Shown here: positions 1 through 64,000 of the stretch, piece by piece
How positions within the stretch are numbered: position 1 is the first letter of the stretch
Layout of the letters: the number at the start of each line of letters is the position of its first letter
NCBI RefSeq assembly: GCF_009765825.1
Contig: NZ_LMUR01000003.1
Coordinates: forward strand, 283,864-347,863
Reading direction: 5' to 3'
Length of the DNA stretch: 64,000 nucleotides
Origin: Granulicella sp. L60
GTDB taxonomy: Bacteria; Acidobacteriota; Terriglobia; Terriglobales; Acidobacteriaceae
Made by a program: the position numbers and the translations under genes
The notes under the pieces: model-generated
The model's database searches: none
What the model saw: only the letters and a program-made list of their open reading frames with translations
What the model was told of the DNA's origin: nothing

Positions 1-93
1 CCTCTCAACCTCAACGTGCAGCGCAATGTACTCTCGTACACGCTCAGGCACTATGGTATTCCTTGGATACCTAGTGTCAATTACGCACTTGAA

Positions 94-106
94 CTACACT
101 AAGTAG
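94..106. promoter_or_regulatory. Small dyad ahead of the HxlR gene
   Basis: CTAC-N5-GTAG inverted repeat lying 14 bp before the HxlR start codon. HxlR/MarR-like regulators often bind short dyads at their own promoter, so autoregulation is possible. The arms are only 4 bp, so this is weak evidence. Confidence 0.25.
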
Positions 107-120
107 CATTGAGGTAACCG

Positions 121-531
121 ATGAGCAAATTAGTAGCTATGTCGCTTCGCCTGGATAGGGTTCTGTTGGACCAGATCGCGGGCCAGTGGACTCTTCTTGT
201 CTTAGGTGCGCTTTGCGATAACGAGGGGCGCGCACGTTTTAACGCGATCAAGCGTGCGGTCCCTGGAATCTCGCAAAAGACGCTGACCCACTGCCTTCGA
301 CAGTTGGAGCGAAACGGTTTAGTCGAGCGCCGAGTTCTTACCGAATCTCCTCTTGGCGTGGAATATTCATTCACGAAGTTGGGCGACACCTTGGAAACTC
401 CAGTCTCTGCGCTTTACGAGTGGACCGGAAGATACTCGTCTGCGGTTAGGGCCGCGCAGACGCGTTACGATGCGAAGATCGCAACGAAGACCGGTTCCAG
501 CGTGCGGGGGCGCGAAGTGCAAAAGCGATAA
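121..531 (+). CDS. HxlR-family winged-helix transcriptional regulator
   Basis: A 136-residue DNA-binding protein. The HxlR signature runs through residues 15-100: a 'DQIAGQWTLLVLGAL' helix, the 'ARFNAIKRAVPGISQKTL' recognition region and a 'LERNGLVERR' wing followed by 'VEYSFTKLG'. These regulators act as dimers and respond to reactive electrophiles, quinones or aldehydes; the founding member controls the hxlAB formaldehyde-fixation operon. The start ATG follows GAGG at 6 bp spacing. It has no same-strand neighbour within 700 bp, so its target may be itself, a gene left of the window or the SnoaL/isochorismatase pair. The window also holds an hxlBA pair, but 40 kb away, so a direct link is only speculation. 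A cysteine in 'LCDNEG' could be a redox sensor. Confidence 0.9.
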   Translation: MSKLVAMSLRLDRVLLDQIAGQWTLLVLGALCDNEGRARFNAIKRAVPGISQKTLTHCLRQLERNGLVERRVLTESPLGVEYSFTKLGDTLETPVSALYEWTGRYSSAVRAAQTRYDAKIATKTGSSVRGREVQKR

Positions 532-1092
532 CCAAAAGAATTCACGCCAATGGTTGGCCGCTTTAGGAAAATGGGTTTTGTGCGAGAACCTGTGAGAGTC
601 CTGATCAGATAGGTCCAAATTCACTGTCGAATATGGAGCTGGGACTGGAGGAGTCCTCGCACGGCGTACCTGCCTCTTGCACCTGAAGGGCGAGGGTCTC
701 TGTTTGCGTGTCGTCGTTGTTCTTTGTATCTCCGAAAAGATAGAACGTCGCGGTGGCGGCTACAGCGATCAGGAGAATCAAAGCGGGTGCTCCAATCGGG
801 AAAGCCGTGTCAAAGCTCTGCCGGGCATCCCAGCCGGCTTCGGGCCTGTTCAGTCAGAGCATCATTGAGACGGACTATCTGCTCTTAACCTTTGGAGCAT
901 GAATTGGCAGTCCGACGGTTATAGAAGATGAGTGCCCATTTGATAAGCAGAGTCTATGAGGTGACTCGTTATCGTTTCGAGAGACGAAACTAAAGATTAG
1001 TCCGCGGTCGTGACTCAACGGTTGGAAGTGAATCTTATCGAACTGCTCTTATTTCAATGGCTTATCGGGCAAACGCAGAAGTTGGTTCGATT
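532..1092. other. Intergenic region, no gene recognised
   Basis: About 560 bp without a convincing coding frame; the short open frames lack a ribosome site and resemble nothing. A degenerate copy of the 41-bp element's first half (GATAAG-N6-CTAT) sits near 942-956. Confidence 0.5.
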
Positions 1093-1133
1093 CATAAGCA
1101 GAAACAATCAAAGGCCGGTGCAAACAGTATTGG
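1093..1133 (+). promoter_or_regulatory. 41-bp LysR-type element, copy 1
   Basis: Begins CATAAGCAGAA, has ATCAAA at element positions 15-20 and ends AAACAGTATTGG. It lies 102 bp before the start of the SnoaL-like gene at 1236. It matches copy 2 (5245-5285) at most positions with identical length. Inferred binding site of one of the three LysR paralogs in the window. Confidence 0.75.
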
Positions 1134-1235
1134 CTAATTCCTAAAGCCTGGCGCATCCTAACCTTGCTCTCTGGCCGTTCGGGTACGAGCCCGAGACCTT
1201 GGATGCCATGCGATTTGTTGATTGAGAGGTCTTAT

Positions 1236-1616
1236 ATGGTTGTGTCAGAAGACTTGCGCAAAGCGATGAAGGAAACGAAGGAAAGGTTTTGCTCCAAAGT
1301 CGTTGGAGAAGGGAAGTTCGAAGAGATTGACCATGTCTATACGGTCGACGCCCGAATTCTACCGCCAGGAGCGCCGCTCATGAGAGGGCGCGAGGCAATC
1401 AAGCAGTTTTGGCAGACAGGCATCGCAGCACTTGGGATCAAAGGGGCGCGACTGACGACGCTAGAGCTTGAGATGGCGGGGGACACGGCAGTAGAGATCG
1501 GGGAGGCAGAGCTGCATCTGGGAGAAAATGGAACGGCAATCGCCAAGTACATTGTGCATTGGAAACGAGTAGACGACCAGTGGCTCTGGGACAAGGACAT
1601 CTGGAACATGAACTGA
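1236..1616 (+). CDS. SnoaL/NTF2-like (DUF4440-type) protein
   Basis: A 126-residue protein with the cone-shaped SnoaL/ketosteroid-isomerase-like pattern: N-terminal helices, 'YTVDARILPPGAPLMRGREAI' (typical 'F..DA.ll.Pg.p...G..aI'), then strands ending 'GTAIAKYIVHWKR', and a final 'W.lDKDIWN'. Family members bind or isomerise small hydrophobic molecules and many are uncharacterised. I place the start at the ATG preceded by GAGAGG (5 bp spacing); an in-frame ATG 72 bp upstream has no ribosome site. The 41-bp LysR-type element lies about 100 bp upstream. It precedes an isochorismatase-like hydrolase on the same strand, separated by a long palindrome, so the two may be co-regulated. The substrate is unknown. 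Confidence 0.85.
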   Translation: MVVSEDLRKAMKETKERFCSKVVGEGKFEEIDHVYTVDARILPPGAPLMRGREAIKQFWQTGIAALGIKGARLTTLELEMAGDTAVEIGEAELHLGENGTAIAKYIVHWKRVDDQWLWDKDIWNMN

Positions 1617-1751
1617 GCAACCTCCTCGAGAATCCGGCCGCTCAGGCGACCTCACATCGAACCACCGGTCTTCCTTACTTTTGAAGACCGGCAAAACAAC
1701 CACCCCGACCGGTCCATAAAAAACTGAGTCGAGTCGAGAACGGTCCTTCAA

Positions 1752-1785
1752 GGCAGAGTGAGATGTGTGTACATCTCACTTTGCC
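1752..1785. promoter_or_regulatory. 34-bp near-perfect palindrome (operator or hairpin)
   Basis: Two 15-bp arms (GGCAGAGTGAGATGT and its partner) around a GTGT centre, with one G-T mismatch. It lies 27 bp before the isochorismatase start. The core GATGTGTGTACATC resembles the MarR-type motif found elsewhere in the window with one substitution. No T-run follows, so an operator or 5'-UTR hairpin is more likely than a terminator. Confidence 0.6.
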
Positions 1786-1811
1786 AGGGGCGATAGAAAA
1801 GGAAGAAGCTC

Positions 1812-2444
1812 ATGGTAGAAAACAAGCAATATGTGGATCCGAAGACGACGGCATTGGTGCTGATTGAGTATCAAAACGACTTTCTATCACCGAAGGGTGC
1901 AATGCACGCTGGGGTAAAGGATGTCGTAAAGAGCAGCAACATGCTTGCTAATACAGCCGAAACGGTTGAGAAGGCTCGCGCATTGGGCGCAACTATCATG
2001 TTCCTCCCGATCACGTTTGCCGATGGTTTTGGTGAGCTAGGTGATCATCCATACGGTCTCCTTTCAAAGGTGATTGAGGCAAATGCCTTTCGTAAGGGGA
2101 CATGGGGCGCAGAGCTCGTCGATGACCTGCCTCGGCAGGCCGGTGACATCATCGTCGAAGGGAAAAGAGGATTCGACGGCTTTGCCACCACCAATCTCGA
2201 TTTCATCCTACGTCGTCGTGGAATTACTACGATTGCGATCGGCGGCCTGTTAACGAACTGCTGTGTCGAATCCACCGCTCGCACTGGATACGATCTGGGC
2301 TACGATGTCGTCACGCTAACCGATTGCACCGCCACGATTGGCGAGGAAGAGCAGCGTGCGGCAGTGGAGAAGAACTTCTGGATGTTCTCACGCCCGCTCA
2401 CGCACCTTGAATTCCTCGCACAGCTCAAGCCAAAGGCAGCTTAG
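1812..2444 (+). CDS. Isochorismatase-family cysteine hydrolase
   Basis: A 210-residue cytoplasmic alpha/beta hydrolase of the isochorismatase-like superfamily. The catalytic triad is visible: Asp in 'LIEYQNDF' (about residue 23), Lys in 'VEGKRGFDGF' (about 117) and the nucleophile Cys in 'GGLLTNCCVESTAR' (about 150), preceded by the usual non-proline cis-peptide-like segment. Family members hydrolyse isochorismate, nicotinamide, N-carbamoyl compounds, ureido acids or similar amides; nothing here fixes the substrate. Length is normal. The ATG follows GGAAGAAG. It follows the SnoaL-like gene and a 34-bp palindrome, and ends before a strong hairpin, so it is probably the last gene of its unit. 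Confidence 0.9.
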   Translation: MVENKQYVDPKTTALVLIEYQNDFLSPKGAMHAGVKDVVKSSNMLANTAETVEKARALGATIMFLPITFADGFGELGDHPYGLLSKVIEANAFRKGTWGAELVDDLPRQAGDIIVEGKRGFDGFATTNLDFILRRRGITTIAIGGLLTNCCVESTARTGYDLGYDVVTLTDCTATIGEEEQRAAVEKNFWMFSRPLTHLEFLAQLKPKAA

Positions 2445-2471
2445 CTTCGGTCTTTCTGGTCAACGGTTCAG

Positions 2472-2522
2472 GGGGAGGTATCACTTGCAAGCACCGCTGG
2501 TGCCCGTAAGTGATGCCTCCCC
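2472..2522 (+). terminator. Stem-loop downstream of the isochorismatase gene
   Basis: Stem of GGGGAGG-T-ATCACTT with AAGTGAT-G-CCTCCCC (15 pairs including one wobble); the loop contains a further GCACC/GGTGC hairpin. It is followed by an AT-rich tract rather than a clean T-run. Located 28 bp after the stop codon. Confidence 0.6.
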
Positions 2523-2596
2523 ATAATTTATGCCCCGCACTGGACGGCTCTCTGATACTTGTAAGCCGACTCGGCAGCTTGTTGGGTTCAATAGGA

Positions 2597-2625
2597 TGGG
2601 GCGATTACTGAGTGTCATCGCCCCA
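2597..2625 (-). terminator. Stem-loop downstream of the exported FAH gene
   Basis: Perfect 9-bp stem TGGGGCGAT/ATCGCCCCA with an 11-nt loop, 36 bp beyond the stop of the minus-strand FAH gene and facing the isochorismatase terminator. No clear T-run. Confidence 0.5.
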
Positions 2626-2660
2626 TATAACAACTTCAACCATTTCCTATATCTTTGTCG

Positions 2661-3590
2661 CTACGCCACAATCTCGTGCTTTTGCTCGCCCAGATGGGTG
2701 ATTCCGCACTCCAGGATATCGCCGATCGCCATATATTTGTTCTTTCCCATTCCGACGCCTGGAGGTGTGCCCGTCGCCAGAATGTCTCCAGGAAGAAGTC
2801 GCATGTGGTGTGAAAAGTAGGCGAGCATTTCATGAACGTGGAACAACATGTCATTAGTATTGCCCTGTTGCTCGTAGTGTCCGTTCAGCTTCGTCCAGAC
2901 ATCGAGGTTCATCGGATCAATACCTGTTGTCAGATAGGGGCCAACTGGACCGTAGGTGGGACGGGACTTCGCACGAACAAGGTGCTGTACGTTAGCTGAG
3001 TCGACCTGAGTGGATCGATCAGAGATATCGTTAATACATGTATAGCCGAAGATGTAGTCGGCGGCGTCGGCAGCACTGATATCCTGGGCCTCGCGTCCGA
3101 CGACAATGGCCAATTCTGTCTCCCAATCGAGCTTCACCCCAGCATTTGGCCCGCGGCGAATCGGGTCATATGGACCGGTGAGGCAAAGTATTGATTTGAG
3201 AAAGACCTCCGGTTCAGTGGGGGCCGGAACTTTCAATTCCTCGATGTGTTTTTTGTAGTTGAAACCGGTCGCCGGAAATTGACGGATCCCAGCGATCGGC
3301 TGCAGATAAGTAACGTTTCCTGTCAGGACCTTGAACTTCGAGATGTCTATTTTATTCAAAATGCCGCTCGCGATCGTCTCAGGAGTTATATCGTGGATGA
3401 TCGGGCGCAGATCTAGGAGAGTCTCATTGTTGAGGAGTACTGGAACGGTTGTTTCTGCCTGCAGAACTCGTGCAAATTGTTGCATGGATCGTTCTCCTCT
3501 TGTTGGTTGTGAAACAGCATGATCTAGGTGGGCCAAACCTAAAGATACTGCGCCCGCTTGTGCAAGAAAACTCCGCCTACTTAAGCTCAT
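2661..3590 (-). CDS. Tat-exported fumarylacetoacetate hydrolase (FAH) family protein
   Basis: A 309-residue protein. Residues 1-27 form a Tat signal peptide ('MSLSRRSFLAQAGAVSLGLA'). The FAH domain follows: 'YKKHIEELKVPAPTEPEVFLK', the metal-ligand segment 'DWETELAIVVG', 'GYTCINDISDR', and 'PGDILATGTPPGVG' near the C terminus. FAH proteins cleave or decarboxylate/isomerise acylpyruvates and meta-cleavage products, normally in the cytoplasm, so export is unusual. I choose the ATG preceded by AAGGGA; the only earlier in-frame start is a TTG without a ribosome site. It lies 76 bp after LysR paralog 1 on the same strand, suggesting cotranscription or regulation by it. Substrate is unknown. Confidence 0.88.
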   Translation of the reverse strand: MSLSRRSFLAQAGAVSLGLAHLDHAVSQPTRGERSMQQFARVLQAETTVPVLLNNETLLDLRPIIHDITPETIASGILNKIDISKFKVLTGNVTYLQPIAGIRQFPATGFNYKKHIEELKVPAPTEPEVFLKSILCLTGPYDPIRRGPNAGVKLDWETELAIVVGREAQDISAADAADYIFGYTCINDISDRSTQVDSANVQHLVRAKSRPTYGPVGPYLTTGIDPMNLDVWTKLNGHYEQQGNTNDMLFHVHEMLAYFSHHMRLLPGDILATGTPPGVGMGKNKYMAIGDILECGITHLGEQKHEIVA

Positions 3591-3666
3591 ACGTCCCTTC
3601 AAATAGCTGTCATGTTTTTGGAAGTCATACAGCTAAGGTCTTTCTCTAACTAGGAATGCGTTGGAA

Positions 3667-4533
3667 TCAGATCGTGGCTATCAGATGCCGGGCAACGGAA
3701 GACACATTACCGCGCTGCCATGAAAGTAGCAGTCGAACCTCACGCATCGTGTTCTTGATTGGGCGCGTTACAACATTCTCCCTTGTGAATGCAGACACGG
3801 AAGCCGGCATGATGGATACACCGACACCAACCGAAACCAGGCCGATCGCTGTCTGCCAAGTTGCTACTTCCTGGATCGACCTAGGTTTTAGGCCGTAGTC
3901 TGCAAATTCAAGCATTACGGCCTCGGAGAGAGTGGCTGCTACCTCTTTGGAAGGCAATATTAGCCGGTCATTTGTTAGATCTGTGACGTCGATAAAGCTC
4001 TGCTTTGCGAGAGGGTGCCGGCTATTCAGGACTACAATCAAAGACTCGGGAGCCAATTCACGACAATTGAACTCTTCGTTTGGAGTTGTGTAGGAGATTG
4101 CGATATCGATCTCCCCAACGCGCAATGCAACGGCCTGATCGTCACTTCCCATCTCTTTCAGCTGGATAGCGACGTCGGGATAGTGATCCGCGAAGTTCTT
4201 GACCAATTGCGGAACAACGACGACATCGGCCGCAGTTCCGAACCCAATCGCAAGATGGCCGAGTTCGCCTCGTCCTGCCCGTTGAGCTGCGAACTTCGCC
4301 CCTTCAAACCTTCTGAGGCTTCTCTCCGCTTCAAGGAGAAACACCTCGCCGGCAATTGTTAAAGAAAGCTTGCGGCCGTTGCGGTGGATTAGAGGTGTTC
4401 CCAGTTCTTCCTCCAACTGCTGGATATTCTGGGTTAAGGCAGGTTGCGCGATATGAAGTAGCTCCGCTGCACGTGTCATGTGGAGTGTGCGAGCGAGAAC
4501 GCTGAAGTAACGGAGATGACGATTTTCGATCAT
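3667..4533 (-). CDS. LysR-family transcriptional regulator, paralog 1
   Basis: A 288-residue LysR regulator. Residues 1-60 form the winged HTH ('MIENRHLRYFSVLARTLHMT', then 'IAQPALTQNIQQLEEELGT'); residues 90-285 form the two-lobed effector domain ('LGHLAIGFG...', 'IGLVSVGVGVSIMPASV'). The start is set at MIENRH because two other window regulators (29833-30699 and 35518-36384) start identically and have exactly 288 residues; the longer open frame adds 23 unrelated residues. Recognition-helix residues are nearly the same in all three, so they probably bind similar DNA. It sits upstream of the exported FAH gene on the same strand and is divergent from the glcG/mandelate-like operon, which carries a 41-bp element. 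The inducer is unknown, probably an aromatic or hydroxy acid. Confidence 0.92.
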   Translation of the reverse strand: MIENRHLRYFSVLARTLHMTRAAELLHIAQPALTQNIQQLEEELGTPLIHRNGRKLSLTIAGEVFLLEAERSLRRFEGAKFAAQRAGRGELGHLAIGFGTAADVVVVPQLVKNFADHYPDVAIQLKEMGSDDQAVALRVGEIDIAISYTTPNEEFNCRELAPESLIVVLNSRHPLAKQSFIDVTDLTNDRLILPSKEVAATLSEAVMLEFADYGLKPRSIQEVATWQTAIGLVSVGVGVSIMPASVSAFTRENVVTRPIKNTMREVRLLLSWQRGNVSSVARHLIATI

Positions 4534-5244
4534 ATAATCAGCGACCTGCCTTTCTATTTCGGTTTGGCACCGCGGTGACCTCGAGAGGGCGCATATCAAC
4601 AAGTTCGGTAATCGAGTGCCTGGAAAAGTGGCTCAATGGGGCTCTACAGTAAAGCGTTTCCTACGGATGACGCACTACCATTTGGAGGTCCGGAGTCCGT
4701 TCGCATACTCCCAATTTCGGTCTAGCGGAATACCTTAGTTCGTCGACCCTTGCCTACGAACTCAAGGTACATAGGTTTGGAGTCGAGTCGCGTCCATAAA
4801 ACCCATGAAATGTTTGCATAGAGAGTATGTTCAATCTGCAATCAGCTCTCTGTCCTTAAGGAGACGATGCCAGAGCAATCTCTATCATCGCGTCTGTACT
4901 TCCACGATTCGCGAAGGTGGAACTTGTGTTTGAAATTGTGTCGGGGCGTCTGCTCCGCACACTCCTTTTGTCTTCATCTCTGATAGGAAATCGAGTGATT
5001 GTACGGGCTGTGCGGCCCCGGTTCTGGCGTGAATTGCCCGACCAACCGAGATGACGCCACGTCACAGATGCAGTCAAAAGGAACATATCAGACCGCTTGT
5101 ACCCATCGCTCTTTGAAGAAGCACAACCCCGGCTACGCAATGCGAATAGGGAATAGATGAAATGACAAACTCTCATGCTGCGATTCGTTGTTCCGACCGA
5201 AGCTACTGAGCGTGCATTATCGGTTGCGATAGGAGGTTGTCTTG
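4534..5244. other. Intergenic region between LysR 1 and glcG-like operon
   Basis: About 700 bp with no credible gene. A 193-codon minus-strand open frame (4856-5437) crosses the regulatory element and the glcG start, has no ribosome site and resembles no family. Confidence 0.5.
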
Positions 5245-5285
5245 CATAAGCAGAAGCGATCATAAGACACCCAAAACAGTATTGG
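5245..5285 (+). promoter_or_regulatory. 41-bp LysR-type element, copy 2
   Basis: CATAAGCAGAAG at the left, ATCATAA in the middle, AAACAGTATTGG at the right, 88 bp before the glcG-like start. It is the closest relative of copy 1. It sits in front of the four-gene mandelate-like operon, divergent from LysR paralog 1. Confidence 0.75.
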
Positions 5286-5294
5286 TTTGTTCGT

Positions 5295-5318
5295 TGAGAT
5301 AAGAGCATTCTTATCTCA
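5295..5318. promoter_or_regulatory. Perfect 24-bp palindrome in the glcG leader
   Basis: TGAGATAAGA-GCAT-TCTTATCTCA, 10-bp arms with a 4-bp centre. It lies 10 bp after the 41-bp element and 55 bp before the glcG-like start. It repeats the ATAAG...CTTAT idea of the element with wider spacing; it could be a second operator or an RNA hairpin. Confidence 0.55.
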
Positions 5319-5373
5319 CTCGTGACGGTGCTGACGGCGCACACGAACTTTAGGTCACTAAGGAGATCCTGGG

Positions 5374-5805
5374 ATGTCGAAGACCGCACTGTATCAAAGC
5401 CGCAATCAATTGACCTACGCTGGGGCAGCAATCGCAATTGCCGCGGCAGTGTCTAAGTCCAGGGAGATTTCTGCACCGGAATGCATTGCGGTTGTTGACG
5501 CCGGTGGGAATCTACTGGCGTATGCTCGTGTCGAGGGTGCCGCAGCCTTGGCAGTCCAGCCGGCAATCGCCAAGGCGTCGACCGCAGCGGCCCTCGGGGG
5601 CCCCACCGGCGGGACACCTTTCGAGTTTGGTGCCAACCTCGCCTTAGCCAGCCTGGGAGGGATTACTAATCTCGGCGGAGGCTTCCCGATCATTTACAAA
5701 GATGAATTGCTTGGCGCCATCGGAGTCGGGTCCGGAAGCACCGAGCAGGACGTAGCCGTAGCCGAGGCTGGTCGCGACGCCTTATTGGCCGCATTGGAGT
5801 CCTAA
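5374..5805 (+). CDS. GlcG/HbpS-family protein (DUF336)
   Basis: A 143-residue protein of the GlcG/HbpS fold. Visible signatures are 'AAIAIAAAVSKSREIS', 'IAVVDAGGNLLAYARVEGA', 'AIAKASTAAALGGPT' and 'GGFPIIYKDELLGAIGVGSGSTEQDVAVAEAG', covering the whole family domain. Members are found beside glycolate, diol and hydroxy-acid oxidation genes; some bind haem or act as small ligand-binding subunits, and most have no proven enzymatic role. The ATG follows AAGGAG at about 8 bp. The stop codon overlaps the next start by one base (TAATG), so translation of the royal-jelly-like gene is probably coupled. First gene of a likely operon with the racemase-like and decarboxylase-like genes. Confidence 0.9.
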   Translation: MSKTALYQSRNQLTYAGAAIAIAAAVSKSREISAPECIAVVDAGGNLLAYARVEGAAALAVQPAIAKASTAAALGGPTGGTPFEFGANLALASLGGITNLGGGFPIIYKDELLGAIGVGSGSTEQDVAVAEAGRDALLAALES

Positions 5806-7058
5806 TGACAACTCAAGTCTGGCATCTTCGCCAATCGCACACGAGAATTATCTGGACCTGTCTCGCGTTCTGGCTCTTGTTAAACCTGCTTTTTACGGAA
5901 AAGGCGCGTTCCCAATCGTTCGGAGGTGATATGAAGAATACGGCTAGCTCCTTGGAACCTCATTCAGGCGAAAGAATCGCCACTGATCGCAGTATCGGAA
6001 GTATTGAGCCGGTATTTCGCTTCTTTGACGCAATGCCGACTGGGATAACGGTTGCTCAAGATGGCCGCATCTTCATAAATTTCCCACGCTGGGGAGACGA
6101 CGTCCCGTTCACAGTCGGAGTGGTTCAGGATGGCAAAGTTGTGGCTTATCCGGATCAAACGATGAATACATTCGACCCGACACGCCCGGCAGAAACTCTC
6201 GCAAGCGTGCAAAGTGTGGTCGTCGACCCCGCAAACCGACTGTGGATTCTGGACACGGCCGCTCCAAAATTCTCAACCCCTCTGGCGGGTGCGGCAAAGC
6301 TCGTCGGTGTCGACCTAGCGACCAATAAAGTCGTGAAGAGCATTGTCCTTCCTCCGACGACGGTCCTGCCGACGACCTACCTCAACGACGTGCGATTCGA
6401 CTTGCGGGAGGGCAAAGGTGGCATCGCTTATATTACGGATTCTTCTGCTAACGGCCCGGGCGGCATCATTGTGGTTGATCTCGAAACTGGGGAGAGTTGG
6501 CGCAAGCTCTCCGGTCACAAATCGACTACAGCCGATCTGTCCTTCGTCCCTATCGTCGAAGGCGACCGGCTTGCTATGAGAGAGAAGGGAAAGTCTCCTG
6601 TGGCGATGACCATCGCTTCGGATGGTATCGCAATATCCTCCGACGGAAGAACGCTCTATTACTGTCCGCTATCCAGCCGACATCTCTATTCTGTGCCGAC
6701 CAAGCTTCTTTTGAATCGCTCAGGCAGCGAACAGGAGATCGCGGCATCGGTCGTGGACCTGGGCGAAAAAGGTGCGTCGGACGGTCTTGAAAGCGACGAC
6801 AAGGGGCGGATTTACGCCGGCGATTTCGAGCACAATAGCATTCGGCAGATGCAAACGAATGGCGAATGGAAAACAATCGTTCATGATCCGAGGGTTCTCT
6901 GGCCCGACACCCTCTCCGTGGCAGCGGACGGCTACCTGTATTTCACCGCTAATCAATTTGAACGCCAGCCACAGTTTAATGAGGGTAGGGATCTGCGCGA
7001 AAAGCCGTACATGTTGTTTCGAGTGAAGATCGATGCGGGGCCTGTCCTGCTCAAATAG
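5805..7058 (+). CDS. Secreted major royal jelly/yellow-family beta-propeller protein
   Basis: A 417-residue protein with a hydrophobic export signal at residues 15-36, then a yellow/MRJP-type propeller. Repeating blade motifs are clear: 'PTGITVAQDGRIFINFPRW', 'VVVDPANRLWILDTAAP', 'YLNDVRFD', 'AYITDSS', 'IVVDLETGESWRKL', 'DGIAISSDGRTLYYCPLSS' and 'SDGLESDDKGRIYAGDFEHNSI'. Bacterial members are often annotated as gluconolactonase- or SMP-30-like, suggesting a lactone or small ligand, but catalysis is unproven. It overlaps glcG by one base and precedes the racemase-like gene by about 170 bp. In this context a periplasmic lactone-opening or ligand-binding role for the pathway is plausible but inferred. 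Confidence 0.85.
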   Translation: MTTQVWHLRQSHTRIIWTCLAFWLLLNLLFTEKARSQSFGGDMKNTASSLEPHSGERIATDRSIGSIEPVFRFFDAMPTGITVAQDGRIFINFPRWGDDVPFTVGVVQDGKVVAYPDQTMNTFDPTRPAETLASVQSVVVDPANRLWILDTAAPKFSTPLAGAAKLVGVDLATNKVVKSIVLPPTTVLPTTYLNDVRFDLREGKGGIAYITDSSANGPGGIIVVDLETGESWRKLSGHKSTTADLSFVPIVEGDRLAMREKGKSPVAMTIASDGIAISSDGRTLYYCPLSSRHLYSVPTKLLLNRSGSEQEIAASVVDLGEKGASDGLESDDKGRIYAGDFEHNSIRQMQTNGEWKTIVHDPRVLWPDTLSVAADGYLYFTANQFERQPQFNEGRDLREKPYMLFRVKIDAGPVLLK

Positions 7059-7231
7059 CAGAGGCTCGCAATTCGGAGAGTGCTAAAGTTCGTCGCTTCC
7101 GACCGTCTTCTATCCATTAAGGGCATTCCTAGTTGGTGTCGCCGCTGTTACATCGCAGGCAGCGACCTCGGCGGAACTGCGGCCATTGACCATAGCCTCG
7201 GCCTTTGCCAGCTCAAAATGAAAGGAGCACT

Positions 7232-8326
7232 ATGACTTCGATAAGCCGTCTCAAACGCGCCAATGTGAGGGCCGTGCTTGTCCCGCTCCGACGACCAATC
7301 ATCGCAGCCATTGGCAATTTCAAACAGTGGCCTTTGATCCTTGTAGACCTGGAGATGGAAGGCGGCACTGTTGGATCGAGTTATATCGCGCCCTATCGCG
7401 AGCAAGCAGTGTTGGCAATCATTGCCGAGATTGACGACATTGTGGCGCAACTTGCAGGTCGCTCGGCTCCTTTCGAGGCGTTTCAGAGTGCTCAGAATGC
7501 CCTCAACGTCGTCGGCGTAAGCGGTGTTTCGACCCTCGCGACTGCCGCGGTAGATATGGCGCTTTGGGACGCGCTGGCAAAAGAAGCCGGACTTCCATTG
7601 GCATGCCTGCTGGGAGGAAGCATAGGACCCATCCGCGCTTACAACAGCAACGGCCTGTGGCGGCACAGCGTCGACACGTTAGGCGTCGAGGCAAAAGAGC
7701 TGCTTGCAGAAGGGGGCTTCACCGCGGCTAAGCTTCGATTGGGCAATGAGCATCTGCGCGACGACTTGGCGGCGATTCGCGCTGTTCGCGATGCTGTGGG
7801 CGCAGAGGTAGACATTATGGTGGACTTCAATCAGGCTCTTGGGCTTGGCGATGCCATTCGAAGATGCTGTGATCTGGATAACGAGGGGCTTTATTGGCTG
7901 GAAGAGCCGATCCTCTACAACAACGTAGCCGGTTACGCGGAGCTCGCAAAACGCGTGAAGACGCCACTCCAAATGGGGGAGAACTTCTATGGTGAGCGTG
8001 ATCTGATGAATTTCCTTAATGCAAAAGCATTGCACTACGTGATGCCCGATCTTATGCGTATCGGAGGTATCAGCGGGTGGATAAGGACTGCAGGGGTCGC
8101 TGCGGCAGCAGGGATACAGATGTCCAATCATGTCTACCCCGAAGTTTCTGCGCATCTGCTCCGCGTCACTCCCACCGCTCATTGGTTGGAGTGGGTGGAC
8201 TGGGCGAATCCGATTCTCGCCGACCCTATTGTTCCCAGTAAGGGGCAAATTACCGCTCTCAATAAACCTGGGACCGGGATTGAGTGGAATGAGAAAGCCA
8301 TCGCGAAGTACGGGCTGAAAGATTAG
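7232..8326 (+). CDS. Mandelate racemase-like enolase-superfamily enzyme
   Basis: A 364-residue enzyme closely patterned on Pseudomonas mandelate racemase. Metal ligands Asp198 ('MVDFNQ'), Glu224 ('LEEP') and Glu250 ('GENF') are present, as are the Asp273/His300 dyad ('MPDLMRIGG', 'SNHVYPEVSAHLL') and Glu320 ('AHWLEW'), all at a constant +3 offset from the Pseudomonas numbering. The one catalytic change is at the KxK motif: 'AAKLRLG' keeps Lys167 but has Arg169 where racemases have the S-specific base Lys166. A true two-base racemase is therefore doubtful; a dehydratase or one-sided epimerase is possible. The ATG follows AAAGGAG. It lies 79 bp before a benzoylformate decarboxylase-like gene, so the pair looks like part of a mandelate-type pathway, with no mandelate dehydrogenase in the window. 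Confidence 0.88.
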   Translation: MTSISRLKRANVRAVLVPLRRPIIAAIGNFKQWPLILVDLEMEGGTVGSSYIAPYREQAVLAIIAEIDDIVAQLAGRSAPFEAFQSAQNALNVVGVSGVSTLATAAVDMALWDALAKEAGLPLACLLGGSIGPIRAYNSNGLWRHSVDTLGVEAKELLAEGGFTAAKLRLGNEHLRDDLAAIRAVRDAVGAEVDIMVDFNQALGLGDAIRRCCDLDNEGLYWLEEPILYNNVAGYAELAKRVKTPLQMGENFYGERDLMNFLNAKALHYVMPDLMRIGGISGWIRTAGVAAAAGIQMSNHVYPEVSAHLLRVTPTAHWLEWVDWANPILADPIVPSKGQITALNKPGTGIEWNEKAIAKYGLKD

Positions 8327-8405
8327 TCAATCGACTGCTGGTTCCTGCCCGCGTATCTCTGCGGAGGAGTGCCGAGTCCACACAGTCTACGAAGAGGAGA
8401 AAGAG

Positions 8406-10061
8406 ATGGCGACCGTTAGGGAAGTGCTATTTGAATTGATGAGGCAGCTCGACATGACCAAGATATTCGGCAATGTGGGCTCGACTGAAGAGCCAATGCT
8501 GAAGGAGTTTCCGTCGGACTTCCAATACATTCTTGCACTTCAAGAGTCTGTGGCTGTCGCTATGGCAGACGCGTATTCCCAGGCGTCTGGCAAGGTAGTT
8601 CATGTCAATCTACATACGGCGGCCGGTAGCGGTAACGCCATGGGAAACATCGAGACCGCATTTTATAACCGGACTCCAATGATCATTACGGCTGGACAGC
8701 ATATGCGAGAGATGCTGATCCATGAACCATATCTCACAAATAAAAACCCGTACCAGCAGGCTCAACCATGGGTTAAGTGGAGCTATGAGCCTGCTCGCGC
8801 TGAAGATGTGCCGGCGGCATTCTTTCGAGCTTACGCAACCGCAATTCAGGCGCCCGCGGGCCCCGTTTACCTCTCTCTACCGATGGACGACATGGACAGA
8901 GAGTGCCCAGATCTGCCTCGTCTGCGTAGGGTCGAGGCGCGACTCTCAGCCGGAAAAGATGTCTTACAGCCTGTGGCCGAGGCCCTCGCCGCAGCGAAGT
9001 CCCCAGCGCTAATATTCGGCGGTGCCATTGATCAGACCGGGGGCTGGTACGACGCAATCGCGTTGGCAGAGAAGCTGAATGCCTCCGTTTGGGCTGCCCC
9101 CTTCGAAGGTCGACCGGGTTTCCCGGAGAACCATCCCCTTTATCAGGGTGGGTTACTCAGCGGCATGAGTTCTGTGTGCAAGCAGCTTGAAGGATACGAT
9201 TTGGTCGTAGTCATCGGTGCTCCAGTCTTTCGCTACTATCCCTATGCGCCGGGACATCCGTTGCCACATGGCACCAAGCTCATCCACCTTAGCGATAGCG
9301 CAGAAGAAACAGCTCGCGCTGTCGTCGGCGACAGCGTTGTTTGCGATCCGGCGCGAGCTTGTGCAACTCTGGTCGAGCTACTCCCCAAGACCTCCCGTAA
9401 AGCTCCGTCCCCCATACCTTCATCCCCCGAACCAAAAGTTGCGGAGGTCATCACGGCTGACTACCTCTATCACACAGTAGCGCGACTTCGTTCGAAGGAT
9501 TCGGTCATAGTGCAGGAATCGCTGTCCACTCTGGGACCACTACACGATCGCATCAGGATCTCGGAGCCTAGATCATTCTTCTCAATGTTCAGCGGTGTTC
9601 TTGGCTATGGCCTTCCCGCTGCAGGCGGAGTCGCTTTGGCAGAACGAGACCTCGGAACGAATCGTAAAGTGATTTGCCTTATGGGTGACGGCGCTACTCA
9701 ATATGTGATTCAGTCCTTTTGGACCGCCTCGCAGCACAAGCTTCCTGTCTTCTATATCATCCTCCGCAATCACGCCTACAACATTCTCAAAGCATTCAGT
9801 ACTTATCTGGTCGCACCGGAGGTGCCCGGGTTCGATCTGCCTGGCATCGATACAGTACAACTCGCCAAGGGATACGGATGCGAAGGTGATTATGTCTCAA
9901 ACCCCTCCGAGCTAGAGGCCGCAATTATCAAAGGACTCGCGTTCCCAGGACCTTACGTGCTGCAGGTGGAGGTCGATGCTACCCTTATGCCCCTTCTCGG
10001 AAAGGTTGGGCCTGCAACGCAATACTCCAATGAACTAAACGCGGGCGCCGAAACTCTGTAA
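8406..10061 (+). CDS. Benzoylformate decarboxylase-like ThDP enzyme
   Basis: A 551-residue thiamine diphosphate enzyme, aligned end to end with Pseudomonas MdlC. Ser26 ('FGNVGSTE'), the cofactor-activating Glu47 ('LALQES') and His70 ('VNLHTAAGSGNAMG') occupy the same residue numbers. The second active-site histidine of MdlC (His281 in 'FRYHQY') is replaced by Tyr278 ('FRYYPY'). The ThDP motif is 'MGDGATQ' ending 'ILRN' instead of the usual 'NN'. It presumably decarboxylates a 2-oxo acid to an aldehyde, but the histidine loss argues against assuming benzoylformate. The ATG follows AGGAGAAAGAG. It is last in the glcG/royal-jelly/racemase run under the 41-bp element. Length is about 20 residues above MdlC, mainly around residues 320-350. 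Confidence 0.88.
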   Translation: MATVREVLFELMRQLDMTKIFGNVGSTEEPMLKEFPSDFQYILALQESVAVAMADAYSQASGKVVHVNLHTAAGSGNAMGNIETAFYNRTPMIITAGQHMREMLIHEPYLTNKNPYQQAQPWVKWSYEPARAEDVPAAFFRAYATAIQAPAGPVYLSLPMDDMDRECPDLPRLRRVEARLSAGKDVLQPVAEALAAAKSPALIFGGAIDQTGGWYDAIALAEKLNASVWAAPFEGRPGFPENHPLYQGGLLSGMSSVCKQLEGYDLVVVIGAPVFRYYPYAPGHPLPHGTKLIHLSDSAEETARAVVGDSVVCDPARACATLVELLPKTSRKAPSPIPSSPEPKVAEVITADYLYHTVARLRSKDSVIVQESLSTLGPLHDRIRISEPRSFFSMFSGVLGYGLPAAGGVALAERDLGTNRKVICLMGDGATQYVIQSFWTASQHKLPVFYIILRNHAYNILKAFSTYLVAPEVPGFDLPGIDTVQLAKGYGCEGDYVSNPSELEAAIIKGLAFPGPYVLQVEVDATLMPLLGKVGPATQYSNELNAGAETL

Positions 10062-10173
10062 GCGCAAAACGCATGAACTTTCGTTCATCTCTTTTAATCG
10101 GCGGAGTGAAACTTTGGATTAAACGGTAAGTAGTAAATCTCGCACGAGTCACACCGGAAGGAAGGTCTTTCCC

Positions 10174-11598
10174 ATGTCATCTAGCTCAACATCCCTCTCT
10201 CTGTCTGAGGCAAATTTGCCTGTCGGTTCCGATGAAGAACTCGCTGGACCGCCGCATACCGCCCCCGTCATGCGCGCGGAACGAATCTCCAGCATAGATA
10301 CCCTGCGCGGATTCGCCCTACTCGGTATCCTCGTCATGAACATGGACGGCTTTAGCGGACCCCAATTTTTCCATGACATTCCTGTTGGTCTGCCAAAACC
10401 AGCATTCATAGGCTCTCATGCGCATGTGAACCTCTTAGTCCTCCTCATCAAATGGATCTTCTTTGAAGGAAAGATGCGCTTCATCTTCTCCATGCTCTTC
10501 GGTGCAGGCGTTCTTCTGTTGACGGAGCGTGCCGAACGTCGTGGAGCGAGCGAGCGATCGGCGGACATCTTCCTTCGCCGCAACATGTGGCTAGTTCTTA
10601 TTGGGGTGATTCACGGCACCTTTATCTGGAGTGGAGATATCCTTCTTCAGTACGGCTCGACCGCGCTTCTCTTTCTCTATCCTTGCCGCAAGCTCAGGCC
10701 CAGATCACTGTTTACAGTTGGCGCCTTTCTTTTGCTCGTTGTCTCAACCTACGGCCTCCTGCAATTCACTGGTACGACGACGAGCGTCCTGCTAAATAGA
10801 GAACATATACGCTTCATCGCCAGCCAGAAAGCGGGGAATCTTCCTACGCCAGAACAGAAGAAGATCGAGCAGAAGTGGGCGGACGAAGTCAAAGAGCATG
10901 AGATAACGAAGCAGAAGATCAATGAAGAGATGGCACAATCTCAAGTGGGCTATGTCGACCACTTGCTCGATCAGGGGATCGACTACGAGACGCACTTCGT
11001 CTCGCTACCTCCGGCTTTCACTTTCGGAGAAAGTGCGGGCATCATGATGATTGGAATGGGACTTTACAAGATCGGCTTTCTTTCTGCTGAGCTTCCGTAC
11101 AGCACATATCTATGGACAGCCTTGCTCGGCTTCCTGATCTCGACCCCTCTGTACGTCGCGGGACTCTTGAAATCGTATCAAAGCGGTTTTTTCTTTCTGA
11201 CAGTGGAAAAATGGGTCTACTTGCCCTACGAATTTACGGGGATGTGCGGCGGTCTGGCCATCGCTGCGACGCTCCTTATGATTATTAAGAGCGACGTCTT
11301 CCGGCGGCTGCTGAGGCCGGTGGCGGCCGTCGGGCAGACAGCCCTCAGCAACTACATCCTCACTTCTCTCATTTGCCAACTCATCTTCGTGTGGGGGCCA
11401 TGGAAGCTCTACGGCAAACTTCAGTACTACCAGCTTGTCTATGTCGTTTTGGGTGTCTGGATTATGAACTTGGTCTTCAGCCCGTTGTGGCTCCGCGCCT
11501 TTGAATTTGGGCCGTTGGAATGGCTCTGGCGCTCCGCAACCTACTGGAAACTTCAGCCAATGTGGAAAAAGAGCGACCTCCAGCCAAACAGCAGGTAG
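10174..11598 (+). CDS. DUF418 (YeiB-type) multipass membrane protein
   Basis: A 474-residue inner-membrane protein. The N terminus has 'RISSIDTLRGFALLGILVMNMDGF', the hallmark of YeiB/DUF418 proteins, followed by several transmembrane helices, a charged cytosolic or periplasmic loop (residues 225-270, rich in Lys/Glu), more helices, and the C-terminal DUF418 block with 'VGQTALSNYILTSLICQL' and 'GPLEWLWRSATYW'. Related acyltransferase-like families act on envelope sugars or lipids, but YeiB function is not established. The ATG follows GGAAGGAAGG at 8 bp. It is 112 bp after the decarboxylase-like gene and may be transcribed separately. Confidence 0.9.
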   Translation: MSSSSTSLSLSEANLPVGSDEELAGPPHTAPVMRAERISSIDTLRGFALLGILVMNMDGFSGPQFFHDIPVGLPKPAFIGSHAHVNLLVLLIKWIFFEGKMRFIFSMLFGAGVLLLTERAERRGASERSADIFLRRNMWLVLIGVIHGTFIWSGDILLQYGSTALLFLYPCRKLRPRSLFTVGAFLLLVVSTYGLLQFTGTTTSVLLNREHIRFIASQKAGNLPTPEQKKIEQKWADEVKEHEITKQKINEEMAQSQVGYVDHLLDQGIDYETHFVSLPPAFTFGESAGIMMIGMGLYKIGFLSAELPYSTYLWTALLGFLISTPLYVAGLLKSYQSGFFFLTVEKWVYLPYEFTGMCGGLAIAATLLMIIKSDVFRRLLRPVAAVGQTALSNYILTSLICQLIFVWGPWKLYGKLQYYQLVYVVLGVWIMNLVFSPLWLRAFEFGPLEWLWRSATYWKLQPMWKKSDLQPNSR

Positions 11599-11768
11599 CT
11601 TCAAGCAGCCTGCTTTCAGAAAATGGCGATCGACGATAACCCCTCACAAGAAAGATGTCAGTATGAACGCAAAAGCCATTCATAGGTCGCTGTCCGCTAC
11701 CCGCTCTGTTCATCGGTGCGGCAGTCGAGGTCACGCAGGATGAAGCATGAAGAAATCGAGGAAACACA

Positions 11769-13430
11769 ATGATTCATCCTGATGAGCTAAAACCGATCCC
11801 ATTCTTTGCTTGCTTGTCCGAGGAGTTACGGCATCGCGTCGCACAAAATGCTGCAGATCTTCATATTGCAAAAGGCGACTGGTTGATACGGGAGGGCGAG
11901 GTGCCGTGGTTCTTCGTCCTACTCGAAGGGTGCGTAGAGATCGAGAAACAACATCGTGGAAAGAACGATGCGAGCTGGGAATATCATTCTGGCGACTTCT
12001 TCGGCGAGACGTCGATCTTGCTTGATGCTCCGACTATCGCATCCTTGCGGGCAAATGAGACCTCCAGAGTGGTCAGGCTGGATCGAATGCTATTCAAGGA
12101 GATCATCGACTCCTCCCCAGAGTGCAGCAACTTGGTTGTGCAGGTGATGATGAAGCGCGTCACGGCAATCCGCGATTACACCCGCGATCACAGCCCCCTA
12201 CGCGCCCTGGTGGTCGCTTCACAGTACGATACCGAGTGTCGCGACATCCGAGTCTTCCTATCGCTAAACCGAATTCCTTACGAGTGGTGCGATAGCAGTC
12301 GAGAGACGGATCGCATCCCGACAGACGTACCTCCCGGTGTGAGCGCTCCGTTTGTACTCGTGGATAGGTCGATCGTCATTGACGCGCCATTGACAGTGCG
12401 CAAAGTGGCTAATGCCCTCGGTATCAACACGACTCCTTCTGAGAGCGACTACGACGTAGTGGTGGTGGGTGGTGGACCCGCAGGCCTTGCGGCTGCGGTC
12501 TACGGTGCCTCAGAGGGATTGCGCGTTCTTCTGGTAGAGAGGAGCGCTGCGGGGGGACAGGCCGGCACGTCGTCACGGATCGAAAACTATCTGGGATTTC
12601 CCAATGGTATCTCGGGAGACGACCTGAGCTCCCGGGCATTGAGGCAGGCCTCACGCTTTGGCGCTGAGATGGTTATGACCCGTGATGTGCAGCGGATCGA
12701 CTGCCTGTCAAACGGCTATTGCGTAAACCTCGACGAGGAATGTCGTGTCACAACAAAGTCAGTTGTTCTTGCAACTGGTGTTGATTGGCGGATGTTAGAG
12801 GCGGATGGTATCGATCGGCTCCAGGGCAGGGGGGTGCTCTACGGTGCGGCAAGAACTGAGGCAGCCACCGTCGTGGGCAAAAAAGTTTTTATTGTTGGCG
12901 GTGGAAATTCAGCGGGTCAGGCAGCCATATTCTTCTCAAGCTATGCAGAGTCCGTGACGATTCTTGTCCGGGGCGCCGGCCTCGCGCTCACCATGTCACA
13001 GTACCTCATTGCCCAGCTTGCTCAACATCGAAATATCTCGATTGAACCTCACACAAGAGTCAACGCTGTTCACGGGACAGAGTGTCTGGAGGCAATTTCG
13101 ACTGTTGCCGAAGAGTCCGACGAAGTGCGACGCCCTGCTGATGCGCTCTTTGTGATGATCGGAGCCCGCGCCAGAACCGATTGGCTTTCCGAAGCGATTC
13201 AACGCGACGTAAACGGATTTATCTGCACCGGCCGCGATATCGAGCACTGGTCGCAGACTCGGGAACCGTTCCTGCTTGAAACGAGTCTGCCGGGTATCTT
13301 CTGCGCGGGGGATGTGCGGCACGGTTCCATCAAGCGAGTGTCCAGTGGCGTGGGCGAGGGAAGCATGGCGATCGCCTTCATTCATCAATTTCTTGCTCTT
13401 AAGGAGCATGCGAATCACACAATTGCATGA
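11769..13430 (+). CDS. Cyclic-nucleotide-binding / thioredoxin-reductase-like fusion
   Basis: A 553-residue, three-part cytoplasmic protein. Residues 10-125 are a cNMP-binding domain ('GDWLIREGEVPWFFVLLEG', 'GDFFGETSILLDAP'). Residues 145-220 look thioredoxin-like ('LVVASQYDTECRDIRVFLSLNRIPYEW'). Residues 228-550 are a thioredoxin-reductase-type flavoprotein with FAD motif 'VVVGGGPAGLAAAVYGA', 'GGQAGTSSRIENYLGFP', NAD(P) motif 'IVGGGNSAGQAA' and 'GIFCAGDVR'. The redox CxxC of true reductases is absent: the equivalent stretch reads 'YGAARTEAA'. It therefore probably passes electrons elsewhere or senses NAD(P)H. Such fusions are known in bacteria. The ATG follows GAGGAAAC. It precedes glucose-6-phosphate dehydrogenase, a source of NADPH. 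Confidence 0.92.
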   Translation: MIHPDELKPIPFFACLSEELRHRVAQNAADLHIAKGDWLIREGEVPWFFVLLEGCVEIEKQHRGKNDASWEYHSGDFFGETSILLDAPTIASLRANETSRVVRLDRMLFKEIIDSSPECSNLVVQVMMKRVTAIRDYTRDHSPLRALVVASQYDTECRDIRVFLSLNRIPYEWCDSSRETDRIPTDVPPGVSAPFVLVDRSIVIDAPLTVRKVANALGINTTPSESDYDVVVVGGGPAGLAAAVYGASEGLRVLLVERSAAGGQAGTSSRIENYLGFPNGISGDDLSSRALRQASRFGAEMVMTRDVQRIDCLSNGYCVNLDEECRVTTKSVVLATGVDWRMLEADGIDRLQGRGVLYGAARTEAATVVGKKVFIVGGGNSAGQAAIFFSSYAESVTILVRGAGLALTMSQYLIAQLAQHRNISIEPHTRVNAVHGTECLEAISTVAEESDEVRRPADALFVMIGARARTDWLSEAIQRDVNGFICTGRDIEHWSQTREPFLLETSLPGIFCAGDVRHGSIKRVSSGVGEGSMAIAFIHQFLALKEHANHTIA

Positions 13431-13553
13431 TTTTCAACTGAAATGCCGAACGATTTGATCGTTGCGCGAGTCACGAAAAGTAGTGTCCTTTACCGCTGCA
13501 GCGAGTTTGGCGAATATTGAACGTTCTTTACTTCATATTGATACGGAGACGAA

Positions 13554-14951
13554 ATGAGTCCTGCAATGACTTCAGATGCACTTGTGTTTTTCGGAGCGAC
13601 GGGCGATCTCGCTTACAAGAAAATCTTTTCGGCCCTTCAGGCCATGATCGTAAGGGGCACCTTGAACGTGCCGATAATTGGAGTCGCGAAAGCTGGTTGG
13701 ACGCTCGATCAGCTCGTAGCAAGGGCTAAGGATAGCTTGGAGAAGCACGGAGGGCTGGATGAATCGGCGTGGTCCAAGCTCAGCAAACTCCTGAGGTACG
13801 TTGACGGTGACTACGCCGACTCGGCCACGTTCGCTGCGGTCCGCAAAGAGCTGGGAGACTCGCAAAGTCCCGCCCATTATCTGGCAATTCCGCCCTCCCT
13901 GTTCAATACAGTGGTGAAACAGATCGCCGAGAGCGGCTGTTCGCGGGGAGCCCGAGTGATTGTTGAAAAGCCGTTCGGGCATGACCTGGCGTCGGCTCAG
14001 ATTCTCAATCAAATCCTCCTCTCGGAGTTCACCGAGTCCTCAATCTTTCGAATCGATCACTATCTGGCCAAGGGGCCAGTGCATAACATGGTTTCATTTC
14101 GATTCGCCAATTGCTTCCTCGAGCCCTTATGGAATAAGGAACACGTTGAAAGCATCCAGATTATGATGGCTGAAGATTTCGGGATCGAGGGGCGCGGAGC
14201 TTTTTACGATCAGACCGGGACGATACGAGATGTCATTCAGAACCATCTATTTCAGATAGTTTGCAATCTTGCGATGGAGGCGCCGTCAAACGACGACAGC
14301 GAGTCGATGCGAGATGAAAAGGTACGGGTCTTGAAGGCGATCCCCGAGATCGTGCCTGAAGATGTCGTGCGCGGTCAGTTTATCGGTTATCTGAACGAAC
14401 CTGGCGTTGACTCCGGCTCAAAGATGGAGACCTTCGCCGCTCTGAAGCTGAAGATCAGTTCTCCTCGATGGGAAGGAGTTCCTTTCTACATTCGATCGGG
14501 AAAGAGTCTGCCAACTACGTGTACGGAGGTCGTGGCGCGTATGCGGAAAACGGCTCCCACAAAATTAAATCAGGCCTCGTGTCCGCAGAACTACATCCGC
14601 TTTCGAATCAGTCCCGAGGTGACCGTTGCAATGGCGGTTTCCGTCGTGTCACCGGCTGGGCAAGCAAGCCGACGTTCAGTAGAAATGATCGCCACGCGTC
14701 ACGCGGAGGCGCACGAGATGGAGGCTTACGAACGAGTGCTGACGGATGCGATGGCCGGCGATCCCACCCTCTTTGCACGTCAGGATTACGTGGAGGAGGC
14801 ATGGCGAATCGTTGATCCCATTTTACGCAATCCTGTATCGGTAATCAGATACGAACCAAATACGTGGGGACCGAGCGAAGCGACCGTCATTCCGCCAGGT
14901 GGCTGGCATACCCCTCGACCGGAACTTGCCGACGATTTTCGATTGGTCTAG
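13554..14951 (+). CDS. zwf: Glucose-6-phosphate 1-dehydrogenase (divergent)
   Basis: A 465-residue enzyme that oxidises glucose 6-phosphate to 6-phosphogluconolactone with NAD(P)+. The nucleotide-binding motif is 'FFGATGDLAYKKIFSAL' and the hinge 'VEKPFGHDLASA' is intact. The substrate-binding signature, usually DHYLGKE, reads 'RIDHYLAKGPVHN': the catalytic His and Lys remain but Gly and Glu are changed. The C-terminal domain ('FYIRSGKSLPTTCTEV', 'DAMAGDPTLFARQDYVEEAW') is canonical. It is about 20-30 residues shorter than typical Zwf, so it may be a specialised paralog. The ATG follows GGAGACGAA. Its neighbours (TrxR-like fusion, catalase) suggest NADPH supply for redox defence; it could also serve the oxidative cycle of the ribulose monophosphate pathway. 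Confidence 0.9.
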   Translation: MSPAMTSDALVFFGATGDLAYKKIFSALQAMIVRGTLNVPIIGVAKAGWTLDQLVARAKDSLEKHGGLDESAWSKLSKLLRYVDGDYADSATFAAVRKELGDSQSPAHYLAIPPSLFNTVVKQIAESGCSRGARVIVEKPFGHDLASAQILNQILLSEFTESSIFRIDHYLAKGPVHNMVSFRFANCFLEPLWNKEHVESIQIMMAEDFGIEGRGAFYDQTGTIRDVIQNHLFQIVCNLAMEAPSNDDSESMRDEKVRVLKAIPEIVPEDVVRGQFIGYLNEPGVDSGSKMETFAALKLKISSPRWEGVPFYIRSGKSLPTTCTEVVARMRKTAPTKLNQASCPQNYIRFRISPEVTVAMAVSVVSPAGQASRRSVEMIATRHAEAHEMEAYERVLTDAMAGDPTLFARQDYVEEAWRIVDPILRNPVSVIRYEPNTWGPSEATVIPPGGWHTPRPELADDFRLV

Positions 14952-15043
14952 ATGCAATTTGCTAACTTTCGGTGCAAAGAACTTCACTTCGATCTGTCCC
15001 ACGCACAACCAAACAATAGTTCCGTCCGAGGTAAGACAAAATC

Positions 15044-15958
15044 ATGTTCGTACACGTACCAGCACCCCCAGTCCGGACTTCCCAAGAGACAACGTTGTCC
15101 TCCACGGCAGCCGTGAAGTCCACTAAGCCCATCATGCTGCCATTGAAAGTCGTTGATGGATATCCTCTGGTCCAATGCGCAGTCGACGGAAGCCGAGGCT
15201 GGATGCTCTTCGATACTGGGACGGACGGATCGATGTTACTGAACACCGCCAGCAAAGACTTTTCCAAGGAAGGTCTTGTAAAGAAAGGGGAGGGCACCTA
15301 TAGCTCGGGGCAACGTTTCGTCGTATATGCGAAAACAGTGGAATCGTTGGACTGTGGCAGTTTGCGTGTCTCGCATTTCGAGGCGTACGCAGCTGACCAA
15401 ACAGATCAGGACAAAGCGATGGGCGGCAATCTCATAGGCTTTATCGGACGACGAATTATGAACGATTATGCTGTGGTTTTCGACTTTTCCCGAAGCATTG
15501 TGCTCCTATATGCCTTCGATGAAAAGGATGATCCCAAAGAGATGGACCTTGCATACACCCATCCAGCAGTTGTCATACCTTACCACTCGATCGCCGGTCA
15601 GCCCTCTCCGGTTACAGATGTTTCTTTAGGCACGACGATGAAACGCTTAGATGGTATTGCTGTCTTCGACAGTGGAGCAAACCTGAACAGTTTGGTCGGT
15701 GGTATAGAGAAAGATAAAGCGCGGTCTCCGAACGTTAAGAGGGAAGGGAAGAAGGACGCTGACGGAACCCCCTTGTATCGATCCAAGATCGCGTTTGATG
15801 GCGCGTATGGAAAGATTTTCGATCTCAATGACCTCACCTTGCAGCAGTCCAACGAAGGGGCTGAGCCGCAGCCATTTGTCGTGACGATCGGCTATCCCTT
15901 TCTTAAAGAGCATGTCACCTTGTGGAACTTTAGGAAACATCAGATCTCGATCTTTTGA
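15044..15958 (+). CDS. Aspartic-protease-like (retropepsin/pepsin fold) protein
   Basis: A 304-residue protein with two aspartyl-protease-type motifs: 'WMLFDTGTDGSMLL' (Asp about residue 63) and 'GIAVFDSGANLNSLV' (about 207), each beginning a lobe. Between them 'IGFIGRRIMNDYAVVFDFSRSIVLLY' and later 'VTIGYPFLKEHVTLWNF' are typical of the acid-protease fold. Bacterial relatives are often annotated only as aspartyl protease or retropepsin-like. No clear signal peptide is visible, so location is uncertain. The ribosome site is weak. It starts 92 bp after zwf on the same strand and may be in the same transcript. Whether it is an active protease is not shown. Confidence 0.7.
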   Translation: MFVHVPAPPVRTSQETTLSSTAAVKSTKPIMLPLKVVDGYPLVQCAVDGSRGWMLFDTGTDGSMLLNTASKDFSKEGLVKKGEGTYSSGQRFVVYAKTVESLDCGSLRVSHFEAYAADQTDQDKAMGGNLIGFIGRRIMNDYAVVFDFSRSIVLLYAFDEKDDPKEMDLAYTHPAVVIPYHSIAGQPSPVTDVSLGTTMKRLDGIAVFDSGANLNSLVGGIEKDKARSPNVKREGKKDADGTPLYRSKIAFDGAYGKIFDLNDLTLQQSNEGAEPQPFVVTIGYPFLKEHVTLWNFRKHQISIF

Positions 15959-16049
15959 GGTGTTCGTGCGCCCAGGCTAGTGTAGTCGCGGGATCGCATT
16001 CAGGCGTGTGATCACAAGATCCAGACTGATCTCACCGGGTCCGCACGAT

Positions 16050-16090
16050 GATAAGTGGCCTTTATCAAACGAGGTGTCAAACACTATCGA
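16050..16090 (+). promoter_or_regulatory. 41-bp LysR-type element, copy 3
   Basis: GATAAGTGGCC at the left, TTATCAAAC in the middle, AAACACTATCGA at the right. It ends 89 bp before the start of the exported unknown protein at 16180, the same spacing as at other copies. Confidence 0.75.
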
Positions 16091-16179
16091 CTTTTACGCG
16101 ATTTCTAGCGATCTAACGCGGTGTGGACAGATTAGGTCTGCGGATCTACATATTTCAACGAAAAGCAAAGGATCGAACG

Positions 16180-16824
16180 ATGACCACTCCGGAGAAAGAA
16201 ATGATAAAGAAGAAGAACTCTAACGGAAGTTGGATTCCTGCAATGGTTCTGGCGCTCACATGTCTTGGAGGCTATGGCAATGCACAGACAAAATCTGCTG
16301 CCGTCAGCACAGCTGCCCGTATCGCGAATGCAGAGAGTGCAGGTCCCGATGCGATCGCGAAGCATGCAACAATTCTCGACTGGCCAGCGAAGATGGGAGA
16401 CGATCTGGTTGTCCTTCGCCAAGGTTCCAATGGGTGGACCTGTCTCACAGATTGGCCCGTAACACCTGCAAACGACCCTATGTGTTTGGACGATGTCTGG
16501 ATGGAGTGGATGCAGGCCGGTATGCAGAAAAGGCCAGCGAAGATTGATCGTGTTGGTCTGGCCTATATGCTCCAGGGGGGAGAGGCTTTCGATCAGAGAG
16601 ACCCTTCTCGTCCCTCCTCGCCTCCGGGAAAGAAGCCGTATTTCGTGGGACCTCATGTGATGGTGATATCGCCGAATCCCAAGGAATTGACTGGCATAAG
16701 CCATGATGTCTACAACGGAGGACCGTTCGTGGAAGCTCTCGAGCGTGACCATCCCATTATTCTCATTCCGGTGGCACTCCCAGGATCAAAACTCAAGGTA
16801 ATTCCAGGCACAATTCATCCTTAG
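16180..16824 (+). CDS. Exported protein of unknown function
   Basis: A 214-residue protein I do not recognise. The N terminus (Lys-rich, then 'WIPAMVLALTCLGGYGNAQT') is a Sec signal peptide with likely cleavage after NAQ or nearby. The mature part contains 'ATILDWPAKMGDDLVVLRQGSNGWTC', 'DDVWMEWMQAG', 'GLAYMLQGGEAFDQRDPS' and 'GPHVMVISPNP', with many Trp and Pro residues. Two starts are possible: 16180 (AAAGGA upstream) and 16201 (GGAG at 6 bp). The upstream 41-bp element places it in the proposed LysR regulon with aromatic/hydroxy-acid genes. It lies 97 bp before the catalase. No function is assigned. Confidence 0.8.
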   Translation: MTTPEKEMIKKKNSNGSWIPAMVLALTCLGGYGNAQTKSAAVSTAARIANAESAGPDAIAKHATILDWPAKMGDDLVVLRQGSNGWTCLTDWPVTPANDPMCLDDVWMEWMQAGMQKRPAKIDRVGLAYMLQGGEAFDQRDPSRPSSPPGKKPYFVGPHVMVISPNPKELTGISHDVYNGGPFVEALERDHPIILIPVALPGSKLKVIPGTIHP

Positions 16825-16920
16825 GACATCGTCACGGGTCGCTGTAATCACACTAGCTATGACGTGGTTACAGCGGCTTGGTAAATCAACTATTGAATGG
16901 GGCCGAAGGGGAGTCACTCG

Positions 16921-18375
16921 ATGTCAAAATATGAACGTTTTACCAGCGCGACAGGGTCTCCAGTCGCAGACAACACGAACATTCTCACCGCTGGTCGCCG
17001 TGGCCCCGCATTACTTGAGGACATTTGGCTCATCGAGAAGCTCGCGCATTTTGATCGGGAAGTAATTCCTGAACGTCGTATGCACGCCAAGGGATGGGGG
17101 GCGTACGGAGTTTTTACTACGACTCACGATATTACTCGCTACACGAAAGCATCTATTTTCTCGAAGGTTGGGAAGCAGACACCGATGTTCGCACGATTTT
17201 CTACCGTGGCCGGCGAGCGGGGAGCGGCCGATGCCGAGCGGGACATACGTGGCTTCGCTGTCAAATTCTATACCGAAGAAGGGAACTGGGATATCGTCGG
17301 AAATAATACCCCGGTCTTCTTTTTTCGCGATCCTCTGCGTTTTTCTGATTTGAACCATGAGATCAAACGGGACCCACGTACGGGCCTAAGGAGCGCCCAG
17401 AATAACTGGGACTTCTGGACGTTGCTTCCAGAGGCTCTTCATCAGGTCACAGTGGTAATGTCCGATCGAGGAATCCCCAAGTCATTCCGCTACATGCATG
17501 GCTTCGGCAGCCATACCTTCTCCATGGTCAACAGCGAAGAAACAAGAGCCTGGGTCAAGTTTCACTTTCGGACCCATCAGGGCATCGAGAACCTGACCGA
17601 TCAGGGAGCAGCCGCTATTGTCGCCAATGACCGAGAGAGCCACGGGCGAGATCTGCTTGATGCCATCGAGCGCGCGGATTTTCCTCGGTGGACATTGTTC
17701 ATCCAGGTCATGACGGAGGATCAAGCTCGAATGCATAAGCACAATCCCTTTGACCTGACCAAGGTTTGGCCTAAGGCAGACTATCCCTTGATCGAGGTTG
17801 GAATCATGGAGCTGAATCGTTACCCTGAAAACTACTTCGCTGAGGTTGAGCAAGCTGCTTTCTCCCCTGCCAACGTGGTCCCCGGGATCGGATTCTCGCC
17901 GGATAAGATGCTGCAAGCCTGTCTCTTTTCTTACGGGGACACGCAGCGATATCGCCTAGGGGTGAACTTCAATCATATTCCCGTCAACGCACCGAAATGT
18001 CCATACCACTCGTATCATAGAGACGGTCAGATGCGTACCGACGGTAATCTCGGAGCCACGACCTCCTACAATCCAAACAGTCAAGGTCTCTGGGACGATC
18101 AGCCGGAGTATGCAGCGCTTCCTCTTGCGCTCGAGGGTGCAGCCAATCACTATGACCATCGCTTAGAAGACGATCATTGGGAGCAGCCCGGGAATCTATT
18201 CCGTATGATGAGCAGCGAACGGAAGCAGCTATTGTTTGAGAACACTGCTCGCGCCATCGCAGGTGCATCACCCCAGATGCTCGAACGCCATATCGAAAAT
18301 TGTCGCAGAGCCGATCCCGCCTACGGCGAGGGTATCGCCAACGCATTCAATTCGGAGATGCAGAGAAATCCATAG
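16921..18375 (+). CDS. katA: Monofunctional haem catalase
   Basis: A 484-residue small-subunit (clade 3 type) catalase that dismutates hydrogen peroxide to water and oxygen in the cytoplasm. The distal His55 lies in '[13 protein letters not shown]' and the distal Asn in '[15 protein letters not shown]'. The proximal haem-ligand Tyr is in '[13 protein letters not shown]', and '[21 protein letters not shown]' is the NADPH-domain boundary. Trp in 'KGWGAYG' replaces the small residue most catalases have there; effect unknown. The start ATG follows AAGGGGAG at 8 bp spacing; an earlier frame extension of eight residues lacks a site. It is grouped with redox genes (TrxR-like fusion, zwf). Confidence 0.96.
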
Positions 18376-18482
18376 TGAGTAGGAACGAACTAAGGCTGAA
18401 ATTGCTGTATCTAAGCCATAGCTTATATCTACATTGATCTCTATCCTTTTCTCTGTATGAAAACCGTCCTAGGAGGAATTCA

Positions 18483-19142
18483 ATGACCGCTGCTACATCC
18501 ACGGTATCCATCGCTCGTGAAACCATCTCCGGCGTACGTGTGCCGGACTCGAAGCTTGCGCGCGAGATCACTGAATTTATTCGCGATACAGAAACGGAAC
18601 TTCGCTTCAACCATTCCAGTCGTGTCTATTACTTCGGCGCTATGGCGGGTCGGCGGCGGAGCCTCGCATTCGACGCAGAGTTACTCTACGCCGGGGCTAT
18701 GTTCCACGATATCGGGCTAATGCATGATCACAGCAGCACGACGGAGCGCTTCGAAGTCGATGGAGCAAACGCCGCGCGAGCATTCCTTAGCCAGCGCGGT
18801 ATTCAGCCGCGTGACGTCGATATCGTATGGACCGCGATTGCCTTACATACCACCCCAGGCATACCCCAGTACATGCATCCCGTCGTGGCGCTCGTGGAGA
18901 TGGATGTGCTTGGCCTCACATATTCTCAATACTCAGATGGGGAGAGAGAGGCCGTGGTCTCCTTATATCCACGCACGCCACACTTCAAAGAAGACATCCT
19001 GCAGGCCTTCTATGATGGAATCAAGGCGAAACCGGAGACGACCTTTGGGAACGTGAAAGCCGATGTATTGGCTGACAAAGACCCCACGTTCGTTCGCGGT
19101 AACTTCTGCAGCGTAATCCGCAACTCCTCATGGGAGGGCTGA
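18483..19142 (+). CDS. HD-domain hydrolase (cyanamide-hydratase-like)
   Basis: A 219-residue protein with an HD domain. The metal ligands fit His44 ('FNHSSRVYYFG'), His75-Asp76 ('GAMFHDIGLM') and a later His122 ('IALHTTPGI') with a C-terminal Asp ('VEMDVLG'). The arrangement 'LNHSxRvyyfG...ELLyaaamfHDiGL' resembles the Ddi2/cyanamide hydratase group, which also contains uncharacterised hydrolases. Substrate is not known. The ATG at 18483 is preceded by AGGAGG (spacing about 6). It follows catalase by 107 bp on the same strand and is a likely cytoplasmic enzyme. Confidence 0.88.
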   Translation: MTAATSTVSIARETISGVRVPDSKLAREITEFIRDTETELRFNHSSRVYYFGAMAGRRRSLAFDAELLYAGAMFHDIGLMHDHSSTTERFEVDGANAARAFLSQRGIQPRDVDIVWTAIALHTTPGIPQYMHPVVALVEMDVLGLTYSQYSDGEREAVVSLYPRTPHFKEDILQAFYDGIKAKPETTFGNVKADVLADKDPTFVRGNFCSVIRNSSWEG

Positions 19143-19312
19143 CTGGTCTCTGGTTATTGTCATCTGGGTGAAATGCGAGGTGCTTCGTTCACGGATGGTT
19201 GCGGGATATGTGATTGATCCAGTCTCGCAGCGACTCATATTGACACTCGCAGAGGCCTCAAGGCCACTCTTGTAAAGCGATCATAACGTCTGGATTTTAG
19301 GAGTGCAAAATC

Positions 19313-20134
19313 ATGAATACAGCTTCGCAAGAAGTAGATCTGCAGGAAGATTCCATTCTGGGACGATTCAAGGTAGCTCAGTCGGTCATCCGAAAGGCTG
19401 GATCGCTTGCCAACGAATACTTCGGACGGCTCGGTAGCTTAACGATCAAGAGCAAGGGATCTCACGACCTGGTCAGTGAAGCCGACGTCAATACGGAATT
19501 GCTTATCAGGAACAGCTTTAAAGAAAAGTTTCCGGACGATTCGTTTTTTGGAGAAGAGAGCGGACATACCGAGTTCTCACCGGGACACGGTATTTGGGTT
19601 GTAGACCCTATCGATGGGACGCAACCCTTCCTCAGTGGAATGCCTAATTGGTGTATTTCAATTGCATATGTGCTCGATGGACAGCTTCAATTCGGCCTTG
19701 TCTACAATCCGCCATGTGATGAACTATTTGCTGGTGGAAGAGCATTTCCCGCGACAGTCAACGGGAATCCCATCGCGGCCCATTCGGGAACGGATCTTTC
19801 AACAGGCCTAGTCAGTATTGGCTTTTCGCCGCGCTCGCCGCACTCGTTCCTCTTCGACTCGCTGACCAAGCTTCTCGACCAAAAGGGGATGTTCTTTCGC
19901 AATGGCTCTGGGGCATTATCGCTTGCCTACGTTGCCGCAGGACGACTCCTGGGGCACGTTGAGCCGCACATGCACTCCTGGGACTGCCTCGGTGCAATAG
20001 CCATCATTGAAGCTGCCGGAGGTCGAGTGAACGAGTTTCTGGTCGGGGATGCTCTGCTCAAGGGAAATCGCGTAGTGGCGGGCGGGGCTGCTGTCTATCA
20101 TCAGCTCGACTCACTATTGGGTTATAACCGTTAG
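19313..20134 (+). CDS. Inositol-monophosphatase-family phosphatase
   Basis: A 273-residue Mg2+-dependent sugar-phosphatase of the IMPase/FBPase-like superfamily. Visible metal-site motifs are 'FFGEESGH' (residues 78-85), 'WVVDPIDGT' (Asp98 and Asp101) and a C-terminal 'HSWDCLGAIAIIEAAGG' corresponding to the family WDxAAG motif. 'DGTQPFLSG' has Gln where most have Asn. Family substrates include inositol phosphate, histidinol phosphate, fructose 1,6-bisphosphate and PAP. The gene starts with ATG after AGGAGTGCAAAATC. It is 14 bp before a FucU-type mutarotase gene with a perfect ribosome site, so the two form an operon and probably share a sugar substrate. Confidence 0.9.
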   Translation: MNTASQEVDLQEDSILGRFKVAQSVIRKAGSLANEYFGRLGSLTIKSKGSHDLVSEADVNTELLIRNSFKEKFPDDSFFGEESGHTEFSPGHGIWVVDPIDGTQPFLSGMPNWCISIAYVLDGQLQFGLVYNPPCDELFAGGRAFPATVNGNPIAAHSGTDLSTGLVSIGFSPRSPHSFLFDSLTKLLDQKGMFFRNGSGALSLAYVAAGRLLGHVEPHMHSWDCLGAIAIIEAAGGRVNEFLVGDALLKGNRVVAGGAAVYHQLDSLLGYNR

Positions 20135-20148
20135 ATCAAGGAGGCAAC

Positions 20149-20583
20149 GTGCTTAAGGGAATTAGTCCATTACTCTCTCCTGAAATCCTCCACATTCTGA
20201 GTTCCATGGGGCACAGGCACGAATTGGCGATAGTCGATGCAAACTTTGCGTGTGACGGAAGTGGACCTCGAGTCACAAGGCTTGACGGGATCTCTGCTAC
20301 GGCCCTTCTCGACGCAGTTCTCTCTGTATTTCCGCTAGAGCGAAAAGATGCCCAGGTCTGCTGGCGGATGGTCGCTAACGGCAACCCCGAGGATGAAACG
20401 CCTATATTCAAAGAGTTTCGGGAGATTATCTCCAAACGAGAGGGCGCAGATCTGGAACTCTTCCCCTTGGCGTCGGCGGACTTTAAAGAGCGTGCCTCGA
20501 AGGCTTACGCCGTGATTGTAACTGGCGAGAGAAGGCCTTACGGGAATGTGATCGTACGAAAGGGCGTAGTTCTTGCGGAGTAA
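20149..20583 (+). CDS. RbsD/FucU-family sugar mutarotase
   Basis: A 144-residue cytoplasmic protein that interconverts sugar anomers (L-fucose mutarotase or D-ribose pyranase type). The family pattern is complete: 'MLKGISPLLSPEILHILSSMGH', with the catalytic His in 'GHRHELAIVDANF', and 'YAVIVTGERRPYGNVIVRKGVV' at the C terminus, where the Tyr-Gly-Asn is typical of FucU rather than RbsD. Start is GTG, four bases after AAGGAGG, which is stronger than any ATG alternative. It follows the inositol-phosphatase-like gene by 14 bp. No fucose or ribose kinase is nearby, so the sugar is uncertain. Confidence 0.92.
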   Translation: MLKGISPLLSPEILHILSSMGHRHELAIVDANFACDGSGPRVTRLDGISATALLDAVLSVFPLERKDAQVCWRMVANGNPEDETPIFKEFREIISKREGADLELFPLASADFKERASKAYAVIVTGERRPYGNVIVRKGVVLAE

Positions 20584-20690
20584 CCCTGCGGCGATCTGTT
20601 TTCGTTCGAGAAGTAATGGCGACTCGCATTTACTACGGCCCCGTGTCATTCGGGAGAGTTTTATCTCCCTCTAATGTCACGAGGCCCGAT

Positions 20691-20709
20691 CTAATCTTCG
20701 TCAGATTAG
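20691..20709. terminator. Hairpin between convergent genes
   Basis: CTAATCT-TCGTC-AGATTAG, a perfect 7-bp stem, followed by CTTAATTT. A second small hairpin (GGGAGA/TCTCCC) is at 20652-20669. They lie in the roughly 290-bp gap between fucU and the convergent azoreductase gene, which otherwise holds nothing I recognise. Confidence 0.4.
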
Positions 20710-20873
20710 CTTAATTTCCATCCGTAAGTCCTTCCGGGCAGAGACATTTAGGACTGAAAGGCAGTCTAGCGATGAATTTCAAGACGAAGAGGTCGGTTGG
20801 GGATGGGATCGGAGCTTGACCATTCGGTAAGTGGACTTTCCTACACATACAATATGGCAATCGTGAGGGTTCT

Positions 20874-21497
20874 TCAGAGCGAGTGTGCAAGTGTTTCAGC
20901 GGTAGATCTAGCAGTTGTTCGTGCCGCTTTATCAACCTCTGGACCCAAGAGTGTCTTCTCGATCGCCAGAGTGTGAACGTTCTCGATTCCGACCATACGC
21001 GACCACGTTTTCAGGTAGGCGATTTGGTGATCAAAGTCTCGCTCAGGAAAATCGCCGCCAAGCTGCGCACCTCTCGCGGCAATAATGACAGTGGTCTTCC
21101 CACCCAGTAAACCGAGTAATCCTCGTTCATCGAATGTAAAGAGGATGTCTTTATGTGAAACGGTGTCGATCAGATGCTTCAATTTATATGGAATGCCAAA
21201 GTTCCACATCGGCACACTAAACAGGATTAGGTCCGCGCGGAGAAAAAGATTCGCCAGATCTTTGATCTTGCGCCAGGCTTTCTCCTGCTCGGGTGTGAGC
21301 TGTTTCCCTTCGAGGCTGGCGTATTTCGCGGCAAGAGCTTCTCTATTGAAATCAGGGAGCTGCGCATCCCAGACATTGAGAGTTTCTACAACGCCGCTCG
21401 GATGTTTCCCATGCCACGCGTCAATGAACGCATTCGCTACTTCGATCGATGCTGACCGCTCTTTACGCGGCGAGGAGACGACATGAAACAAGTTCAT
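20874..21497 (-). CDS. azoR: FMN-dependent NADH-azoreductase (flavodoxin-fold)
   Basis: A 207-residue flavoprotein of the AzoR/quinone reductase group, which reduces quinones and azo compounds with NAD(P)H. It starts 'MNLFHVVSSPRKERSASIEVANAF', has 'RADLILFSVPMWNFGIPYKLKHLID' (the FMN-binding MWN-P motif) and 'GKTTVIIAARGAQ'. I choose ATG at 21497, preceded by GGAAAGG, over an upstream start adding 60 residues that match nothing in the family. It is single, convergent with the fucU operon and divergent from the metal module. A detoxification role for quinoid aromatics would fit the window, but that is inference. Confidence 0.88.
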   Translation of the reverse strand: MNLFHVVSSPRKERSASIEVANAFIDAWHGKHPSGVVETLNVWDAQLPDFNREALAAKYASLEGKQLTPEQEKAWRKIKDLANLFLRADLILFSVPMWNFGIPYKLKHLIDTVSHKDILFTFDERGLLGLLGGKTTVIIAARGAQLGGDFPERDFDHQIAYLKTWSRMVGIENVHTLAIEKTLLGPEVDKAARTTARSTAETLAHSL

Positions 21498-21716
21498 AAA
21501 TGGGAGGCCTTTCCAGACTCGATGATATATAGATGATTCCGGCATCTCTCCTCTCGACGCATTTAATAAGGCAGTTCGGTTCGTGAACTGCCCAGAGTGG
21601 ACATATCGGACACAACAGAGACGGTCGCCCAATTCTCTCCTCGGTCGCTCCGGATTGGAACTAACTTGAGTCAACAAATTGACGTCAAAGCGGAAGTGAG
21701 GAAATAATCAACGCTA

Positions 21717-22025
21717 ATGCTCCCCGAGATGCATACAGCCAGATGGATGCGCTTAGTGTTGGTCGCAATCGTCCTGCTCTGCGTTCTCGGCGCTGCGACC
21801 CCCGCCTCCAGCCACATCCATTTCGCTTCTGGGGGGCGGGGGGACTTACACTGTAGCCTCTGCGCGCTTGCCGCGGCACTCGTTGCAGTCGTGGTCGCCC
21901 TTACGATCGGTATCGTGCGGTCTCTCACCTCATTTCTTCAGACACGGGATTCTGAAGTGCGAGGTTCAAATCGTTTCTACGTCCATTTGATCCGCCCTCC
22001 GCCACAAGTCGAATCCTTAGCCTAG
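21717..22025 (+). CDS. Small membrane protein of unknown function
   Basis: A 102-residue protein with two hydrophobic segments: residues 11-31 ('MRLVLVAIVLLCVLGAATPA', signal or anchor) and 48-70, separated by 'SHIHFASGGRGDLHCSLCALA' with two cysteines and two histidines that could hold a metal. It lies 120 bp before the cation transporter gene on the same strand, so a role in the metal module is possible. There is no strong ribosome site (a start at 21729 is also possible). I do not recognise a named family. Confidence 0.5.
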   Translation: MLPEMHTARWMRLVLVAIVLLCVLGAATPASSHIHFASGGRGDLHCSLCALAAALVAVVVALTIGIVRSLTSFLQTRDSEVRGSNRFYVHLIRPPPQVESLA

Positions 22026-22145
22026 AATTGCGCCCTTTGAAGGGCGGCCTGCAGCTCCACGAGAGCGATGACAGTTTGGCCCTTTCAGCACAACCATATG
22101 CAATGTTTGAATTCCTCTCATTTGAGGAGCGCTAAGGAATTTTCT

Positions 22146-22793
22146 ATGGCAACAGCATTTGTCTCCGATGTTGAGCGTGCAGCAATCGCTCAACGCGGAC
22201 ACTATCTAGAAGTGTTTACCATCTGCTGGGCGATTCTTGAAGCTACCATCGCACTGACTACAGCAGTGAAGTCACATAGCGTATCTCTGGCCGGATTCGG
22301 TTTCGACTCCTTGATCGAAGTGGTTTCCGGGGCTGCATTGATGTGGAGAATGTCCCATGAGATGGATCACAATCGACGTCACCGCGCCGAACAGATCAGT
22401 CTTCGCATAGCAGGCGTGTGTCTGCTTCTATTAGCTGCTTACCTCTTTGTCGAGGCTGCATTCAACTTGGCCTATCATCGCGAGTCTGAGGCAACATGGG
22501 CGGGAATGGCTGTTACGACAGCAGCCGTGATTTTTATGCCTCTGCTTTCCAGGGCGAAGCGCAGGGTAGGGCGTGCGCTGAATAGCACGGCGATGATGAC
22601 TGACGCGAAACAAACCGACTTCTGTATGTACCAAGCGATGATCGTGCTCTTCGGTCTGATTGTGCACGCCGCGTTCGGTACTAGTTGGGCCGATAGTGTC
22701 GCCGCCATTCTATTAGTTCCACTGCTCCTGAGAGCTGGGACGCTTTCCCTTCGTGGAGAAACTTGTTGCGCCCATCATCATGATCATCCATGA
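22146..22793 (+). CDS. CDF-like cation transporter (membrane domain only)
   Basis: A 215-residue inner-membrane protein with about five or six transmembrane helices. It has the cation-diffusion-facilitator pattern 'SLAGFGFDSLIEVVSGAALMWRM' in the second helix and 'TMMTDAKQTDFCMYQAMIV' and 'SWADSVAAI' in the later helices. It lacks the cytosolic C-terminal domain of classical CDF exporters and ends in a short His-rich tail ('CCAHHHDHP'). It probably exports zinc or a related divalent cation. ATG at 22146 follows AAGGAA; an upstream extension of 26 residues is not convincing. It is directly upstream of an ArsR metalloregulator with its own promoter and close to a ZIP importer, forming a metal-homeostasis module. 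Confidence 0.85.
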   Translation: MATAFVSDVERAAIAQRGHYLEVFTICWAILEATIALTTAVKSHSVSLAGFGFDSLIEVVSGAALMWRMSHEMDHNRRHRAEQISLRIAGVCLLLLAAYLFVEAAFNLAYHRESEATWAGMAVTTAAVIFMPLLSRAKRRVGRALNSTAMMTDAKQTDFCMYQAMIVLFGLIVHAAFGTSWADSVAAILLVPLLLRAGTLSLRGETCCAHHHDHP

Positions 22794-22837
22794 GTCGAGG
22801 TCGAGGCCGTAGGTCTCAGTAAATATTGGACATAGCA

Positions 22838-22870
22838 ACACTTGCGCAAGTGTGCAGGTATTGCTATATT
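22838..22870 (+). promoter_or_regulatory. ArsR promoter with overlapping palindromic operator
   Basis: A perfect 16-bp palindrome ACACTTGCGCAAGTGT (22838-22853) overlaps a possible -35 TTGCGC (22842-22847). A -10 TATATT (22865-22870) follows at 17-bp spacing. This is the expected design for repression by an ArsR/SmtB protein. The -10 ends only 6 bp before the GTG start I prefer, so the message may be leaderless. Confidence 0.6.
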
Positions 22871-22876
22871 CGTTTT

Positions 22877-23641
22877 GTGAAGATCGAACCAAAGCCCGCA
22901 TGTTCCACCGAAAGCCACGGATCCCAGAGGCTCCATATTCCTGTTGGAGAACCCGCCATCGAGCGAACTGCCAGAATCTTTCGCGCCCTCGGGGAGCCCG
23001 CGAGGATTCGGCTTCTGGCAAGGCTTGCACAAGGGGAAGCCTGTGTCACGGAGTTGGCTGAGCTCGAGGGTGAGTCGATCACGGTGATCTCACAACGCCT
23101 TCGAGTTCTCCGCGCAGACAATATTGTCGGTCGGCGGCGCGACGGCAAACACATTTTGTACTATTTGGCCGACCAGCACGTTCTCGACCTGGTCTTCAAC
23201 AGTCTGGCCTATGCTTCGGAACAGCCATCAACTGTCCCTGCAACATCTAACTCGCGCCTGCTGGCGCTCTTCAAAGGAAATAGATCAATGTGGAATCAGC
23301 ACGAGACCCACGAGAACCATCCTCATCAGCACGGCAAAAATTGCGGTCACACAGAGGTCATCCATAACGACCACACGGACTATCTGCACGACGGACATCT
23401 GCACTCGCCTCACGATGGTCATATCGATGAGCACAAACTCGACGTCAATTCCGCAAATCCCGCTAACTGCACCAAAGGACACGATTGCGGATCACATGGC
23501 ACCGAGCACAAGCATGGCGAGGATTGCGGACACGAAGCGGTTCCACATGGCGATCACATTGATTATGTGGTTGATGGGCATCTGCATCATCCACATGAAG
23601 ATCACTGTGACAACCACGGTCCCATTCAGCTCGCAATCTAG
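22877..23641 (+). CDS. ArsR/SmtB-type metalloregulator with His-rich metal-binding tail
   Basis: A 254-residue protein. The first half is a winged-helix ArsR domain ('IFRALGEPARIRLLARLAQGEACVTEL', 'ISQRLRVLRADNIVGRRRDGKHILYYL'). The second half is strikingly His/Cys/Asp-rich, with two related modules 'CGH.(E/A)V.H.DH.DY(L/V).DGHLH.PH..H' and a third partial one, typical of stand-alone zinc-binding proteins. An upstream TTG start at 22826 would bury the operator in the coding region, so I prefer GTG at 22877. An in-frame ATG at 23288 after AAAGGA could give the His-rich half as a separate protein. It probably senses zinc and controls the flanking transporters. Confidence 0.85.
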   Translation: MKIEPKPACSTESHGSQRLHIPVGEPAIERTARIFRALGEPARIRLLARLAQGEACVTELAELEGESITVISQRLRVLRADNIVGRRRDGKHILYYLADQHVLDLVFNSLAYASEQPSTVPATSNSRLLALFKGNRSMWNQHETHENHPHQHGKNCGHTEVIHNDHTDYLHDGHLHSPHDGHIDEHKLDVNSANPANCTKGHDCGSHGTEHKHGEDCGHEAVPHGDHIDYVVDGHLHHPHEDHCDNHGPIQLAI

Positions 23642-23661
23642 GCGTAGCGAATGTGCTCCAG

Positions 23662-23694
23662 AGAAGGGCGAACGCGTGGAGCGTTCGCCCTTCT
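23662..23694. terminator. Bidirectional terminator
   Basis: Perfect 14-bp stem (AGAAGGGCGAACGC / GCGTTCGCCCTTCT) with GTGGA loop, in the 55-bp gap between the convergent ArsR and ZIP genes. A or T runs flank both sides, so it can stop transcription in both directions. Confidence 0.85.
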
Positions 23695-23696
23695 TA

Positions 23697-24434
23697 TCAT
23701 TGCCAATGACCAATCAATGAGTTGGCGGCATAAATAACAACTACTCCAAGAGCGACAAGCGGTAGAAGAAATCTGCGAGAACCCTTGCAGTGACGTATCT
23801 CTGGCAGGAAATCGCTTGCTGCCATCTGGATGAAGAACCCCGCCGCGAGAGCCAATAGCAAGACCGAGTTCTTAAGAGAAGAGAACCACCACATCGCAGC
23901 GAGGCCTCCAAGTAGCGGAGCGATCGCGTCCAGACCCAGGAGGAGATAATCTCCCTTCGTCGGCTTTTCTCCACGAGTGGTCAACAGGATCGTGTTCATT
24001 CCGTCTCCCAGGTCGTGGGCTGCAACGCCGAGTGCCACGGCATAACCCGCGGGATGCGAGGCAACATAAGATGCTCCTATCGCCATGCCATCACGGAAGC
24101 TGTGAAAGATGAGCATGCTGCCAGCGATACGTCCGACAACTTTCTGCGAGTTCTGGTCTCCTTGCTCAGCACTCATTGAATCCAGGAAATTTTCGATTCC
24201 GAAGAAGAGCAACAACGAAATCAAAGTGAGTGTCAGGACGTTAGCGGCCGAGATCCCCGCAGAAGCTCCAAGAGTGATTGCCTCTGGTAAGAGATCAAGA
24301 AAGGCGGCACCTAGTAACAATCCGGCTCCGCTCGCGAGCAGCATCGTTGTGAAGTGACGAAAACGAACAGCTACGAGTCCGCCTGCAAGAGTAGAAATTA
24401 CGGGAACAATTAAAAGCAGACCAGGAAAGGACAA
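23697..24434 (-). CDS. ZIP-family divalent metal transporter
   Basis: A 245-residue inner-membrane protein with about eight helices. The ZIP transport-site motifs are present: 'MLIFHSFRDGMAIGASYV' in helix IV (usually HN..EG) and 'VALGVAAHDLGDGMNTILL' in helix V (H...(E/D)G). A cytoplasmic loop between helices III and IV carries the acidic segment 'MSAEQGDQ'. ZIP carriers bring zinc, iron or manganese into the cytoplasm. The start is TTG at 24434 preceded by AGAAAGAAG. It is convergent with the ArsR metalloregulator gene, with which it shares a bidirectional terminator, completing an exporter/regulator/importer module. Confidence 0.9.
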   Translation of the reverse strand: MSFPGLLLIVPVISTLAGGLVAVRFRHFTTMLLASGAGLLLGAAFLDLLPEAITLGASAGISAANVLTLTLISLLLFFGIENFLDSMSAEQGDQNSQKVVGRIAGSMLIFHSFRDGMAIGASYVASHPAGYAVALGVAAHDLGDGMNTILLTTRGEKPTKGDYLLLGLDAIAPLLGGLAAMWWFSSLKNSVLLLALAAGFFIQMAASDFLPEIRHCKGSRRFLLPLVALGVVVIYAANSLIGHWQ

Positions 24435-24852
24435 AGCGCAGCTTCTTTCTAATGATAAATTGATCTCAATATTACTCGATTTACCTTACGACTGGTGTTT
24501 GGTTCAACGGCTACCTGATAGGGTTGCTCATCCAGTCTCGATTTCGCTCGCAAATCGGGTCGCTTCTGGCCAGTCTCGCCGGATCGTGACGGCAAGGCCA
24601 CGATTCGGGGAATAGTCCAGGAGTGTTCTTAGGTACTCTCGTGGACGTCTATCCCCGGCCCACCGGGCCTAAAGAATCCTCGCAGCAAACGAACGGAGCA
24701 AGTACGGCGTCATGCCACTCGATTCGTCGTTTAGCGTCGCGGAGAACTATCAACGACAATGAGCATCAGCCTAAGACCGATAGGGGGCAGAGGATTTGCG
24801 TCCACGCAAGATAGCCAATAGTGATCTTGATTTGTCAGGAAACAGATCCGCT
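24435..24852. other. Intergenic region, no gene recognised
   Basis: About 420 bp. The part next to the ZIP gene is AT-rich and contains a short ATTGA-TC-TCAAT dyad that could be a metalloregulator site. The rest shows no coding frame I believe. Confidence 0.4.
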
Positions 24853-25200
24853 CTATCTTCTGAGGGGATGCTGCAGATAAATCATGAGAAAGGGAAGCAG
24901 CAAGAATGGGATTTCTATAAGCGCGCCCCTAATGTCGCGAACTCGTAACTGCAATACTGTTACGACGAGAATGAGGGTAGCTCCCAGCAGGTTTCCCGCG
25001 ACAAAAGTCGCAGGGAAGAGAATCAATACCGCAGAACCCAATATAAGCCAGGCAAGAGCCAGTTGGGCCGTACGGCTCAGCCGCAAATCTTCCGCCAATG
25101 CCCTTTCTTCAGAGGATGAACGCAGCATTCCCAATCCATGCTTCAGGGAGAGAATCACTGTCAAGCAAATCAATGCGGCGCTTAGAACTTTGATCGCCAT
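24853..25200 (-). CDS. Small four-helix membrane protein (DoxX-like)
   Basis: A 115-residue protein with four predicted transmembrane helices (residues 1-23, 44-66, 68-86, 92-110) and a charged loop 'SSSEERALAEDLRLSR' between helices one and two. Overall length and topology resemble DoxX-like or related small membrane proteins, but no diagnostic motif is visible. It starts at ATG 25200, 21 bp after the short-chain dehydrogenase gene stop on the same strand, so it is probably cotranscribed and under the divergent TetR regulator. Function is unknown. Confidence 0.75.
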   Translation of the reverse strand: MAIKVLSAALICLTVILSLKHGLGMLRSSSEERALAEDLRLSRTAQLALAWLILGSAVLILFPATFVAGNLLGATLILVVTVLQLRVRDIRGALIEIPFLLLPFLMIYLQHPLRR

Positions 25201-25221
25201 GAAAGGCCTTCCTTCGTTCCG

Positions 25222-26004
25222 TTAGACGTTTGTCTCTGACAGCATCGCGTCGACGGGGCCACTCGCCATTTTGATCATGAGGTTGGGCGCTATCCTCGAA
25301 CCAGCCCGCAAAACCTTGCTTAGGCCTGGAAGGATCTCTAGGCGATCTTTTCGCAATCCGTTGATTGCTGCAGCGACCATTTTCTTCAACTCCATCATGG
25401 GAGCTACCTTGAGGTCCGCCGCCGTAAACGCGCTCTGCAACGGCGTGTCCGTTGCAGGCGGCGCTAACTCAAATACTTTGATTTTGCTGTTCTTGAGCTG
25501 AACTCGCAGAGATTGCGTAAAAGAATGAATCCCTGCTTTCGTAGCGCAGTAGATCGGTGAAATTGGAAAAGGGCTGAAGGCTAGTCCGGAGGATACGTTC
25601 ACAATAGCAGCGCTGGGTTGGGCACTTAATATGGGCAGGAACTGCTTCACCATGCGTATCGGTCCTAAGAGATTCGTCTCGATCTCCAAACCAATATCGT
25701 TAAGATCACTCCCCTCGCCCTGGAGGTTAATCTTCCGCATAATGCCCGCGTTGTTGATCAAAATATTAAGTCCCGGAAACCGTTCAACCACAGTCTGATA
25801 GAGAGTCGCAATTGCCTTTGGATCGCTGACATCGCTCTGGATGGTGTGCAGAAAAGGGTACTGAGCTGCGATCTTTTGAAGCTTGACCTCGTTCCTCCCG
25901 GTGACAATGACGGTATTGCTTAGCGCCATGAGTTGAAGCGCCAACTCCAGTCCGATACCGGAGGTTGCCCCTGTAATGAGAACCGTATTATCAGAAAGTT
26001 TCAT
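25222..26004 (-). CDS. Short-chain dehydrogenase/reductase (DltE-like)
   Basis: A 260-residue NAD(P)-dependent oxidoreductase of the classical SDR family. The cofactor motif 'VLITGATSGIGLELA' (residues 8-22), 'NNAGIM' (about 88), the catalytic Ser in 'IVNVSSGLAFSP' and the 'YCATKAG' Tyr-xxx-Lys are all present. The C terminus ('MVAAAINGLRKDRLEILPGLSKVL') resembles DltE-type SDRs rather than fatty-acid reductases. The substrate is unknown. It is divergent from a TetR gene; the 136-bp gap holds a 41-bp near-perfect palindrome, so it is almost certainly repressed by that TetR protein. A small membrane protein follows in the same unit. Confidence 0.92.
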   Translation of the reverse strand: MKLSDNTVLITGATSGIGLELALQLMALSNTVIVTGRNEVKLQKIAAQYPFLHTIQSDVSDPKAIATLYQTVVERFPGLNILINNAGIMRKINLQGEGSDLNDIGLEIETNLLGPIRMVKQFLPILSAQPSAAIVNVSSGLAFSPFPISPIYCATKAGIHSFTQSLRVQLKNSKIKVFELAPPATDTPLQSAFTAADLKVAPMMELKKMVAAAINGLRKDRLEILPGLSKVLRAGSRIAPNLMIKMASGPVDAMLSETNV

Positions 26005-26053
26005 GTGTGCCGTTTCTCCCCCGCCTGAAGAAACGGGCGTGTGCTGTTCTTAC

Positions 26054-26094
26054 CAATGTGCCTGTCGACAACAATGTTGTCAACAGGCACATTG
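26054..26094. promoter_or_regulatory. 41-bp near-perfect operator between SDR and TetR genes
   Basis: Two 20-bp arms around a single A, with one mismatch. The arms begin CAATGTGCCTGT and each contains a smaller TGTYGACA palindrome, so two TetR dimers could bind side by side. It lies between divergent start codons at 26004 and 26141. Confidence 0.8.
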
Positions 26095-26140
26095 AGCGGC
26101 GTGGTTGTGAACGAGATATTGGAGATGTAACACTAGTCAG

Positions 26141-26743
26141 GTGACTGACACGAAACGCCCCTATCATCACGGAGACTTGCGCGCCGCTCTTCTTCAAGCC
26201 GCCGAGTCGGCACTGGCATTGGGCGATAGCGAAGGTCTTTCGTTGAGGGAACTCAGCCGCAGCTTGGGTGTAAGCTACACAGCTCCGCGGCGGCACTTCG
26301 CGAACAAGCAAGCTCTTCTGGATGCTTTAGCTCTAGAGGGATTTGAAAGGTTGGGAGCGACCCTCAATCGGGCTGTTTCGGATCGAACCGAGGAATTCGA
26401 TCTGAGAATGACCAAACTTGCGCGTACCTACGTCCGTTGGGCCATGAAACACTCAGCCCTGCTTCGTCTCATGGTGGCAGCCAAACATAAATCAGACGCA
26501 CCTCCTGCTCTGATCGAAGCGAGTAATCGGGCGTTGTCAGCTGGTCCCTTGACGATCGTGGACGGTCAATCCACTGGAGCCGTTGTCCAGGGAGATCCCC
26601 TGCGTCTCGCATTAGCAGTGTTTGCGGCGGCCGAGGGATTGATTGCGATCTGTACAAACGGAGAATGCGATGGCGTCCCCATCGATCGTTTGGTTGTCGA
26701 GATTGTCCAGCAAATCATTGTGGGCATCCGCCCGCGGATTTAA
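26141..26743 (+). CDS. TetR-family transcriptional repressor
   Basis: A 200-residue regulator. The N-terminal HTH is clear: 'YHHGDLRAALLQAAESALAL', 'GLSLRELSRSLGVSYTAPRRHFANKQALLDALALEGFERL', which is the TetR signature with 'YHHGDLR' typical of the WHG/TetR_C_13-like group. The C-terminal ligand domain is alpha-helical. Start is GTG, with no strong ribosome site. It is divergent from the SDR gene with a 41-bp palindrome between them, so it very likely represses both itself and the SDR/membrane-protein unit. The inducing ligand is unknown. Confidence 0.9.
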   Translation: MTDTKRPYHHGDLRAALLQAAESALALGDSEGLSLRELSRSLGVSYTAPRRHFANKQALLDALALEGFERLGATLNRAVSDRTEEFDLRMTKLARTYVRWAMKHSALLRLMVAAKHKSDAPPALIEASNRALSAGPLTIVDGQSTGAVVQGDPLRLALAVFAAAEGLIAICTNGECDGVPIDRLVVEIVQQIIVGIRPRI

Positions 26744-26780
26744 CTGGCTTACGCATCGTGTTGTCGGCATTTCGCCATGT

Positions 26781-26821
26781 TATAAGTTCGCCTTATCAAA
26801 ACTCACGTTAAAGAGTATTGG
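26781..26821 (+). promoter_or_regulatory. 41-bp LysR-type element, copy 4
   Basis: TATAAGTTCGCC at the left, TTATCAAAACTC in the middle, TTAAAGAGTATTGG at the right. The next gene downstream is the broken PepO gene at 27189, 367 bp away, farther than at other copies. The 26822-27188 interval holds no gene I recognise. Confidence 0.7.
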
Positions 26822-27188
26822 CCACAGTGCAGCGGGCACGTAATCCTTTTTCCTATCTCTTGTCGTCAGATATTTCGGGTGGGCGAGAGAGATACAGAGC
26901 GTGAATCACAACATCCAAAATCCTGATTAATGAGAGTCATCTCTTCCGTGACACATGAATCCGATCGGGGAGCAATGTCTGTCCGCATGGAGATGGCCTA
27001 GAAGTTGCGTTTTGAGGAGCGATCTACGATGCGGAGATTGGAAAACCTGGCCGCTTTCTGGAGTGGTTAGCGAGTCAGTCGCCACACTGCAAGCTATCTC
27101 AGATGAGATCTCAGAAAAGCCAGGTTTGGTCTTTCACGTTAAGGTCTCCACATAGAACAACAATACGAAATGATCCTTGGATGAACGA

Positions 27189-29245
27189 ATGAGAATTCTA
27201 AAGTAGTCAATCGCTGCTTTGATTCTGGCCCTGCTGGCTCAACTAGGCATTTATCCGCAAATTGCTCTTGAGAAGCCACCTGCGAGACTTCCCGGTGTCG
27301 ATCTTCGTCTGATTGACGCAACCGCGGACCCCTGCGTCGATTTCACGAAATACGCATGTGGCAACTTCGCAAAGATTCACCCTATCCCGGCCGACGAGTC
27401 AAGCTATGGAACCTTCGATGTCGTTAGCGATTATGTTTCTTATTCTGTACACGCGATGTTGGAGAAAGCCAGCAAAGGAGGGACGGAGCGTGATGACAAT
27501 GAGCAAAAGATTGGTGATTACTATGCAGCCTGTCTCGATGTGCAGACGATTAACGCGCGTGGCCTGAGGTCTCTTAAGACAGAACTGGATCGAATTCGGA
27601 GGCTGCAACGGAAGCCGGACTTAGCATCTCTCCTGGCACATTATCGGCTACTTGAAGTCAGCGCTTTTTTCGAGTCGCGGGTCAGCCAAGACCTAAAGGA
27701 CGCGCGCAAACAGATCCTCGTGTTTGACCAAGGTGGCCTGGGGCTGCCTGAGCGCGCCTATTACCTGCGTGAAGGCGAAAAGGACAAGCGGATACTTCAA
27801 CTCTACGAAACCCACATCGCGAAAACACTAGCGCTTTCAGGTGAGTCGGATTCCGAAAGCAAGATCGATGCGCGTAATGTTCTGTTGATTGAGAGTGCTT
27901 GGGCCGGTGCGTCCCTCGACGTCACCGCGAGGCGCGATCCAATGAATGTCTATCATCCAATGTCAATTCGACAACTTCAGACGCTTGCATCAGAATTTCG
28001 TTGGAGGGCCTTTATAGATCAGGACGGAATTCCCAACGTGTCCGAAGTCAACGTAGCAATTCCGAGTTTCTTCAAACGGTTCAACGTCATTCTAGCCAGG
28101 ACCAGCCTGAGATCAATCAAGGCCTATCTCAAGTGGCAATTGCTCTCCTCTTTGCCTGGTGTTAACCTGCCCAAACCCTTGGACGGCGAAATCTTTGATT
28201 TCGATAGTCGACTCCTGCGAGGGCAACCAGAGCAATCCCCAAGGTGGAGGCGTTGCGTTCGAAATACGATTTACAATCTGGGCGATGCGGTTGGGCAGGT
28301 GTATGTCGCCCAGGAGTTTCCGGCATCAAGCAAAGCGGCGACACTGCAGATGGTTCATGACATAGAAGCTGCGATGACCGACGATATCGATCAACTGGAC
28401 TGGATGAGTCCGCAAACGAAATTGCGGGCGAAAGAGAAGTTGAACTTATTGGCCAACAAAATTGGCTATCCAGAGAGGTGGCTGGACTATTCAACAGTGG
28501 AGATTCGACGCGATGATGCACTGGGCAATTCGCTCTGAGCGACCCGATTTGAACAGCGCAGGGAGCTAACCAAAGTAGGCCAGCCCGTGGATCATGGAGA
28601 GTTCATCATGCCTCCCGCAGTCGTTGGTGTTATTACACTCCTGCGACGAATGACATCAATTTCCCGGCCGGAATTCTGCAACCTCCTTTCTATGACCCGA
28701 ATTCTCCCGACGCAGTAAACTTCGGGCACATCGGCTCAATCATCGGTCACGAGTTGACTCATGGCTTCGATGATCAGGGCCGCAAGTTTGACGGAAATGG
28801 TAATTTTGCAGACTGGTGGACTACTGAGGATGCGAACCAATTCCAACAGAGGTCGAGCTGTGAGGTGAAGGAATATAGCGCATTCACCGTAGATGGGGAC
28901 GCGCATGTAAACGGCGAACTAACACTGGGTGAGAACGCCGCAGACAACGGTGGGCTCCGTTTGGCCTACATGGCGATGCTGGCCAATGCGAGACGGAAGC
29001 ATGTCGATCTGAGCCGAGAAACTGACGGCTATACACCGATACAAACGTTCTTCTTGGCATTCGGTCAGGATTGGTGCGGAACAGCCCGTCCAGAATACGA
29101 GAGGATATTGGTCCAGACTGATCCCCATACGCCCGATCGATTTCGTGGGAACGGAGCTCTGCAAAATATGCCGGAGTTAGGCAAAACATTCGGCTGCCGA
29201 CAGGGCCAGCCTATGATGCCTGTCAATGTCTGTAGCGTTTGGTAG
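27189..29245 (+). pseudogene. pepO: Broken M13 (PepO/neprilysin-like) metallopeptidase
   Basis: The frame encodes an exported zinc endopeptidase: signal peptide, 'PCVDFTKYACGNF' at the N terminus, zinc site 'GHELTHGFDDQGR' (HExxH), second ligand 'ENAADNGGL' and the terminal Trp ('VNVCSVW'). Three lesions break it. An in-frame TAG is at 27204 (codon 6, inside the signal peptide, after M-R-I-L-K). An in-frame TGA at 28536 follows 'DALGNSL', where reading continues as family-like 'ATRFEQRRELTKVGQPVDHGEF'. A one-base deletion near 28628 shifts the frame before 'YYTPATNDINFPAG'. Catalytic motifs remain intact, so the decay is recent, or the sequence contains errors. Two separate small genes are unlikely. 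An LysR-type element lies 367 bp upstream. Confidence 0.85.
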
Positions 29246-29317
29246 CAAATCGCGAGGTCTGGACGCGTATTCTTGCCGATCGTTCCAGGTCCGCTCAGAT
29301 TGCCGAACGAATTGACA

Positions 29318-29776
29318 TCAGCTGAGTGCGGGGTCCGAGGTCTGCTCGACACAATCCGCAAGCCGATTGAGCTCTTGCATAAACGCAGTGTATTCTTTGG
29401 AGCCAAAGCTGCTGATGATTCGAGTTTGAAGATCATCCCAGCCCGAGCCAGCACGGGCCAGAAGTCGATCTCCCTTTTTTGTAATCTTGGCAGTCTTCGT
29501 CCCAGGTGCTGGTCCGTCCGCAAGTACGATCCAACCGTCTCGGATCATCGGTGTAAGCGCTCTGTAAAGGGAGGTCTTTTCCAACTCAAGTTCGTGAGCA
29601 ACTCTCGCCAATGGCTCTCCCACTCGACGAGAGATACACCGCATAACGGCCAACTGGGTTATGCTGATTCCGGAATCCGCGAGCGCGGCGTCGTAATTGC
29701 GCCCCAGGATGCGGGACAGCTTCTTCACGGTGGTGCAGGCGCAGGGAATACTTCCAGGCTTGTTCGATGTATACAC
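29318..29776 (-). CDS. MarR-family transcriptional regulator
   Basis: A 152-residue winged-helix protein. The MarR fold is seen as 'CACTTVKKLSRILGRNYDAAL', 'GISITQLAVMRCISRRVGEPLARVAHELELEKTSLYRALTPMIRDGWI' and the wing 'GPAPGTKTAKITKKGDRLL'. Such repressors release DNA when they bind phenolic or other aromatic compounds. The GTG start lies inside the palindrome GATGTATACACATC (29766-29779), so binding there would block its own expression. The same motif occurs upstream of the tautomerase, MFS, chorismate mutase/NTF2 and acyltransferase genes, making this protein the best candidate for their common regulator. Two cysteines close to the N terminus could be redox-active. Confidence 0.9.
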   Translation of the reverse strand: MYTSNKPGSIPCACTTVKKLSRILGRNYDAALADSGISITQLAVMRCISRRVGEPLARVAHELELEKTSLYRALTPMIRDGWIVLADGPAPGTKTAKITKKGDRLLARAGSGWDDLQTRIISSFGSKEYTAFMQELNRLADCVEQTSDPALS

Positions 29777-29779
29777 ATC
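29766..29779. promoter_or_regulatory. MarR-type palindrome at its own gene
   Basis: GATGTATACACATC: GATGT and ACATC arms around a 4-bp centre. It overlaps the GTG start of the MarR gene. It is the exact reverse complement of the site at 45543-45556. Confidence 0.7.
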
Positions 29780-29832
29780 TGGTAGACTATCACTCCAGCC
29801 CAGCCTGACCCAAACCTCTTTCGTGTCCGACG

Positions 29833-30699
29833 CTAAATGACAGAAAGCAAATGCTTTACATTACTAGAAACTTCGTTTTTTCTCCAGAGTACCGACAATC
29901 GAACTCCATTACATGCGCTCAGAATAGGGCGAATAGCTACGCCCTCCCGTTGTAGCACCTGTACTGAAGCCGGCATTAGCGACACTCCGAGACCAGCCGA
30001 AACCATGCCAAGGGCCGATTGATAGGTCGAAAGCTCTTGGGTCGAGTGAGGTCTAAACCCAGTACTTGAGCATTCCGCAAGGATGGCGTCGGTCAATGTT
30101 GCGGCAGCGTATCTCGTCGGGATGATGAGCGTTTCCTCCGTCAACTCGCCAACGGAGATGATCTTTTGGTTCGCCAGCGAATGTTGAGTGTGGAGGGCGA
30201 TGACCAACTGTTCAGGTTTAAGTTCACGGCTCTGAAATTCATCGCTTGGAGGTGCGTAGGCTACCGCGACGTTAATCTCACCGCTTCGAAGAGCCGCTAG
30301 CTGCGGTTCCATCCCCAGCTCTCTTAGCTGGATCGCGACATCTGGGAACATGGCACGAGCTCTCTTCACGAATTGGGGAATGAACTGGAGACCTGCCGAG
30401 CTGCTGAAGCCAACAATGACCTGTCCAACCGGAGGTAATCCAGCCTTCCGGGCCGCTGTCTTGGCGAATTCGAACTGCTCGAGGCTAAGCGCCGCCTTTA
30501 TCTGGAACGCGATTCCCGCATCTGTCAATGTAAGGTTACGTCCTGATCGACGTATGAGCATCGTGCCTAGCTCTTTTTCCAATTGCTGCATGTTTTGCGT
30601 GAGAGTAGGCTGGGAAATCTGTAAATGGGCGGCGGCCTGCCGCATATGGAGCGTCTTCGCAAGAACAACAAAGTAGCGTAGATGGCGATTTTCGATCAT
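29833..30699 (-). CDS. LysR-family transcriptional regulator, paralog 2
   Basis: A 288-residue LysR regulator, paralogous to those at 3667-4533 and 35518-36384. HTH residues 1-60: 'MIENRHLRYFVVLAKTLHMR', 'ISQPTLTQNMQQLEKELGT'. The effector domain shows 'VGQVIVGFSSSAGLQFIPQFV' and 'LGMVSAGLGVSLMPASV'. It is the most divergent of the three in the HTH (MRQAAAHLQ against MTRAAE.L). The start is MIENRH; the frame extends upstream by 35 residues that match nothing. It is divergent from the SnoaL-like/UspA unit, with a 41-bp element between the two, so it probably activates them. The effector is unknown. Confidence 0.92.
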   Translation of the reverse strand: MIENRHLRYFVVLAKTLHMRQAAAHLQISQPTLTQNMQQLEKELGTMLIRRSGRNLTLTDAGIAFQIKAALSLEQFEFAKTAARKAGLPPVGQVIVGFSSSAGLQFIPQFVKRARAMFPDVAIQLRELGMEPQLAALRSGEINVAVAYAPPSDEFQSRELKPEQLVIALHTQHSLANQKIISVGELTEETLIIPTRYAAATLTDAILAECSSTGFRPHSTQELSTYQSALGMVSAGLGVSLMPASVQVLQREGVAIRPILSACNGVRLSVLWRKNEVSSNVKHLLSVI

Positions 30700-30792
30700 T
30701 GGTTCTCCCAAGCTCGGTGCATAGTGATCCTTCGATGACGAATGCCCCCAAAAGGCCGCGTTGGTTATTTGATTTGCACATCTGCGTTCAGC

Positions 30793-30833
30793 GATAGGTA
30801 GCACTTATCAAATACCGCCATAGATCCTATCGA
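30793..30833 (+). promoter_or_regulatory. 41-bp LysR-type element, copy 5
   Basis: GATAGGTAGCAC at the left, TTATCAAATACC in the middle, GATCCTATCGA at the right. It lies midway between the divergent LysR paralog 2 (start 30699) and the SnoaL-like gene (start 30925, 91 bp away). Confidence 0.75.
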
Positions 30834-30924
30834 GCCTAGTGCGAAATCTTCCAATCTAAAACTGGTAGGTAGTTCAGCCCGTAACTCATCTGGGTGGGCG
30901 ATTTGCAAGCGAGGGATGGAAGCG

Positions 30925-31311
30925 ATGAATGAAGTAGCAAGAAGGGAACTGGCGCTGGGTTTTGTTGCCGGTGTGAAAGCTGGAGACCGACACTTACTCC
31001 AGTCCATAACAACTGAAGATGTCGTTTGGAGTCTGCCGGGTGACAATGTGATATCCGGCGAGGCATATGGCGTGGACGCCATATTGGAGCGCGCCAACAC
31101 CCTTCAGGCATTCGAGGTCAATGTTCGACTTGAGCACGTCGTGTTCGGGTATAAGGACGTCGGTCTTATCTTGCACAATACAGGAACCAAAAACGGACGG
31201 GTACTCGATATGCATTTAACGACGGTCATGCTACTTCGTGATGGCAAGATCCAAAGACTCAACACTCTCCTCCATGACGTCCCTATGGTGAATACCTATT
31301 TCAACAGCTAA
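30925..31311 (+). CDS. SnoaL/NTF2-like protein
   Basis: A 128-residue SnoaL-like alpha+beta barrel protein: N-terminal helices 'ARRELALGFVAGVKAGDRHLLQSITTEDVVWSLPG', 'GVDAILERANTL', then strands 'EVNVRLEHVVFGYKDVGLILHNTG' and 'LDMHLTTVMLLRDGKIQRLNTLLHDVPMVNTYF'. The pattern is that of small polyketide-cyclase or ketosteroid-isomerase-like proteins acting on hydrophobic ligands; no catalytic residue is certain. Start ATG 30925 is 9 bp after GAGGG; an ATG three codons earlier directly abuts that site. It lies between the 41-bp element and a universal stress protein gene. Confidence 0.85.
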   Translation: MNEVARRELALGFVAGVKAGDRHLLQSITTEDVVWSLPGDNVISGEAYGVDAILERANTLQAFEVNVRLEHVVFGYKDVGLILHNTGTKNGRVLDMHLTTVMLLRDGKIQRLNTLLHDVPMVNTYFNS

Positions 31312-31484
31312 CCTGACCGTGTCCGCTAAAGAGACCGAAAGTCGGTCACGCGACCCAGTCAGCACCATCCCCCAGTGTTCGGGCCGCTTAGTCATAAGCT
31401 CATCGCAATTCTTCCGGGCACTTCGAGCACTAGATCTGTGCCGAAGCTCGATCGGGAGTTGCACTAACCGAAAGGGTGGAATCT

Positions 31485-31964
31485 GTGTTTCACAACATCA
31501 TGGTGGCCTACGACAAATCTCTGGAGGCGAGCAACGCTTTGAACGTAGCCATCGAGCTGGCAGCCTCCCTCAAGTCCGAGCTAATTATCGCCAGCGTAGT
31601 GAAGCCGCCTCCGTTTTATGCCAATTTCGCAGCCATGACCTTCCCCGATCTTCCAGGCACGCTGATCGAAGCAGCAGCTGAGGACCTGCAAGCAGAACTC
31701 TGGGCAGCAGTTAAGGTAGCTCGCGACCGAGGCCTCTCAGTCAGAGGCGTGATCAAAAGCGATATTGAGGTTTCAGGCATCATCGGAATTGCTCGGCTTC
31801 AAAAGGCTGATCTACTCGTCATCGGCCTCAGAAAGCATGGAACGTTCGGGCCAATAAGCGGCACTCTCCACCAAATCGCGCAGGAGAGTCCATGCCCTGT
31901 GCTGGCGGTGAACGCAGACATAGCCTCGCCGGTGTCCACTGTGATCGTGATTCCAGAGCCATGA
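31485..31964 (+). CDS. Universal stress protein (UspA family)
   Basis: A 159-residue single-domain Usp. The N-terminal strand 'FHNIMVAYDKSLEASNALNVAIELAASLKSELIIASVV' and the C-terminal nucleotide-loop region 'ADLLVIGLRKHGTFGPISGTLHQIAQESPCPVLAV' are clear; the usual G-2X-G-9X-G(S/T) is slightly altered (GLRKHGTF...SGTLHQIA), so ATP binding is uncertain. Start is GTG 31485, 9 bp after AAAGGG. It follows the SnoaL-like gene by about 170 bp on the same strand and may be under the same 41-bp element. Usp proteins protect cells under starvation and stress. Confidence 0.88.
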   Translation: MFHNIMVAYDKSLEASNALNVAIELAASLKSELIIASVVKPPPFYANFAAMTFPDLPGTLIEAAAEDLQAELWAAVKVARDRGLSVRGVIKSDIEVSGIIGIARLQKADLLVIGLRKHGTFGPISGTLHQIAQESPCPVLAVNADIASPVSTVIVIPEP

Positions 31965-32120
31965 CACAACGAAAAATCTGCACATTGGAACTGGTATCAA
32001 ATGTTTCCATCCCTCAACTTAAGAATTTCACACTGGATTCTTTGAGATGGAAAGTCGGCATTGTGAATGTCGCCAGCGCACCGAGGAGCAAATGTCTGTG
32101 GAGTGGATGGAATCGGCTTT

Positions 32121-32137
32121 GATAAGCCGCGCTTATT
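32121..32137. promoter_or_regulatory. Extra LysR-type half-element
   Basis: GATAAGC-CGC-GCTTATT dyad (7-bp arms with one mismatch). On the minus strand it reads like the first half of the 41-bp element (ATAAG...CTTATCAAA). It lies 20 bp before full copy 6, so the regulator may bind at two places. The rest of the 330-bp gap 31965-32294 contains no gene. Confidence 0.45.
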
Positions 32138-32157
32138 CACACCGAACACCCACGATT

Positions 32158-32198
32158 GATAAGTAGAGGCTATCGTTTGCCTCGCAATATCCTATCGA
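32158..32198 (+). promoter_or_regulatory. 41-bp LysR-type element, copy 6
   Basis: GATAAGTAGAGGC at the left, TATCG in the middle, ATATCCTATCGA at the right; the AAA after ATC is lost in this copy. It lies 96 bp before the glycosyltransferase start. Confidence 0.7.
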
Positions 32199-32294
32199 TC
32201 CGAAGCGTTATTAAACCTGTCTAATCTCAATAGCGGCTATTGACGCTGCAATAGCAACTAAGGACAGGATTTCCAACGACACTCGGAAAACACC

Positions 32295-33665
32295 GTGAAA
32301 ATTGCGTTTGTTGGGCTTAAGCTGCCAGACTATCTTCCTCCCATGATTACCCTTGCTCGCAAGCTACAGGAGCGAGGTCAAAATGTAGCGTTCATATCCG
32401 TAGTCGATGCGGAGATGATGGTTCGAGCAGCTGGTCTTTCTTTCATCCCATTTTGCCAGGAACAATGCTCGTTAGGCACGAGCGACAAAGTGATCAATGA
32501 ATTGAGACACCTCGAAGGGGCAGAGATGCTGAATTTCAGCGTTCGGACATATTCTCAAACCCTAGATGCTGCTATGACAGATCTGCCTCGGGTACTGAAG
32601 GAATCTGCGGCAACAGGTGTTGTCCTGGACACTGCTCTCATCGGTCTAGGACTTGTGCCGATGCACCTTGGGATGCCATATGTGCATGTGTCGACCGATC
32701 TTCACTATGATTTTTCAGGTATTACGCCATTGTCCATTTTTAGCTGGGGTCACGAATCAACTATTGAGGCAGTCGAAAGGAATCGCGGGGCCCTCAAGTC
32801 ACTCGCTAAGGTATTTGAACCAGCGAAGGCCGTAGTGCAGCGTTATGCTGAAGCGGCGGGCATGGATCTGGACTGGAGTGATCCGTGGGTGACCATATCC
32901 AAGCTTGCCTGGATATCACAAACACGACTTGAATTCGATTTTAAGAGCACTCATCTACCTCAGCAGTTCCATTACACCGGTCCCTTTGATGACGGCTTGT
33001 CCAGTTCGGAAACTGAATTCCCGTGGGAAAGTTTGACCGGAGATCCTCTTATCTACGGCTGCATGGGGTCAATGCAAAAGGATGCCGAGCACATCTTCAA
33101 CCTAATCGCAAAAGCGGTTGGCGATCGCGAGGGTCTGCAACTTGTTCTATGCATCGGACTGACGCTGGAAGTTGAAAAGATCGAATCACTGCCTGCGAAT
33201 GCAATCGTGGTGCGACAGGCGCCTCAATCTGCTCTTCTTCGACGGTCTGCACTCTGCATAGCCCACGGCCAGCTGAACTCCGTTCTCGAAAGCCTGGCCC
33301 ATGGGGTTCCTGTTGTTGCAATTCCGCGGATGCACGATCAGCCGGGGGTTGCGGCAAGGATCGCATATACAAAAACCGGAGTCTTCATACCGGCGCAGGA
33401 AATAACTTCGCTTATTCTCCGGTCATTGATAGACGAGGTGTTGAACAACCCGGAGTACCGCATCAACGCCGTACGCATGAAGGAGGCAATAGCGGAGGCA
33501 CGGGGACTGGATAAAGCTGCCAATCTGCTCGTACACGCCTTCGACCTTGAAGGTTCGATATGCACAGGGAAGATCCCCTGTGTGAACGCTCGCTCCAGAA
33601 CTCACCTGGCTTTGCACAACTACAGCTCCGCTACCGAAGGAGAGGGAACTACTTTTGACTGCTAA
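32295..33665 (+). CDS. UGT-type glycosyltransferase (GT1)
   Basis: A 456-residue glycosyltransferase of the GT-B UGT/MGT class. The N-terminal acceptor domain starts 'MKIAFVGLKLPDYLPPMITLARKLQERG'. The C-terminal donor domain has 'YGCMGSMQKDAEHIFNLIAKA', 'QAPQSALLRRSALCIAHGQLNSVLESLAHGVPVVAIPRMHDQPGVAARI', the signature that binds UDP-sugars (usually HGGLN; here HGQLN). Related enzymes glucosylate carotenoids, macrolides and phenolics. The C terminus is about 45 residues longer than usual ('DLEGSICTGKIPCVNARSRT...'). It is 30 bp before the FAH-like gene, so a linked operon for an aromatic compound is plausible. A 41-bp LysR-type element is 96 bp upstream. Confidence 0.9.
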   Translation: MKIAFVGLKLPDYLPPMITLARKLQERGQNVAFISVVDAEMMVRAAGLSFIPFCQEQCSLGTSDKVINELRHLEGAEMLNFSVRTYSQTLDAAMTDLPRVLKESAATGVVLDTALIGLGLVPMHLGMPYVHVSTDLHYDFSGITPLSIFSWGHESTIEAVERNRGALKSLAKVFEPAKAVVQRYAEAAGMDLDWSDPWVTISKLAWISQTRLEFDFKSTHLPQQFHYTGPFDDGLSSSETEFPWESLTGDPLIYGCMGSMQKDAEHIFNLIAKAVGDREGLQLVLCIGLTLEVEKIESLPANAIVVRQAPQSALLRRSALCIAHGQLNSVLESLAHGVPVVAIPRMHDQPGVAARIAYTKTGVFIPAQEITSLILRSLIDEVLNNPEYRINAVRMKEAIAEARGLDKAANLLVHAFDLEGSICTGKIPCVNARSRTHLALHNYSSATEGEGTTFDC

Positions 33666-33695
33666 GAAAAGATCTCGTTGTCCAAAGGAACAAAT

Positions 33696-34697
33696 GTGCG
33701 ATTAGTAACTTATTCCCATAATTCTAAGATCTTCGCTGGGCTTCTTTCCGCATCCTTTAGACATATCTTCCCACTCGATAATCTCGGATATGGAGGTGCA
33801 CTCGCCTTCGTCGTGGCAGGTGAAAAGGCCTGGAAAAATGCCTCGGAATGGGCGAACATGGTCTCGACAAGAGAGATGGTTGCCCGTTCGGAGGTCGCAC
33901 TGCTTCCGCCCTTGCCGAGACCAGGCAAATTCCTTTGCATTGGCGCCAACTATCGCGATCGGGCATCTGAGGTGGGACTCAACAGAACGGCAGTTCCTGA
34001 AATCTTCACTAAGTTTCCAAGTGCGATCGTCGGCCACGGTGCCAACGTCATCATCCCATCGATGACCAAACAGCCGGATTACGAGGCTGAGTTGGCTATT
34101 GTCATCGGTAAAACCTGTAAACGGGTTGCTGCAAAAGACTGGCAGGAATATGTCTTCGGCTATACGATCGTCAACGATATCAGCGCAAGAGATCCCGAAC
34201 TTGCGAACTCCCCATGGAACAAGGGTAAGAACTTCGATACGTTCGCGCCGGTGGGCCCGGCGATCGTATGCAAGAATGAGATCCCTGATCCCCACGTGCT
34301 AAATATCAGTTTGGCGATTGACGGGGTGGTGATGCAGAATTCAAATACCCGTCGTCTGATCTTCAAGATTCCTGAGCTGATAGCGTATCTCTCGAACAGC
34401 ATAACCCTGGAGCCAGGAGACATTATCAGCACTGGTACGCCTGCAGGATGTGGATTTCGGCACAACCCACAACGCTGGCTCAGGCATGGGGATACCGTGA
34501 CAATCAAGATTGAAGGTATCGGTTCATTGCGAAACAAATTCCTTTCAGAATCACTTGGCGGCGAACACGCTGACCTGCAAACCTCTAACAAGAGAGAGGA
34601 GCACGGACGAGGTGTCTCTCATGCCCGTCGGAGCAGAGCGAGAAGTCGAGGTTTGCTTCGGGACAGGCGAGACTTTGTTGCTGAAACGGAAATCTGA
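33696..34697 (+). CDS. FAH-family hydrolase/isomerase with unusual C-terminal tail
   Basis: A 333-residue cytoplasmic FAH-superfamily enzyme. The domain has 'GKFLCIGANYRDRASEVGL', metal-binding 'YEAELAIVIGKTCKRV', 'FGYTIVNDISARDPE' and 'EPGDIISTGTPAGCGF'. Relatives hydrolyse acylpyruvates or isomerise 2-hydroxyhepta-2,4-diene-1,7-dioate in homoprotocatechuate degradation. The start is GTG at 33696, preceded by AAAGGA; an upstream TTG in the same frame lacks support. After the FAH fold ends ('LRNKFLSESLGG') the frame continues about 45 Arg/Glu-rich residues antisense to the ECF sigma gene, overlapping it by 79 bp; this tail suggests a lost stop codon or recent rearrangement. It follows the glycosyltransferase by 30 bp. 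Confidence 0.85.
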   Translation: MRLVTYSHNSKIFAGLLSASFRHIFPLDNLGYGGALAFVVAGEKAWKNASEWANMVSTREMVARSEVALLPPLPRPGKFLCIGANYRDRASEVGLNRTAVPEIFTKFPSAIVGHGANVIIPSMTKQPDYEAELAIVIGKTCKRVAAKDWQEYVFGYTIVNDISARDPELANSPWNKGKNFDTFAPVGPAIVCKNEIPDPHVLNISLAIDGVVMQNSNTRRLIFKIPELIAYLSNSITLEPGDIISTGTPAGCGFRHNPQRWLRHGDTVTIKIEGIGSLRNKFLSESLGGEHADLQTSNKREEHGRGVSHARRSRARSRGLLRDRRDFVAETEI

Positions 34698-35233
34698 TTG
34701 GCTGAGGCGATATCTCGTACCGAATGTCCCCGAATGAAGTGCATCTCAACGATGGAGCGGTGACTTGCCGGGAGCCCATTGATCGCTCCCCGGAGCCGCT
34801 GATTTCGCTCCCGAGTGGCGTAGAGTTCTTCGGGATTTGGAGAGGTATCTGAAAGTTCGACCATGGGCTCTCCCGCCTCATTGGTATTCAGCTCTTCAAG
34901 GGAAACAGCGAAGTGCCGCTTTCTTTTGCGCAGAATCATTAAAGCTGAGTTGATACCAATTCTGGTGAACCATGTTGAGAAGCTTGATCTCCCGTCGAAG
35001 GAATCGAGCCGTCGAAAAGCCCGAAGAGTGGCGTCCTGAAAGGCATCCTCTGCATCCTCGAGATTCTTGGTGATCCGAAGGATCGTCAAAAGCACGCGTT
35101 TTGAGTTGTGTTCGCACAATTGCGAGAACGCCTCATTATCACCCGATTTTGCTGCGAACACTAACGAGGCGTCTGCGCACATCGGCTCTGAACTCATTTG
35201 AGATAGCTCAGTGTTGGCGCGAGTTAGCTCCAT
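34619..35233 (-). CDS. ECF-type RNA polymerase sigma factor
   Basis: A 204-residue extracytoplasmic-function-type sigma factor. Region 2 (residues 25-100) is 'DAEDAFQDATLRAFRRLDSFDGRSSFSTWFTRIGINSALMIL'. Region 4 (residues 145-200) is 'LPASHRSIVEMHFIRGHSVRDIASANQISVSATKSRLSRSKPRL'. No anti-sigma gene is adjacent, and no extra C-terminal domain is seen. It is convergent with and overlaps the FAH-like gene by 79 bp. A minus-strand 41-bp LysR-type element lies 234 bp upstream of its start, just past the 3' end of LysR paralog 3, so it could be a member of the proposed regulon. Confidence 0.9.
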   Translation of the reverse strand: MELTRANTELSQMSSEPMCADASLVFAAKSGDNEAFSQLCEHNSKRVLLTILRITKNLEDAEDAFQDATLRAFRRLDSFDGRSSFSTWFTRIGINSALMILRKRKRHFAVSLEELNTNEAGEPMVELSDTSPNPEELYATRERNQRLRGAINGLPASHRSIVEMHFIRGHSVRDIASANQISVSATKSRLSRSKPRLLALLRRA

Positions 35234-35467
35234 AATTCATGCCTTCCTTGACCCTCCTCTTATCATGGTCAGTGAGAGAGTAAACGGCTAAGACTTGCTG
35301 TATGTCGTAACAAAATTGACGTGTGATCGCGATCTCTCGAGGCTCCGTTCATGACCAGTTCTCGAAGCCACCTAACTCGCTTATAACGACGGCTATGCAG
35401 GCCCTGTTGAGCGCGCTTTATCTACTGGCCTCCAGACATAGAGCATGGCGTTAGCTTGCCCAGAATG

Positions 35468-35508
35468 CCAATACTGTTTAAGAGGAGTTTTGATTCGGAT
35501 TACTTATG
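35468..35508 (-). promoter_or_regulatory. 41-bp LysR-type element, copy 7 (minus strand)
   Basis: On the minus strand: CATAAGTAATCCG, ATCAAAACTCC, TTAAACAGTATTGG. It starts 10 bp after the LysR paralog 3 stop and points toward the ECF sigma gene 234 bp away. The interval 35234-35467 has no gene. Confidence 0.7.
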
Positions 35509-35517
35509 ATGTCGGCG

Positions 35518-36384
35518 TTAGATGAGGGCCATAAAATTGCCGACTACCGGAGAAATGTCTCCGCGCTTCCATAGAAGTGATAACCCGATTTCACTGTGAG
35601 CATCTGCCAGCTTTTTCATCACAACACCCGGTCGAGCGAGAATACTTACGGTTGCCGGGATCAGCAGGACGCCGTAACCGAACGCGACAAGCCCGAGGGC
35701 CGCTGGCCAAGTCGTTACCTCTTGGATATTGCGCGGTTCGAATCCAGCGTTCTTGCACAGCGCCAGCATTGCATTCGAAAGGCTTGCAGCGACGTACATA
35801 GCAGGAACGATCAGAAGCTCGTCGGTTAGCTCGCTCAGCGAAATAACTTCCCGGTCGGCCAGGGGGTGACCGGCATTCAACGCAAGCAATAGCTGTTCAG
35901 GGGGGAGCTGTCTTGCGCAAAACTCCTCGTCCGGCAGAGCGTAGGTAATCGCGACGTCAATCTGTCCTGAACGCAACGCGCCGAGCTGAGCATCCATTCC
36001 CATCTCCCTCATCCGAATGTTTACATCTGGGTACCTGTTTTTGAAGACGGTTACAACTTCTGGGATCAGCTGGATGCCGGCTGTGCTATTGAAGCCGACA
36101 GAGACGTGTCCTAGTTCTCCTCTGCCTGCTCTCTGAGCAGCGAGTTTCGCTAGTTCGAACTGTTGAAGACTATTCTCTGCCTCCTGGAGGAAAACTTCTC
36201 CAGCCGCCGTGAGCGACAGCTTGCGTCCCGTTCTCTGAATCAGCGTAGTCCCTAACTCTTCCTCCAATTGCTGAATGTTCTGGGTCAAGGCGGGCTGTGC
36301 AAGATACAACTGTTCCGCGGCCCGCGTCATATGAAGCGTTCGAGCCAGCACTGTGAAATATCGTAGGTGTCGGTTCTCAATCAT
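35518..36384 (-). CDS. LysR-family transcriptional regulator, paralog 3
   Basis: A 288-residue LysR regulator. HTH: 'MIENRHLRYFTVLARTLHMT', 'LAQPALTQNIQQLEEELGT', nearly identical to paralog 1. Effector domain: 'LGHVSVGFNSTAGIQLIPEVV', 'LGLVAFGYGVLLIPATVSI'. It differs more from paralog 1 in the effector domain, suggesting a different inducer but similar DNA target. It is divergent from the tautomerase gene; that 500-bp gap has both a 41-bp element and a MarR-type site. Downstream on the same strand is another element and then the ECF sigma gene. Confidence 0.93.
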   Translation of the reverse strand: MIENRHLRYFTVLARTLHMTRAAEQLYLAQPALTQNIQQLEEELGTTLIQRTGRKLSLTAAGEVFLQEAENSLQQFELAKLAAQRAGRGELGHVSVGFNSTAGIQLIPEVVTVFKNRYPDVNIRMREMGMDAQLGALRSGQIDVAITYALPDEEFCARQLPPEQLLLALNAGHPLADREVISLSELTDELLIVPAMYVAASLSNAMLALCKNAGFEPRNIQEVTTWPAALGLVAFGYGVLLIPATVSILARPGVVMKKLADAHSEIGLSLLWKRGDISPVVGNFMALI

Positions 36385-36654
36385 CTTGTCTCTCGGATCC
36401 GTGCTCCAACAGGGAAGCTGTGATCCTTGGTTTTCGAAATCGCCGAAATATGACCGGACGGCGGGAGTCTAACAATCCAATAACGGGACGGGAGGTCATT
36501 GCCGAACGTTGTCGCGATGAGGCTCGTTCGTGGAGCCCCCGTCTCAATCTCTCACAAGACGATGTTGGGCAGATTCTCTCGTTCTTTGTTTTGCAGCGCC
36601 GAAGGGTGGGGTCCCAGTCCTAGATAATACTTCTGAATCCTCCCGCCGACCAGA

Positions 36655-36668
36655 GATGTATGCACACC
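36655..36668. promoter_or_regulatory. MarR-type site upstream of the tautomerase
   Basis: GATGTATGCACACC, one change from the consensus GATGTATACACACC. It lies 29 bp before the 41-bp element copy 8. Otherwise the 36385-36885 gap shows no gene. Confidence 0.5.
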
Positions 36669-36696
36669 TCCAAAGTAGCACGGCGTCGCGATCAGC

Positions 36697-36737
36697 GATA
36701 AGCAATGCTTATCAAAACCTGTCGAAAGTTCTATCGA
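36697..36737 (+). promoter_or_regulatory. 41-bp LysR-type element, copy 8
   Basis: GATAAGCAATGCTTATC forms a perfect 7-bp-arm dyad here, followed by AAAACC, and the right end is AAAGTTCTATCGA. It is the clearest copy of the recognition dyad. It lies 148 bp before the exported tautomerase start and is divergent from LysR paralog 3. Confidence 0.8.
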
Positions 36738-36885
36738 GCATCAAGCCGAATAGAACAGTCTAACCAAATAGGGCGCTTTTAAAATTAGGTGCCAACTCGT
36801 AACTCCCGCGACGCGCGCTGGCGAACCTGGAATCAACAATAGCAATTGCGCAACCCTACCTCTGCGATGCAGATATGGAGAGTCC

Positions 36886-37479
36886 TTGAATACCAATAAT
36901 CGCGGTGAACTTCCGGCTGGCAGATCCTTTTCACTCTTTGGTCGCCGCTCGTTCTGTGGGGCACTCCTGGCGTCGGTGGTCTTCTGGTTTATAAAGAAGT
37001 CCGCAGCGTTGGCTCACCACAGTCGAGAAGGAACACCGGCCTCGGCAAATCATGACCCACAACCCATCGTTTCCCTAGGAGGAGATGTGCCTTTAGTCCG
37101 CATCGATTTAATCGAAGGAACGTCAGAAGCGTATCGCACGAAGGTCGGCGAGATCGTTTACCAGACCCTGGTAGACGTGCTTAAAGTCCCGGAACACGAT
37201 CACTTTCATGTCATCACGGAACATCCGAAAGGTGGACTGCCTTTCGACCGCAATTACCTGGGAATCCACAGATCTGACGCCTGCATTTTCTTTCAGATCA
37301 CATTGCTTAGTGGAAGATCCGTCGAGCTAAAGCAAAGCTTCTACAAGACACTCGTAGATCGCCTCCACGAAGAGGTCAAACTGCGCAAGGAGGACGCATT
37401 CATAAACCTTGTCGAGGTGCCGAAGGAAAATTGGTCGTTCGGCAACGGTGAGGCTCAATACGTCACAACCGTTTCGTAA
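36886..37479 (+). CDS. Exported tautomerase-superfamily protein
   Basis: A 197-residue protein. Residues 18-43 form an export signal with a twin-arginine ('FGRRSFCGALLASVVFWF') and an AxA-like site ('SAALA'). The tautomerase domain starts at residue 68: 'VPLVRIDLIEGTSEAYRTKVG', continuing 'VPEHDHFHVITEHP', 'IFFQITLLSGRSVELKQSFYKTLVDRL' and 'FINLVEVPKENWSFGNGEAQY'. In active tautomerases this proline (here Pro69) must be the N-terminal residue; here it is internal even after signal cleavage, so activity would need further processing or does not exist. Start is TTG 5 bp after GGAG. It has both a 41-bp element and a MarR-type site upstream, which is unique in the window. Confidence 0.85.
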   Translation: MNTNNRGELPAGRSFSLFGRRSFCGALLASVVFWFIKKSAALAHHSREGTPASANHDPQPIVSLGGDVPLVRIDLIEGTSEAYRTKVGEIVYQTLVDVLKVPEHDHFHVITEHPKGGLPFDRNYLGIHRSDACIFFQITLLSGRSVELKQSFYKTLVDRLHEEVKLRKEDAFINLVEVPKENWSFGNGEAQYVTTVS

Positions 37480-37555
37480 CCGAGTGACACTTCGTAACGT
37501 TCTGGGGTGTGTGTCGATTAATTCTCGCCGCACACCTGTTTTCATCTTGGTGCGC

Positions 37556-38824
37556 TCATCTCGTCATCAGGAGGATAGATTTTTGTCTTCCAGTGAGGGC
37601 ATGGATGGCACAGCCCGTCAAAACAAGGGCACAACCAAAACCACAGACCCCCGCCCATCCAAACCGCTGCCATAGCGCCGTGCCAGCGTAAGACCCAAAT
37701 GCTCCGGCAGTGAAGTAGCAGATCATGTAGACCATATTCAGCCGACTCCGGGCTTCCGGAACGAGGCTGTAGATCCGGGTTTGATTGGAAATATGCCCTG
37801 CCTGCACGCCTACATCAAGGAGGATGACCCCCGCGACCAACCCGGCCAAGTGGATGCCCCACAGATACATGACGGCGAATGACAGTAGCGTCAGCAGCAA
37901 TGCGACCAAAATATTCCGACGGGCTCCATATTTATCTGCCGTACGACCGATTAGTGGGGCGCATATAGCGCCCGCAGCACCGACAAGTCCAAATAAACCG
38001 GCGACACCACTTCCGTAGTGATACGGCGGGGTCTGCAAGAAAAATACCAGAGTCGTCCAAAAGGCACTGAAGGCGCAGAAGAATGTAGCTCCGAGGAGAG
38101 TTGATTCTCTCAACAATGGCTGGGTGCGTATGAGGTTTCCAGTTGATCGGATCAAAGAAAACCACGAAAGCTTCAGTTCCGGTTCACTACGAGGAAGCCA
38201 GTTGTGAATCAGCGTGGCAACGAAGATCATCATTGCCGCCGCAATCCAGTAAATCGCACGCCAACCGAACCAGGCCCCCACGAGACCACTCAGTGTTCGT
38301 GCCAATAGGATTCCAAACAGGAGGCCTGACAAGACGGTCCCGACAGTCGTTCCGCGGCGCTCGGGATGTGAAAGATTTGCGGCATAGGGCACGATCAGGT
38401 GGACAATAGCACCGGAGAAACCTACACCAAGGCTGGCCGCAACAAGTCCCATGAGATTCTTCGCGGTCGCCATTCCGACAAGGCAAATTGCAGCACCAGC
38501 CAAAAGCCGAACAATTAGCTGCCTGCGTTCCTTCGTATCCCCTAAAGGCACAAAGAGCAGCATAGCGACTGCTGTGCCCAATTGAGACACCATCGCAACC
38601 GCCCCAACCGTGGTGACCGAGACGTTGAAGTCATCCGCAATAGCAGACAACAAGGGCTGTATGTAGTAGACGTTAGCTACGATAGCGCCTGCGCTGAATG
38701 CCATCATCCAAACGTGGGCGGAGGTCAGATATGTTAACGTGGCGGCACTCGGTCTTATTTGCCTCTCCACTAAGACCCTCCTCGCGACGCTCATTTCGCG
38801 ACCTGTGCGGAGATCACGGGGCAA
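37556..38824 (-). CDS. MFS transporter
   Basis: A 422-residue major facilitator with 12 predicted helices. The start region 'HVWMMAFSAGAIVANVYYIQPLLSAIADDFNVS' and the loop 2-3 motif 'FVPLGDTKERRQLI' are typical of drug/aromatic efflux carriers of the YgaY/Cmx type. The carried compound is unknown. A second start ten residues downstream (MSVARR) is possible. It is convergent with the exported tautomerase (gap 76 bp). The MarR-type palindrome GATGTATACACACC lies 70 bp upstream of its start, so it is likely repressed by the MarR protein and induced by the same compound as the chorismate mutase and acyltransferase genes. Confidence 0.92.
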   Translation of the reverse strand: MPRDLRTGREMSVARRVLVERQIRPSAATLTYLTSAHVWMMAFSAGAIVANVYYIQPLLSAIADDFNVSVTTVGAVAMVSQLGTAVAMLLFVPLGDTKERRQLIVRLLAGAAICLVGMATAKNLMGLVAASLGVGFSGAIVHLIVPYAANLSHPERRGTTVGTVLSGLLFGILLARTLSGLVGAWFGWRAIYWIAAAMMIFVATLIHNWLPRSEPELKLSWFSLIRSTGNLIRTQPLLRESTLLGATFFCAFSAFWTTLVFFLQTPPYHYGSGVAGLFGLVGAAGAICAPLIGRTADKYGARRNILVALLLTLLSFAVMYLWGIHLAGLVAGVILLDVGVQAGHISNQTRIYSLVPEARSRLNMVYMICYFTAGAFGSYAGTALWQRFGWAGVCGFGCALVLTGCAIHALTGRQKSILLMTR

Positions 38825-38893
38825 AGATATCCAGGTATTGATGTGATGCCGAGCTGGCGCAAAATAGGCAGCCGGAAGACTTGATCTCGACTA

Positions 38894-38907
38894 GATGTAT
38901 ACACACC
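38894..38907. promoter_or_regulatory. MarR-type site upstream of the MFS gene
   Basis: GATGTATACACACC, 70 bp before the MFS start on the minus strand. Identical in all 14 bases to the site at 44696-44709. Confidence 0.7.
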
Positions 38908-39007
38908 CATAAGGCTACCACGCATCGGATGCAGAATTGCGCGTTTTGTGGGAGTTCTATGGGGATTCAAGCCGAAATGCTCTTCGTCGCGAGATGTTCT
39001 TCGCCCC

Positions 39008-39048
39008 TATAAGTAAGGCCTATCAAAAACCCTGGTAAAGCCTATTGG
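39008..39048 (+). promoter_or_regulatory. 41-bp LysR-type element, copy 9
   Basis: TATAAGTAAGGCC at the left, TATCAAAAACC in the middle, GTAAAGCCTATTGG at the right. It lies 110 bp before the tandem universal stress protein gene. The 334-bp gap with the MFS gene otherwise contains only the MarR-type site. Confidence 0.75.
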
Positions 39049-39158
39049 ATTCTCTTAGAAGGTTTGGTACATCCTCTATGAAGTGGCAACGGGAGTTCTA
39101 CACCTGAGGTGTGGATCTTCAGTGGCATCGGCTTTAAGCATCGCGAAGAGGAACGTTG

Positions 39159-40034
39159 ATGGAAATTAGAGTCATCATTTGCCCCATCGATTTCTCGTCG
39201 ATATCAGTGAGAACATATCGTCATGCGCTGTCGCTGGCGGAGCACTATCAAGCGAAACTACTGGCCGTCCATGTAATTGAAGAATGGCGATACTCTTCGG
39301 CGGATTTTGCGGCCTCGGCTCACGACCTGAACGAGTTCTATAGGGGCCTGCACGAGGTCGGTTCTCGACGGCTTCGTGAGTTTGTGAAGAACCATACGCA
39401 CAATGAGCTCGATCCCGAGCTTATCGTGGAAAGAGGTTCAACTTCGGATTCAATTCTTACGCTCGCGGAGACCCAAAAGGCCGACGTGCTCGTCATGGGA
39501 ACACATGGGCAGCGAGGTTTCGACCGTCTCGTGCTGGGGTCGACTACGGACCGCGTCATGCGAACCGCGCCCCGCCCGGTCATTGTTGTCCCGCCACAAG
39601 ACACGATGGCGCTGGGTGATGATTTGCACAGTATTCGACACTTGAAACGCATTCTCTTCTGTGCAGACTTCTCAACGAATTCTGAAGGGGCATTGCGATA
39701 TGCGATTTCTGTGGCCGATGAGTATGATGCGGAACTGATTCTCGTCCATGTGCTGGAGGACGGCCCAAGTCCGGACAAAGTAGAGGAGAACAAGGCGAAG
39801 GCGATGGATCAACTTAATGGGCTGCTTCCGGCGGATCCTCTCCGCAAGATTAGGACCGCCGTGCGCATTGGAAAGCCATACCGAGAACTTATCCGGTATG
39901 CTCAAGAAGAACAACCTGACCTCGCAGCGATGGGTGTGCGTGGTCGAGGGGCGCTGGATATCGCTGTATTCGGTTCGACCACTTATCGCGTGATGCAATT
40001 AGGAGCCTGCCCGGTTCTCGCGGTTCATGTATAA
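39159..40034 (+). CDS. Tandem-domain universal stress protein
   Basis: A 291-residue protein made of two UspA domains. Domain 1 (residues 1-148) ends 'ADVLVMGTHGQRGFDRLVLGSTTDRVMRTAPRPVIVV'; domain 2 (residues 163-291) ends 'PDLAAMGVRGRGALDIAVFGSTTYRVMQLGACPVLAV'. Both carry the G-2X-G-9X-G(S/T) nucleotide-binding loop, so ATP binding is likely. Start is ATG at 39159, after GAGGAA; the frame opens one codon earlier at TTG. Upstream lies copy 9 of the 41-bp element. Downstream is the LysR regulator of the hxl genes. Probable role: stress or redox survival. Confidence 0.93.
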   Translation: MEIRVIICPIDFSSISVRTYRHALSLAEHYQAKLLAVHVIEEWRYSSADFAASAHDLNEFYRGLHEVGSRRLREFVKNHTHNELDPELIVERGSTSDSILTLAETQKADVLVMGTHGQRGFDRLVLGSTTDRVMRTAPRPVIVVPPQDTMALGDDLHSIRHLKRILFCADFSTNSEGALRYAISVADEYDAELILVHVLEDGPSPDKVEENKAKAMDQLNGLLPADPLRKIRTAVRIGKPYRELIRYAQEEQPDLAAMGVRGRGALDIAVFGSTTYRVMQLGACPVLAVHV

Positions 40035-40129
40035 GCACGAGTCTTCACACCGAGCCGAGGAGGATAGCAGGGAGTCTCATTTGAAGCAAAGTCAGCTCCT
40101 GGAACATCCAACGTCAGAGTGATAAGAAC

Positions 40130-41083
40130 TTGATCATCAGAAATTTCGAATATTTGTTGGCCTTGAATAAAGAGAAACATTTCGCTCGTGCAGCTTCCGC
40201 TTGCAGCGTTTCTCAGCCGACGCTCTCAGCAGGAATCAAACAATTGGAAGAGGATATGGACGTGCTTATCGTGAAGCGCGGCCGAAGGTTTGAGGGACTG
40301 ACGCTGGAGGGGGAGCGCGTTCTCGCCTGGGCTCAGCAGATGCTCGAAGATTGCATGCGCCTGAAACAAGAACTACATGGCCTACGGGATTCACGGATGC
40401 GAGGGCCATTTCGGTTGGGAATGATCCCGGCGACCGCGGGTTTGGCCTCCGTGTTGAGTGTGGCGTTCGCAGATCAGTTTCCTGATTTGCAAATCTCGAC
40501 GGATACGGGTGAGCCAGACCATCTCCGCAGCCTGGTGCGGCAGGGCGAGATGGATGTGGTACTGATGTACCTCGACGAGGCTGTGAATGAAGGGCTGGAC
40601 TCGTATTCTCTATATCGAGAACGCTTATTTCTGTTGACCGGGATGGATGTGGACAACAGTCGACGTGTGTCCTGGGATGACGTGGCGGCTCTCCCACTTT
40701 GTCTTCTGAAGTCCGCTGTACCAAGTACAGCGGAGGCACAATTGAAAAAAGCTCCCCGAGTGCTGCATACCGATTCTGCTGCAGTGTTGGCGGCACACAT
40801 CGGGACTGGCCGCTGGGCGACAGTGCTCCCGCAGTCCCTCGTTTCCGTTCTGCCCAAGTCGCCCTCGCTGAAGGCGGTCGGGATTACAAGGCCAAACGAG
40901 CAAGTCAGTGTCGGATTTGTAACCCTAAAGCGCGATCCTTTGCCTGCTGTGGTGCATGCGCTGATGGAGACAGCCCATACTCCGGATCTTGTCCAGGCAA
41001 TACGCGAGATGCTGGCAACCTTCGAAGACTATGCGCCTAAGTATTCCCGAGGCTCTAGGCGCACAACGCTTCTCCAACCGTAG
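40130..41083 (+). CDS. LysR-family regulator, OxyR-like
   Basis: A 317-residue LysR protein whose HTH resembles OxyR ('RNFEYLLALNKEKHFARAASACSVSQPTLSAGIKQLEEDMDV'). The effector domain includes 'GPFRLGMIPATAGLASVLSVAFADQFPDL' and 'HIGTGRWATVLPQSLVSVL'. The OxyR redox pair is not conserved: only one cysteine ('ALPLCLLKS') lies near the expected place, so it is probably not a peroxide sensor. Similar regulators adjoin formate dehydrogenase genes. Start is TTG without a clear ribosome site. It lies 99 bp upstream of hxlB on the same strand, with an ATAG-N7-CTAT dyad between, so it probably controls the hxl operon. Confidence 0.9.
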   Translation: MIIRNFEYLLALNKEKHFARAASACSVSQPTLSAGIKQLEEDMDVLIVKRGRRFEGLTLEGERVLAWAQQMLEDCMRLKQELHGLRDSRMRGPFRLGMIPATAGLASVLSVAFADQFPDLQISTDTGEPDHLRSLVRQGEMDVVLMYLDEAVNEGLDSYSLYRERLFLLTGMDVDNSRRVSWDDVAALPLCLLKSAVPSTAEAQLKKAPRVLHTDSAAVLAAHIGTGRWATVLPQSLVSVLPKSPSLKAVGITRPNEQVSVGFVTLKRDPLPAVVHALMETAHTPDLVQAIREMLATFEDYAPKYSRGSRRTTLLQP

Positions 41084-41108
41084 CTCGTTTCCGCTCATCC
41101 TGCGGCTT

Positions 41109-41125
41109 GATAGACAGAAGCTATC
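41109..41125. promoter_or_regulatory. OxyR-type dyad upstream of hxlB
   Basis: GATAG-ACAGAAG-CTATC, a perfect dyad matching the ATAG-N7-CTAT pattern known for OxyR-like regulators. It lies 58 bp before hxlB and directly after the OxyR-like LysR gene. Confidence 0.6.
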
Positions 41126-41182
41126 AACGATCAGAATTTCCTGTTTGATCGGCACCGCGTCCGGTGCGACTCTAACGAAGAT

Positions 41183-41791
41183 ATGTCCCACGGCTGCCTT
41201 GAACAAAGGAATTATTCTTCGAATCAAGTCCTGATACTAAAAGAGCTAGAACGCACTCTTCTAGACCTGGACGACATGCAAGTCTCTGGAGCGGTAGCGA
41301 TGCTCCTTGCAGCAAAGCGCATATTCACAACGGGAGCTGGGCGGAGCGGTTTGGCGTTGCAGATGGCCGCCATGCGGCTGATGCATCTCGGTTTGACCGT
41401 GCATGTTGCCGGCGAGGTCACGACTCCGGCAATTGGTTGTGGCGACGTATTACTTGTTGCCTCGGGGTCGGGGACGACGGCAGGTGCAGTCCATGCTGCA
41501 GAGGTGGCGCGACAGGCAGGCGCAAGTGTCTTGCTGATAACCACGACATCTACGTTGAGACTGAATGAATTGGCGCAGATCTCAATAGTGGTCCCGGCAC
41601 CAACTAAGCAGGACCATGGCCGCACCAAGTCAGAACAATATGCAGGAGCTCTGTTTGAGCAGTGTGTGCTGCTTCTAATGGACGCAATGTTTCAGGTGAT
41701 GTGGCGCGAACGCGGAAGAGTTGTGGAAGCGTCATGCAAATCTGGAATAAGAAGTATGCAGCCCAGGCATTCTTTCCTGTCGTTAGATTAA
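41183..41791 (+). CDS. hxlB: 6-phospho-3-hexuloisomerase
   Basis: A 202-residue SIS-domain enzyme that converts D-arabino-hex-3-ulose 6-phosphate to fructose 6-phosphate in the ribulose monophosphate pathway. Typical motifs: 'RIFTTGAGRSGLALQMAAMRLMHLG', 'VTTPAIGCGDVLLVASGSGTTAGAVHAAEVARQAGA', 'LLITTTSTLRL', and 'EQYAGALFEQCVLLLMDAMFQ' near the C terminus. It is about 15 residues longer than usual at both ends. It precedes hxlA by 70 bp, the order being reversed from many hxlAB operons. Function in formaldehyde fixation or pentose-phosphate synthesis is well supported by the pair. Confidence 0.92.
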   Translation: MSHGCLEQRNYSSNQVLILKELERTLLDLDDMQVSGAVAMLLAAKRIFTTGAGRSGLALQMAAMRLMHLGLTVHVAGEVTTPAIGCGDVLLVASGSGTTAGAVHAAEVARQAGASVLLITTTSTLRLNELAQISIVVPAPTKQDHGRTKSEQYAGALFEQCVLLLMDAMFQVMWRERGRVVEASCKSGIRSMQPRHSFLSLD

Positions 41792-41861
41792 CGGGGCGGA
41801 ATTTTCGACCGTCGTTATTTTGATGGCTCATTTTTCAAAATCAGAAGAAACGGAGTACATA

Positions 41862-42494
41862 ATGAAACTGCAAGTTGCAATTGATCTACTTTCCACCGCG
41901 GACGCTCTTACGTTGCTCAACAAGGTCGCTCAACATGTAGATGTCATCGAACTTGGGACTCCACTCATCAAACAGCAGGGGCTAAGTGTTGTGACCAACG
42001 TCAAGGCAGCCCATCCTGGCAAGCTGGTATTTGCAGATATGAAGACCATGGACACGGGAGAGCTTGAGGCAGACCTCGCTTTTAAGGCCGGAGCAGACAT
42101 CATGACTGTATTAGCCTCGGCGGCAGACAGCACGATTGCAGGCGCTGTAAAGGCCGGAAAAATGCACGGTAAGGCTGTTGTAGCTGACATGATTGGTGTA
42201 TCCGATAAGGCAGCGAGACTTCGTGAGCTGAAGGGTCTCGGTGTCACTTGGGTTGAGTTGCATGGGGGCCTGGATGAGCAGGCTCAGGCGAGATACTCTT
42301 TTGAAAACCTACTCGAAGTGGGTCGCAGCGCAGGTATGCCGTTTTCAGTCGCGGGCGGTATAAACATTGATCGAATTGCAGGAGTTGAGTCGGCAGGCGC
42401 GACCATTGCAGTCGCAGGCGCGGCGATCTATGGCGCGAAAGATCCTGGAGCTGCCGCCAAAGCACTTCGTGAGAAGATCAAGCAGTTAGGATAA
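41862..42494 (+). CDS. hxlA: 3-hexulose-6-phosphate synthase
   Basis: A 210-residue TIM-barrel enzyme of the orotidine-phosphate-decarboxylase suprafamily, condensing formaldehyde with ribulose 5-phosphate. The active-site residues are visible: Asp8 ('LQVAIDLL'), Glu30 ('DVIELGTPL'), Asp59-Lys61-Asp64 ('FADMKTMD') and His134 ('WVELHGGLDEQ'), as well as the phosphate-binding 'FSVAGGINIDRI' and 'AVAGAAIYGAKDP'. Start is ATG at 41862, as in family members beginning MKLQ; the open frame begins 14 codons earlier. With hxlB it forms the key formaldehyde-fixing module. No methanol or formaldehyde-producing dehydrogenase is nearby, so formaldehyde is probably from demethylation of aromatic methyl ethers or is imported. 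Confidence 0.95.
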   Translation: MKLQVAIDLLSTADALTLLNKVAQHVDVIELGTPLIKQQGLSVVTNVKAAHPGKLVFADMKTMDTGELEADLAFKAGADIMTVLASAADSTIAGAVKAGKMHGKAVVADMIGVSDKAARLRELKGLGVTWVELHGGLDEQAQARYSFENLLEVGRSAGMPFSVAGGINIDRIAGVESAGATIAVAGAAIYGAKDPGAAAKALREKIKQLG

Positions 42495-42569
42495 TTTGGC
42501 GGCTCATCCGAGCGCGGTTTGGCTGTGCCGTCACGTTGGACCATCTGTAATAACAACGGAGAATATAAG

Positions 42570-43556
42570 ATGAAGGCTCAGTTACTAACCGCGTTCGGAG
42601 GCACCGAGAATTTTCAACTAGCTGATGTCCCGAAGCCTGTAGTGCAAGATGGAACGCTCTTGATCCGTCTCGCAGCGACGTCCGTGAACTCTCTTGACAT
42701 CAAGATTCGAGAGGGTGGCATCTCCGTAGCACCGGATTTACCGGGCATCCTCGGTTCCGATATCGCGGGCACCGTCGAAGCGGTTGGCGCCGGTGTGATT
42801 GGGTTCGCACCTGGCGATGAAGTGTACGGTTGCGCTGGAGGAATCAGAGGCTTTGGCGGGACACTGGCCGAATACATCGTAGCTGATGCTAGGCTGATGG
42901 CTCCGAAACCAAAGACATTGTCCATGCTTGAAACTGCCGCTCTCCCTTTGGTGTCGATTACTGCGTGGCAGGGCCTCGAGCGCGCAAAGACATCAGCTTC
43001 TGATCATGTGTTGGTGCATGGTGCTACAGGTGGGGTCGGCCATGTCGCGCTACAACTCGTAAGGGTAATCGGAGCTCGAATAGCGACGACAGTTGCCTCA
43101 AACGGCGATTCCGAAACCGCCAGAAGATTAGGCGCGGACGAGGTCATCAACTATCACGAAGAAACGGTGGAGCAATATGTCGATCGTCTTACGGCGGGCC
43201 GCGGGTTTGACGTAGTCTTCGATACGATTGGGGGAAAGAACCTCGAACTGTCTCTGACTGCTGCTGGCTCGAATGGCCGTGTATCGACCACCAACGGTCG
43301 CACGACATTGGATCTGAGCGAGGCGCACTCGAAGGGGCTCTCCTTCCACGTTATTTTCATGATGTTGCCTCTAATTGAAGATCGCGGCAGGGAAGGGCAC
43401 GGAAAGATTTTGAGAGATGTAGCGAGACTTGTCGACGATGGAAAATTACGACCGCTGCTGGACGCAGAGAGGTTTACTCTCAGCACTGCTCCCGACGCAC
43501 ATCGCCGACTGCAATCAGGTAAAGCGACGGGGAAAATAGTTATTGACCTCAGCTGA
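42570..43556 (+). CDS. Zinc-independent medium-chain dehydrogenase (quinone oxidoreductase-like)
   Basis: A 328-residue MDR-family oxidoreductase. The N-terminal GroES-like domain ('MKAQLLTAFGGTENFQLADVPKP', 'LPGILGSDIAGTVEAVGAGV', 'GDEVYGCAGGI') and the Rossmann domain ('DHVLVHGATGGVGHVALQLVRVIGA', 'GADEVINYHEE') are complete. The zinc-binding cysteines of alcohol dehydrogenases are missing. It probably reduces quinones, enones or aldehydes with NADPH. Start is ATG 42570, 8 bp after GGAG. It is 75 bp after hxlA, and probably in the same operon, perhaps removing aldehydes or quinones along with formaldehyde; this is inference. Confidence 0.9.
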   Translation: MKAQLLTAFGGTENFQLADVPKPVVQDGTLLIRLAATSVNSLDIKIREGGISVAPDLPGILGSDIAGTVEAVGAGVIGFAPGDEVYGCAGGIRGFGGTLAEYIVADARLMAPKPKTLSMLETAALPLVSITAWQGLERAKTSASDHVLVHGATGGVGHVALQLVRVIGARIATTVASNGDSETARRLGADEVINYHEETVEQYVDRLTAGRGFDVVFDTIGGKNLELSLTAAGSNGRVSTTNGRTTLDLSEAHSKGLSFHVIFMMLPLIEDRGREGHGKILRDVARLVDDGKLRPLLDAERFTLSTAPDAHRRLQSGKATGKIVIDLS

Positions 43557-43621
43557 GAGTCCGGCACGATTGCACAGCATCCCTCCTTCGATATAATCGA
43601 AGAATCAATTCGGAGTGTTGG

Positions 43622-43864
43622 ATGACGCGTGAAGAAGCGCTGGTAAATTTACAGATGATTAAGAGCAGGGGTGTCCTGGCTCTTCGCTTACTCGAAGTGA
43701 CCCCGCGCACGCCGGCTACAGAGAACGAGATTCGTCGCCTCGTCAGCGACCTTAAGAACGATTTACAAAGGGAGTTCGAGCGGACTTCTCCTGAGAGCTC
43801 TCAAAAGAAAATGACGATGTTCGAGCTTAGTATCTATTCGCCCACGATTGAGGAACATGGATGA
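43622..43864 (+). CDS. Small protein of unknown function
   Basis: An 80-residue, charged, mainly helical protein ('MTREEALVNLQMIKSRGVLALRLLEVTPRTPATENEIRRLVSDLKNDL' region shortened here), with no signal or membrane segment. The ATG follows GGAG at 6 bp and an ATAATC-like box in a CTTCGAT-ATA-ATCGAAG palindrome lies about 20 bp upstream of that, so expression is plausible. I do not recognise the family. It sits 65 bp after the dehydrogenase gene. Confidence 0.5.
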   Translation: MTREEALVNLQMIKSRGVLALRLLEVTPRTPATENEIRRLVSDLKNDLQREFERTSPESSQKKMTMFELSIYSPTIEEHG

Positions 43865-44073
43865 CAACCGGGATCTGCCGTCTCAAGGTTGATGGAGCGA
43901 TCAGCGAGAAGTGGTCAGAGGTATTCGAAGCCACTATCTATGCAGTTTCTAAGTACATCTCTTAAGTGAGGCCGCAATTCGCTTGGGCAGCGCCGCGTCG
44001 ATTGGCTTGCCGGCACGTCCGATAAAGGAGCGAAGCCTGTGCGCAACAAGCTATCGCTCCCCTGGAACCTTAA

Positions 44074-44682
44074 CTATGGAGTCGACCCTGATGTTGGATG
44101 GATACAGCTTTCGCTCAGCGCCCGATCCAAGGCAATCTCGTTGAGTTTCGATGCGCCTTTATGGTGAGCTTGAAGATAATTGCCGATCGCAGTAGCCATT
44201 TCAACTCGGCAATTCGCCCCCGATCTTATATCTTTCGTTGAAGCCAGCTCTGCGATGAGTTCTGCCTGCAACTGATCCAGTTCGGGCCGTATCGTCTTGG
44301 CCAAGTCAATCGGAGTGTGGGCCGGAGCGCCACCATCTCTCCTCCAATCGGCTAGCAGAGAGTATTGAACGACCTTGTTTGCTTCTATTTGGGCTTTGAA
44401 AAATCTCGTCATCGACACTGAATCAATGCCTTTCGCGTCTCCGGCTCTAATCGCGCCAACGATTACCTGGGCCTCACGGGTTTCATCTTCCACAGCGGCA
44501 CCGCTGTCCCACTTGGAGAGTGCAACCTGCTCCGCGATAGCTAACCTACGGGCTGAGGCCCTAACTAGAGGGTCGAGCCGACTGGGGGGAGTTTGTGCAG
44601 ATACCGATCCCGTCGTCATAGTCACGAAAACTGCTGCCATCAATCCATTCGCCCAAGAAATCCGTCTTGCACTGGGAATCAT
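44074..44682 (-). CDS. Exported chorismate mutase (AroQ gamma)
   Basis: A 202-residue protein with a signal peptide (residues 1-28, 'MIPSARRISWANGLMAAVFV', ending 'SVSAQT'). The all-helical AroQ-gamma pattern is strong: 'LVRASARRLAIAEQVALSKW', 'VEDETREAQVI', 'FFKAQIEANKVVQYSLLADWR', with the Arg, Lys, Glu and Gln that hold chorismate in known enzymes. It should convert chorismate to prephenate in the periplasm. Such secreted forms are known in Mycobacterium and Salmonella, with debated roles. A GTG start eight codons upstream lies inside the regulatory palindrome and is unlikely. It shares the divergent promoter and the MarR-type site with the NTF2-like gene. Confidence 0.88.
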   Translation of the reverse strand: MIPSARRISWANGLMAAVFVTMTTGSVSAQTPPSRLDPLVRASARRLAIAEQVALSKWDSGAAVEDETREAQVIVGAIRAGDAKGIDSVSMTRFFKAQIEANKVVQYSLLADWRRDGGAPAHTPIDLAKTIRPELDQLQAELIAELASTKDIRSGANCRVEMATAIGNYLQAHHKGASKLNEIALDRALSESCIHPTSGSTP

Positions 44683-44695
44683 ATTGTTTCTGTAG

Positions 44696-44709
44696 GATGT
44701 ATACACACC
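44696..44709. promoter_or_regulatory. MarR-type site between chorismate mutase and NTF2-like genes
   Basis: GATGTATACACACC, 14 bp before the chorismate mutase start and 102 bp before the divergent NTF2-like start. Identical to the MFS upstream site. Confidence 0.7.
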
Positions 44710-44810
44710 CTGATGATATCAGCGGATGATTCATTGACCAAATTCGGAACCGCGAGTTTGCCGGGCAGCGCATCCTGTGATCCCATCTTTCGTTGAGAGG
44801 CCACTGACTA

Positions 44811-45437
44811 GTGAACATTAATCAAACAATTCTTCGAACAAATGTATTGCTCATAAGTTTTACTGTTTCTTTCGCGGGTGTAATCAGCGCTCAGGGAAAG
44901 AAGACACCCAGCGTTAAGCCGCAGGAAGACGGCGGAACAGTCTATGCTGCCTCCGATTTGGCTTCTTCCACTCCATTAGCACGGCCAGCTGATGTAGCCT
45001 CGCCGGAAGCGCTGCTCGCCGCGCTTCATGATTCGGTGTCTGGTCCTCAAGGTCCGGTCGATTGGGATCGCTTTCGATCCCTGTTCTTGCCCTCGGCTCG
45101 TCTGGGATCCACAAGGACGGACGTCAATGGCGTAACGCGAATCACAAGTTCTACCGTTGAAGAACTGATTTCATCAGGAGCTGCGGAACGCGAAAAGGTC
45201 CCTTGGTATGAGGAAATTCTCGTAAAGCATTTAGAACGGTTCGACCATATTGCCGTAGCGTTCTACAGCCATGACGACAGATCGAGTTTGCAAGGGCCAC
45301 CAATACAACAAAGCGTCAATGTCTGCGTGATGCTTTATGACGGTAGTCGTTGGTGGATTCAAAGCGCCAGTTGGGAAGCCGTTCCAAAATTCCGAAGCTT
45401 GCCTCCCGAACTCGATCCACGGGTACACACACGATGA
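44811..45437 (+). CDS. Exported NTF2/SnoaL-like protein
   Basis: A 208-residue protein with a Sec signal (residues 1-27, ending 'VISAQG'). The domain is a NTF2-like fold often found in secreted proteins of Acidobacteria and Bacteroidetes: 'SPEALLAALHDSVSGPQGPVDWDRFRSLFLPSARLG', 'STVEELISSG', 'YEEILVKHLERFDHIAVAFYSHDDRS', 'VNVCVMLYDGSRWWIQSASWEAVP'. Substrate or partner is unknown. It is divergent from the chorismate mutase gene with the MarR-type site in between, so both are probably coregulated, perhaps with the acyltransferase gene downstream. Confidence 0.8.
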   Translation: MNINQTILRTNVLLISFTVSFAGVISAQGKKTPSVKPQEDGGTVYAASDLASSTPLARPADVASPEALLAALHDSVSGPQGPVDWDRFRSLFLPSARLGSTRTDVNGVTRITSSTVEELISSGAAEREKVPWYEEILVKHLERFDHIAVAFYSHDDRSSLQGPPIQQSVNVCVMLYDGSRWWIQSASWEAVPKFRSLPPELDPRVHTR

Positions 45438-45542
45438 ATGCTTCGCTCAGGATATACATGCGGGCTCAGCGGGTTCGACGAAGAGGTTGAGATCGCCAAT
45501 ATCAGAGCTGCCACACATTTTTCATAGAAAAGTACCTGCTAG

Positions 45543-45556
45543 GATGTGTATACATC
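45543..45556. promoter_or_regulatory. MarR-type site upstream of the acyltransferase
   Basis: GATGTGTATACATC, the reverse complement of the MarR gene's own site, embedded in a 16-bp GGATG...CATCC dyad. It lies 166 bp before the acyltransferase start. Confidence 0.7.
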
Positions 45557-45634
45557 CGCAGTGCCAACCTGGTGCGTTGACAGCTTCCTCCCGACAGCCT
45601 CCGCATGATTTAGGGGCAATGTCTGCGCGATGGG

Positions 45635-45670
45635 AACGATGTTCTCTGGCTAACCCCAGAGAACATCGTT
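45635..45670 (+). promoter_or_regulatory. Perfect 15-bp hairpin in the acyltransferase leader
   Basis: AACGATGTTCTCTGG and its exact complement around a CTAACC loop, 51 bp before the acyltransferase start. No T-run follows. A 17-codon open frame with AAGGGGAAG ahead of it (45691-45744) overlaps the gene start in another frame. Together they could be a leader or attenuator; otherwise a large operator. Confidence 0.55.
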
Positions 45671-45721
45671 GAGTCCAAGGGGAAGTCTTGATGAATAGAT
45701 ATTTGAAAGCCGAGGAACGAA

Positions 45722-46993
45722 ATGTCGCTAGCTTCTCTCTCTAATCTCTCCGAATCACATTCGGGGGCTATACCTGGGAATCTAGGAACTCTTGAGGGGA
45801 TACAAGAGTTCTTCTGGGCCACAGAGCCGACGAAGAGCCGCCTCGCGCTGGTGGTCGCAGAAGTAGTTGGTCCTTCAATTCCAGAGGATTGGAAAAAAGC
45901 GCTAAAGAAGCTCCGCCAGAGATATCCTATTCTGGCGGCAAGGATCTCGAAGACGCCTGGAGTTAGGCCTCACTTCGTGCCTTCTCTCCTTGGATCGATC
46001 CCCTTTAGAGTGGAACCTTATCGCGAAGATCTGAGTATCGATCAGCTGATGGCGGGGGAATTGGCCATCTCATTTGATCGAGGCGAGGCGGCCTTAGCGC
46101 GGGTCGTACTATTTCACGGTCCGGAACGGTCGCTGATCGTGTTTGTTGGTCACCACGCAGCGTGCGACGGCTTGACTCTCGTTAATATGGTGCAGGATCT
46201 GATTTCGGCTGCAGCTGGTGAGCCGCTTGGGACGGTAGTACCAATTCTCCCTACAACAGGTGAACTCTTGGGGCTGCCCGAGCCTCCACCGTATTCCTCC
46301 TTTCTCGGAAAGAACGCGGCTACGGAGTGCCCTGTGCTCGGTTTTCCGTTCCCGGTTGTATCGAGCCAACAGTTGGAAGCCGACACACTCGCCAAAGTGA
46401 TTCTTCGTGCGCGGCAGGAAAAGACCACTGTTCATGGGGCGCTGGTTGCTGCGTTTATCAGTGCCGGGAAGGCCTCCTTTGCCCCGTGGAGAACCGAGCC
46501 CGTCGCTTGTCTGTCACCTATCGATCTTCGTCCTCTCCTTAAGCTGGGTTCGGCAGCTGGCGTGTTGACGACGATACATCCAACAATAGCGATGCCCTCC
46601 GACAATCCGCAGTTTTGGGATTTCGCGAGACTGGTCAGCGGCGCAATGCCTGGTTCTCGGACTATTGAGGCGGCTCGTGGAGGTACGCTTGCCGTTCGTG
46701 AGGTCGTCAGTCAAGAACCGGACCCGTATGACCCAGCCACAGTCGATCTTCGGGGCTTCTTCAATCATCATCTTATGGTCAGCAATTATGGCGCCGGAGA
46801 GTATCGTACCGACTTCGGATCGTTGAAGCTGGCTGCACTTTATCCCTCCCACATCAGTGGGGGAACTCCCGACACTCAAACCATTTCAGCAATCACCATC
46901 GCTGGAGTGCTTTATGTGACTCACGCAAGCCGTGCCCCTATACAGTCGTTTCTGAAGGACTCGCTGACACTTCTTATTGCATCCTGCGATTAG
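45722..46993 (+). CDS. Condensation/PapA-type acyltransferase
   Basis: A 423-residue protein of the CoA-dependent acyltransferase superfamily (condensation domains, PapA5, alcohol acyltransferases). The catalytic motif HHxxxDG is at residues 144-150 ('VGHHAACDGLTLVNMVQDL'), and the second structural motif near 'DLRGFFNHHLMVSNYGAGEYRTDFG' corresponds to the DFGWG-like region. The N-terminal half contains 'KKALKKLRQRYPILAARIS' typical of this fold. It should transfer an acyl group to an alcohol or amine of a small molecule. Start ATG follows GAGGAAC. It has a MarR-type site and a perfect hairpin upstream. There is no adjacent thiolation or adenylation domain, so it is not a nonribosomal peptide synthetase module. 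Confidence 0.85.
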   Translation: MSLASLSNLSESHSGAIPGNLGTLEGIQEFFWATEPTKSRLALVVAEVVGPSIPEDWKKALKKLRQRYPILAARISKTPGVRPHFVPSLLGSIPFRVEPYREDLSIDQLMAGELAISFDRGEAALARVVLFHGPERSLIVFVGHHAACDGLTLVNMVQDLISAAAGEPLGTVVPILPTTGELLGLPEPPPYSSFLGKNAATECPVLGFPFPVVSSQQLEADTLAKVILRARQEKTTVHGALVAAFISAGKASFAPWRTEPVACLSPIDLRPLLKLGSAAGVLTTIHPTIAMPSDNPQFWDFARLVSGAMPGSRTIEAARGGTLAVREVVSQEPDPYDPATVDLRGFFNHHLMVSNYGAGEYRTDFGSLKLAALYPSHISGGTPDTQTISAITIAGVLYVTHASRAPIQSFLKDSLTLLIASCD

Positions 46994-47022
46994 CCTCGTG
47001 ACCTAATTCTTTGGCCACGAGG
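46994..47022. terminator. Hairpin between convergent genes
   Basis: CCTCGTG/CACGAGG, a 7-bp stem with a 15-nt loop, directly after the acyltransferase stop and before the convergent dehydrogenase gene's stop. Modest strength. Confidence 0.45.
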
Positions 47023-47045
47023 TCATGGAAAAGCGGGAACTAGTT

Positions 47046-47924
47046 TCAATGAGTATTGGCACGATTGGTGGTTTTGGCCAACTCATAGTAGCCCGCGGCC
47101 CAGTCTGCGTCTTTGAGGCCGGCGCTGATCGCTCTTTCAAAATTCGCGCGGTAGAGATCGCCCAGAGGTGTCTGCACCTTTGCACTTTCTGCTGCTTCCA
47201 GATAGAGCCGGGTGTCCTTATCTCCCAAAGCAATGGTGCCGCCTGGCTGTTCGGGTGGATGAACCATCAGTTTGATATAGCTTTCATAGAACGGCGAGCG
47301 GAACAATGCGTTGTTTGCAGTTTCAGCGAAGAGCTCCGGTTCAATGCCATTAGCCTCGGCATAGATCATGCTTTCGGAGAGCGCGGCAATCATCGAAGTG
47401 ATCAGGAAATTTCCACCTAGCTTGAGAGCGTGAGCGCTTGAGGGCTTTGAGGAGACCACAGTAATTCCACGGCTAAAAGATTCCAGTAGAGGCTTCACTG
47501 TTTCCACTGCGTGTGATTCCCCGGCAACGGCGACCCACAGCTTGCCGTCTTCAGCAATATTCGGGCGTCCAAAGACCGGCGAGCCCAGATATTTCTGATT
47601 TCTTGCGTGGTGCTCGGCGGTAAGCTCGTCGGAGAGTGCCACGCTAATGCTGCTCAGTGCGACGTGGATGGCACCTTTAGGTATGGCCTGTAAGACTCCC
47701 TGGTCAAAGAGAAGGTCCCGCAATGCGGCATCGTCGATAACCATGGTAAATACGACCTCAGCATCGGCAACGGCGTCCGCAGGAGAATTGGCGATTCTGG
47801 CGCCGAGTAATGACTGAGCGCGCTCCGGCGTGCGGTTCCAGACCGTCAACTCATGATTCGCTTCGATCAGATGACGGGCAATAGCCGCGCCCATCTTGCC
47901 CAGTCCAAGAAACGCAATATGCAT
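47046..47924 (-). CDS. 3-hydroxyisobutyrate dehydrogenase-family oxidoreductase
   Basis: A 292-residue NAD(P)-dependent beta-hydroxyacid dehydrogenase. The cofactor motif 'IAFLGLGKMGAAIARHLIEANHELTVWNRT' begins at residue 3; the catalytic Lys is in 'ALKLGGNFLITSMIAALSES' and the substrate loop 'LSSISVALSDELTAEH'. Family members act on 3-hydroxyisobutyrate, tartronate semialdehyde, glyoxylate or imines. 'HVALSSIS' replaces the more typical 'DxSTIxP' with Ser, so the substrate is not predicted. It starts at ATG 47924; GGAGC lies 8 bp upstream on its strand. It is convergent with the acyltransferase gene. Confidence 0.92.
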   Translation of the reverse strand: MHIAFLGLGKMGAAIARHLIEANHELTVWNRTPERAQSLLGARIANSPADAVADAEVVFTMVIDDAALRDLLFDQGVLQAIPKGAIHVALSSISVALSDELTAEHHARNQKYLGSPVFGRPNIAEDGKLWVAVAGESHAVETVKPLLESFSRGITVVSSKPSSAHALKLGGNFLITSMIAALSESMIYAEANGIEPELFAETANNALFRSPFYESYIKLMVHPPEQPGGTIALGDKDTRLYLEAAESAKVQTPLGDLYRANFERAISAGLKDADWAAGYYELAKTTNRANTH

Positions 47925-48225
47925 CGTGTAGCTCCTTAGGTATAAACAAACGTATCAAGCGAGAAAACACCCATCAAGCATTGGATGTCTCAGCCGCGTA
48001 GAACGGTTTCGGGAATCGAAGACGTGTCCGTGGATGGTGGATCCTGACCGAGTCAGATTCTTGCGCCCGGGGGGCTGCGCTATAGCGAGACAAGTAGATG
48101 CGGCCACGCAGTCATGACGATGATTTTCCTATGCTTTTTGATCGAGAAGTCCGGCGACCGAACTTGCGCTTGTCGTAAGCGATCCGATTACGCTTAGACT
48201 TCTTGCTGACGCAAATCTTTAGCAG
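47925..48225. other. Intergenic region, no gene recognised
   Basis: About 300 bp between the dehydrogenase start and the amylase remnant stop. I see no coding frame and no strong repeat. Confidence 0.4.
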
Positions 48226-49278
48226 CTAAGCCGGCGTTAAAATTTGTACTTCCGATGGCGCAAGTACGATTGGTAGCGAAGCTATCTGCGGCATGGACGA
48301 GGACGAGCCTCCGGCATAGATCGTTCCCGCTGCAACTGAAGTCTTGCTTGTGGCGACCGTGCCGCAATTGCTGTAGGCGACATTGAATGTCTTGCCAGCC
48401 CGATTGAGATCGACGTCACAAAGGATCGCGCCGGCAAACCTATTCGAGCCACTGGTGTTTGCGACGACGATCACTTCACGGTTCGAGAGAATCCGCGAGA
48501 ATGCGATGAGGCCACCCGAGCCCGTCGATTGCCCGAAATCGTGTCCGTTACCCGAAACTTCTCGGAAATAAAGGCGCCCATAGCGCAACGCTGGATCGGC
48601 TTTGCGCAATTTAGCGATGGCCTTTAGGGATGTATAGAAGCTGGAGGTTTGGTCGAACGGGTTTGGGGTGTTGCCCCAAATTGCTTCTCGAACGGATTCG
48701 CAGGCATCGAGACCGTCGATGGTGCCTTGCAGGCCTTGTTCCGTACCGTAGTAAACGCAGGGAATTCCCTGAAGGGAAAAAAGCAGGGCCAAGGCCATCG
48801 TGACCTGCCCGGGCGGTGTGCCCGGCGCGTTGAAGCGCGAATTCTGGTCATGGTTATCGATGAAGCTTACGAAGTATTTACCTGCCTCGCCGTGAGAGGA
48901 GATTTGGCCTTCCTCGGCAATGTTGCGATTGTTGAAAAGTGCCGCGATGGTTTCTACGCCGGGAGGATTGGGGCCGAGCGCCTTGATGACTGAAGGGAGC
49001 AGAAAGAACAGCGGAAAATCCAGCTCGGAGTCCATGCCGAAACCCTGATCACTGGGCGCGTTGCGCCCGACGAACCTGTCGATCATGGCCTGGGAATCGT
49101 AAACCTCACCGAACGTGAAGAAGTTACGTTTGCCTGCGCTTTGCGCGAATTCACGCATGGCGTTCCCAAAAGTCTCGATCATGTCGGCGCGTGCATATTT
49201 CACGGTGTCGATGCGATACCCGTCGATGTCGTACTTGGCCATCAGGTACTGGTAAGCATGAACAAGATTGATCCACAA
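48226..49278 (-). pseudogene. 5'-truncated GH13 alpha-amylase
   Basis: The frame encodes only the C-terminal half or so of a glycoside hydrolase family 13 enzyme, 350 residues. It starts in the middle of the barrel at 'YQYLMAKYDIDGYRIDTVKYA' with the nucleophile Asp, then has the acid/base Glu ('FFTFGEVYDSQ'), the transition-state Asp ('VSFIDNHDQNSRF') and a C-terminal beta domain. The N-terminal third of the barrel with the first conserved region is missing. Going upstream in frame, homology stops within about 20 codons and a TGA is met near 49317; the divergent KdsC-like gene begins at 49462, so the missing part is not there. No start codon with a ribosome site is seen. A recombination or deletion has removed the 5' end. 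Confidence 0.75.
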
Positions 49279-49461
49279 CGTCCGGATTGCATTCTTGGGT
49301 AGAGCAGGCGATGCTCATCTAAGGGCGCATCGCAATGGAAAGACTGCTGTTTATTGCCATCCTGTTGATGCCGATCTTTGATGACTCGCGGTATCGGAGA
49401 GACGGCGACTGACAAAGAGCAAAGTGAATAACGAGCGACATCGCTGCATTAGAATCGTTCC

Positions 49462-50046
49462 ATGTCCGACATCACCCTTGCCTCTCTCGCTTCGCCCGAT
49501 GTTTTGGCCCGTGCCCGAAAGATCAAACTGTTCCTGATGGACGTGGACGGCACGTTGACCGACGGTGGCGTATGTCTCATCTCGACGACCGCTGCCGACG
49601 GCTCCGGGGATTCGATCGTCACCGAAATGAAAGTATTCAACGCGCAAGATGGACAAGGACTCTCGCTCGCCCACACGACGGGAATCCAGACCGGCTTTAT
49701 TACCGGTCGCTCTTCACCGGCCGTGGCCAGACGCGCCGAAGAGCTCAAGGTCGACTTCGTATATCTGGGTCAGGCGAAGAAGACCGAAGCTTTCGAGCAG
49801 TGCATGCTAAAGGCTGGAGTTACCGAAGAACAAGTCGCTTATATGGGTGACGATCTGCCAGACATTCCCTTGGCGCAAAGAGCTGGTTTAGCCGTGTGCG
49901 TGGCCGACGGCGCACCCGAATTGAAGGCGATCTGTCACTTCACTACACACCGACTGGCGGGACGTGGCGCCGCGCGCGAAGTAATAGAACTTATCTTGAA
50001 GGCGCAGGGACGCTGGGAAGAGGCTATACCGCTGGCACTTGCATAG
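49462..50046 (+). CDS. KdsC-like HAD phosphatase
   Basis: A 194-residue HAD-superfamily hydrolase of the KDO-8-phosphate phosphatase type, which has no cap domain and works as a tetramer. Motif I is 'KLFLMDVDGTLTDGG' (nucleophile Asp27, acid Asp29); motif II 'GFITGRSSPAVARRAEEL'; motif III Lys in 'QAKKTEAF'; motif IV 'YMGDDLPDIPLAQRAGLAVCVADG'. It would remove phosphate from KDO-8-P in lipopolysaccharide synthesis or from a related sugar acid. No kdsA/kdsD partner is adjacent. It is divergent from the truncated amylase and 130 bp before selO. Confidence 0.9.
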   Translation: MSDITLASLASPDVLARARKIKLFLMDVDGTLTDGGVCLISTTAADGSGDSIVTEMKVFNAQDGQGLSLAHTTGIQTGFITGRSSPAVARRAEELKVDFVYLGQAKKTEAFEQCMLKAGVTEEQVAYMGDDLPDIPLAQRAGLAVCVADGAPELKAICHFTTHRLAGRGAAREVIELILKAQGRWEEAIPLALA

Positions 50047-50176
50047 TTAAATCAATAGGGGATTCCAATCCAGCGTTCGAACTGGACTGTCTTGGGGCTG
50101 GTATAGGTCTCGGTAAATGAATCGGCTGGCTGGACCTCAGGCGGATCGAAAACAAAATGCCCACATCAAATAGGTC

Positions 50177-51721
50177 ATGAGTTCATCAGATGCTCCCGTG
50201 ATCGCATCGCCCACAAACTCCGTCCCCGTAAGCCCCTCTGTGCAATTCAACTTCGAAAATACCTATGCGCGACTCCCGGACCGCTTCTTCTCACGGCTGG
50301 CCCCGACGCCGGTAGCAGCTCCCCGTCTAGTAAAGCTAAATGTGGAACTGTCTCGGAGCCTAGGACTGGATCCGGACGCTCTAGCGAGCGCGGAAGGCGT
50401 CGAGATCCTGGCGGGAAACCGCCTGGCTGAGGGGGCTGAACCTTTGGCGATGGCCTATGCCGGGCACCAGTTCGGACATTTTGTGCCTCAACTTGGGGAT
50501 GGCCGCGCCAATCTGCTTGGAGAGGTGATTGGGCAGGACGAAGTACGCTACGACATCCAGCTCAAGGGCTCCGGCCCGACGCCTTTTTCAAGGCGCGGTG
50601 ACGGCAGAGCCGCGCTCGGTCCGGTCTTGCGCGAGTACATCGTGAGCGAAGCCATGGCGGCACTTGGTGTGCCGACGACAAGAGCCCTGGCGGCGGTGAC
50701 CACGGGAGAACGAGTGCTGCGCGAAAGAATATTGCCCGGAGCTGTGCTCACCCGTGTAGCGGCGAGCCACCTCCGCGTGGGCACTTTCCAGTACTTCGCA
50801 GCCCAGGGCGATATAGAAGGGACGCGCACACTGGCCGATTATGCGATCGCCCGGCACTACCCTGATACTGCGCAGGCAAAGCAGCCATATCGAGCGCTAC
50901 TGGATGGCGTGATCGCCCGTCAAGCTCACCTCATCGCAGAATGGATGCTTCTCGGCTTCGTCCATGGCGTGATGAATACCGACAATACCTCCATCTCGGG
51001 CGAAACCATCGATTACGGTCCCTGCGCCTTCTTGGAGGTGTACGATCCGGCCGCGGTGTTCAGTTCCATCGACCATCAGGGACGTTATGCCTATGGAAAT
51101 CAGTCCCGTGCCGCGCTCTGGAACCTCGCGCGTCTCGCCGAGGCGCTGCTGCCCGTTCTGGAACAGGTGAAGGGAAGCGAAGAGGCAACGCTCATTTCAG
51201 CAAAAGAGGCGCTCGCCGCTTTCGATCCGCAGTTCGAGGCCGCTTATGGCGCAGGAATGCGCCGCAAGCTCGGACTCTTTACCGAGCGGGAGGGCGATGG
51301 GGCACTTGCTCAGGACCTGCTGCAGATCATGGCCGCCAATCGAGCCGACTTCACACTGACCTTCCGTCGGTTGTGCGATGCCGCGGCCGTACCGGAACGC
51401 GATAAGGAAGTGCGTGCTCTGTTTGCTGACCCGGGCGTATATGATTCGTGGGCTACCGGATGGCGCCGTCGCCTGGAAGCAGAGCCAGCCTCAGCACAGG
51501 AGCGCGCTGCAGCCATGCGGATGGCAAATCCGGCATTCATTCCGCGCAACCATCTGGTGCAGGCGGCGCTCGATGCCGCCGTCGAGCGGCAGGACCTCCA
51601 GCCGTTCGAGGAATTGCTGGACGTTGTAACACGCCCATATGAGGACAGGGCGAACCTGGAACGGTACGCCACGCCAGCCCGTCCCGAGGAATGCGTCAGT
51701 CAGACTTTCTGCGGTACGTAG
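50177..51721 (+). CDS. selO: SelO/YdiU protein adenylyltransferase
   Basis: A 514-residue pseudokinase-fold protein that transfers AMP from ATP to Ser/Thr/Tyr on target proteins. Clear signatures: '[25 protein letters not shown]', '[31 protein letters not shown]', the metal/catalytic '[26 protein letters not shown]' and the family C terminus '...VSQTFCGT' with its conserved Cys. Cysteine in '[11 protein letters not shown]' could form the regulatory disulfide. Length is normal. SelO helps in oxidative stress resistance in other bacteria. No operon partner is apparent. Confidence 0.96.
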
Positions 51722-52309
51722 GCTGCGGTATTTGAGCACTCATTGAGTAAGAAGGCGATTTGTCACTAGCCGAGAGCTTTTCTTTGCCTAGCGACAAGCT
51801 GCTAATTCGTGCGATTGAAATCAACCGCTCTTTGAACGCGCACATGGAATTGCCTCTAACAGGACACCAACGCTGAAAAGGCCTGCATCGACGGTTCGAT
51901 CCCGCCTCTGGCCACCATTAGCATTCACCATCTCGAATCCTCCGAGTACCCTTGACGGGGGTTCTGTTGAATCCTGCCAGAATACCGCATCTATGTGAAT
52001 TTATTACCATTCGGTGATCATATGAGGCCCCCTTGCGCCTGCTGGGCGATGAACGGAACACGCTTGATACCTGAGTTGGTATGCCGTGACGGGAGGGACA
52101 CCGTGCCTTCGCCGCGTGAAATTAACTTCTTGGTTATGAAACACATGCGAATATAGTTACGTACCTTACTGCCGTCATAACTGGAATCCGGATTCTGTCA
52201 CAACAGGATCCGCTTGTGTTCAGCAACCGTATACGAGGGCCTGTTCCAAATTCTACTTACGTGGAACTAAATAGGCGGATCTCCATCTAAGCTAAGGGGT
52301 ACTCATCGG
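51722..52309. other. Gene-free region
   Basis: About 590 bp without a credible open frame or strong repeat. Together with the next kilobase it forms the least gene-dense part of the window. Confidence 0.45.
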
Positions 52310-52537
52310 ATGGCAAAGCGTCGCGGCAATCCAAATTGGGGCAAAGCAGACCAGCAGGGGCCGGTCGTGATCGTTCCGAGTTCGTTTGAGCAGATTGTGG
52401 AGGAGTTTGGCCTTACTCCGGCACAGTACATCTCCTCCGCGCGTCTTCGTGAGTGGGCACGTCTCAACAAGAATTCAAAATACGTTCCGGAAATGCTGCT
52501 GGAAGAATGGGGCTTTGGGGTGGATTCGGCAGTCTAG
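52310..52537 (+). CDS. Small conserved acidobacterial protein
   Basis: A 75-residue soluble protein starting 'MAKRRGNPNWGKADQQGPVV', then 'FEQIVEEFGLTPAQYISSARLREWARLNKNSKYVPEMLLEEWGF'. I recall similar short proteins as recurrent in Acidobacteria genomes, with no known role; its basic N terminus suggests nucleic-acid binding. ATG is near AAGGGG, at a slightly long spacing. It stands alone. Confidence 0.7.
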   Translation: MAKRRGNPNWGKADQQGPVVIVPSSFEQIVEEFGLTPAQYISSARLREWARLNKNSKYVPEMLLEEWGFGVDSAV

Positions 52538-52559
52538 ACGTGGGTATCCGTCTTGGCGA

Positions 52560-52811
52560 TCAGATGCGCGATGCGTCCAGCCTGAACGCTGCTTCCGAAT
52601 TGCTCTCCAGGATAATGCGGGCCACCTTCAAGTCATCATGTTCAAAGATGAATTTACGCCTCAAGTCGGAACACATGGACTGGAACCCATCGTAGTAGCC
52701 CATGCCTCCCCCGATGTCTTCTAAAGCAAATGCCATCTCTCCCGAACAAAAATGAGTATCAGATTGCGCGCCTCTTCTAATCGTGAGCATTCCGACCGTC
52801 AGGTTCACCAT
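52560..52811 (-). CDS. Small protein of unknown function
   Basis: An 83-residue open frame with good codon-like composition. The ATG follows AGGAG at 9 bp on the minus strand. The end 'VARIILESNSEAAFRLDASRI' and 'MGYYDGFQSMCSDLRRKFIF' look like real protein. It is convergent with the preceding small gene. No family recognised; it could be non-coding. Confidence 0.4.
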   Translation of the reverse strand: MVNLTVGMLTIRRGAQSDTHFCSGEMAFALEDIGGGMGYYDGFQSMCSDLRRKFIFEHDDLKVARIILESNSEAAFRLDASRI

Positions 52812-53449
52812 CGCGATTATCTCCTGGACCTGCCATACCTTAAGCTTCTTGCGATGATCCTATTGGAATCACCTCGGCGTCGCAAACCAATGTGCAATTC
52901 GGACTGGAGCTGAGCTCCGACACAACGTTGCTTATGTCGATTTACTACACCGCGGTAGACCTGTGCCATGTCGGAAGCAATCACGCTCTACGCACAAAGG
53001 TCAATCACGGCCAATCAGAAATTTGGCCAGGGGTAGAGTACAAAGTACTCACGCAACGGCGGACACTCGCGGCAAACGAGGTACCAATGTAACGCGCCGC
53101 TGCTGTGCCCCTGAAGCGTTCGAAGCATTTTACGCCGACTACAGCGCCGCTATAGGTCGCATCGCCGCATTCCCGGGGATTAACGTGAACGAGGTAGCAG
53201 CTGCGTTGAGACGGAAGCCATACCGTTCGGACTACCGCCGCCACTGGAGGAATTCGATGATACTGCTAACAAAATGCGTGTCCCGCGAGGGCCTTGGGGC
53301 ACTCGCGCGTCGGCTCGTAGTTTCTCGGCAAGAGAAGACTCCTCCGGGCGGATGTCTTAACCGTATGTTTGACCCGGATAATTGTCTTTAGATTCGAGGC
53401 CAGGGACATGCCGATACAAGGTCCCTCATGTGTAATCAAGCAGCGATTA
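52812..53449. other. Gene-poor region
   Basis: About 640 bp with no convincing gene. The longer open frame here (52963-53391) is Arg-rich with no ribosome site or family resemblance. Confidence 0.4.
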
Positions 53450-53602
53450 TCAGTGCGGGGCGGAACAGGTTTTTGTCTTCAGCTTTTCGATTCTTGCAGT
53501 GATTTGTTCGAAGTCCGTTTGAGTGGAGAGTTGGGCCTGAAGATGATTCACGGTCAGAGGGAACATCCTCTCGACGACGCGGGAATACGTTTCGAGCACC
53601 AT
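53450..53602 (-). CDS. Possible 50-residue open frame
   Basis: On the minus strand just after the EAL gene: 'MVLETYSRVVERMFPLTVNH', then 'TDFEQITARIEKLKTKTC'. Helical, coiled-coil-like composition, no clear ribosome site. It could be a small gene or a remnant. Confidence 0.25.
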   Translation of the reverse strand: MVLETYSRVVERMFPLTVNHLQAQLSTQTDFEQITARIEKLKTKTCSAPH

Positions 53603-53626
53603 GATGCGGCTTAGGGCGACCTTCGT

Positions 53627-54424
53627 TTAGGGAGGAGGCATTGTAGGAGAACTCAAAGCGTCCCAGAATCCTTGAGGAAGAGGTGCAAGATCAGGTTCCG
53701 CTGCAGGTCTTCCGAAGTGGTGTCCTTGCATGAGGCCAATTCCAAGTTTGATCACTGTCCATGCATCCTCCCCCTGCTCGACGCCCTCGGCTACAACCCT
53801 CGCGCCGATGTCTGACGCTACGTTTACGAAGTTTTGGACGACGCTTCTCTTTACGAAACTGCCCGCTATCCCCGCAATGAAAAACCGGTCTAGTTTGATG
53901 ATGTGCGGTTGCAGTTCGCAAACGAGGCGCATGCTTGCGAAACCCGCGCCCACGTCATCGAGGGAGAGTGTGATGCCTTCATCGAATAGCGGATCGCATA
54001 TTTTGAGGAGAGAAGCTGCATCGTGAATAGGCTCGTGTTCAGTGAGTTCCAAGATGATTTGGGACGGATGGAGACCGGCAGTCTTGATGGCGTTTTGAAG
54101 GTGAAGCGGAGCAAAGGCCGAGCTCTGCAAGGTACTCGGCTGGACGTTCAGGAAAAGTTTGCCAGGCCATTGAAGTCGAGCAAATGATTTGAGGACAATT
54201 GTGTAGGCCGCTTCGTCGAGTATAAGAGACATGCCGGACTCGTGTGCAGCCTGAAAAAGTTCCATCGGAGCTTCCAGGGCGTTCCCCGCAGGGCCCCTGA
54301 TGAATCCCTCTACGGCAAACGGGGAGCTTTCGCCGACCGCGTAAATGGGCTGAAAGCTTGGGGTCAATCCACTTCTAACAATCCTCCGAACTCGACTCGA
54401 CCGGCTGGTCGGGGTTCCGTCCAT
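53627..54424 (-). CDS. EAL-domain protein (c-di-GMP phosphodiesterase-like)
   Basis: A stand-alone EAL domain of about 265 residues. The signature EAL motif reads 'AVEGFIRG' (Glu kept, AL changed to GF). Other active-site motifs are mostly conserved: 'FLNVQPSTL' (Asn), 'LELTEHEP' (Glu), 'LSLDDVGAGFASM' (Asp-Asp), 'IIKLDRFFI' (Lys), 'VAEGVEQGED' (Glu) and 'MQGHHFGRP' (Gln). It therefore could be active on cyclic di-GMP, or be a degenerate sensor. The start is uncertain; the open frame extends 59 codons upstream without resemblance, and I use the ATG before 'DGTPTSR'. No sensory domain is present. Confidence 0.75.
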   Translation of the reverse strand: MDGTPTSRSSRVRRIVRSGLTPSFQPIYAVGESSPFAVEGFIRGPAGNALEAPMELFQAAHESGMSLILDEAAYTIVLKSFARLQWPGKLFLNVQPSTLQSSAFAPLHLQNAIKTAGLHPSQIILELTEHEPIHDAASLLKICDPLFDEGITLSLDDVGAGFASMRLVCELQPHIIKLDRFFIAGIAGSFVKRSVVQNFVNVASDIGARVVAEGVEQGEDAWTVIKLGIGLMQGHHFGRPAAEPDLAPLPQGFWDALSSPTMPPP

Positions 54425-54604
54425 CAATGCGGTACTCGAAAACCTTCGGCTCACTTGAGAGATCTCCCGGACTCGTGTCACAAGGTTCCATCGGCGTATG
54501 ACAAAAAGTAGCGCCAAGATACGCCAAGTCTGGACGCCGTGGAGAATAGGAACGATCGATGGAAATTTGGAGAGAGCTCGGGAGTGTCTCCAGTACAACA
54601 CTGT

Positions 54605-54814
54605 CTAGCTTGCGGTGCGAGGACTATCTTGAACGCTTTTCCTGGTGACCTCCTGTTTCCAGCGACGTATGTCCACTGGCTCATCCGCCGTCTTCGGCAT
54701 TTGGAACTGCAGCGCGAACTTCTCGATGATCACGATGGCCGCTGCAAGTACGACGATAAAGCTGACGATGCCCACTCCGAAGCCGAGCGCAAATACGAAT
54801 CCATGTAAGAACAC
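54605..54814 (-). CDS. Small single-span membrane protein
   Basis: A 69-residue protein with one long hydrophobic segment ('GFVFALGFGVGIVSFIVVLA', continuing 'AAIVIIEKF') and a charged C-terminal tail. Start GTG at 54814 follows GGAG; the frame opens ten codons earlier at TTG. It lies between the porin and the EAL gene on the same strand, 36 bp after the porin stop. Unknown function. Confidence 0.5.
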   Translation of the reverse strand: MFLHGFVFALGFGVGIVSFIVVLAAAIVIIEKFALQFQMPKTADEPVDIRRWKQEVTRKSVQDSPRTAS

Positions 54815-54850
54815 TCTTCTTCTCCGTTCCGAGCAGGGCACCAATATGGC

Positions 54851-56653
54851 CTATGGCACATAGTATCGAAAGGATGTTTCCAGGATGTTGTCGAGTCCCT
54901 GCGGGGCGAGCCCGTTGGGGTCGGCCCAGGTCTTACGTTGCGCGTAACCGTACTGGATTCCCTGGCGGAATCGCCCCCTGTTCCCTCGGTAGAAATCGTA
55001 CCAGTAGCCCACGCTGAACTCCTGTATGTCACGATTTACCCCGGAGCAGTTGCTTGGGTTGGACGGGTAGTTGGTAAGGCCGCCGGTTCCTGTGGGCAGC
55101 GGCTCGGTATTGCAGCCAGAGTTGTTCAATCCCACCGCATACCCCAATGGCAGTCCCGTAGTGAGGTTGGTGTAGCTGGTACGTCCGACATAGTCGCCAC
55201 CGTAGTTTGCGTAGACATCAAAGCGAGAGGTAGCGTGCCAATCAAGGGTTGAAAGGGCGGAGAAGGTGTGTAACGGGGAGAACTTTCCGTCGGGCCGCAC
55301 GGTCACGTCCGCGATAGTCGATGCTCCATAACGTCCCATACCCGTACCCCAAAGTCCTTTCAACCCAAGATCGAATCGTTTGTGCAGGACAGGTACCCGT
55401 GCGCTGGCGCCGAGGCCGCCACTACCTTCTGTATCGTTAAACGCACCTACCGTTGTCGCTGTCCCGGCTTTGATCTCCGCGGCGGTTGCATTCGGGAACA
55501 ACCGAGACCTGAAGAAACGTGCGATACCAAAGAGTTCATAGTGGCCGCCCCACGTTGGTTCATACACGATCTTCGCGATGAAGTCGGGGACGGGGTTCAT
55601 GCTGTACGTGGTCAACAACCCCGGCGTAGAGCCATTTGAAGTATTCGCGGCGGCGTTGTAGTTTCCTCCGTTGGCGCCTGGACTTGCCCACAGGATGAGG
55701 GGCAGACCCGTCGTATCTCCGTTCACGACAGGGGTTAACGTCTGCGGATTTTCGAGGGATATGCCAGCCCAAAATCTAGGATTGATCTGCTTCACAATAC
55801 GGAAGCCGTACTGCCGTTCCCATACGAAGCCAGGCACGTAGTTCGGATCGATCGTCTGTGGTGGAGCTTCGGAGCGTAGGGACAACCCGCTTCTGTACTC
55901 TGTCGCCAGAGACCACATCTGGCCAGCGGAAAACGCCCATCCACTTTGCGTCTCCAGTTGCGCCCACACCTGGCGCTGACGCAAGGTATAGCTGTTGCTT
56001 TCATTATTATTGGACGTCGTTCCAGTGCCGAGGAAGTCAGCTTCATAATATCCACGGTACGTGAGGGACGATCCCTTACCTTCGGCAAGTAATGCAATAC
56101 GCGATTGTCGGCCTGAGCCAAAGAATTCGCTGGTTTGCGCGAGGTTCGCGGAGGTAAATGGAATCGCGGTAAACGAGGTTCCGATATCGCCACCCGTCGC
56201 ATGGTTCCGGTCCACGGTTTCGCCAGCCAGGAAGCTACCATTAGGCGAAAGCGTAATACCCTTGTAGTGCAGAATGTCCGGATGTTCGAAGTCCGCTTTG
56301 GCCTGCTTCTGATCGGCCTGGACCTTCTGGATGGCGGTCGAGGAACTGGCCTTCAGATCCGTTACGGAAGTCTGGAGCGTAGTGACGGCCTCCGCGTTCG
56401 CTCCTGCACTTTGTTGGACGGCGTCCGTCCTCTTCGCGGCTTGCTCAGCCGCCGCTTGGGCCGTGGCTGCGGCAACCTTCGCCTGCTGCAACTGCTCCTT
56501 CATCTCAACCATATCGCGTTCGAGTTGTTCCATCTTCTGGCTCATCTGCTCCAACCGTTTCTGGTCTTCGGTCTTCGGAAGGTTCTGCGTTTGAGCCGCA
56601 ACAACACCCACCGCCAACAACAACATCACCAAAATCTTCTTGCCTGCATTCAT
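54851..56653 (-). CDS. Outer-membrane porin with N-terminal coiled coil
   Basis: A 600-residue exported protein. Signal peptide 'MNAGKKILVMLLLAVGVVAAQ' (residues 1-21), then an Ala/Gln/Lys/Glu-rich coiled coil (about residues 27-110) as in periplasm-spanning or peptidoglycan-contacting porins of Acidobacteria. From residue 130 a beta-barrel: alternating strands such as 'GSSLTYRGYYEADFLG', 'RQRQVWAQLETQSGWAFSAGQMWSL', 'FRIVKQINPRFWAGISLENP', ending 'NILETSFRYYVP', with a terminal aromatic-proline. It probably forms a general or aromatic-compound porin. Start ATG 56653 follows AAGGAG at 6 bp; the open frame begins 12 codons earlier. Confidence 0.85.
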   Translation of the reverse strand: MNAGKKILVMLLLAVGVVAAQTQNLPKTEDQKRLEQMSQKMEQLERDMVEMKEQLQQAKVAAATAQAAAEQAAKRTDAVQQSAGANAEAVTTLQTSVTDLKASSSTAIQKVQADQKQAKADFEHPDILHYKGITLSPNGSFLAGETVDRNHATGGDIGTSFTAIPFTSANLAQTSEFFGSGRQSRIALLAEGKGSSLTYRGYYEADFLGTGTTSNNNESNSYTLRQRQVWAQLETQSGWAFSAGQMWSLATEYRSGLSLRSEAPPQTIDPNYVPGFVWERQYGFRIVKQINPRFWAGISLENPQTLTPVVNGDTTGLPLILWASPGANGGNYNAAANTSNGSTPGLLTTYSMNPVPDFIAKIVYEPTWGGHYELFGIARFFRSRLFPNATAAEIKAGTATTVGAFNDTEGSGGLGASARVPVLHKRFDLGLKGLWGTGMGRYGASTIADVTVRPDGKFSPLHTFSALSTLDWHATSRFDVYANYGGDYVGRTSYTNLTTGLPLGYAVGLNNSGCNTEPLPTGTGGLTNYPSNPSNCSGVNRDIQEFSVGYWYDFYRGNRGRFRQGIQYGYAQRKTWADPNGLAPQGLDNILETSFRYYVP

Positions 56654-56884
56654 TCGATTCTCCTTGATCTTTCGGTTCGAAAAGCGCAAAACCTCCCTGT
56701 GGTCGCTGAACAGATCAGCCGACTGAGCGAGTCATCGGGTTGTCTTCAGAGGCAGAGTGAAATCAAACTCACGTCACGGTGGGACAACGACGTTGAATCG
56801 CGGTTGTCGATATCCGTACAGAGGAAGCCTTCGGACAGAAGTAGCCGATTCACTATGCCTTCCTCTCGGAACTCAATTCCGATA

Positions 56885-57178
56885 TCACCGCTCCCTTCCA
56901 GAGCCTCGTCTAATGTCTGTGTCGCCCCACATAATCTCTGTCTGGAGAGAAGACCCTGGTGGGCAGCCATCTTCGCGAATTGATATTTCGAATTGCTCAA
57001 CCTTCCTCAATGAAATGTTTCTGTCTCGGAGGTAATCTGACTTTGCGCCGCCCGTCTCTTCGCGCGTGCCGTGAATGACCCGATCAGCAATGTACACTGG
57101 CAGCAATACAGTCGCTACGATAAGGACAACTGCGTCCAATAAGAACCTTGACCCGAATTGAATTCCGACTAGATGCAT
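56885..57178 (-). CDS. Small membrane protein, uncertain
   Basis: A 97-residue open frame with one hydrophobic segment near the start ('FLLDAVVLIVATVLLPVYIA') and a soluble tail. ATG at 57178 follows AGAAGG at 7 bp. It lies between the large NHL protein and the porin on the same strand. The tail is unlike known families and the end could be frameshifted. I cannot assign function. Confidence 0.4.
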   Translation of the reverse strand: MHLVGIQFGSRFLLDAVVLIVATVLLPVYIADRVIHGTREETGGAKSDYLRDRNISLRKVEQFEISIREDGCPPGSSLQTEIMWGDTDIRRGSGRER

Positions 57179-57247
57179 AACTGCCTTCTTCTGCAATCGC
57201 TCTATATTCAGAGAGGCCAGCCGTCAGCGGTGTACCTCTTCTATGGG

Positions 57248-60200
57248 TTATTGGGTTACGTTGAGGGTTAGCGTCACGGCACTAGAGACGTTGGGGGAGC
57301 CGTTTGCGCCCGTACCCGTCGCTGTCACGATCACTGGAGTCGTACCTGCCGGCGCATTGCCTGTCATTGACCCGCCGCCGCATGCCGTCAGCCCAGCAGC
57401 TCCGGCCATAAGAATCATCAGCACGAATAAGTGTTTGCCCCACACGCTTGATGTCAGCCGTTTACGACGGTAGGCCAGAAATAGGCCAGTCAAACCGGCA
57501 GGAAAGAAGAGAATGGACGCAGACAGAATTGCGGATTTTCCAGTTGGTCGCAGCATGGAGGCTACAGGTGAGGTTGCACTTGTATTGAGGGTGAGCGTGG
57601 TACTTACCAGTCCGGCGCTGCCATTATTGGTAGGTGTCAGCGTGACTGTCGCGGGACTGAACGTGCAAGTGATGTTGACGGGCAATTGACCACAGGAGAA
57701 CGCTACCGTGCCCTGATAGTTGTTGAGGACCGTGAAGCCAATCTTCGTTTGTCCAATATGTCCAGATTCGACGGTTACCGTGGTAGGTGTCGCGGTTGCA
57801 ATCAGACCCGGCGCGCCTGAAATTGTGAGGGTCCCGTTCACGAAGGCAAAGGTATAGTTTGTGGAGAGCAATCCACCCGTGCACGGCGTGGCTGGGGACA
57901 GCACAGTTGAGCAGGGCGTATTCTGACACGCTACACTTGTGCACGGAATGCCCAGGCCAGCCACGATGGGATAAGTGCCGGGAGACGATGCGGCTGTTGC
58001 AGGTGTCGTAATAACAGGCACTCCGCTCAAAACGCTTGCATTATTGCTGTCACCCGCAACAAAGCCCATGATCGTGTAGGTAAACGGCGGGATCGGCTGA
58101 CCTGCACCGGTGATTACTGGGTTTGGGGTAATGGTCAAAACTGCGGGCATTGAAGAGAAGCTCTGCTTCGCGGTGGCACTGGCATGGTTCGCATCTCCTG
58201 CCTGCGTAGCCGTGACTGTCACCTCTCCCACTCCCGTAAAGAGCAACGTAGATATTGAGGTAAGTGTGGCTGGTCCAGTCACCGTATATGTCACCGGCAA
58301 GCCGGAACTGGCGGTCGCACCCAGGGTCACCGTTCCGCCATAGGTGCCAAAGGCAATCGGCGGGAAATTAACGGTCTGCGTACTGTTTGCCACAGTCAAC
58401 ACCGCAGGTACAAAGACAAAACTGTAGTTATTCACCGATGATGCTGGAGACAAAGAGAGAGTTCCCTGACTGACGGTGATTGGATAGGTCGTCCCGACTG
58501 CCGAGGTTGGCGTATAGGTAGTCGTTATCGCGGGCGTTCCCGTTGTGATGTCGCTGCCTACCAAACCTGTGATGGTAACCCCGGAAAGCAATTGGGACGC
58601 TGCCACAGGCGTGCCAAAAGGCTGCGAGACATTAGCTGTCGTGACCGTGATCGTGCCTCTAGCTACATTGAATGATTGAATGGCAGGAGCAGCCTGGGCA
58701 AATTGCGCATTACCGACCGCGTTCGCGGTGACTGTTCCAGGACCCGCACCGATGATATTCAGCATATAGCCCGTTCCCACCGACCCAATCAGCTGGGCTG
58801 ACCCGGTCACCGTATATGTGACAGGCAGTCCTGCGCTGGAGATCGCAGAAAGCGGAACCGGTTTGCTTCCGTACATAATGTTCGACGGCAGAGCCGGGAA
58901 GCTGATCGTCTGCGACTCGTTGCCGCTTACGGTCAAAGTTCCTGGGACGAGCGTCGGTGTGTTGTAGTTACTTGCCAATGCAGGCGCGACAAATGTAAAA
59001 GATCCCGGCGTGATAGTGATGGGCAGACTGGTGCCGATAGGCGTGGTCGTGGTGTACCCCGTCACCGTCAGGGTTGGAGTGGTGATCGCGTCGCTTCCTA
59101 TCAGACCAGATACTGTAAAGGGAATCTGTGTTGACAGCGGCTGACCAAACGATTGCGAAAAGCCATTCGGAGCAGCAGTGATGGTGAACGATGCGGGAGC
59201 CACCGTGAAACTCTGGGAGGAGACGGACTTCGCCGCTGCGAACTGAGAGTTTCCTGGCTGGGTCGCTGTCACCGTGACACTTGTTCCGGCTGCGGTGGCC
59301 CCAGTGATCGTCAGGATAGAGTTGGAGCCGGATGTGGATACTGTGGCGCATGCCGTGCAGCCAGAAACTGTATAGGTGATCGGTAATCCAGAATCCGAGG
59401 AGCCCGTCAGATTAATAGGTTGGGCACCATACGTTACATTTGGGAAAGACTGGTTGAAGGTGATCGTCTGTGGCGTGAGCGGCACACTGCCTGCACCGGT
59501 TACTCCACGGATAACAAAATTGGCTTGGTCAGCAAGATATAAGTTGCCATAGGTATCGAGAGCAAGAGCTACCGGCCCCGCAGTCAGGGAAGATGTTGCG
59601 AGGCCTCCATCGCCGCTAAAACCAAAGGAGCCCAGTGTTCCAGCAATCGTGGAGATGTTGCCAGTATTTGCATTAGCTTCTCGAACTACTCCGTCACTAA
59701 AGTCGGCGATAAACAGATTGCCTGTTCCATCGACCTTCACATCAAAAGGAAAGTTCAACGATGCATTTATTGCCGAGCTGCCATCGCCGCATGAAGGAGG
59801 GGAACACGCTGCACCCGTACCTGCTGCAGTTGTGATCTCTTCAGTCAGAGAGTCAACCCTCCGAATCCGGCTGTCTCCGCTGTCAGCGATGTAGAGATTG
59901 CCAGAACTGTCAACGCCCACGCCATTTGGGAAATTAAGCTGTGCAGCCGATGCTTGGCCTCCGTCACCGCACGGAGAGGTGGGGTCGGAACATAGATTGC
60001 TGTTGCCGGCTACTGTAGTGATGATGCCTTGTGCATTCACTTCGCGAATGACATTGTTATTGGCGTCTGCAATGTACAGATTATTTGCACTATCAATAGC
60101 GATACCGCTTGGACCACTGAGGCTTGCACTTGTCGCAGGACCCGTGTCGCCGCTATAGCCGGCGGGGGCGGAGGGGTTGCCCGCGATAGTGTAGATCAAT

Positions 60201-61255
60201 CCTGTCGTCTTCACTTCGCGAATGACATTTTGGCCCGAGTCCGCGAAGTAAATGTCACCCGAAGAATCCACCGCCAGACCCGCGGGAAGGCTCAGAAGGA
60301 CTGAAGTAGGCGATACTCCGTTAGTATTTGTTTGGTCTGAACCTCCGCCGGCAAATATCGTTATATCTCCTCCAGACGCCGCATTTACTTTGTAAATCAC
60401 TAGTGTGGTTTGGTCGGAGATATACAGATTCCCAGATGGATCAACAACAACTCCATATGGAAGTTGCAGTACCGCCTCGGTCGCAGCCTGCCCGGAGGGG
60501 GGGCCTCCTGACTGTGGGTTGGTACCGGCAATCGTGTTGATGAACCCTTGAGCTAAGAATCCCGGAACTACCGGAACTGCAGTAGGTGTGGGCACCGGAG
60601 TTTCAGGAGTGTCCTGACGAGCTTTCGCAAAGCTGTTAGAAACGCTCGACAAAGAGTCGGCGGCAATCGACACTATGGGCGATACAGTATCGTTCATGCG
60701 CTTGCGTCCAGACAATGTTCCAGAGACTTTATATATATATCCGGGTACTGGTGCTGGAATGCCCCAGATCTTCCCTCCCCCAAAGACAACGCTAATGGAA
60801 TTCGCGCCGCCGTCAAAGATATACACGTTTCCGTTTTGATCGACTGCTACACGATCTGGCTTCACGAAGCCGGTTTCGGTTGCTAGGCAGGAACCATGAT
60901 CTAAACTTATAGCTCCTTGACATGAGGGAACAGCCGATCGATTACCCGCGATTATGTAGCTATTGCCGGACATCGGCGCAGGGACTGTAGGCAGCGAAGG
61001 AATTGCTTTCCGACCTGAAGCAACAACGTGGATCATCCGATCCGCAGGTCCGACGAAGTAGAGGTTCCCGTCCTTATCGTATATTCCATGCTGCGACGCT
61101 TGGCCTGGAGTATTGAAATTGGATGACGCACCCTGTGCTCGCGCAAAACTGCTCATCAACAGAAGGACCATCAAAGCTGACAGTGGCATGAACGCACAGG
61201 AGCGTATTGAAGCAGATAAATGTGACATATGGCCTTTCTCGCAAATCGGATCCAT
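57248..61255 (-). CDS. Large secreted NHL-repeat/MBG-domain protein with C-terminal anchor
   Basis: A 1335-residue exported protein. Signal peptide near residues 10-40 ('SALMVLLLMSSFARAQG'). Residues about 45-120 and 240-560 contain NHL beta-propeller repeats ('GVVVDPSGNLYISDQ', 'GLAVDSSGDIYFADSGQNVIREV', 'GIAIDSANNLYIADANNNVIREV', 'GVGVDSSGNLYIADSGDSRIRRV'). Residues 580-1180 hold repeated MBG-type/Ig-like units ('QTITFNQSFPNVTYGAQPINLT', 'TYTVSGCTACATVST', 'PPFTYTIMGFVAGDSNNA'). The end has a hydrophobic stretch with 'AILSASILFFPAGLTGLFLAYRRKR' and later 'LFVLMILMAGAAGLTACGGGS', the typical acidobacterial C-terminal sorting-like region. Probably cell-surface adhesion or binding. Two starts (61255 and 61228) have ribosome sites. 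Confidence 0.85.
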   Translation of the reverse strand: MDPICEKGHMSHLSASIRSCAFMPLSALMVLLLMSSFARAQGASSNFNTPGQASQHGIYDKDGNLYFVGPADRMIHVVASGRKAIPSLPTVPAPMSGNSYIIAGNRSAVPSCQGAISLDHGSCLATETGFVKPDRVAVDQNGNVYIFDGGANSISVVFGGGKIWGIPAPVPGYIYKVSGTLSGRKRMNDTVSPIVSIAADSLSSVSNSFAKARQDTPETPVPTPTAVPVVPGFLAQGFINTIAGTNPQSGGPPSGQAATEAVLQLPYGVVVDPSGNLYISDQTTLVIYKVNAASGGDITIFAGGGSDQTNTNGVSPTSVLLSLPAGLAVDSSGDIYFADSGQNVIREVKTTGLIYTIAGNPSAPAGYSGDTGPATSASLSGPSGIAIDSANNLYIADANNNVIREVNAQGIITTVAGNSNLCSDPTSPCGDGGQASAAQLNFPNGVGVDSSGNLYIADSGDSRIRRVDSLTEEITTAAGTGAACSPPSCGDGSSAINASLNFPFDVKVDGTGNLFIADFSDGVVREANANTGNISTIAGTLGSFGFSGDGGLATSSLTAGPVALALDTYGNLYLADQANFVIRGVTGAGSVPLTPQTITFNQSFPNVTYGAQPINLTGSSDSGLPITYTVSGCTACATVSTSGSNSILTITGATAAGTSVTVTATQPGNSQFAAAKSVSSQSFTVAPASFTITAAPNGFSQSFGQPLSTQIPFTVSGLIGSDAITTPTLTVTGYTTTTPIGTSLPITITPGSFTFVAPALASNYNTPTLVPGTLTVSGNESQTISFPALPSNIMYGSKPVPLSAISSAGLPVTYTVTGSAQLIGSVGTGYMLNIIGAGPGTVTANAVGNAQFAQAAPAIQSFNVARGTITVTTANVSQPFGTPVAASQLLSGVTITGLVGSDITTGTPAITTTYTPTSAVGTTYPITVSQGTLSLSPASSVNNYSFVFVPAVLTVANSTQTVNFPPIAFGTYGGTVTLGATASSGLPVTYTVTGPATLTSISTLLFTGVGEVTVTATQAGDANHASATAKQSFSSMPAVLTITPNPVITGAGQPIPPFTYTIMGFVAGDSNNASVLSGVPVITTPATAASSPGTYPIVAGLGIPCTSVACQNTPCSTVLSPATPCTGGLLSTNYTFAFVNGTLTISGAPGLIATATPTTVTVESGHIGQTKIGFTVLNNYQGTVAFSCGQLPVNITCTFSPATVTLTPTNNGSAGLVSTTLTLNTSATSPVASMLRPTGKSAILSASILFFPAGLTGLFLAYRRKRLTSSVWGKHLFVLMILMAGAAGLTACGGGSMTGNAPAGTTPVIVTATGTGANGSPNVSSAVTLTLNVTQ

Positions 61256-61317
61256 GATCGTTACCCTTCTCGTAGTCACTTCCAACGTTGAAACGAAGAA
61301 CCGAACTTTTAACGTGC

Positions 61318-62700
61318 TCATTGCTGAAACAGATAGATTCCCATGTCGTGCTGCGTGGTGGCGTCGTATGCCGCGAGGAAGATGGCGTACTTCCCACCGG
61401 CATTACCCGCGACAATAACTGCCGCAACTGTGCATGTAGCATTCCCGTTGACATCGGCACCGGGTGTTCCATAGGACGGATTGTTCTTGGAGCAATTCTG
61501 CTGCGGGTCCGGAAGCGTAACCGTCGCGCCCGTGTAGAGACCGTTGTTCGCAGAATCCTGTGTGCCGAGAGTGAGCGTCAGATTGGGGAGCGGTAGTTGC
61601 GTCACATCATCGTTGGGGAACATGCCCCCGGTGAGACTGCTGCTCGATCCAACGGTTGGATTGAAGCTGGCTGGTTGGGTGGATACGCTTCCCGCCCCAC
61701 TACTCTCGTAGACAAAACCGAGATAATTCCCAGCTAAGACCGTCGCAGTTGCGACCGGGGAAGAGGGTTGAACCATTCCAACGAAGGAATTGGGTGACAA
61801 CACAGACGGCTTGATGACATTCCCAATGCTCTGGTCTGCGATCACAAAGCCCGACGCGCTGATCGCAAACGTAGTTGGTTCAGGCACAATTGCGTTCGCT
61901 GATGCTGTAATCGTCGTTACTCCGTTGGTCGACCCGCAGGTTGCAGCGAACTCAGACACATAAGCAGGGCCATTGATAGTTGTGCCAGGAGTGTGTGTAG
62001 TTGTGCCGGTCAGAGGTACTACATATTGAGTCAGCGCTCCAAAGTTCCAAGCTTTTCCCGTCGGATCAGTACTCGCGACGATGCCTCCGTAACCAGCGCC
62101 AAAGCCATTTGAGAAATACTCCACGTATGGCGATGGCATTCCGACAAACTGAAACCGGACAAAGCCTCCGATAGCAAAACAGCCGCTCTGCTGAACCGAG
62201 ACGACCGGAGGCGTCGTATCATCGCCTGGACGAAGCACAGCCACATTACCAGGCATTTCGGTAGCGTATTCGGAAGCCCCCGAACTCGATGGCCCCAAGT
62301 TCATAAATCCATTGGAGGCGAAAAAGCTTCCACCGACAGAGGCAGGCGTCGATGGATAGGTCAGAGATTGGTATGCGAACGCATTCTGACTGTGGTCGAG
62401 GCTCAATGACCAAACGCCGGGGCTCTGGGTGCCGATATAGGAATTGCTCTGGCTGACAGCCTGAGCCGGAGGTAGTCCGGGCGGCACTGTGCTTGCATTC
62501 GGATTATTGGAACCGGCGCACCCGGTAGCCACGAGCGTAGCGGCCAACGTTAGTGAGGCGAGCAAATCGCGGCTCTGAGAACGTCCTTGGAACGCCGGCT
62601 CTATTTTCTTTCCCACAATCATCCCGCTCGCTTTCGTCATGGTCCCTCGTGTTGCACCATTTCGTTGTTGATAAGTCTTAGAATTCTCTACTTCAGACAT
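61318..62700 (-). CDS. Predicted lipoprotein of unknown function
   Basis: A 460-residue protein. It begins 'MSEVENSKTYQQRNGATRGT', has a hydrophobic stretch with a lipobox-like 'LTLAATLVATGCAGSNNPN' (Cys near residue 62), preceded by an unusually long charged N terminus. The rest is Ser/Thr/Gly-rich beta sandwich-like sequence. I do not recognise a family; it resembles large secreted proteins that go with TonB receptors in Acidobacteria. Start ATG 62700 follows AAGGAG at 8 bp, 27 bp after the TonB receptor stop; the open frame upstream overlaps that receptor and is not real. It precedes the NHL/MBG gene by 62 bp, so the three form an envelope operon. Confidence 0.8.
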   Translation of the reverse strand: MSEVENSKTYQQRNGATRGTMTKASGMIVGKKIEPAFQGRSQSRDLLASLTLAATLVATGCAGSNNPNASTVPPGLPPAQAVSQSNSYIGTQSPGVWSLSLDHSQNAFAYQSLTYPSTPASVGGSFFASNGFMNLGPSSSGASEYATEMPGNVAVLRPGDDTTPPVVSVQQSGCFAIGGFVRFQFVGMPSPYVEYFSNGFGAGYGGIVASTDPTGKAWNFGALTQYVVPLTGTTTHTPGTTINGPAYVSEFAATCGSTNGVTTITASANAIVPEPTTFAISASGFVIADQSIGNVIKPSVLSPNSFVGMVQPSSPVATATVLAGNYLGFVYESSGAGSVSTQPASFNPTVGSSSSLTGGMFPNDDVTQLPLPNLTLTLGTQDSANNGLYTGATVTLPDPQQNCSKNNPSYGTPGADVNGNATCTVAAVIVAGNAGGKYAIFLAAYDATTQHDMGIYLFQQ

Positions 62701-62726
62701 CGCGTAGTCTCCTTTCCCGCTCTCGA

Positions 62727-64000
62727 TCAGAAGGCGAGTTTCAAAGCAAACTGAATGGTGCGCGGACGGTGGGCGTCCACCGGATGCAGGAAGGAGCTGC
62801 CAACAAGGCAGTTGGTTCCATCTCCACCCGCCGCCGAGTACCCTGACGCATAGCCGCCATAACAACTGATGGTGTTGTTCGCCTGATTGCCGAGGGTTGG
62901 ATCGTAGATACGAAATTGAGTCGCGTTGAAGACGTTGAAGGCCTCTGCGCGTAACTCTAAGTTGGTGTTGTACGGCATTGCGAAGTGTTTCAACATCGCA
63001 ACGTCGGTGTTCCAACGGCGTGGATTGTTGAGGTCATTTCTACCTGCATTGCCGAATGTGAGACCACGCGGAGCAACGAAGGCTGCGGGATTGAGCAGCA
63101 ATGGACCTACACTCTTCGGGTTGTTGCCGCCTACGGGTTTCGGCGATTTTGCAGAAATACCCGACAGATCAGGATAGGAACCCGAGCCGGTTCCGTTCGC
63201 GACGCCCGCATTGTCGAGAGTCGCAATTCCTCCAGGGCTGCCGTTGTTGACGACCGTGAATGGAATACCAGATTCGAACAACGTGATGCCGGACAACTCC
63301 CATCCACCCAGCACCGCTTGTACGACTGTGTCGGCCTGCCACTTGGGATTCGGACCATGAGCCGCGACATTCGTCGGATCATCATCCGCGCTGTGCAGAA
63401 AGGCATCGAAGAACTTCAATAACGGCAGTTGGTAGACATAACTGACATGGAGCAGATGACGTTGATCAAAGTTGGAGCTGGCCCGATTGGACTTCAGATC
63501 ATCGGAGTTGACGAAGGACGCATCTGATCGGTCGGACGCATCATCCAGCGAATGGCTATAGGTGTAGGCGACCCCTAGATTCAGAGGGCCTTGTGTCCGA
63601 CGAATCACCGCTTGGAAGGCGTTGTAAGCGGAGTTGGCGACGTTCTGTAGCGAAAAGATTTGGGCTAACCCAGGCGCATAGGTACGCAAGGAGTTGGGAT
63701 CAATTGTGTGTTGGCCCTCACCGAAACAGGCAGCGGCCAGGTTCGTATATGCCTGTTGGCCGGGCGTCACGGACGCCCCATTGCTCAAAAAAGTCGCGCC
63801 TGATACGTTGAAGAGACTGCAATCGCCTTGTGTGCCTGCCGCGACCGCGGGATTGATTCCGCGGTACATCAGCGGTTGGTGGGGACCAAACGGATTCTGA
63901 GCAGCGGGCAGCGGCGTAAGCTGATTGATCTGCTCTTCCACGGTAAGATGCGTTCCCTTCGATCCGACGTAGGCAAAACTCACGAGAAAGTTTTTTGGAA
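62727..64000 (-). CDS. TonB-dependent receptor (Oar-like), C-terminal part
   Basis: The C-terminal about 424 residues of an outer-membrane TonB-dependent receptor, open at the right edge of the window, so the N terminus (signal, carboxypeptidase-like domain, plug) lies outside. The visible part begins in frame before 'SFAYVGSKGTHL', then 'NLGVAYTYSHSLDDASDRSDASF', 'RHLLHVSYVYQLPLL', 'AQVVLGGWELSGI'-like strand, 'NNPRRWNTDVAMLKHFAMPYNTNLELRAEAFNVFNATQFRIYDP' and the terminal 'HRPRTIQFALKLAF'. These are typical of Oar-like receptors in Acidobacteria, taking up unknown, often carbohydrate-related, substrates. It is followed by a lipoprotein and the NHL/MBG protein. Confidence 0.9.
   Translation of the reverse strand, partial: PKNFLVSFAYVGSKGTHLTVEEQINQLTPLPAAQNPFGPHQPLMYRGINPAVAAGTQGDCSLFNVSGATFLSNGASVTPGQQAYTNLAAACFGEGQHTIDPNSLRTYAPGLAQIFSLQNVANSAYNAFQAVIRRTQGPLNLGVAYTYSHSLDDASDRSDASFVNSDDLKSNRASSNFDQRHLLHVSYVYQLPLLKFFDAFLHSADDDPTNVAAHGPNPKWQADTVVQAVLGGWELSGITLFESGIPFTVVNNGSPGGIATLDNAGVANGTGSGSYPDLSGISAKSPKPVGGNNPKSVGPLLLNPAAFVAPRGLTFGNAGRNDLNNPRRWNTDVAMLKHFAMPYNTNLELRAEAFNVFNATQFRIYDPTLGNQANNTISCYGGYASGYSAAGGDGTNCLVGSSFLHPVDAHRPRTIQFALKLAF

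What the first reader, a model, noticed from the sequence alone, without database searches (positions are those of the whole stretch)
1093..39048. Nine copies of a fixed-length 41-bp regulatory element define a new LysR-type regulon
Copies at 1093, 5245, 16050, 26781, 30793, 32158, 35468 (minus), 36697 and 39008 all run exactly 41 bp from NATA(A/G)G at the left, through ATC (mostly TATCAAA) at positions 14-20, to TATYGR at the right end. Six end 88-110 bp before a start codon: SnoaL-like, glcG operon, exported unknown, SnoaL-like 2, glycosyltransferase and tandem Usp. One ends 148 bp before the tautomerase. Best copies show a dyad such as GATAAGC-AAT-GCTTATC, as expected for a LysR recognition site followed by an activation site. 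Chance cannot explain the constant length and position. It joins metabolically distinct genes in one circuit.
Basis: partly seen in the sequence, partly recalled or inferred. Interest (0 to 1): 0.92.

Follow-up and report, generated by a model that had tools for sequence, protein, structure and literature searches.

The report
Shared LysR switch across gene island
A 41-letter DNA switch stands before about eleven genes or operons packed into one 49,000-base stretch of a soil-type bacterium's genome and is very probably read by a small family of regulator proteins encoded in that same stretch, so that these genes are likely to be switched as a set.

Summary
All nine copies exist as stated, with constant length. 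The genome holds ten full copies plus one with a decayed left half, all within 49 kb of a 5.9-Mb genome; two lie left of the window. A -10-like sequence starts 20-21 nt after the full copies. The layout is that of a complete LysR-type (LTTR) operator-promoter: a T-N11-A box near -65 and a second half-site overlapping the -35.

Of four LTTR genes in the window, three are close paralogues. That LTTR subfamily occurs in 8 of 398 genomes of the bacterial family, and the same 8 hold every element match at E < 0.001 (partly circular). In all six genomes with a single such LTTR an element lies beside its gene, though some of these sites are weak.

An LTTR regulon is thus strongly supported by comparison; binding is unproven. 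'One circuit' is not shown: three paralogues may share or divide the sites. It works like the nod box/NodD and BenM/CatM systems. New member of a known kind.

The parts
1093..1133 (+). element before SnoaL/DUF4440 gene (ATG 1236, 102 nt)
   Evidence: orthologous copy in S. bohemicum C12:671129-, 37 of 41 identical
5245..5285 (+). element before the HbpS-like operon (ATG 5374, 88 nt)
   Evidence: orthologous copy C12:667244-, 37 of 41 identical
16050..16090 (+). element (TATCGA type) before an exported unknown, followed by catalase
26781..26821 (+). element with unclear target (next is a split M13 peptidase gene, 397 nt)
30793..30833 (+). element (TATCGA type) before SnoaL_2-Usp, divergent from LTTR w29833
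32158..32198 (+). element (TATCGA type) before glycosyltransferase and FAA hydrolase genes
35468..35508 (-). element pointing at the ECF sigma-factor gene (234 nt)
   Evidence: orthologous copy C12:654879+, 31 of 41 identical
36697..36737 (+). element (TATCGA type) before the tautomerase gene (148 nt), in the gap divergent from LTTR w35518
   Evidence: degenerate counterpart before the tautomerase gene in S. bohemicum, C12:653872-
39008..39048 (+). element before the tandem Usp gene (107-110 nt)
3667..4602 (-). LTTR paralogue w3667 (conserved start near 4533)
   Evidence: Pfam LysR_substrate and HTH_1; 88% to an LTTR of S. bohemicum
29833..30804 (-). LTTR paralogue w29833 (conserved start near 30699); no orthologue in the S. 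bohemicum island
35518..36384 (-). LTTR paralogue w35518
   Evidence: 85% to an LTTR of S. bohemicum
34619..35233 (-). ECF sigma-factor gene, predicted target
5374..14951 (+). predicted target operon: HbpS-like, MRJP-like, enolase-superfamily dehydratase, benzoylformate-decarboxylase-like, DUF418, CRP-like/pyridine-nucleotide oxidoreductase, G6PD (extent inferred from spacing)

Best explanation
The 41-bp element is a complete LTTR operator. Positions 2-17 (ATAAG..TATC, containing T-N11-A) are the recognition site. The half-site TATYGR at 36-41, 22 bp after TATC, is the activation site and overlaps the -35 of a sigma-70-type promoter whose -10 starts 20-21 nt after the element. The cognate regulators are the three close LTTR paralogues of the island (w3667, w29833, w35518): as tetramers they would hold the recognition site, move onto the -35-proximal half-site when they bind an effector, and activate transcription. 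The regulon is local: eleven promoters within 49 kb and, at the thresholds used, none elsewhere in the genome. Shown: the sites, their spacing, confinement, conservation in another genus, and co-occurrence with this LTTR subfamily. Inferred: binding, activation, sharing among the paralogues, operon extents. The effector is unknown; targets (catalase, Usp, tautomerase, FAA hydrolase, isochorismatase-like, SnoaL-like, oxidoreductases) and the AlsR/HcaR/BenM-like regulator type suggest an organic acid or a reactive electrophile, which is a guess.
For: Nine exact sites in the window, none in 100 shuffles; genome-wide only the island. -10-like hexamer at offset 21: 0 of 2000 random shifts reach the observed mean for 16 sites of two genera or for all 21. 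Orthologous promoter pairs keep the element (31-37 of 41) and not the 40 nt before it (10-16 of 40). LTTR subfamily at E <= 1.7e-110 in 8 of 398 genomes, next best 3.4e-65; all 25 element matches at E < 0.001 lie in those 8. With a matrix trained on this genome and S. bohemicum only, the best hit of the 20-kb stretch around the LTTR is the LTTR-adjacent site in 5 of 6 other genomes (18.5, 20.9, 19.0, 11.3, 6.4 bits); the sixth, G357, has a site at 21.6 bits with a matrix not trained on it, best of 30 simulated 20-kb sequences 13.7. The profile R1, trained on the same two genomes, has the LTTR-adjacent site as its best hit in all of G160 and of G119.
Against: No binding or expression data. Of the single-LTTR sites, those of G188 (11.3) and above all G231 (6.4 bits; shuffles reached 8.6) are weak in the untrained matrix; G264 also has a 15.0-bit hit away from the LTTR. 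R1 at E <= 1 missed the LTTR-adjacent sites of G264, G188, G231 and G357 and scored another place in G264. The co-occurrence count is partly circular, and that search scored 12 candidates per genome with strict filters. The matrix leaves out the left half, a choice made after I saw the G357 sequence. The -10 signal is not significant for the six S. bohemicum sites alone (446 of 2000) and moderate for the ten here (45 of 2000). Targets of 26781 and of S. bohemicum 653364- are unclear. Two other LTTRs (w40130 and one left of the window) are not excluded as binders by experiment.
Confidence: 0.86

Rival explanations
1. The sites form two or three separate sub-regulons, one per paralogue: TATTGG sites (CATNNT -10) read by w3667 and/or w35518, TATCGA sites (TCTAA -10) read by w29833, so there is no single circuit.
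For: Among the 16 stronger sites of the two genomes, 5 of 5 TATCGA sites have TC[TC]AA at offset 21 and 10 of 11 TATTGG sites have CATNNT at offset 20-21. The LTTR w29833 has no orthologue in the S. bohemicum island, where 5 of 5 full sites are TATTGG; its divergent site here is TATCGA.
Against: S. bohemicum keeps a degenerate TATCGA site before its tautomerase gene, beside the w35518 orthologue. Other genera mix the types: TATTGG with TCTAAA in G264, G188, G231; TATCGC in G160, G119; the two decayed sites have TATTGA or TATTAC with TCTAA. A better -35 (TTGG) balanced by a poorer -10 would give the same pairing.
Confidence: 0.35
2. One of the three paralogues is the regulator of all eleven sites; the others bind elsewhere or only at their own promoters.
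For: One such LTTR with one or two sites is enough in six other genomes.
Against: The paralogues have similar recognition helices and at least two are kept together in S. bohemicum; BenM and CatM show that paralogues can bind the same regions (PMC6628147, passages).
Confidence: 0.25
3. Another factor of the island reads the element: the ECF sigma factor, LTTR w40130, or the LTTR left of the window.
For: These genes also lie in the island, and the sigma factor and the left LTTR are kept in S. bohemicum.
Against: In the 20-kb stretches of the six single-LTTR genomes, among the reading frames of at least 70 aa no BLAST match to these sigma factors or to the left LTTR was found beside the element, only the paralogue family (the stretches are 20 kb only). 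ECF sigma relatives are in 8 of 8 genomes, but outside the two islands they are at 35-51% identity, and the element precedes a separate -10.
Confidence: 0.06
4. The element is a mobile or structural repeat without a role in transcription.
For: Several alike short copies in one region.
Against: No shared flank; 11 of 11 copies lie upstream of a gene on their own strand, though the gene after 26781 is uncertain; half-sites are kept between genera while spacer positions 24-29 drift in three of four pairs; no scattered copies in the genome.
Confidence: 0.02

Closest known systems
nod box / NodD of rhizobia (PMC5596368, passages read)
   Same: A conserved LTTR element of fixed length (47 bp) upstream of operons, in the divergent gap beside the regulator gene, with more than one NodD isoform. 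The sites of G264, G188 and G231 even fit ATC-N9-GAT (read from the sequences). Many copies within one symbiosis region: from recall.
   Different: 41 bp here; in the window's genome the half-sites are ATAAG/TATC, not ATC/GAT; the targets are not nodulation genes; the regulators match AlsR/HcaR/BenM models best.
BenM/CatM of Acinetobacter baylyi (PMC6628147, passages read)
   Same: Paralogous LTTRs binding the same promoter regions; T-N11-A inside ATAC-N7-GTAT; Site 2 overlaps the -35.
   Different: Half-site letters differ; here there are eleven promoters, three paralogues, and a nearly invariant activation half-site; BenM and CatM equivalog cut-offs are not met.
General LTTR operator, recognition plus activation site (PMC8407307, passages read)
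   Same: T-N11-A box near -65 and an activation site at the -35.
   Different: Here the activation half-site is as conserved as the recognition site, so the copies look like one fixed-length word.

Membership tests
LTTR-activated operator-promoter | T-N11-A box | tested here: met
   T3 and A15 invariant in 15 of 15 copies; A15 in 24 of 24, T3 lost in the decayed or distant ones
LTTR-activated operator-promoter | box centred near -65 and second half-site at the -35 | tested here: met
   From the -10 at offset 20-21; transcription starts are inferred, not mapped
LTTR-activated operator-promoter | LTTR gene beside or near the operator | tested here: met
   six single-LTTR genomes
LTTR-activated operator-promoter | binding of the LTTR and effector-dependent activation | not testable with these tools
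   Needs footprint and expression tests
LysR-type regulators (the proteins) | HTH_1 plus LysR_substrate domains | tested here: met
   All three paralogues above the Pfam cut-offs
AlsR or HcaR equivalogs | NCBIfam curated score cut-off | tested here: not met
   AlsR 219-239 bits against 430; HcaR 176-211 against 356
BenM or CatM equivalogs | NCBIfam curated score cut-off | tested here: not met
   BenM 110-127 bits against 600, CatM 107-122 against 580
nod box | 47 bp with ATC-N9-GAT, before nod genes | tested here: not met
   41 bp, ATAAG..TATC in this genome; no nod genes among the genes scanned

The most novel reading that the evidence does not exclude
An acidobacterial counterpart of the nod-box system: three paralogous LTTRs with different effector pockets converge on one fixed-length operator at eleven promoters of a single island, one of them for an ECF sigma factor, so that several chemical signals are combined by competition for the same sites.
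Probability: 0.3. Interest if true: 0.62.

Novelty: new member of a known kind. Interest (0 to 1): 0.47.

Why it matters
Three searches of the open-licence library showed no described LTTR regulon of this bacterial group. Here the operator, the promoter spacing, the targets and the candidate regulators can all be read from sequence, which leaves short DNA pieces and three proteins for a direct binding test. It is also a compact case for asking how paralogous regulators share or divide one operator, and how a regulon stays confined to one gene neighbourhood.

Tried and rejected
Searches used a wrong spacing and found nothing; corrected. A strict scheme of one LTTR per site class was considered and weakened by the S. 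bohemicum tautomerase site and the sites of other genera. The exact-pattern hits outside G000 and G141 (14 of 300 genomes, one each) are somewhat more than the reversed control gave (6 hits); three of them (G271, G163, G017), and one hit of G141 on C16, belong to another LTTR-like motif, ATAGG..CCTATC..TATTGG. The genome-contig scan with the LTTR alignment found 129 relatives and kept 80; two are S. bohemicum (85 and 56%), the other 78 are at 28-38% identity and were not searched for sites. In one search one of four mononucleotide shuffles gave a single hit of 20.8 bits, so a lone hit near 20 bits in that matrix is not safe; the decayed copies are accepted for their conservation in both genera and their held-out scores (36.3 and 28.0 bits). 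In the training set these two were entered one base out of register; they were left out of that.

Not run: structure prediction, fold search, Rfam, PADLOC and PHROG searches, a test for horizontal transfer of the island. Pfam was run on part of the genes only: 40 reading frames of the window (and four more), 10 of the left flank and others of relatives.
Full report
OBSERVATION. The nine copies are real and exactly placed. With no mismatch the pattern ATARG-N8-ATC-N18-TATYGR gives these nine in 64 kb and none in 100 shuffles. In the whole genome (5.9 Mb, 22 contigs) it gives 11 exact matches: nine in the window, one 10 kb to the left (C16:273927-), and one on C17 that is unlike the rest; three more have one mismatch; the reversed control gave five. 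A sequence-only profile of 15 copies (R1) finds the same ten at 22-33 bits (E <= 0.0015) and then, at 14.1 bits (E 0.47), C16:274105+. The full element there, 274097-274137, has lost its left half, but its right part and a TCTAA 21 nt downstream are kept in S. bohemicum, and a matrix not trained on it scores it 36.3 bits. All eleven lie in C16:273927-322911.

RELATIVE IN ANOTHER GENUS. Of 300 family genomes only G141, besides the own genome, has a cluster. Its C12:650526-683807 is syntenic, partly inverted and rearranged. It holds five full copies and two degenerate ones. Four full copies are orthologous to copies here (before isochorismatase, SnoaL, HbpS and sigma-factor genes); in these pairs the element is 31-37 of 41 identical against 10-16 of 40 just upstream. 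Nucleotides 21-30 downstream, where the -10 lies, are 10 of 10 identical in three pairs and 1 of 10 in the SnoaL pair, whose spacing differs by one base. The target of the fifth full copy, 653364-, is unclear.

ANATOMY. In 15 copies A2 T3 A4 G6, A15 T16 C17, A30, T36 A37 T38 and G40 are invariant. T3-N11-A15 is the LTTR box. TATC at 14-17 and TAT[CT] at 36-39 are 22 bp apart, two helical turns. A -10-like hexamer begins 20-21 nt after the element. The mean match to TATAAT peaks at offset 21; random shifts of the flanks reach the observed peak in 45 of 2000 (10 sites here), 446 of 2000 (6 S. bohemicum sites), 10 of 2000 (5 sites of other genera), and 0 of 2000 for the first 16 and for all 21. 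With a start about 34 nt after the element (inferred) the box is centred near -65 and TATYGR overlaps the -35. That is the arrangement given for LTTRs in PMC8407307 (passages) and modelled for BenM in PMC6628147 (passages).

REGULATORS. Four LTTR genes lie in the window and one to its left. Three of the window's four are close paralogues, 51-57% identical, with similar recognition helices, w29833 being the most different. S. bohemicum has orthologues of two, at 85 and 88%. A profile of this subfamily matches 59 of 398 family genomes at E <= 1e-55, but only eight at E <= 1.7e-110; the next best is 3.4e-65. Six of the eight have one such LTTR. With a matrix trained on this genome and S. bohemicum, the best hit in the 20 kb around it is a site beside the LTTR gene in five of the six: 18.5 (G264), 20.9 (G160), 19.0 (G119), 11.3 (G188) and 6.4 bits (G231). 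The last is within the range of shuffles (8.6 in 155 kb), and G264 has another hit of 15.0 bits 8 kb away. All five fit AT-N11-AT-N19-TAT[CT]G and are the only such places within about 2.5 kb of the LTTRs (the pattern was written after seeing them). In the sixth, G357, I saw a site by eye in the divergent gap; a matrix of the right part plus -10, not trained on it, gives 21.6 bits, the best of 30 simulated 20-kb sequences being 13.7. In four genomes (G357, G264, G188, G231) the site lies in the divergent gap, 78-83 nt from the conserved N-terminus of the LTTR; in two (G160, G119) it precedes a Usp gene convergent with the LTTR gene.

GENOME-WIDE CO-OCCURRENCE. R1 over 26 genomes, eight with the LTTR subfamily and 18 same-genus genomes without, has as best hit the LTTR-adjacent site in G160 (E 0.02) and G119 (E 0.05), but in G264 another place (E 0.05), and nothing at E <= 1 in G188, G231, G357; two of the 18 controls have a match at E 0.5-0.65. 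A 71-bp profile of 24 sites (R2) over 398 genomes gives 25 matches at E < 0.001, all in the eight LTTR genomes: 11 here, 7 in S. bohemicum, 2 in G264, 1 in each of the other five. Of the other 390, six have a match at E <= 0.1, best 17.7 bits. This count is partly circular, since the 24 sites come from the eight genomes, and the search scored 12 candidates per genome with strict filters. The second G264 match, which was not in the training set, lies upstream of an aldehyde dehydrogenase gene; a weaker one in G160 (E 0.005) lies between a more distant LTTR (35% identical) and a divergent MFS gene.

TARGETS. In the window: SnoaL/DUF4440, then an isochorismatase-like gene; the HbpS-like operon (MRJP-like, enolase-superfamily dehydratase, a benzoylformate-decarboxylase equivalog at 611 bits against a cut-off of 493, DUF418, CRP-like/pyridine-nucleotide oxidoreductase, G6PD); an exported unknown followed by catalase; SnoaL_2 and Usp; glycosyltransferase and FAA hydrolase; ECF sigma factor; tautomerase; tandem Usp. 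Left of it: an isochorismatase-like gene and a pyridine-nucleotide oxidoreductase. In G264, G188 and G231 the divergent gene is an MFS transporter. The HbpS-like protein was found in 2 of 300 family genomes at E <= 1e-30, the two with the island.

WHICH REGULATOR READS WHICH SITE. Among the 16 stronger sites of the two genomes, TATCGA copies have TC[TC]AA as -10 (5 of 5) and TATTGG copies CATNNT (10 of 11). This may mean separate specificities, or a better -35 balanced by a poorer -10. Other genera and the two decayed copies break the pairing. I leave it open.

COMPARISON AND VERDICT. It works like the nod box: a fixed-length LTTR element with paralogous regulators (PMC5596368, passages; the many-copy point is recalled). 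By length, letters and targets it is not a nod box. It is an LTTR operator by every feature I could test; binding could not be tested. Searches of the open-licence library: LysR-type with Acidobacteria, binding site and regulon gave one paper, seen in the listing only and on another subject by its title; Silvibacterium with LysR gave none; Terriglobia with transcriptional regulator and regulon gave none. So: a sound observation, a largely correct interpretation, a textbook mechanism, a regulon that these searches do not show as described, and an open question in how three paralogues use one operator.

Noticed in passing
window 27219-29245 +: An M13 peptidase gene is split into two reading frames (N part 27219-28538, C part 28754-29245), probably broken; it follows the element at 26781.
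   Followed up: no
C16, window coordinates -9613 to -8218 + (L017:10251-11646): A pyridine-nucleotide oxidoreductase gene is in two reading frames here but one frame of 463 aa in S. bohemicum.
   Followed up: no
C16, window coordinates -8052 to -2295 - (L017:11812-17569): A block of PAS-rich histidine kinase, two response regulators, ECF sigma factor and a further LTTR, kept in S. bohemicum at 76-84% identity.
   Followed up: partly
L025, L032, L039 (position 1500): A related LTTR-like promoter motif, ATAGG..CCTATC..TATTGG, with a conserved GGTGCTACATTCA about 20 nt downstream, in three other genomes' loci; a different regulon by its look.
   Followed up: no
L195 (G264) and L196 (G160): Two untrained matches of the 71-bp profile: before an aldehyde dehydrogenase gene, and between a 35%-identical LTTR and a divergent MFS gene; the operator type may reach beyond the close subfamily.
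   Followed up: partly
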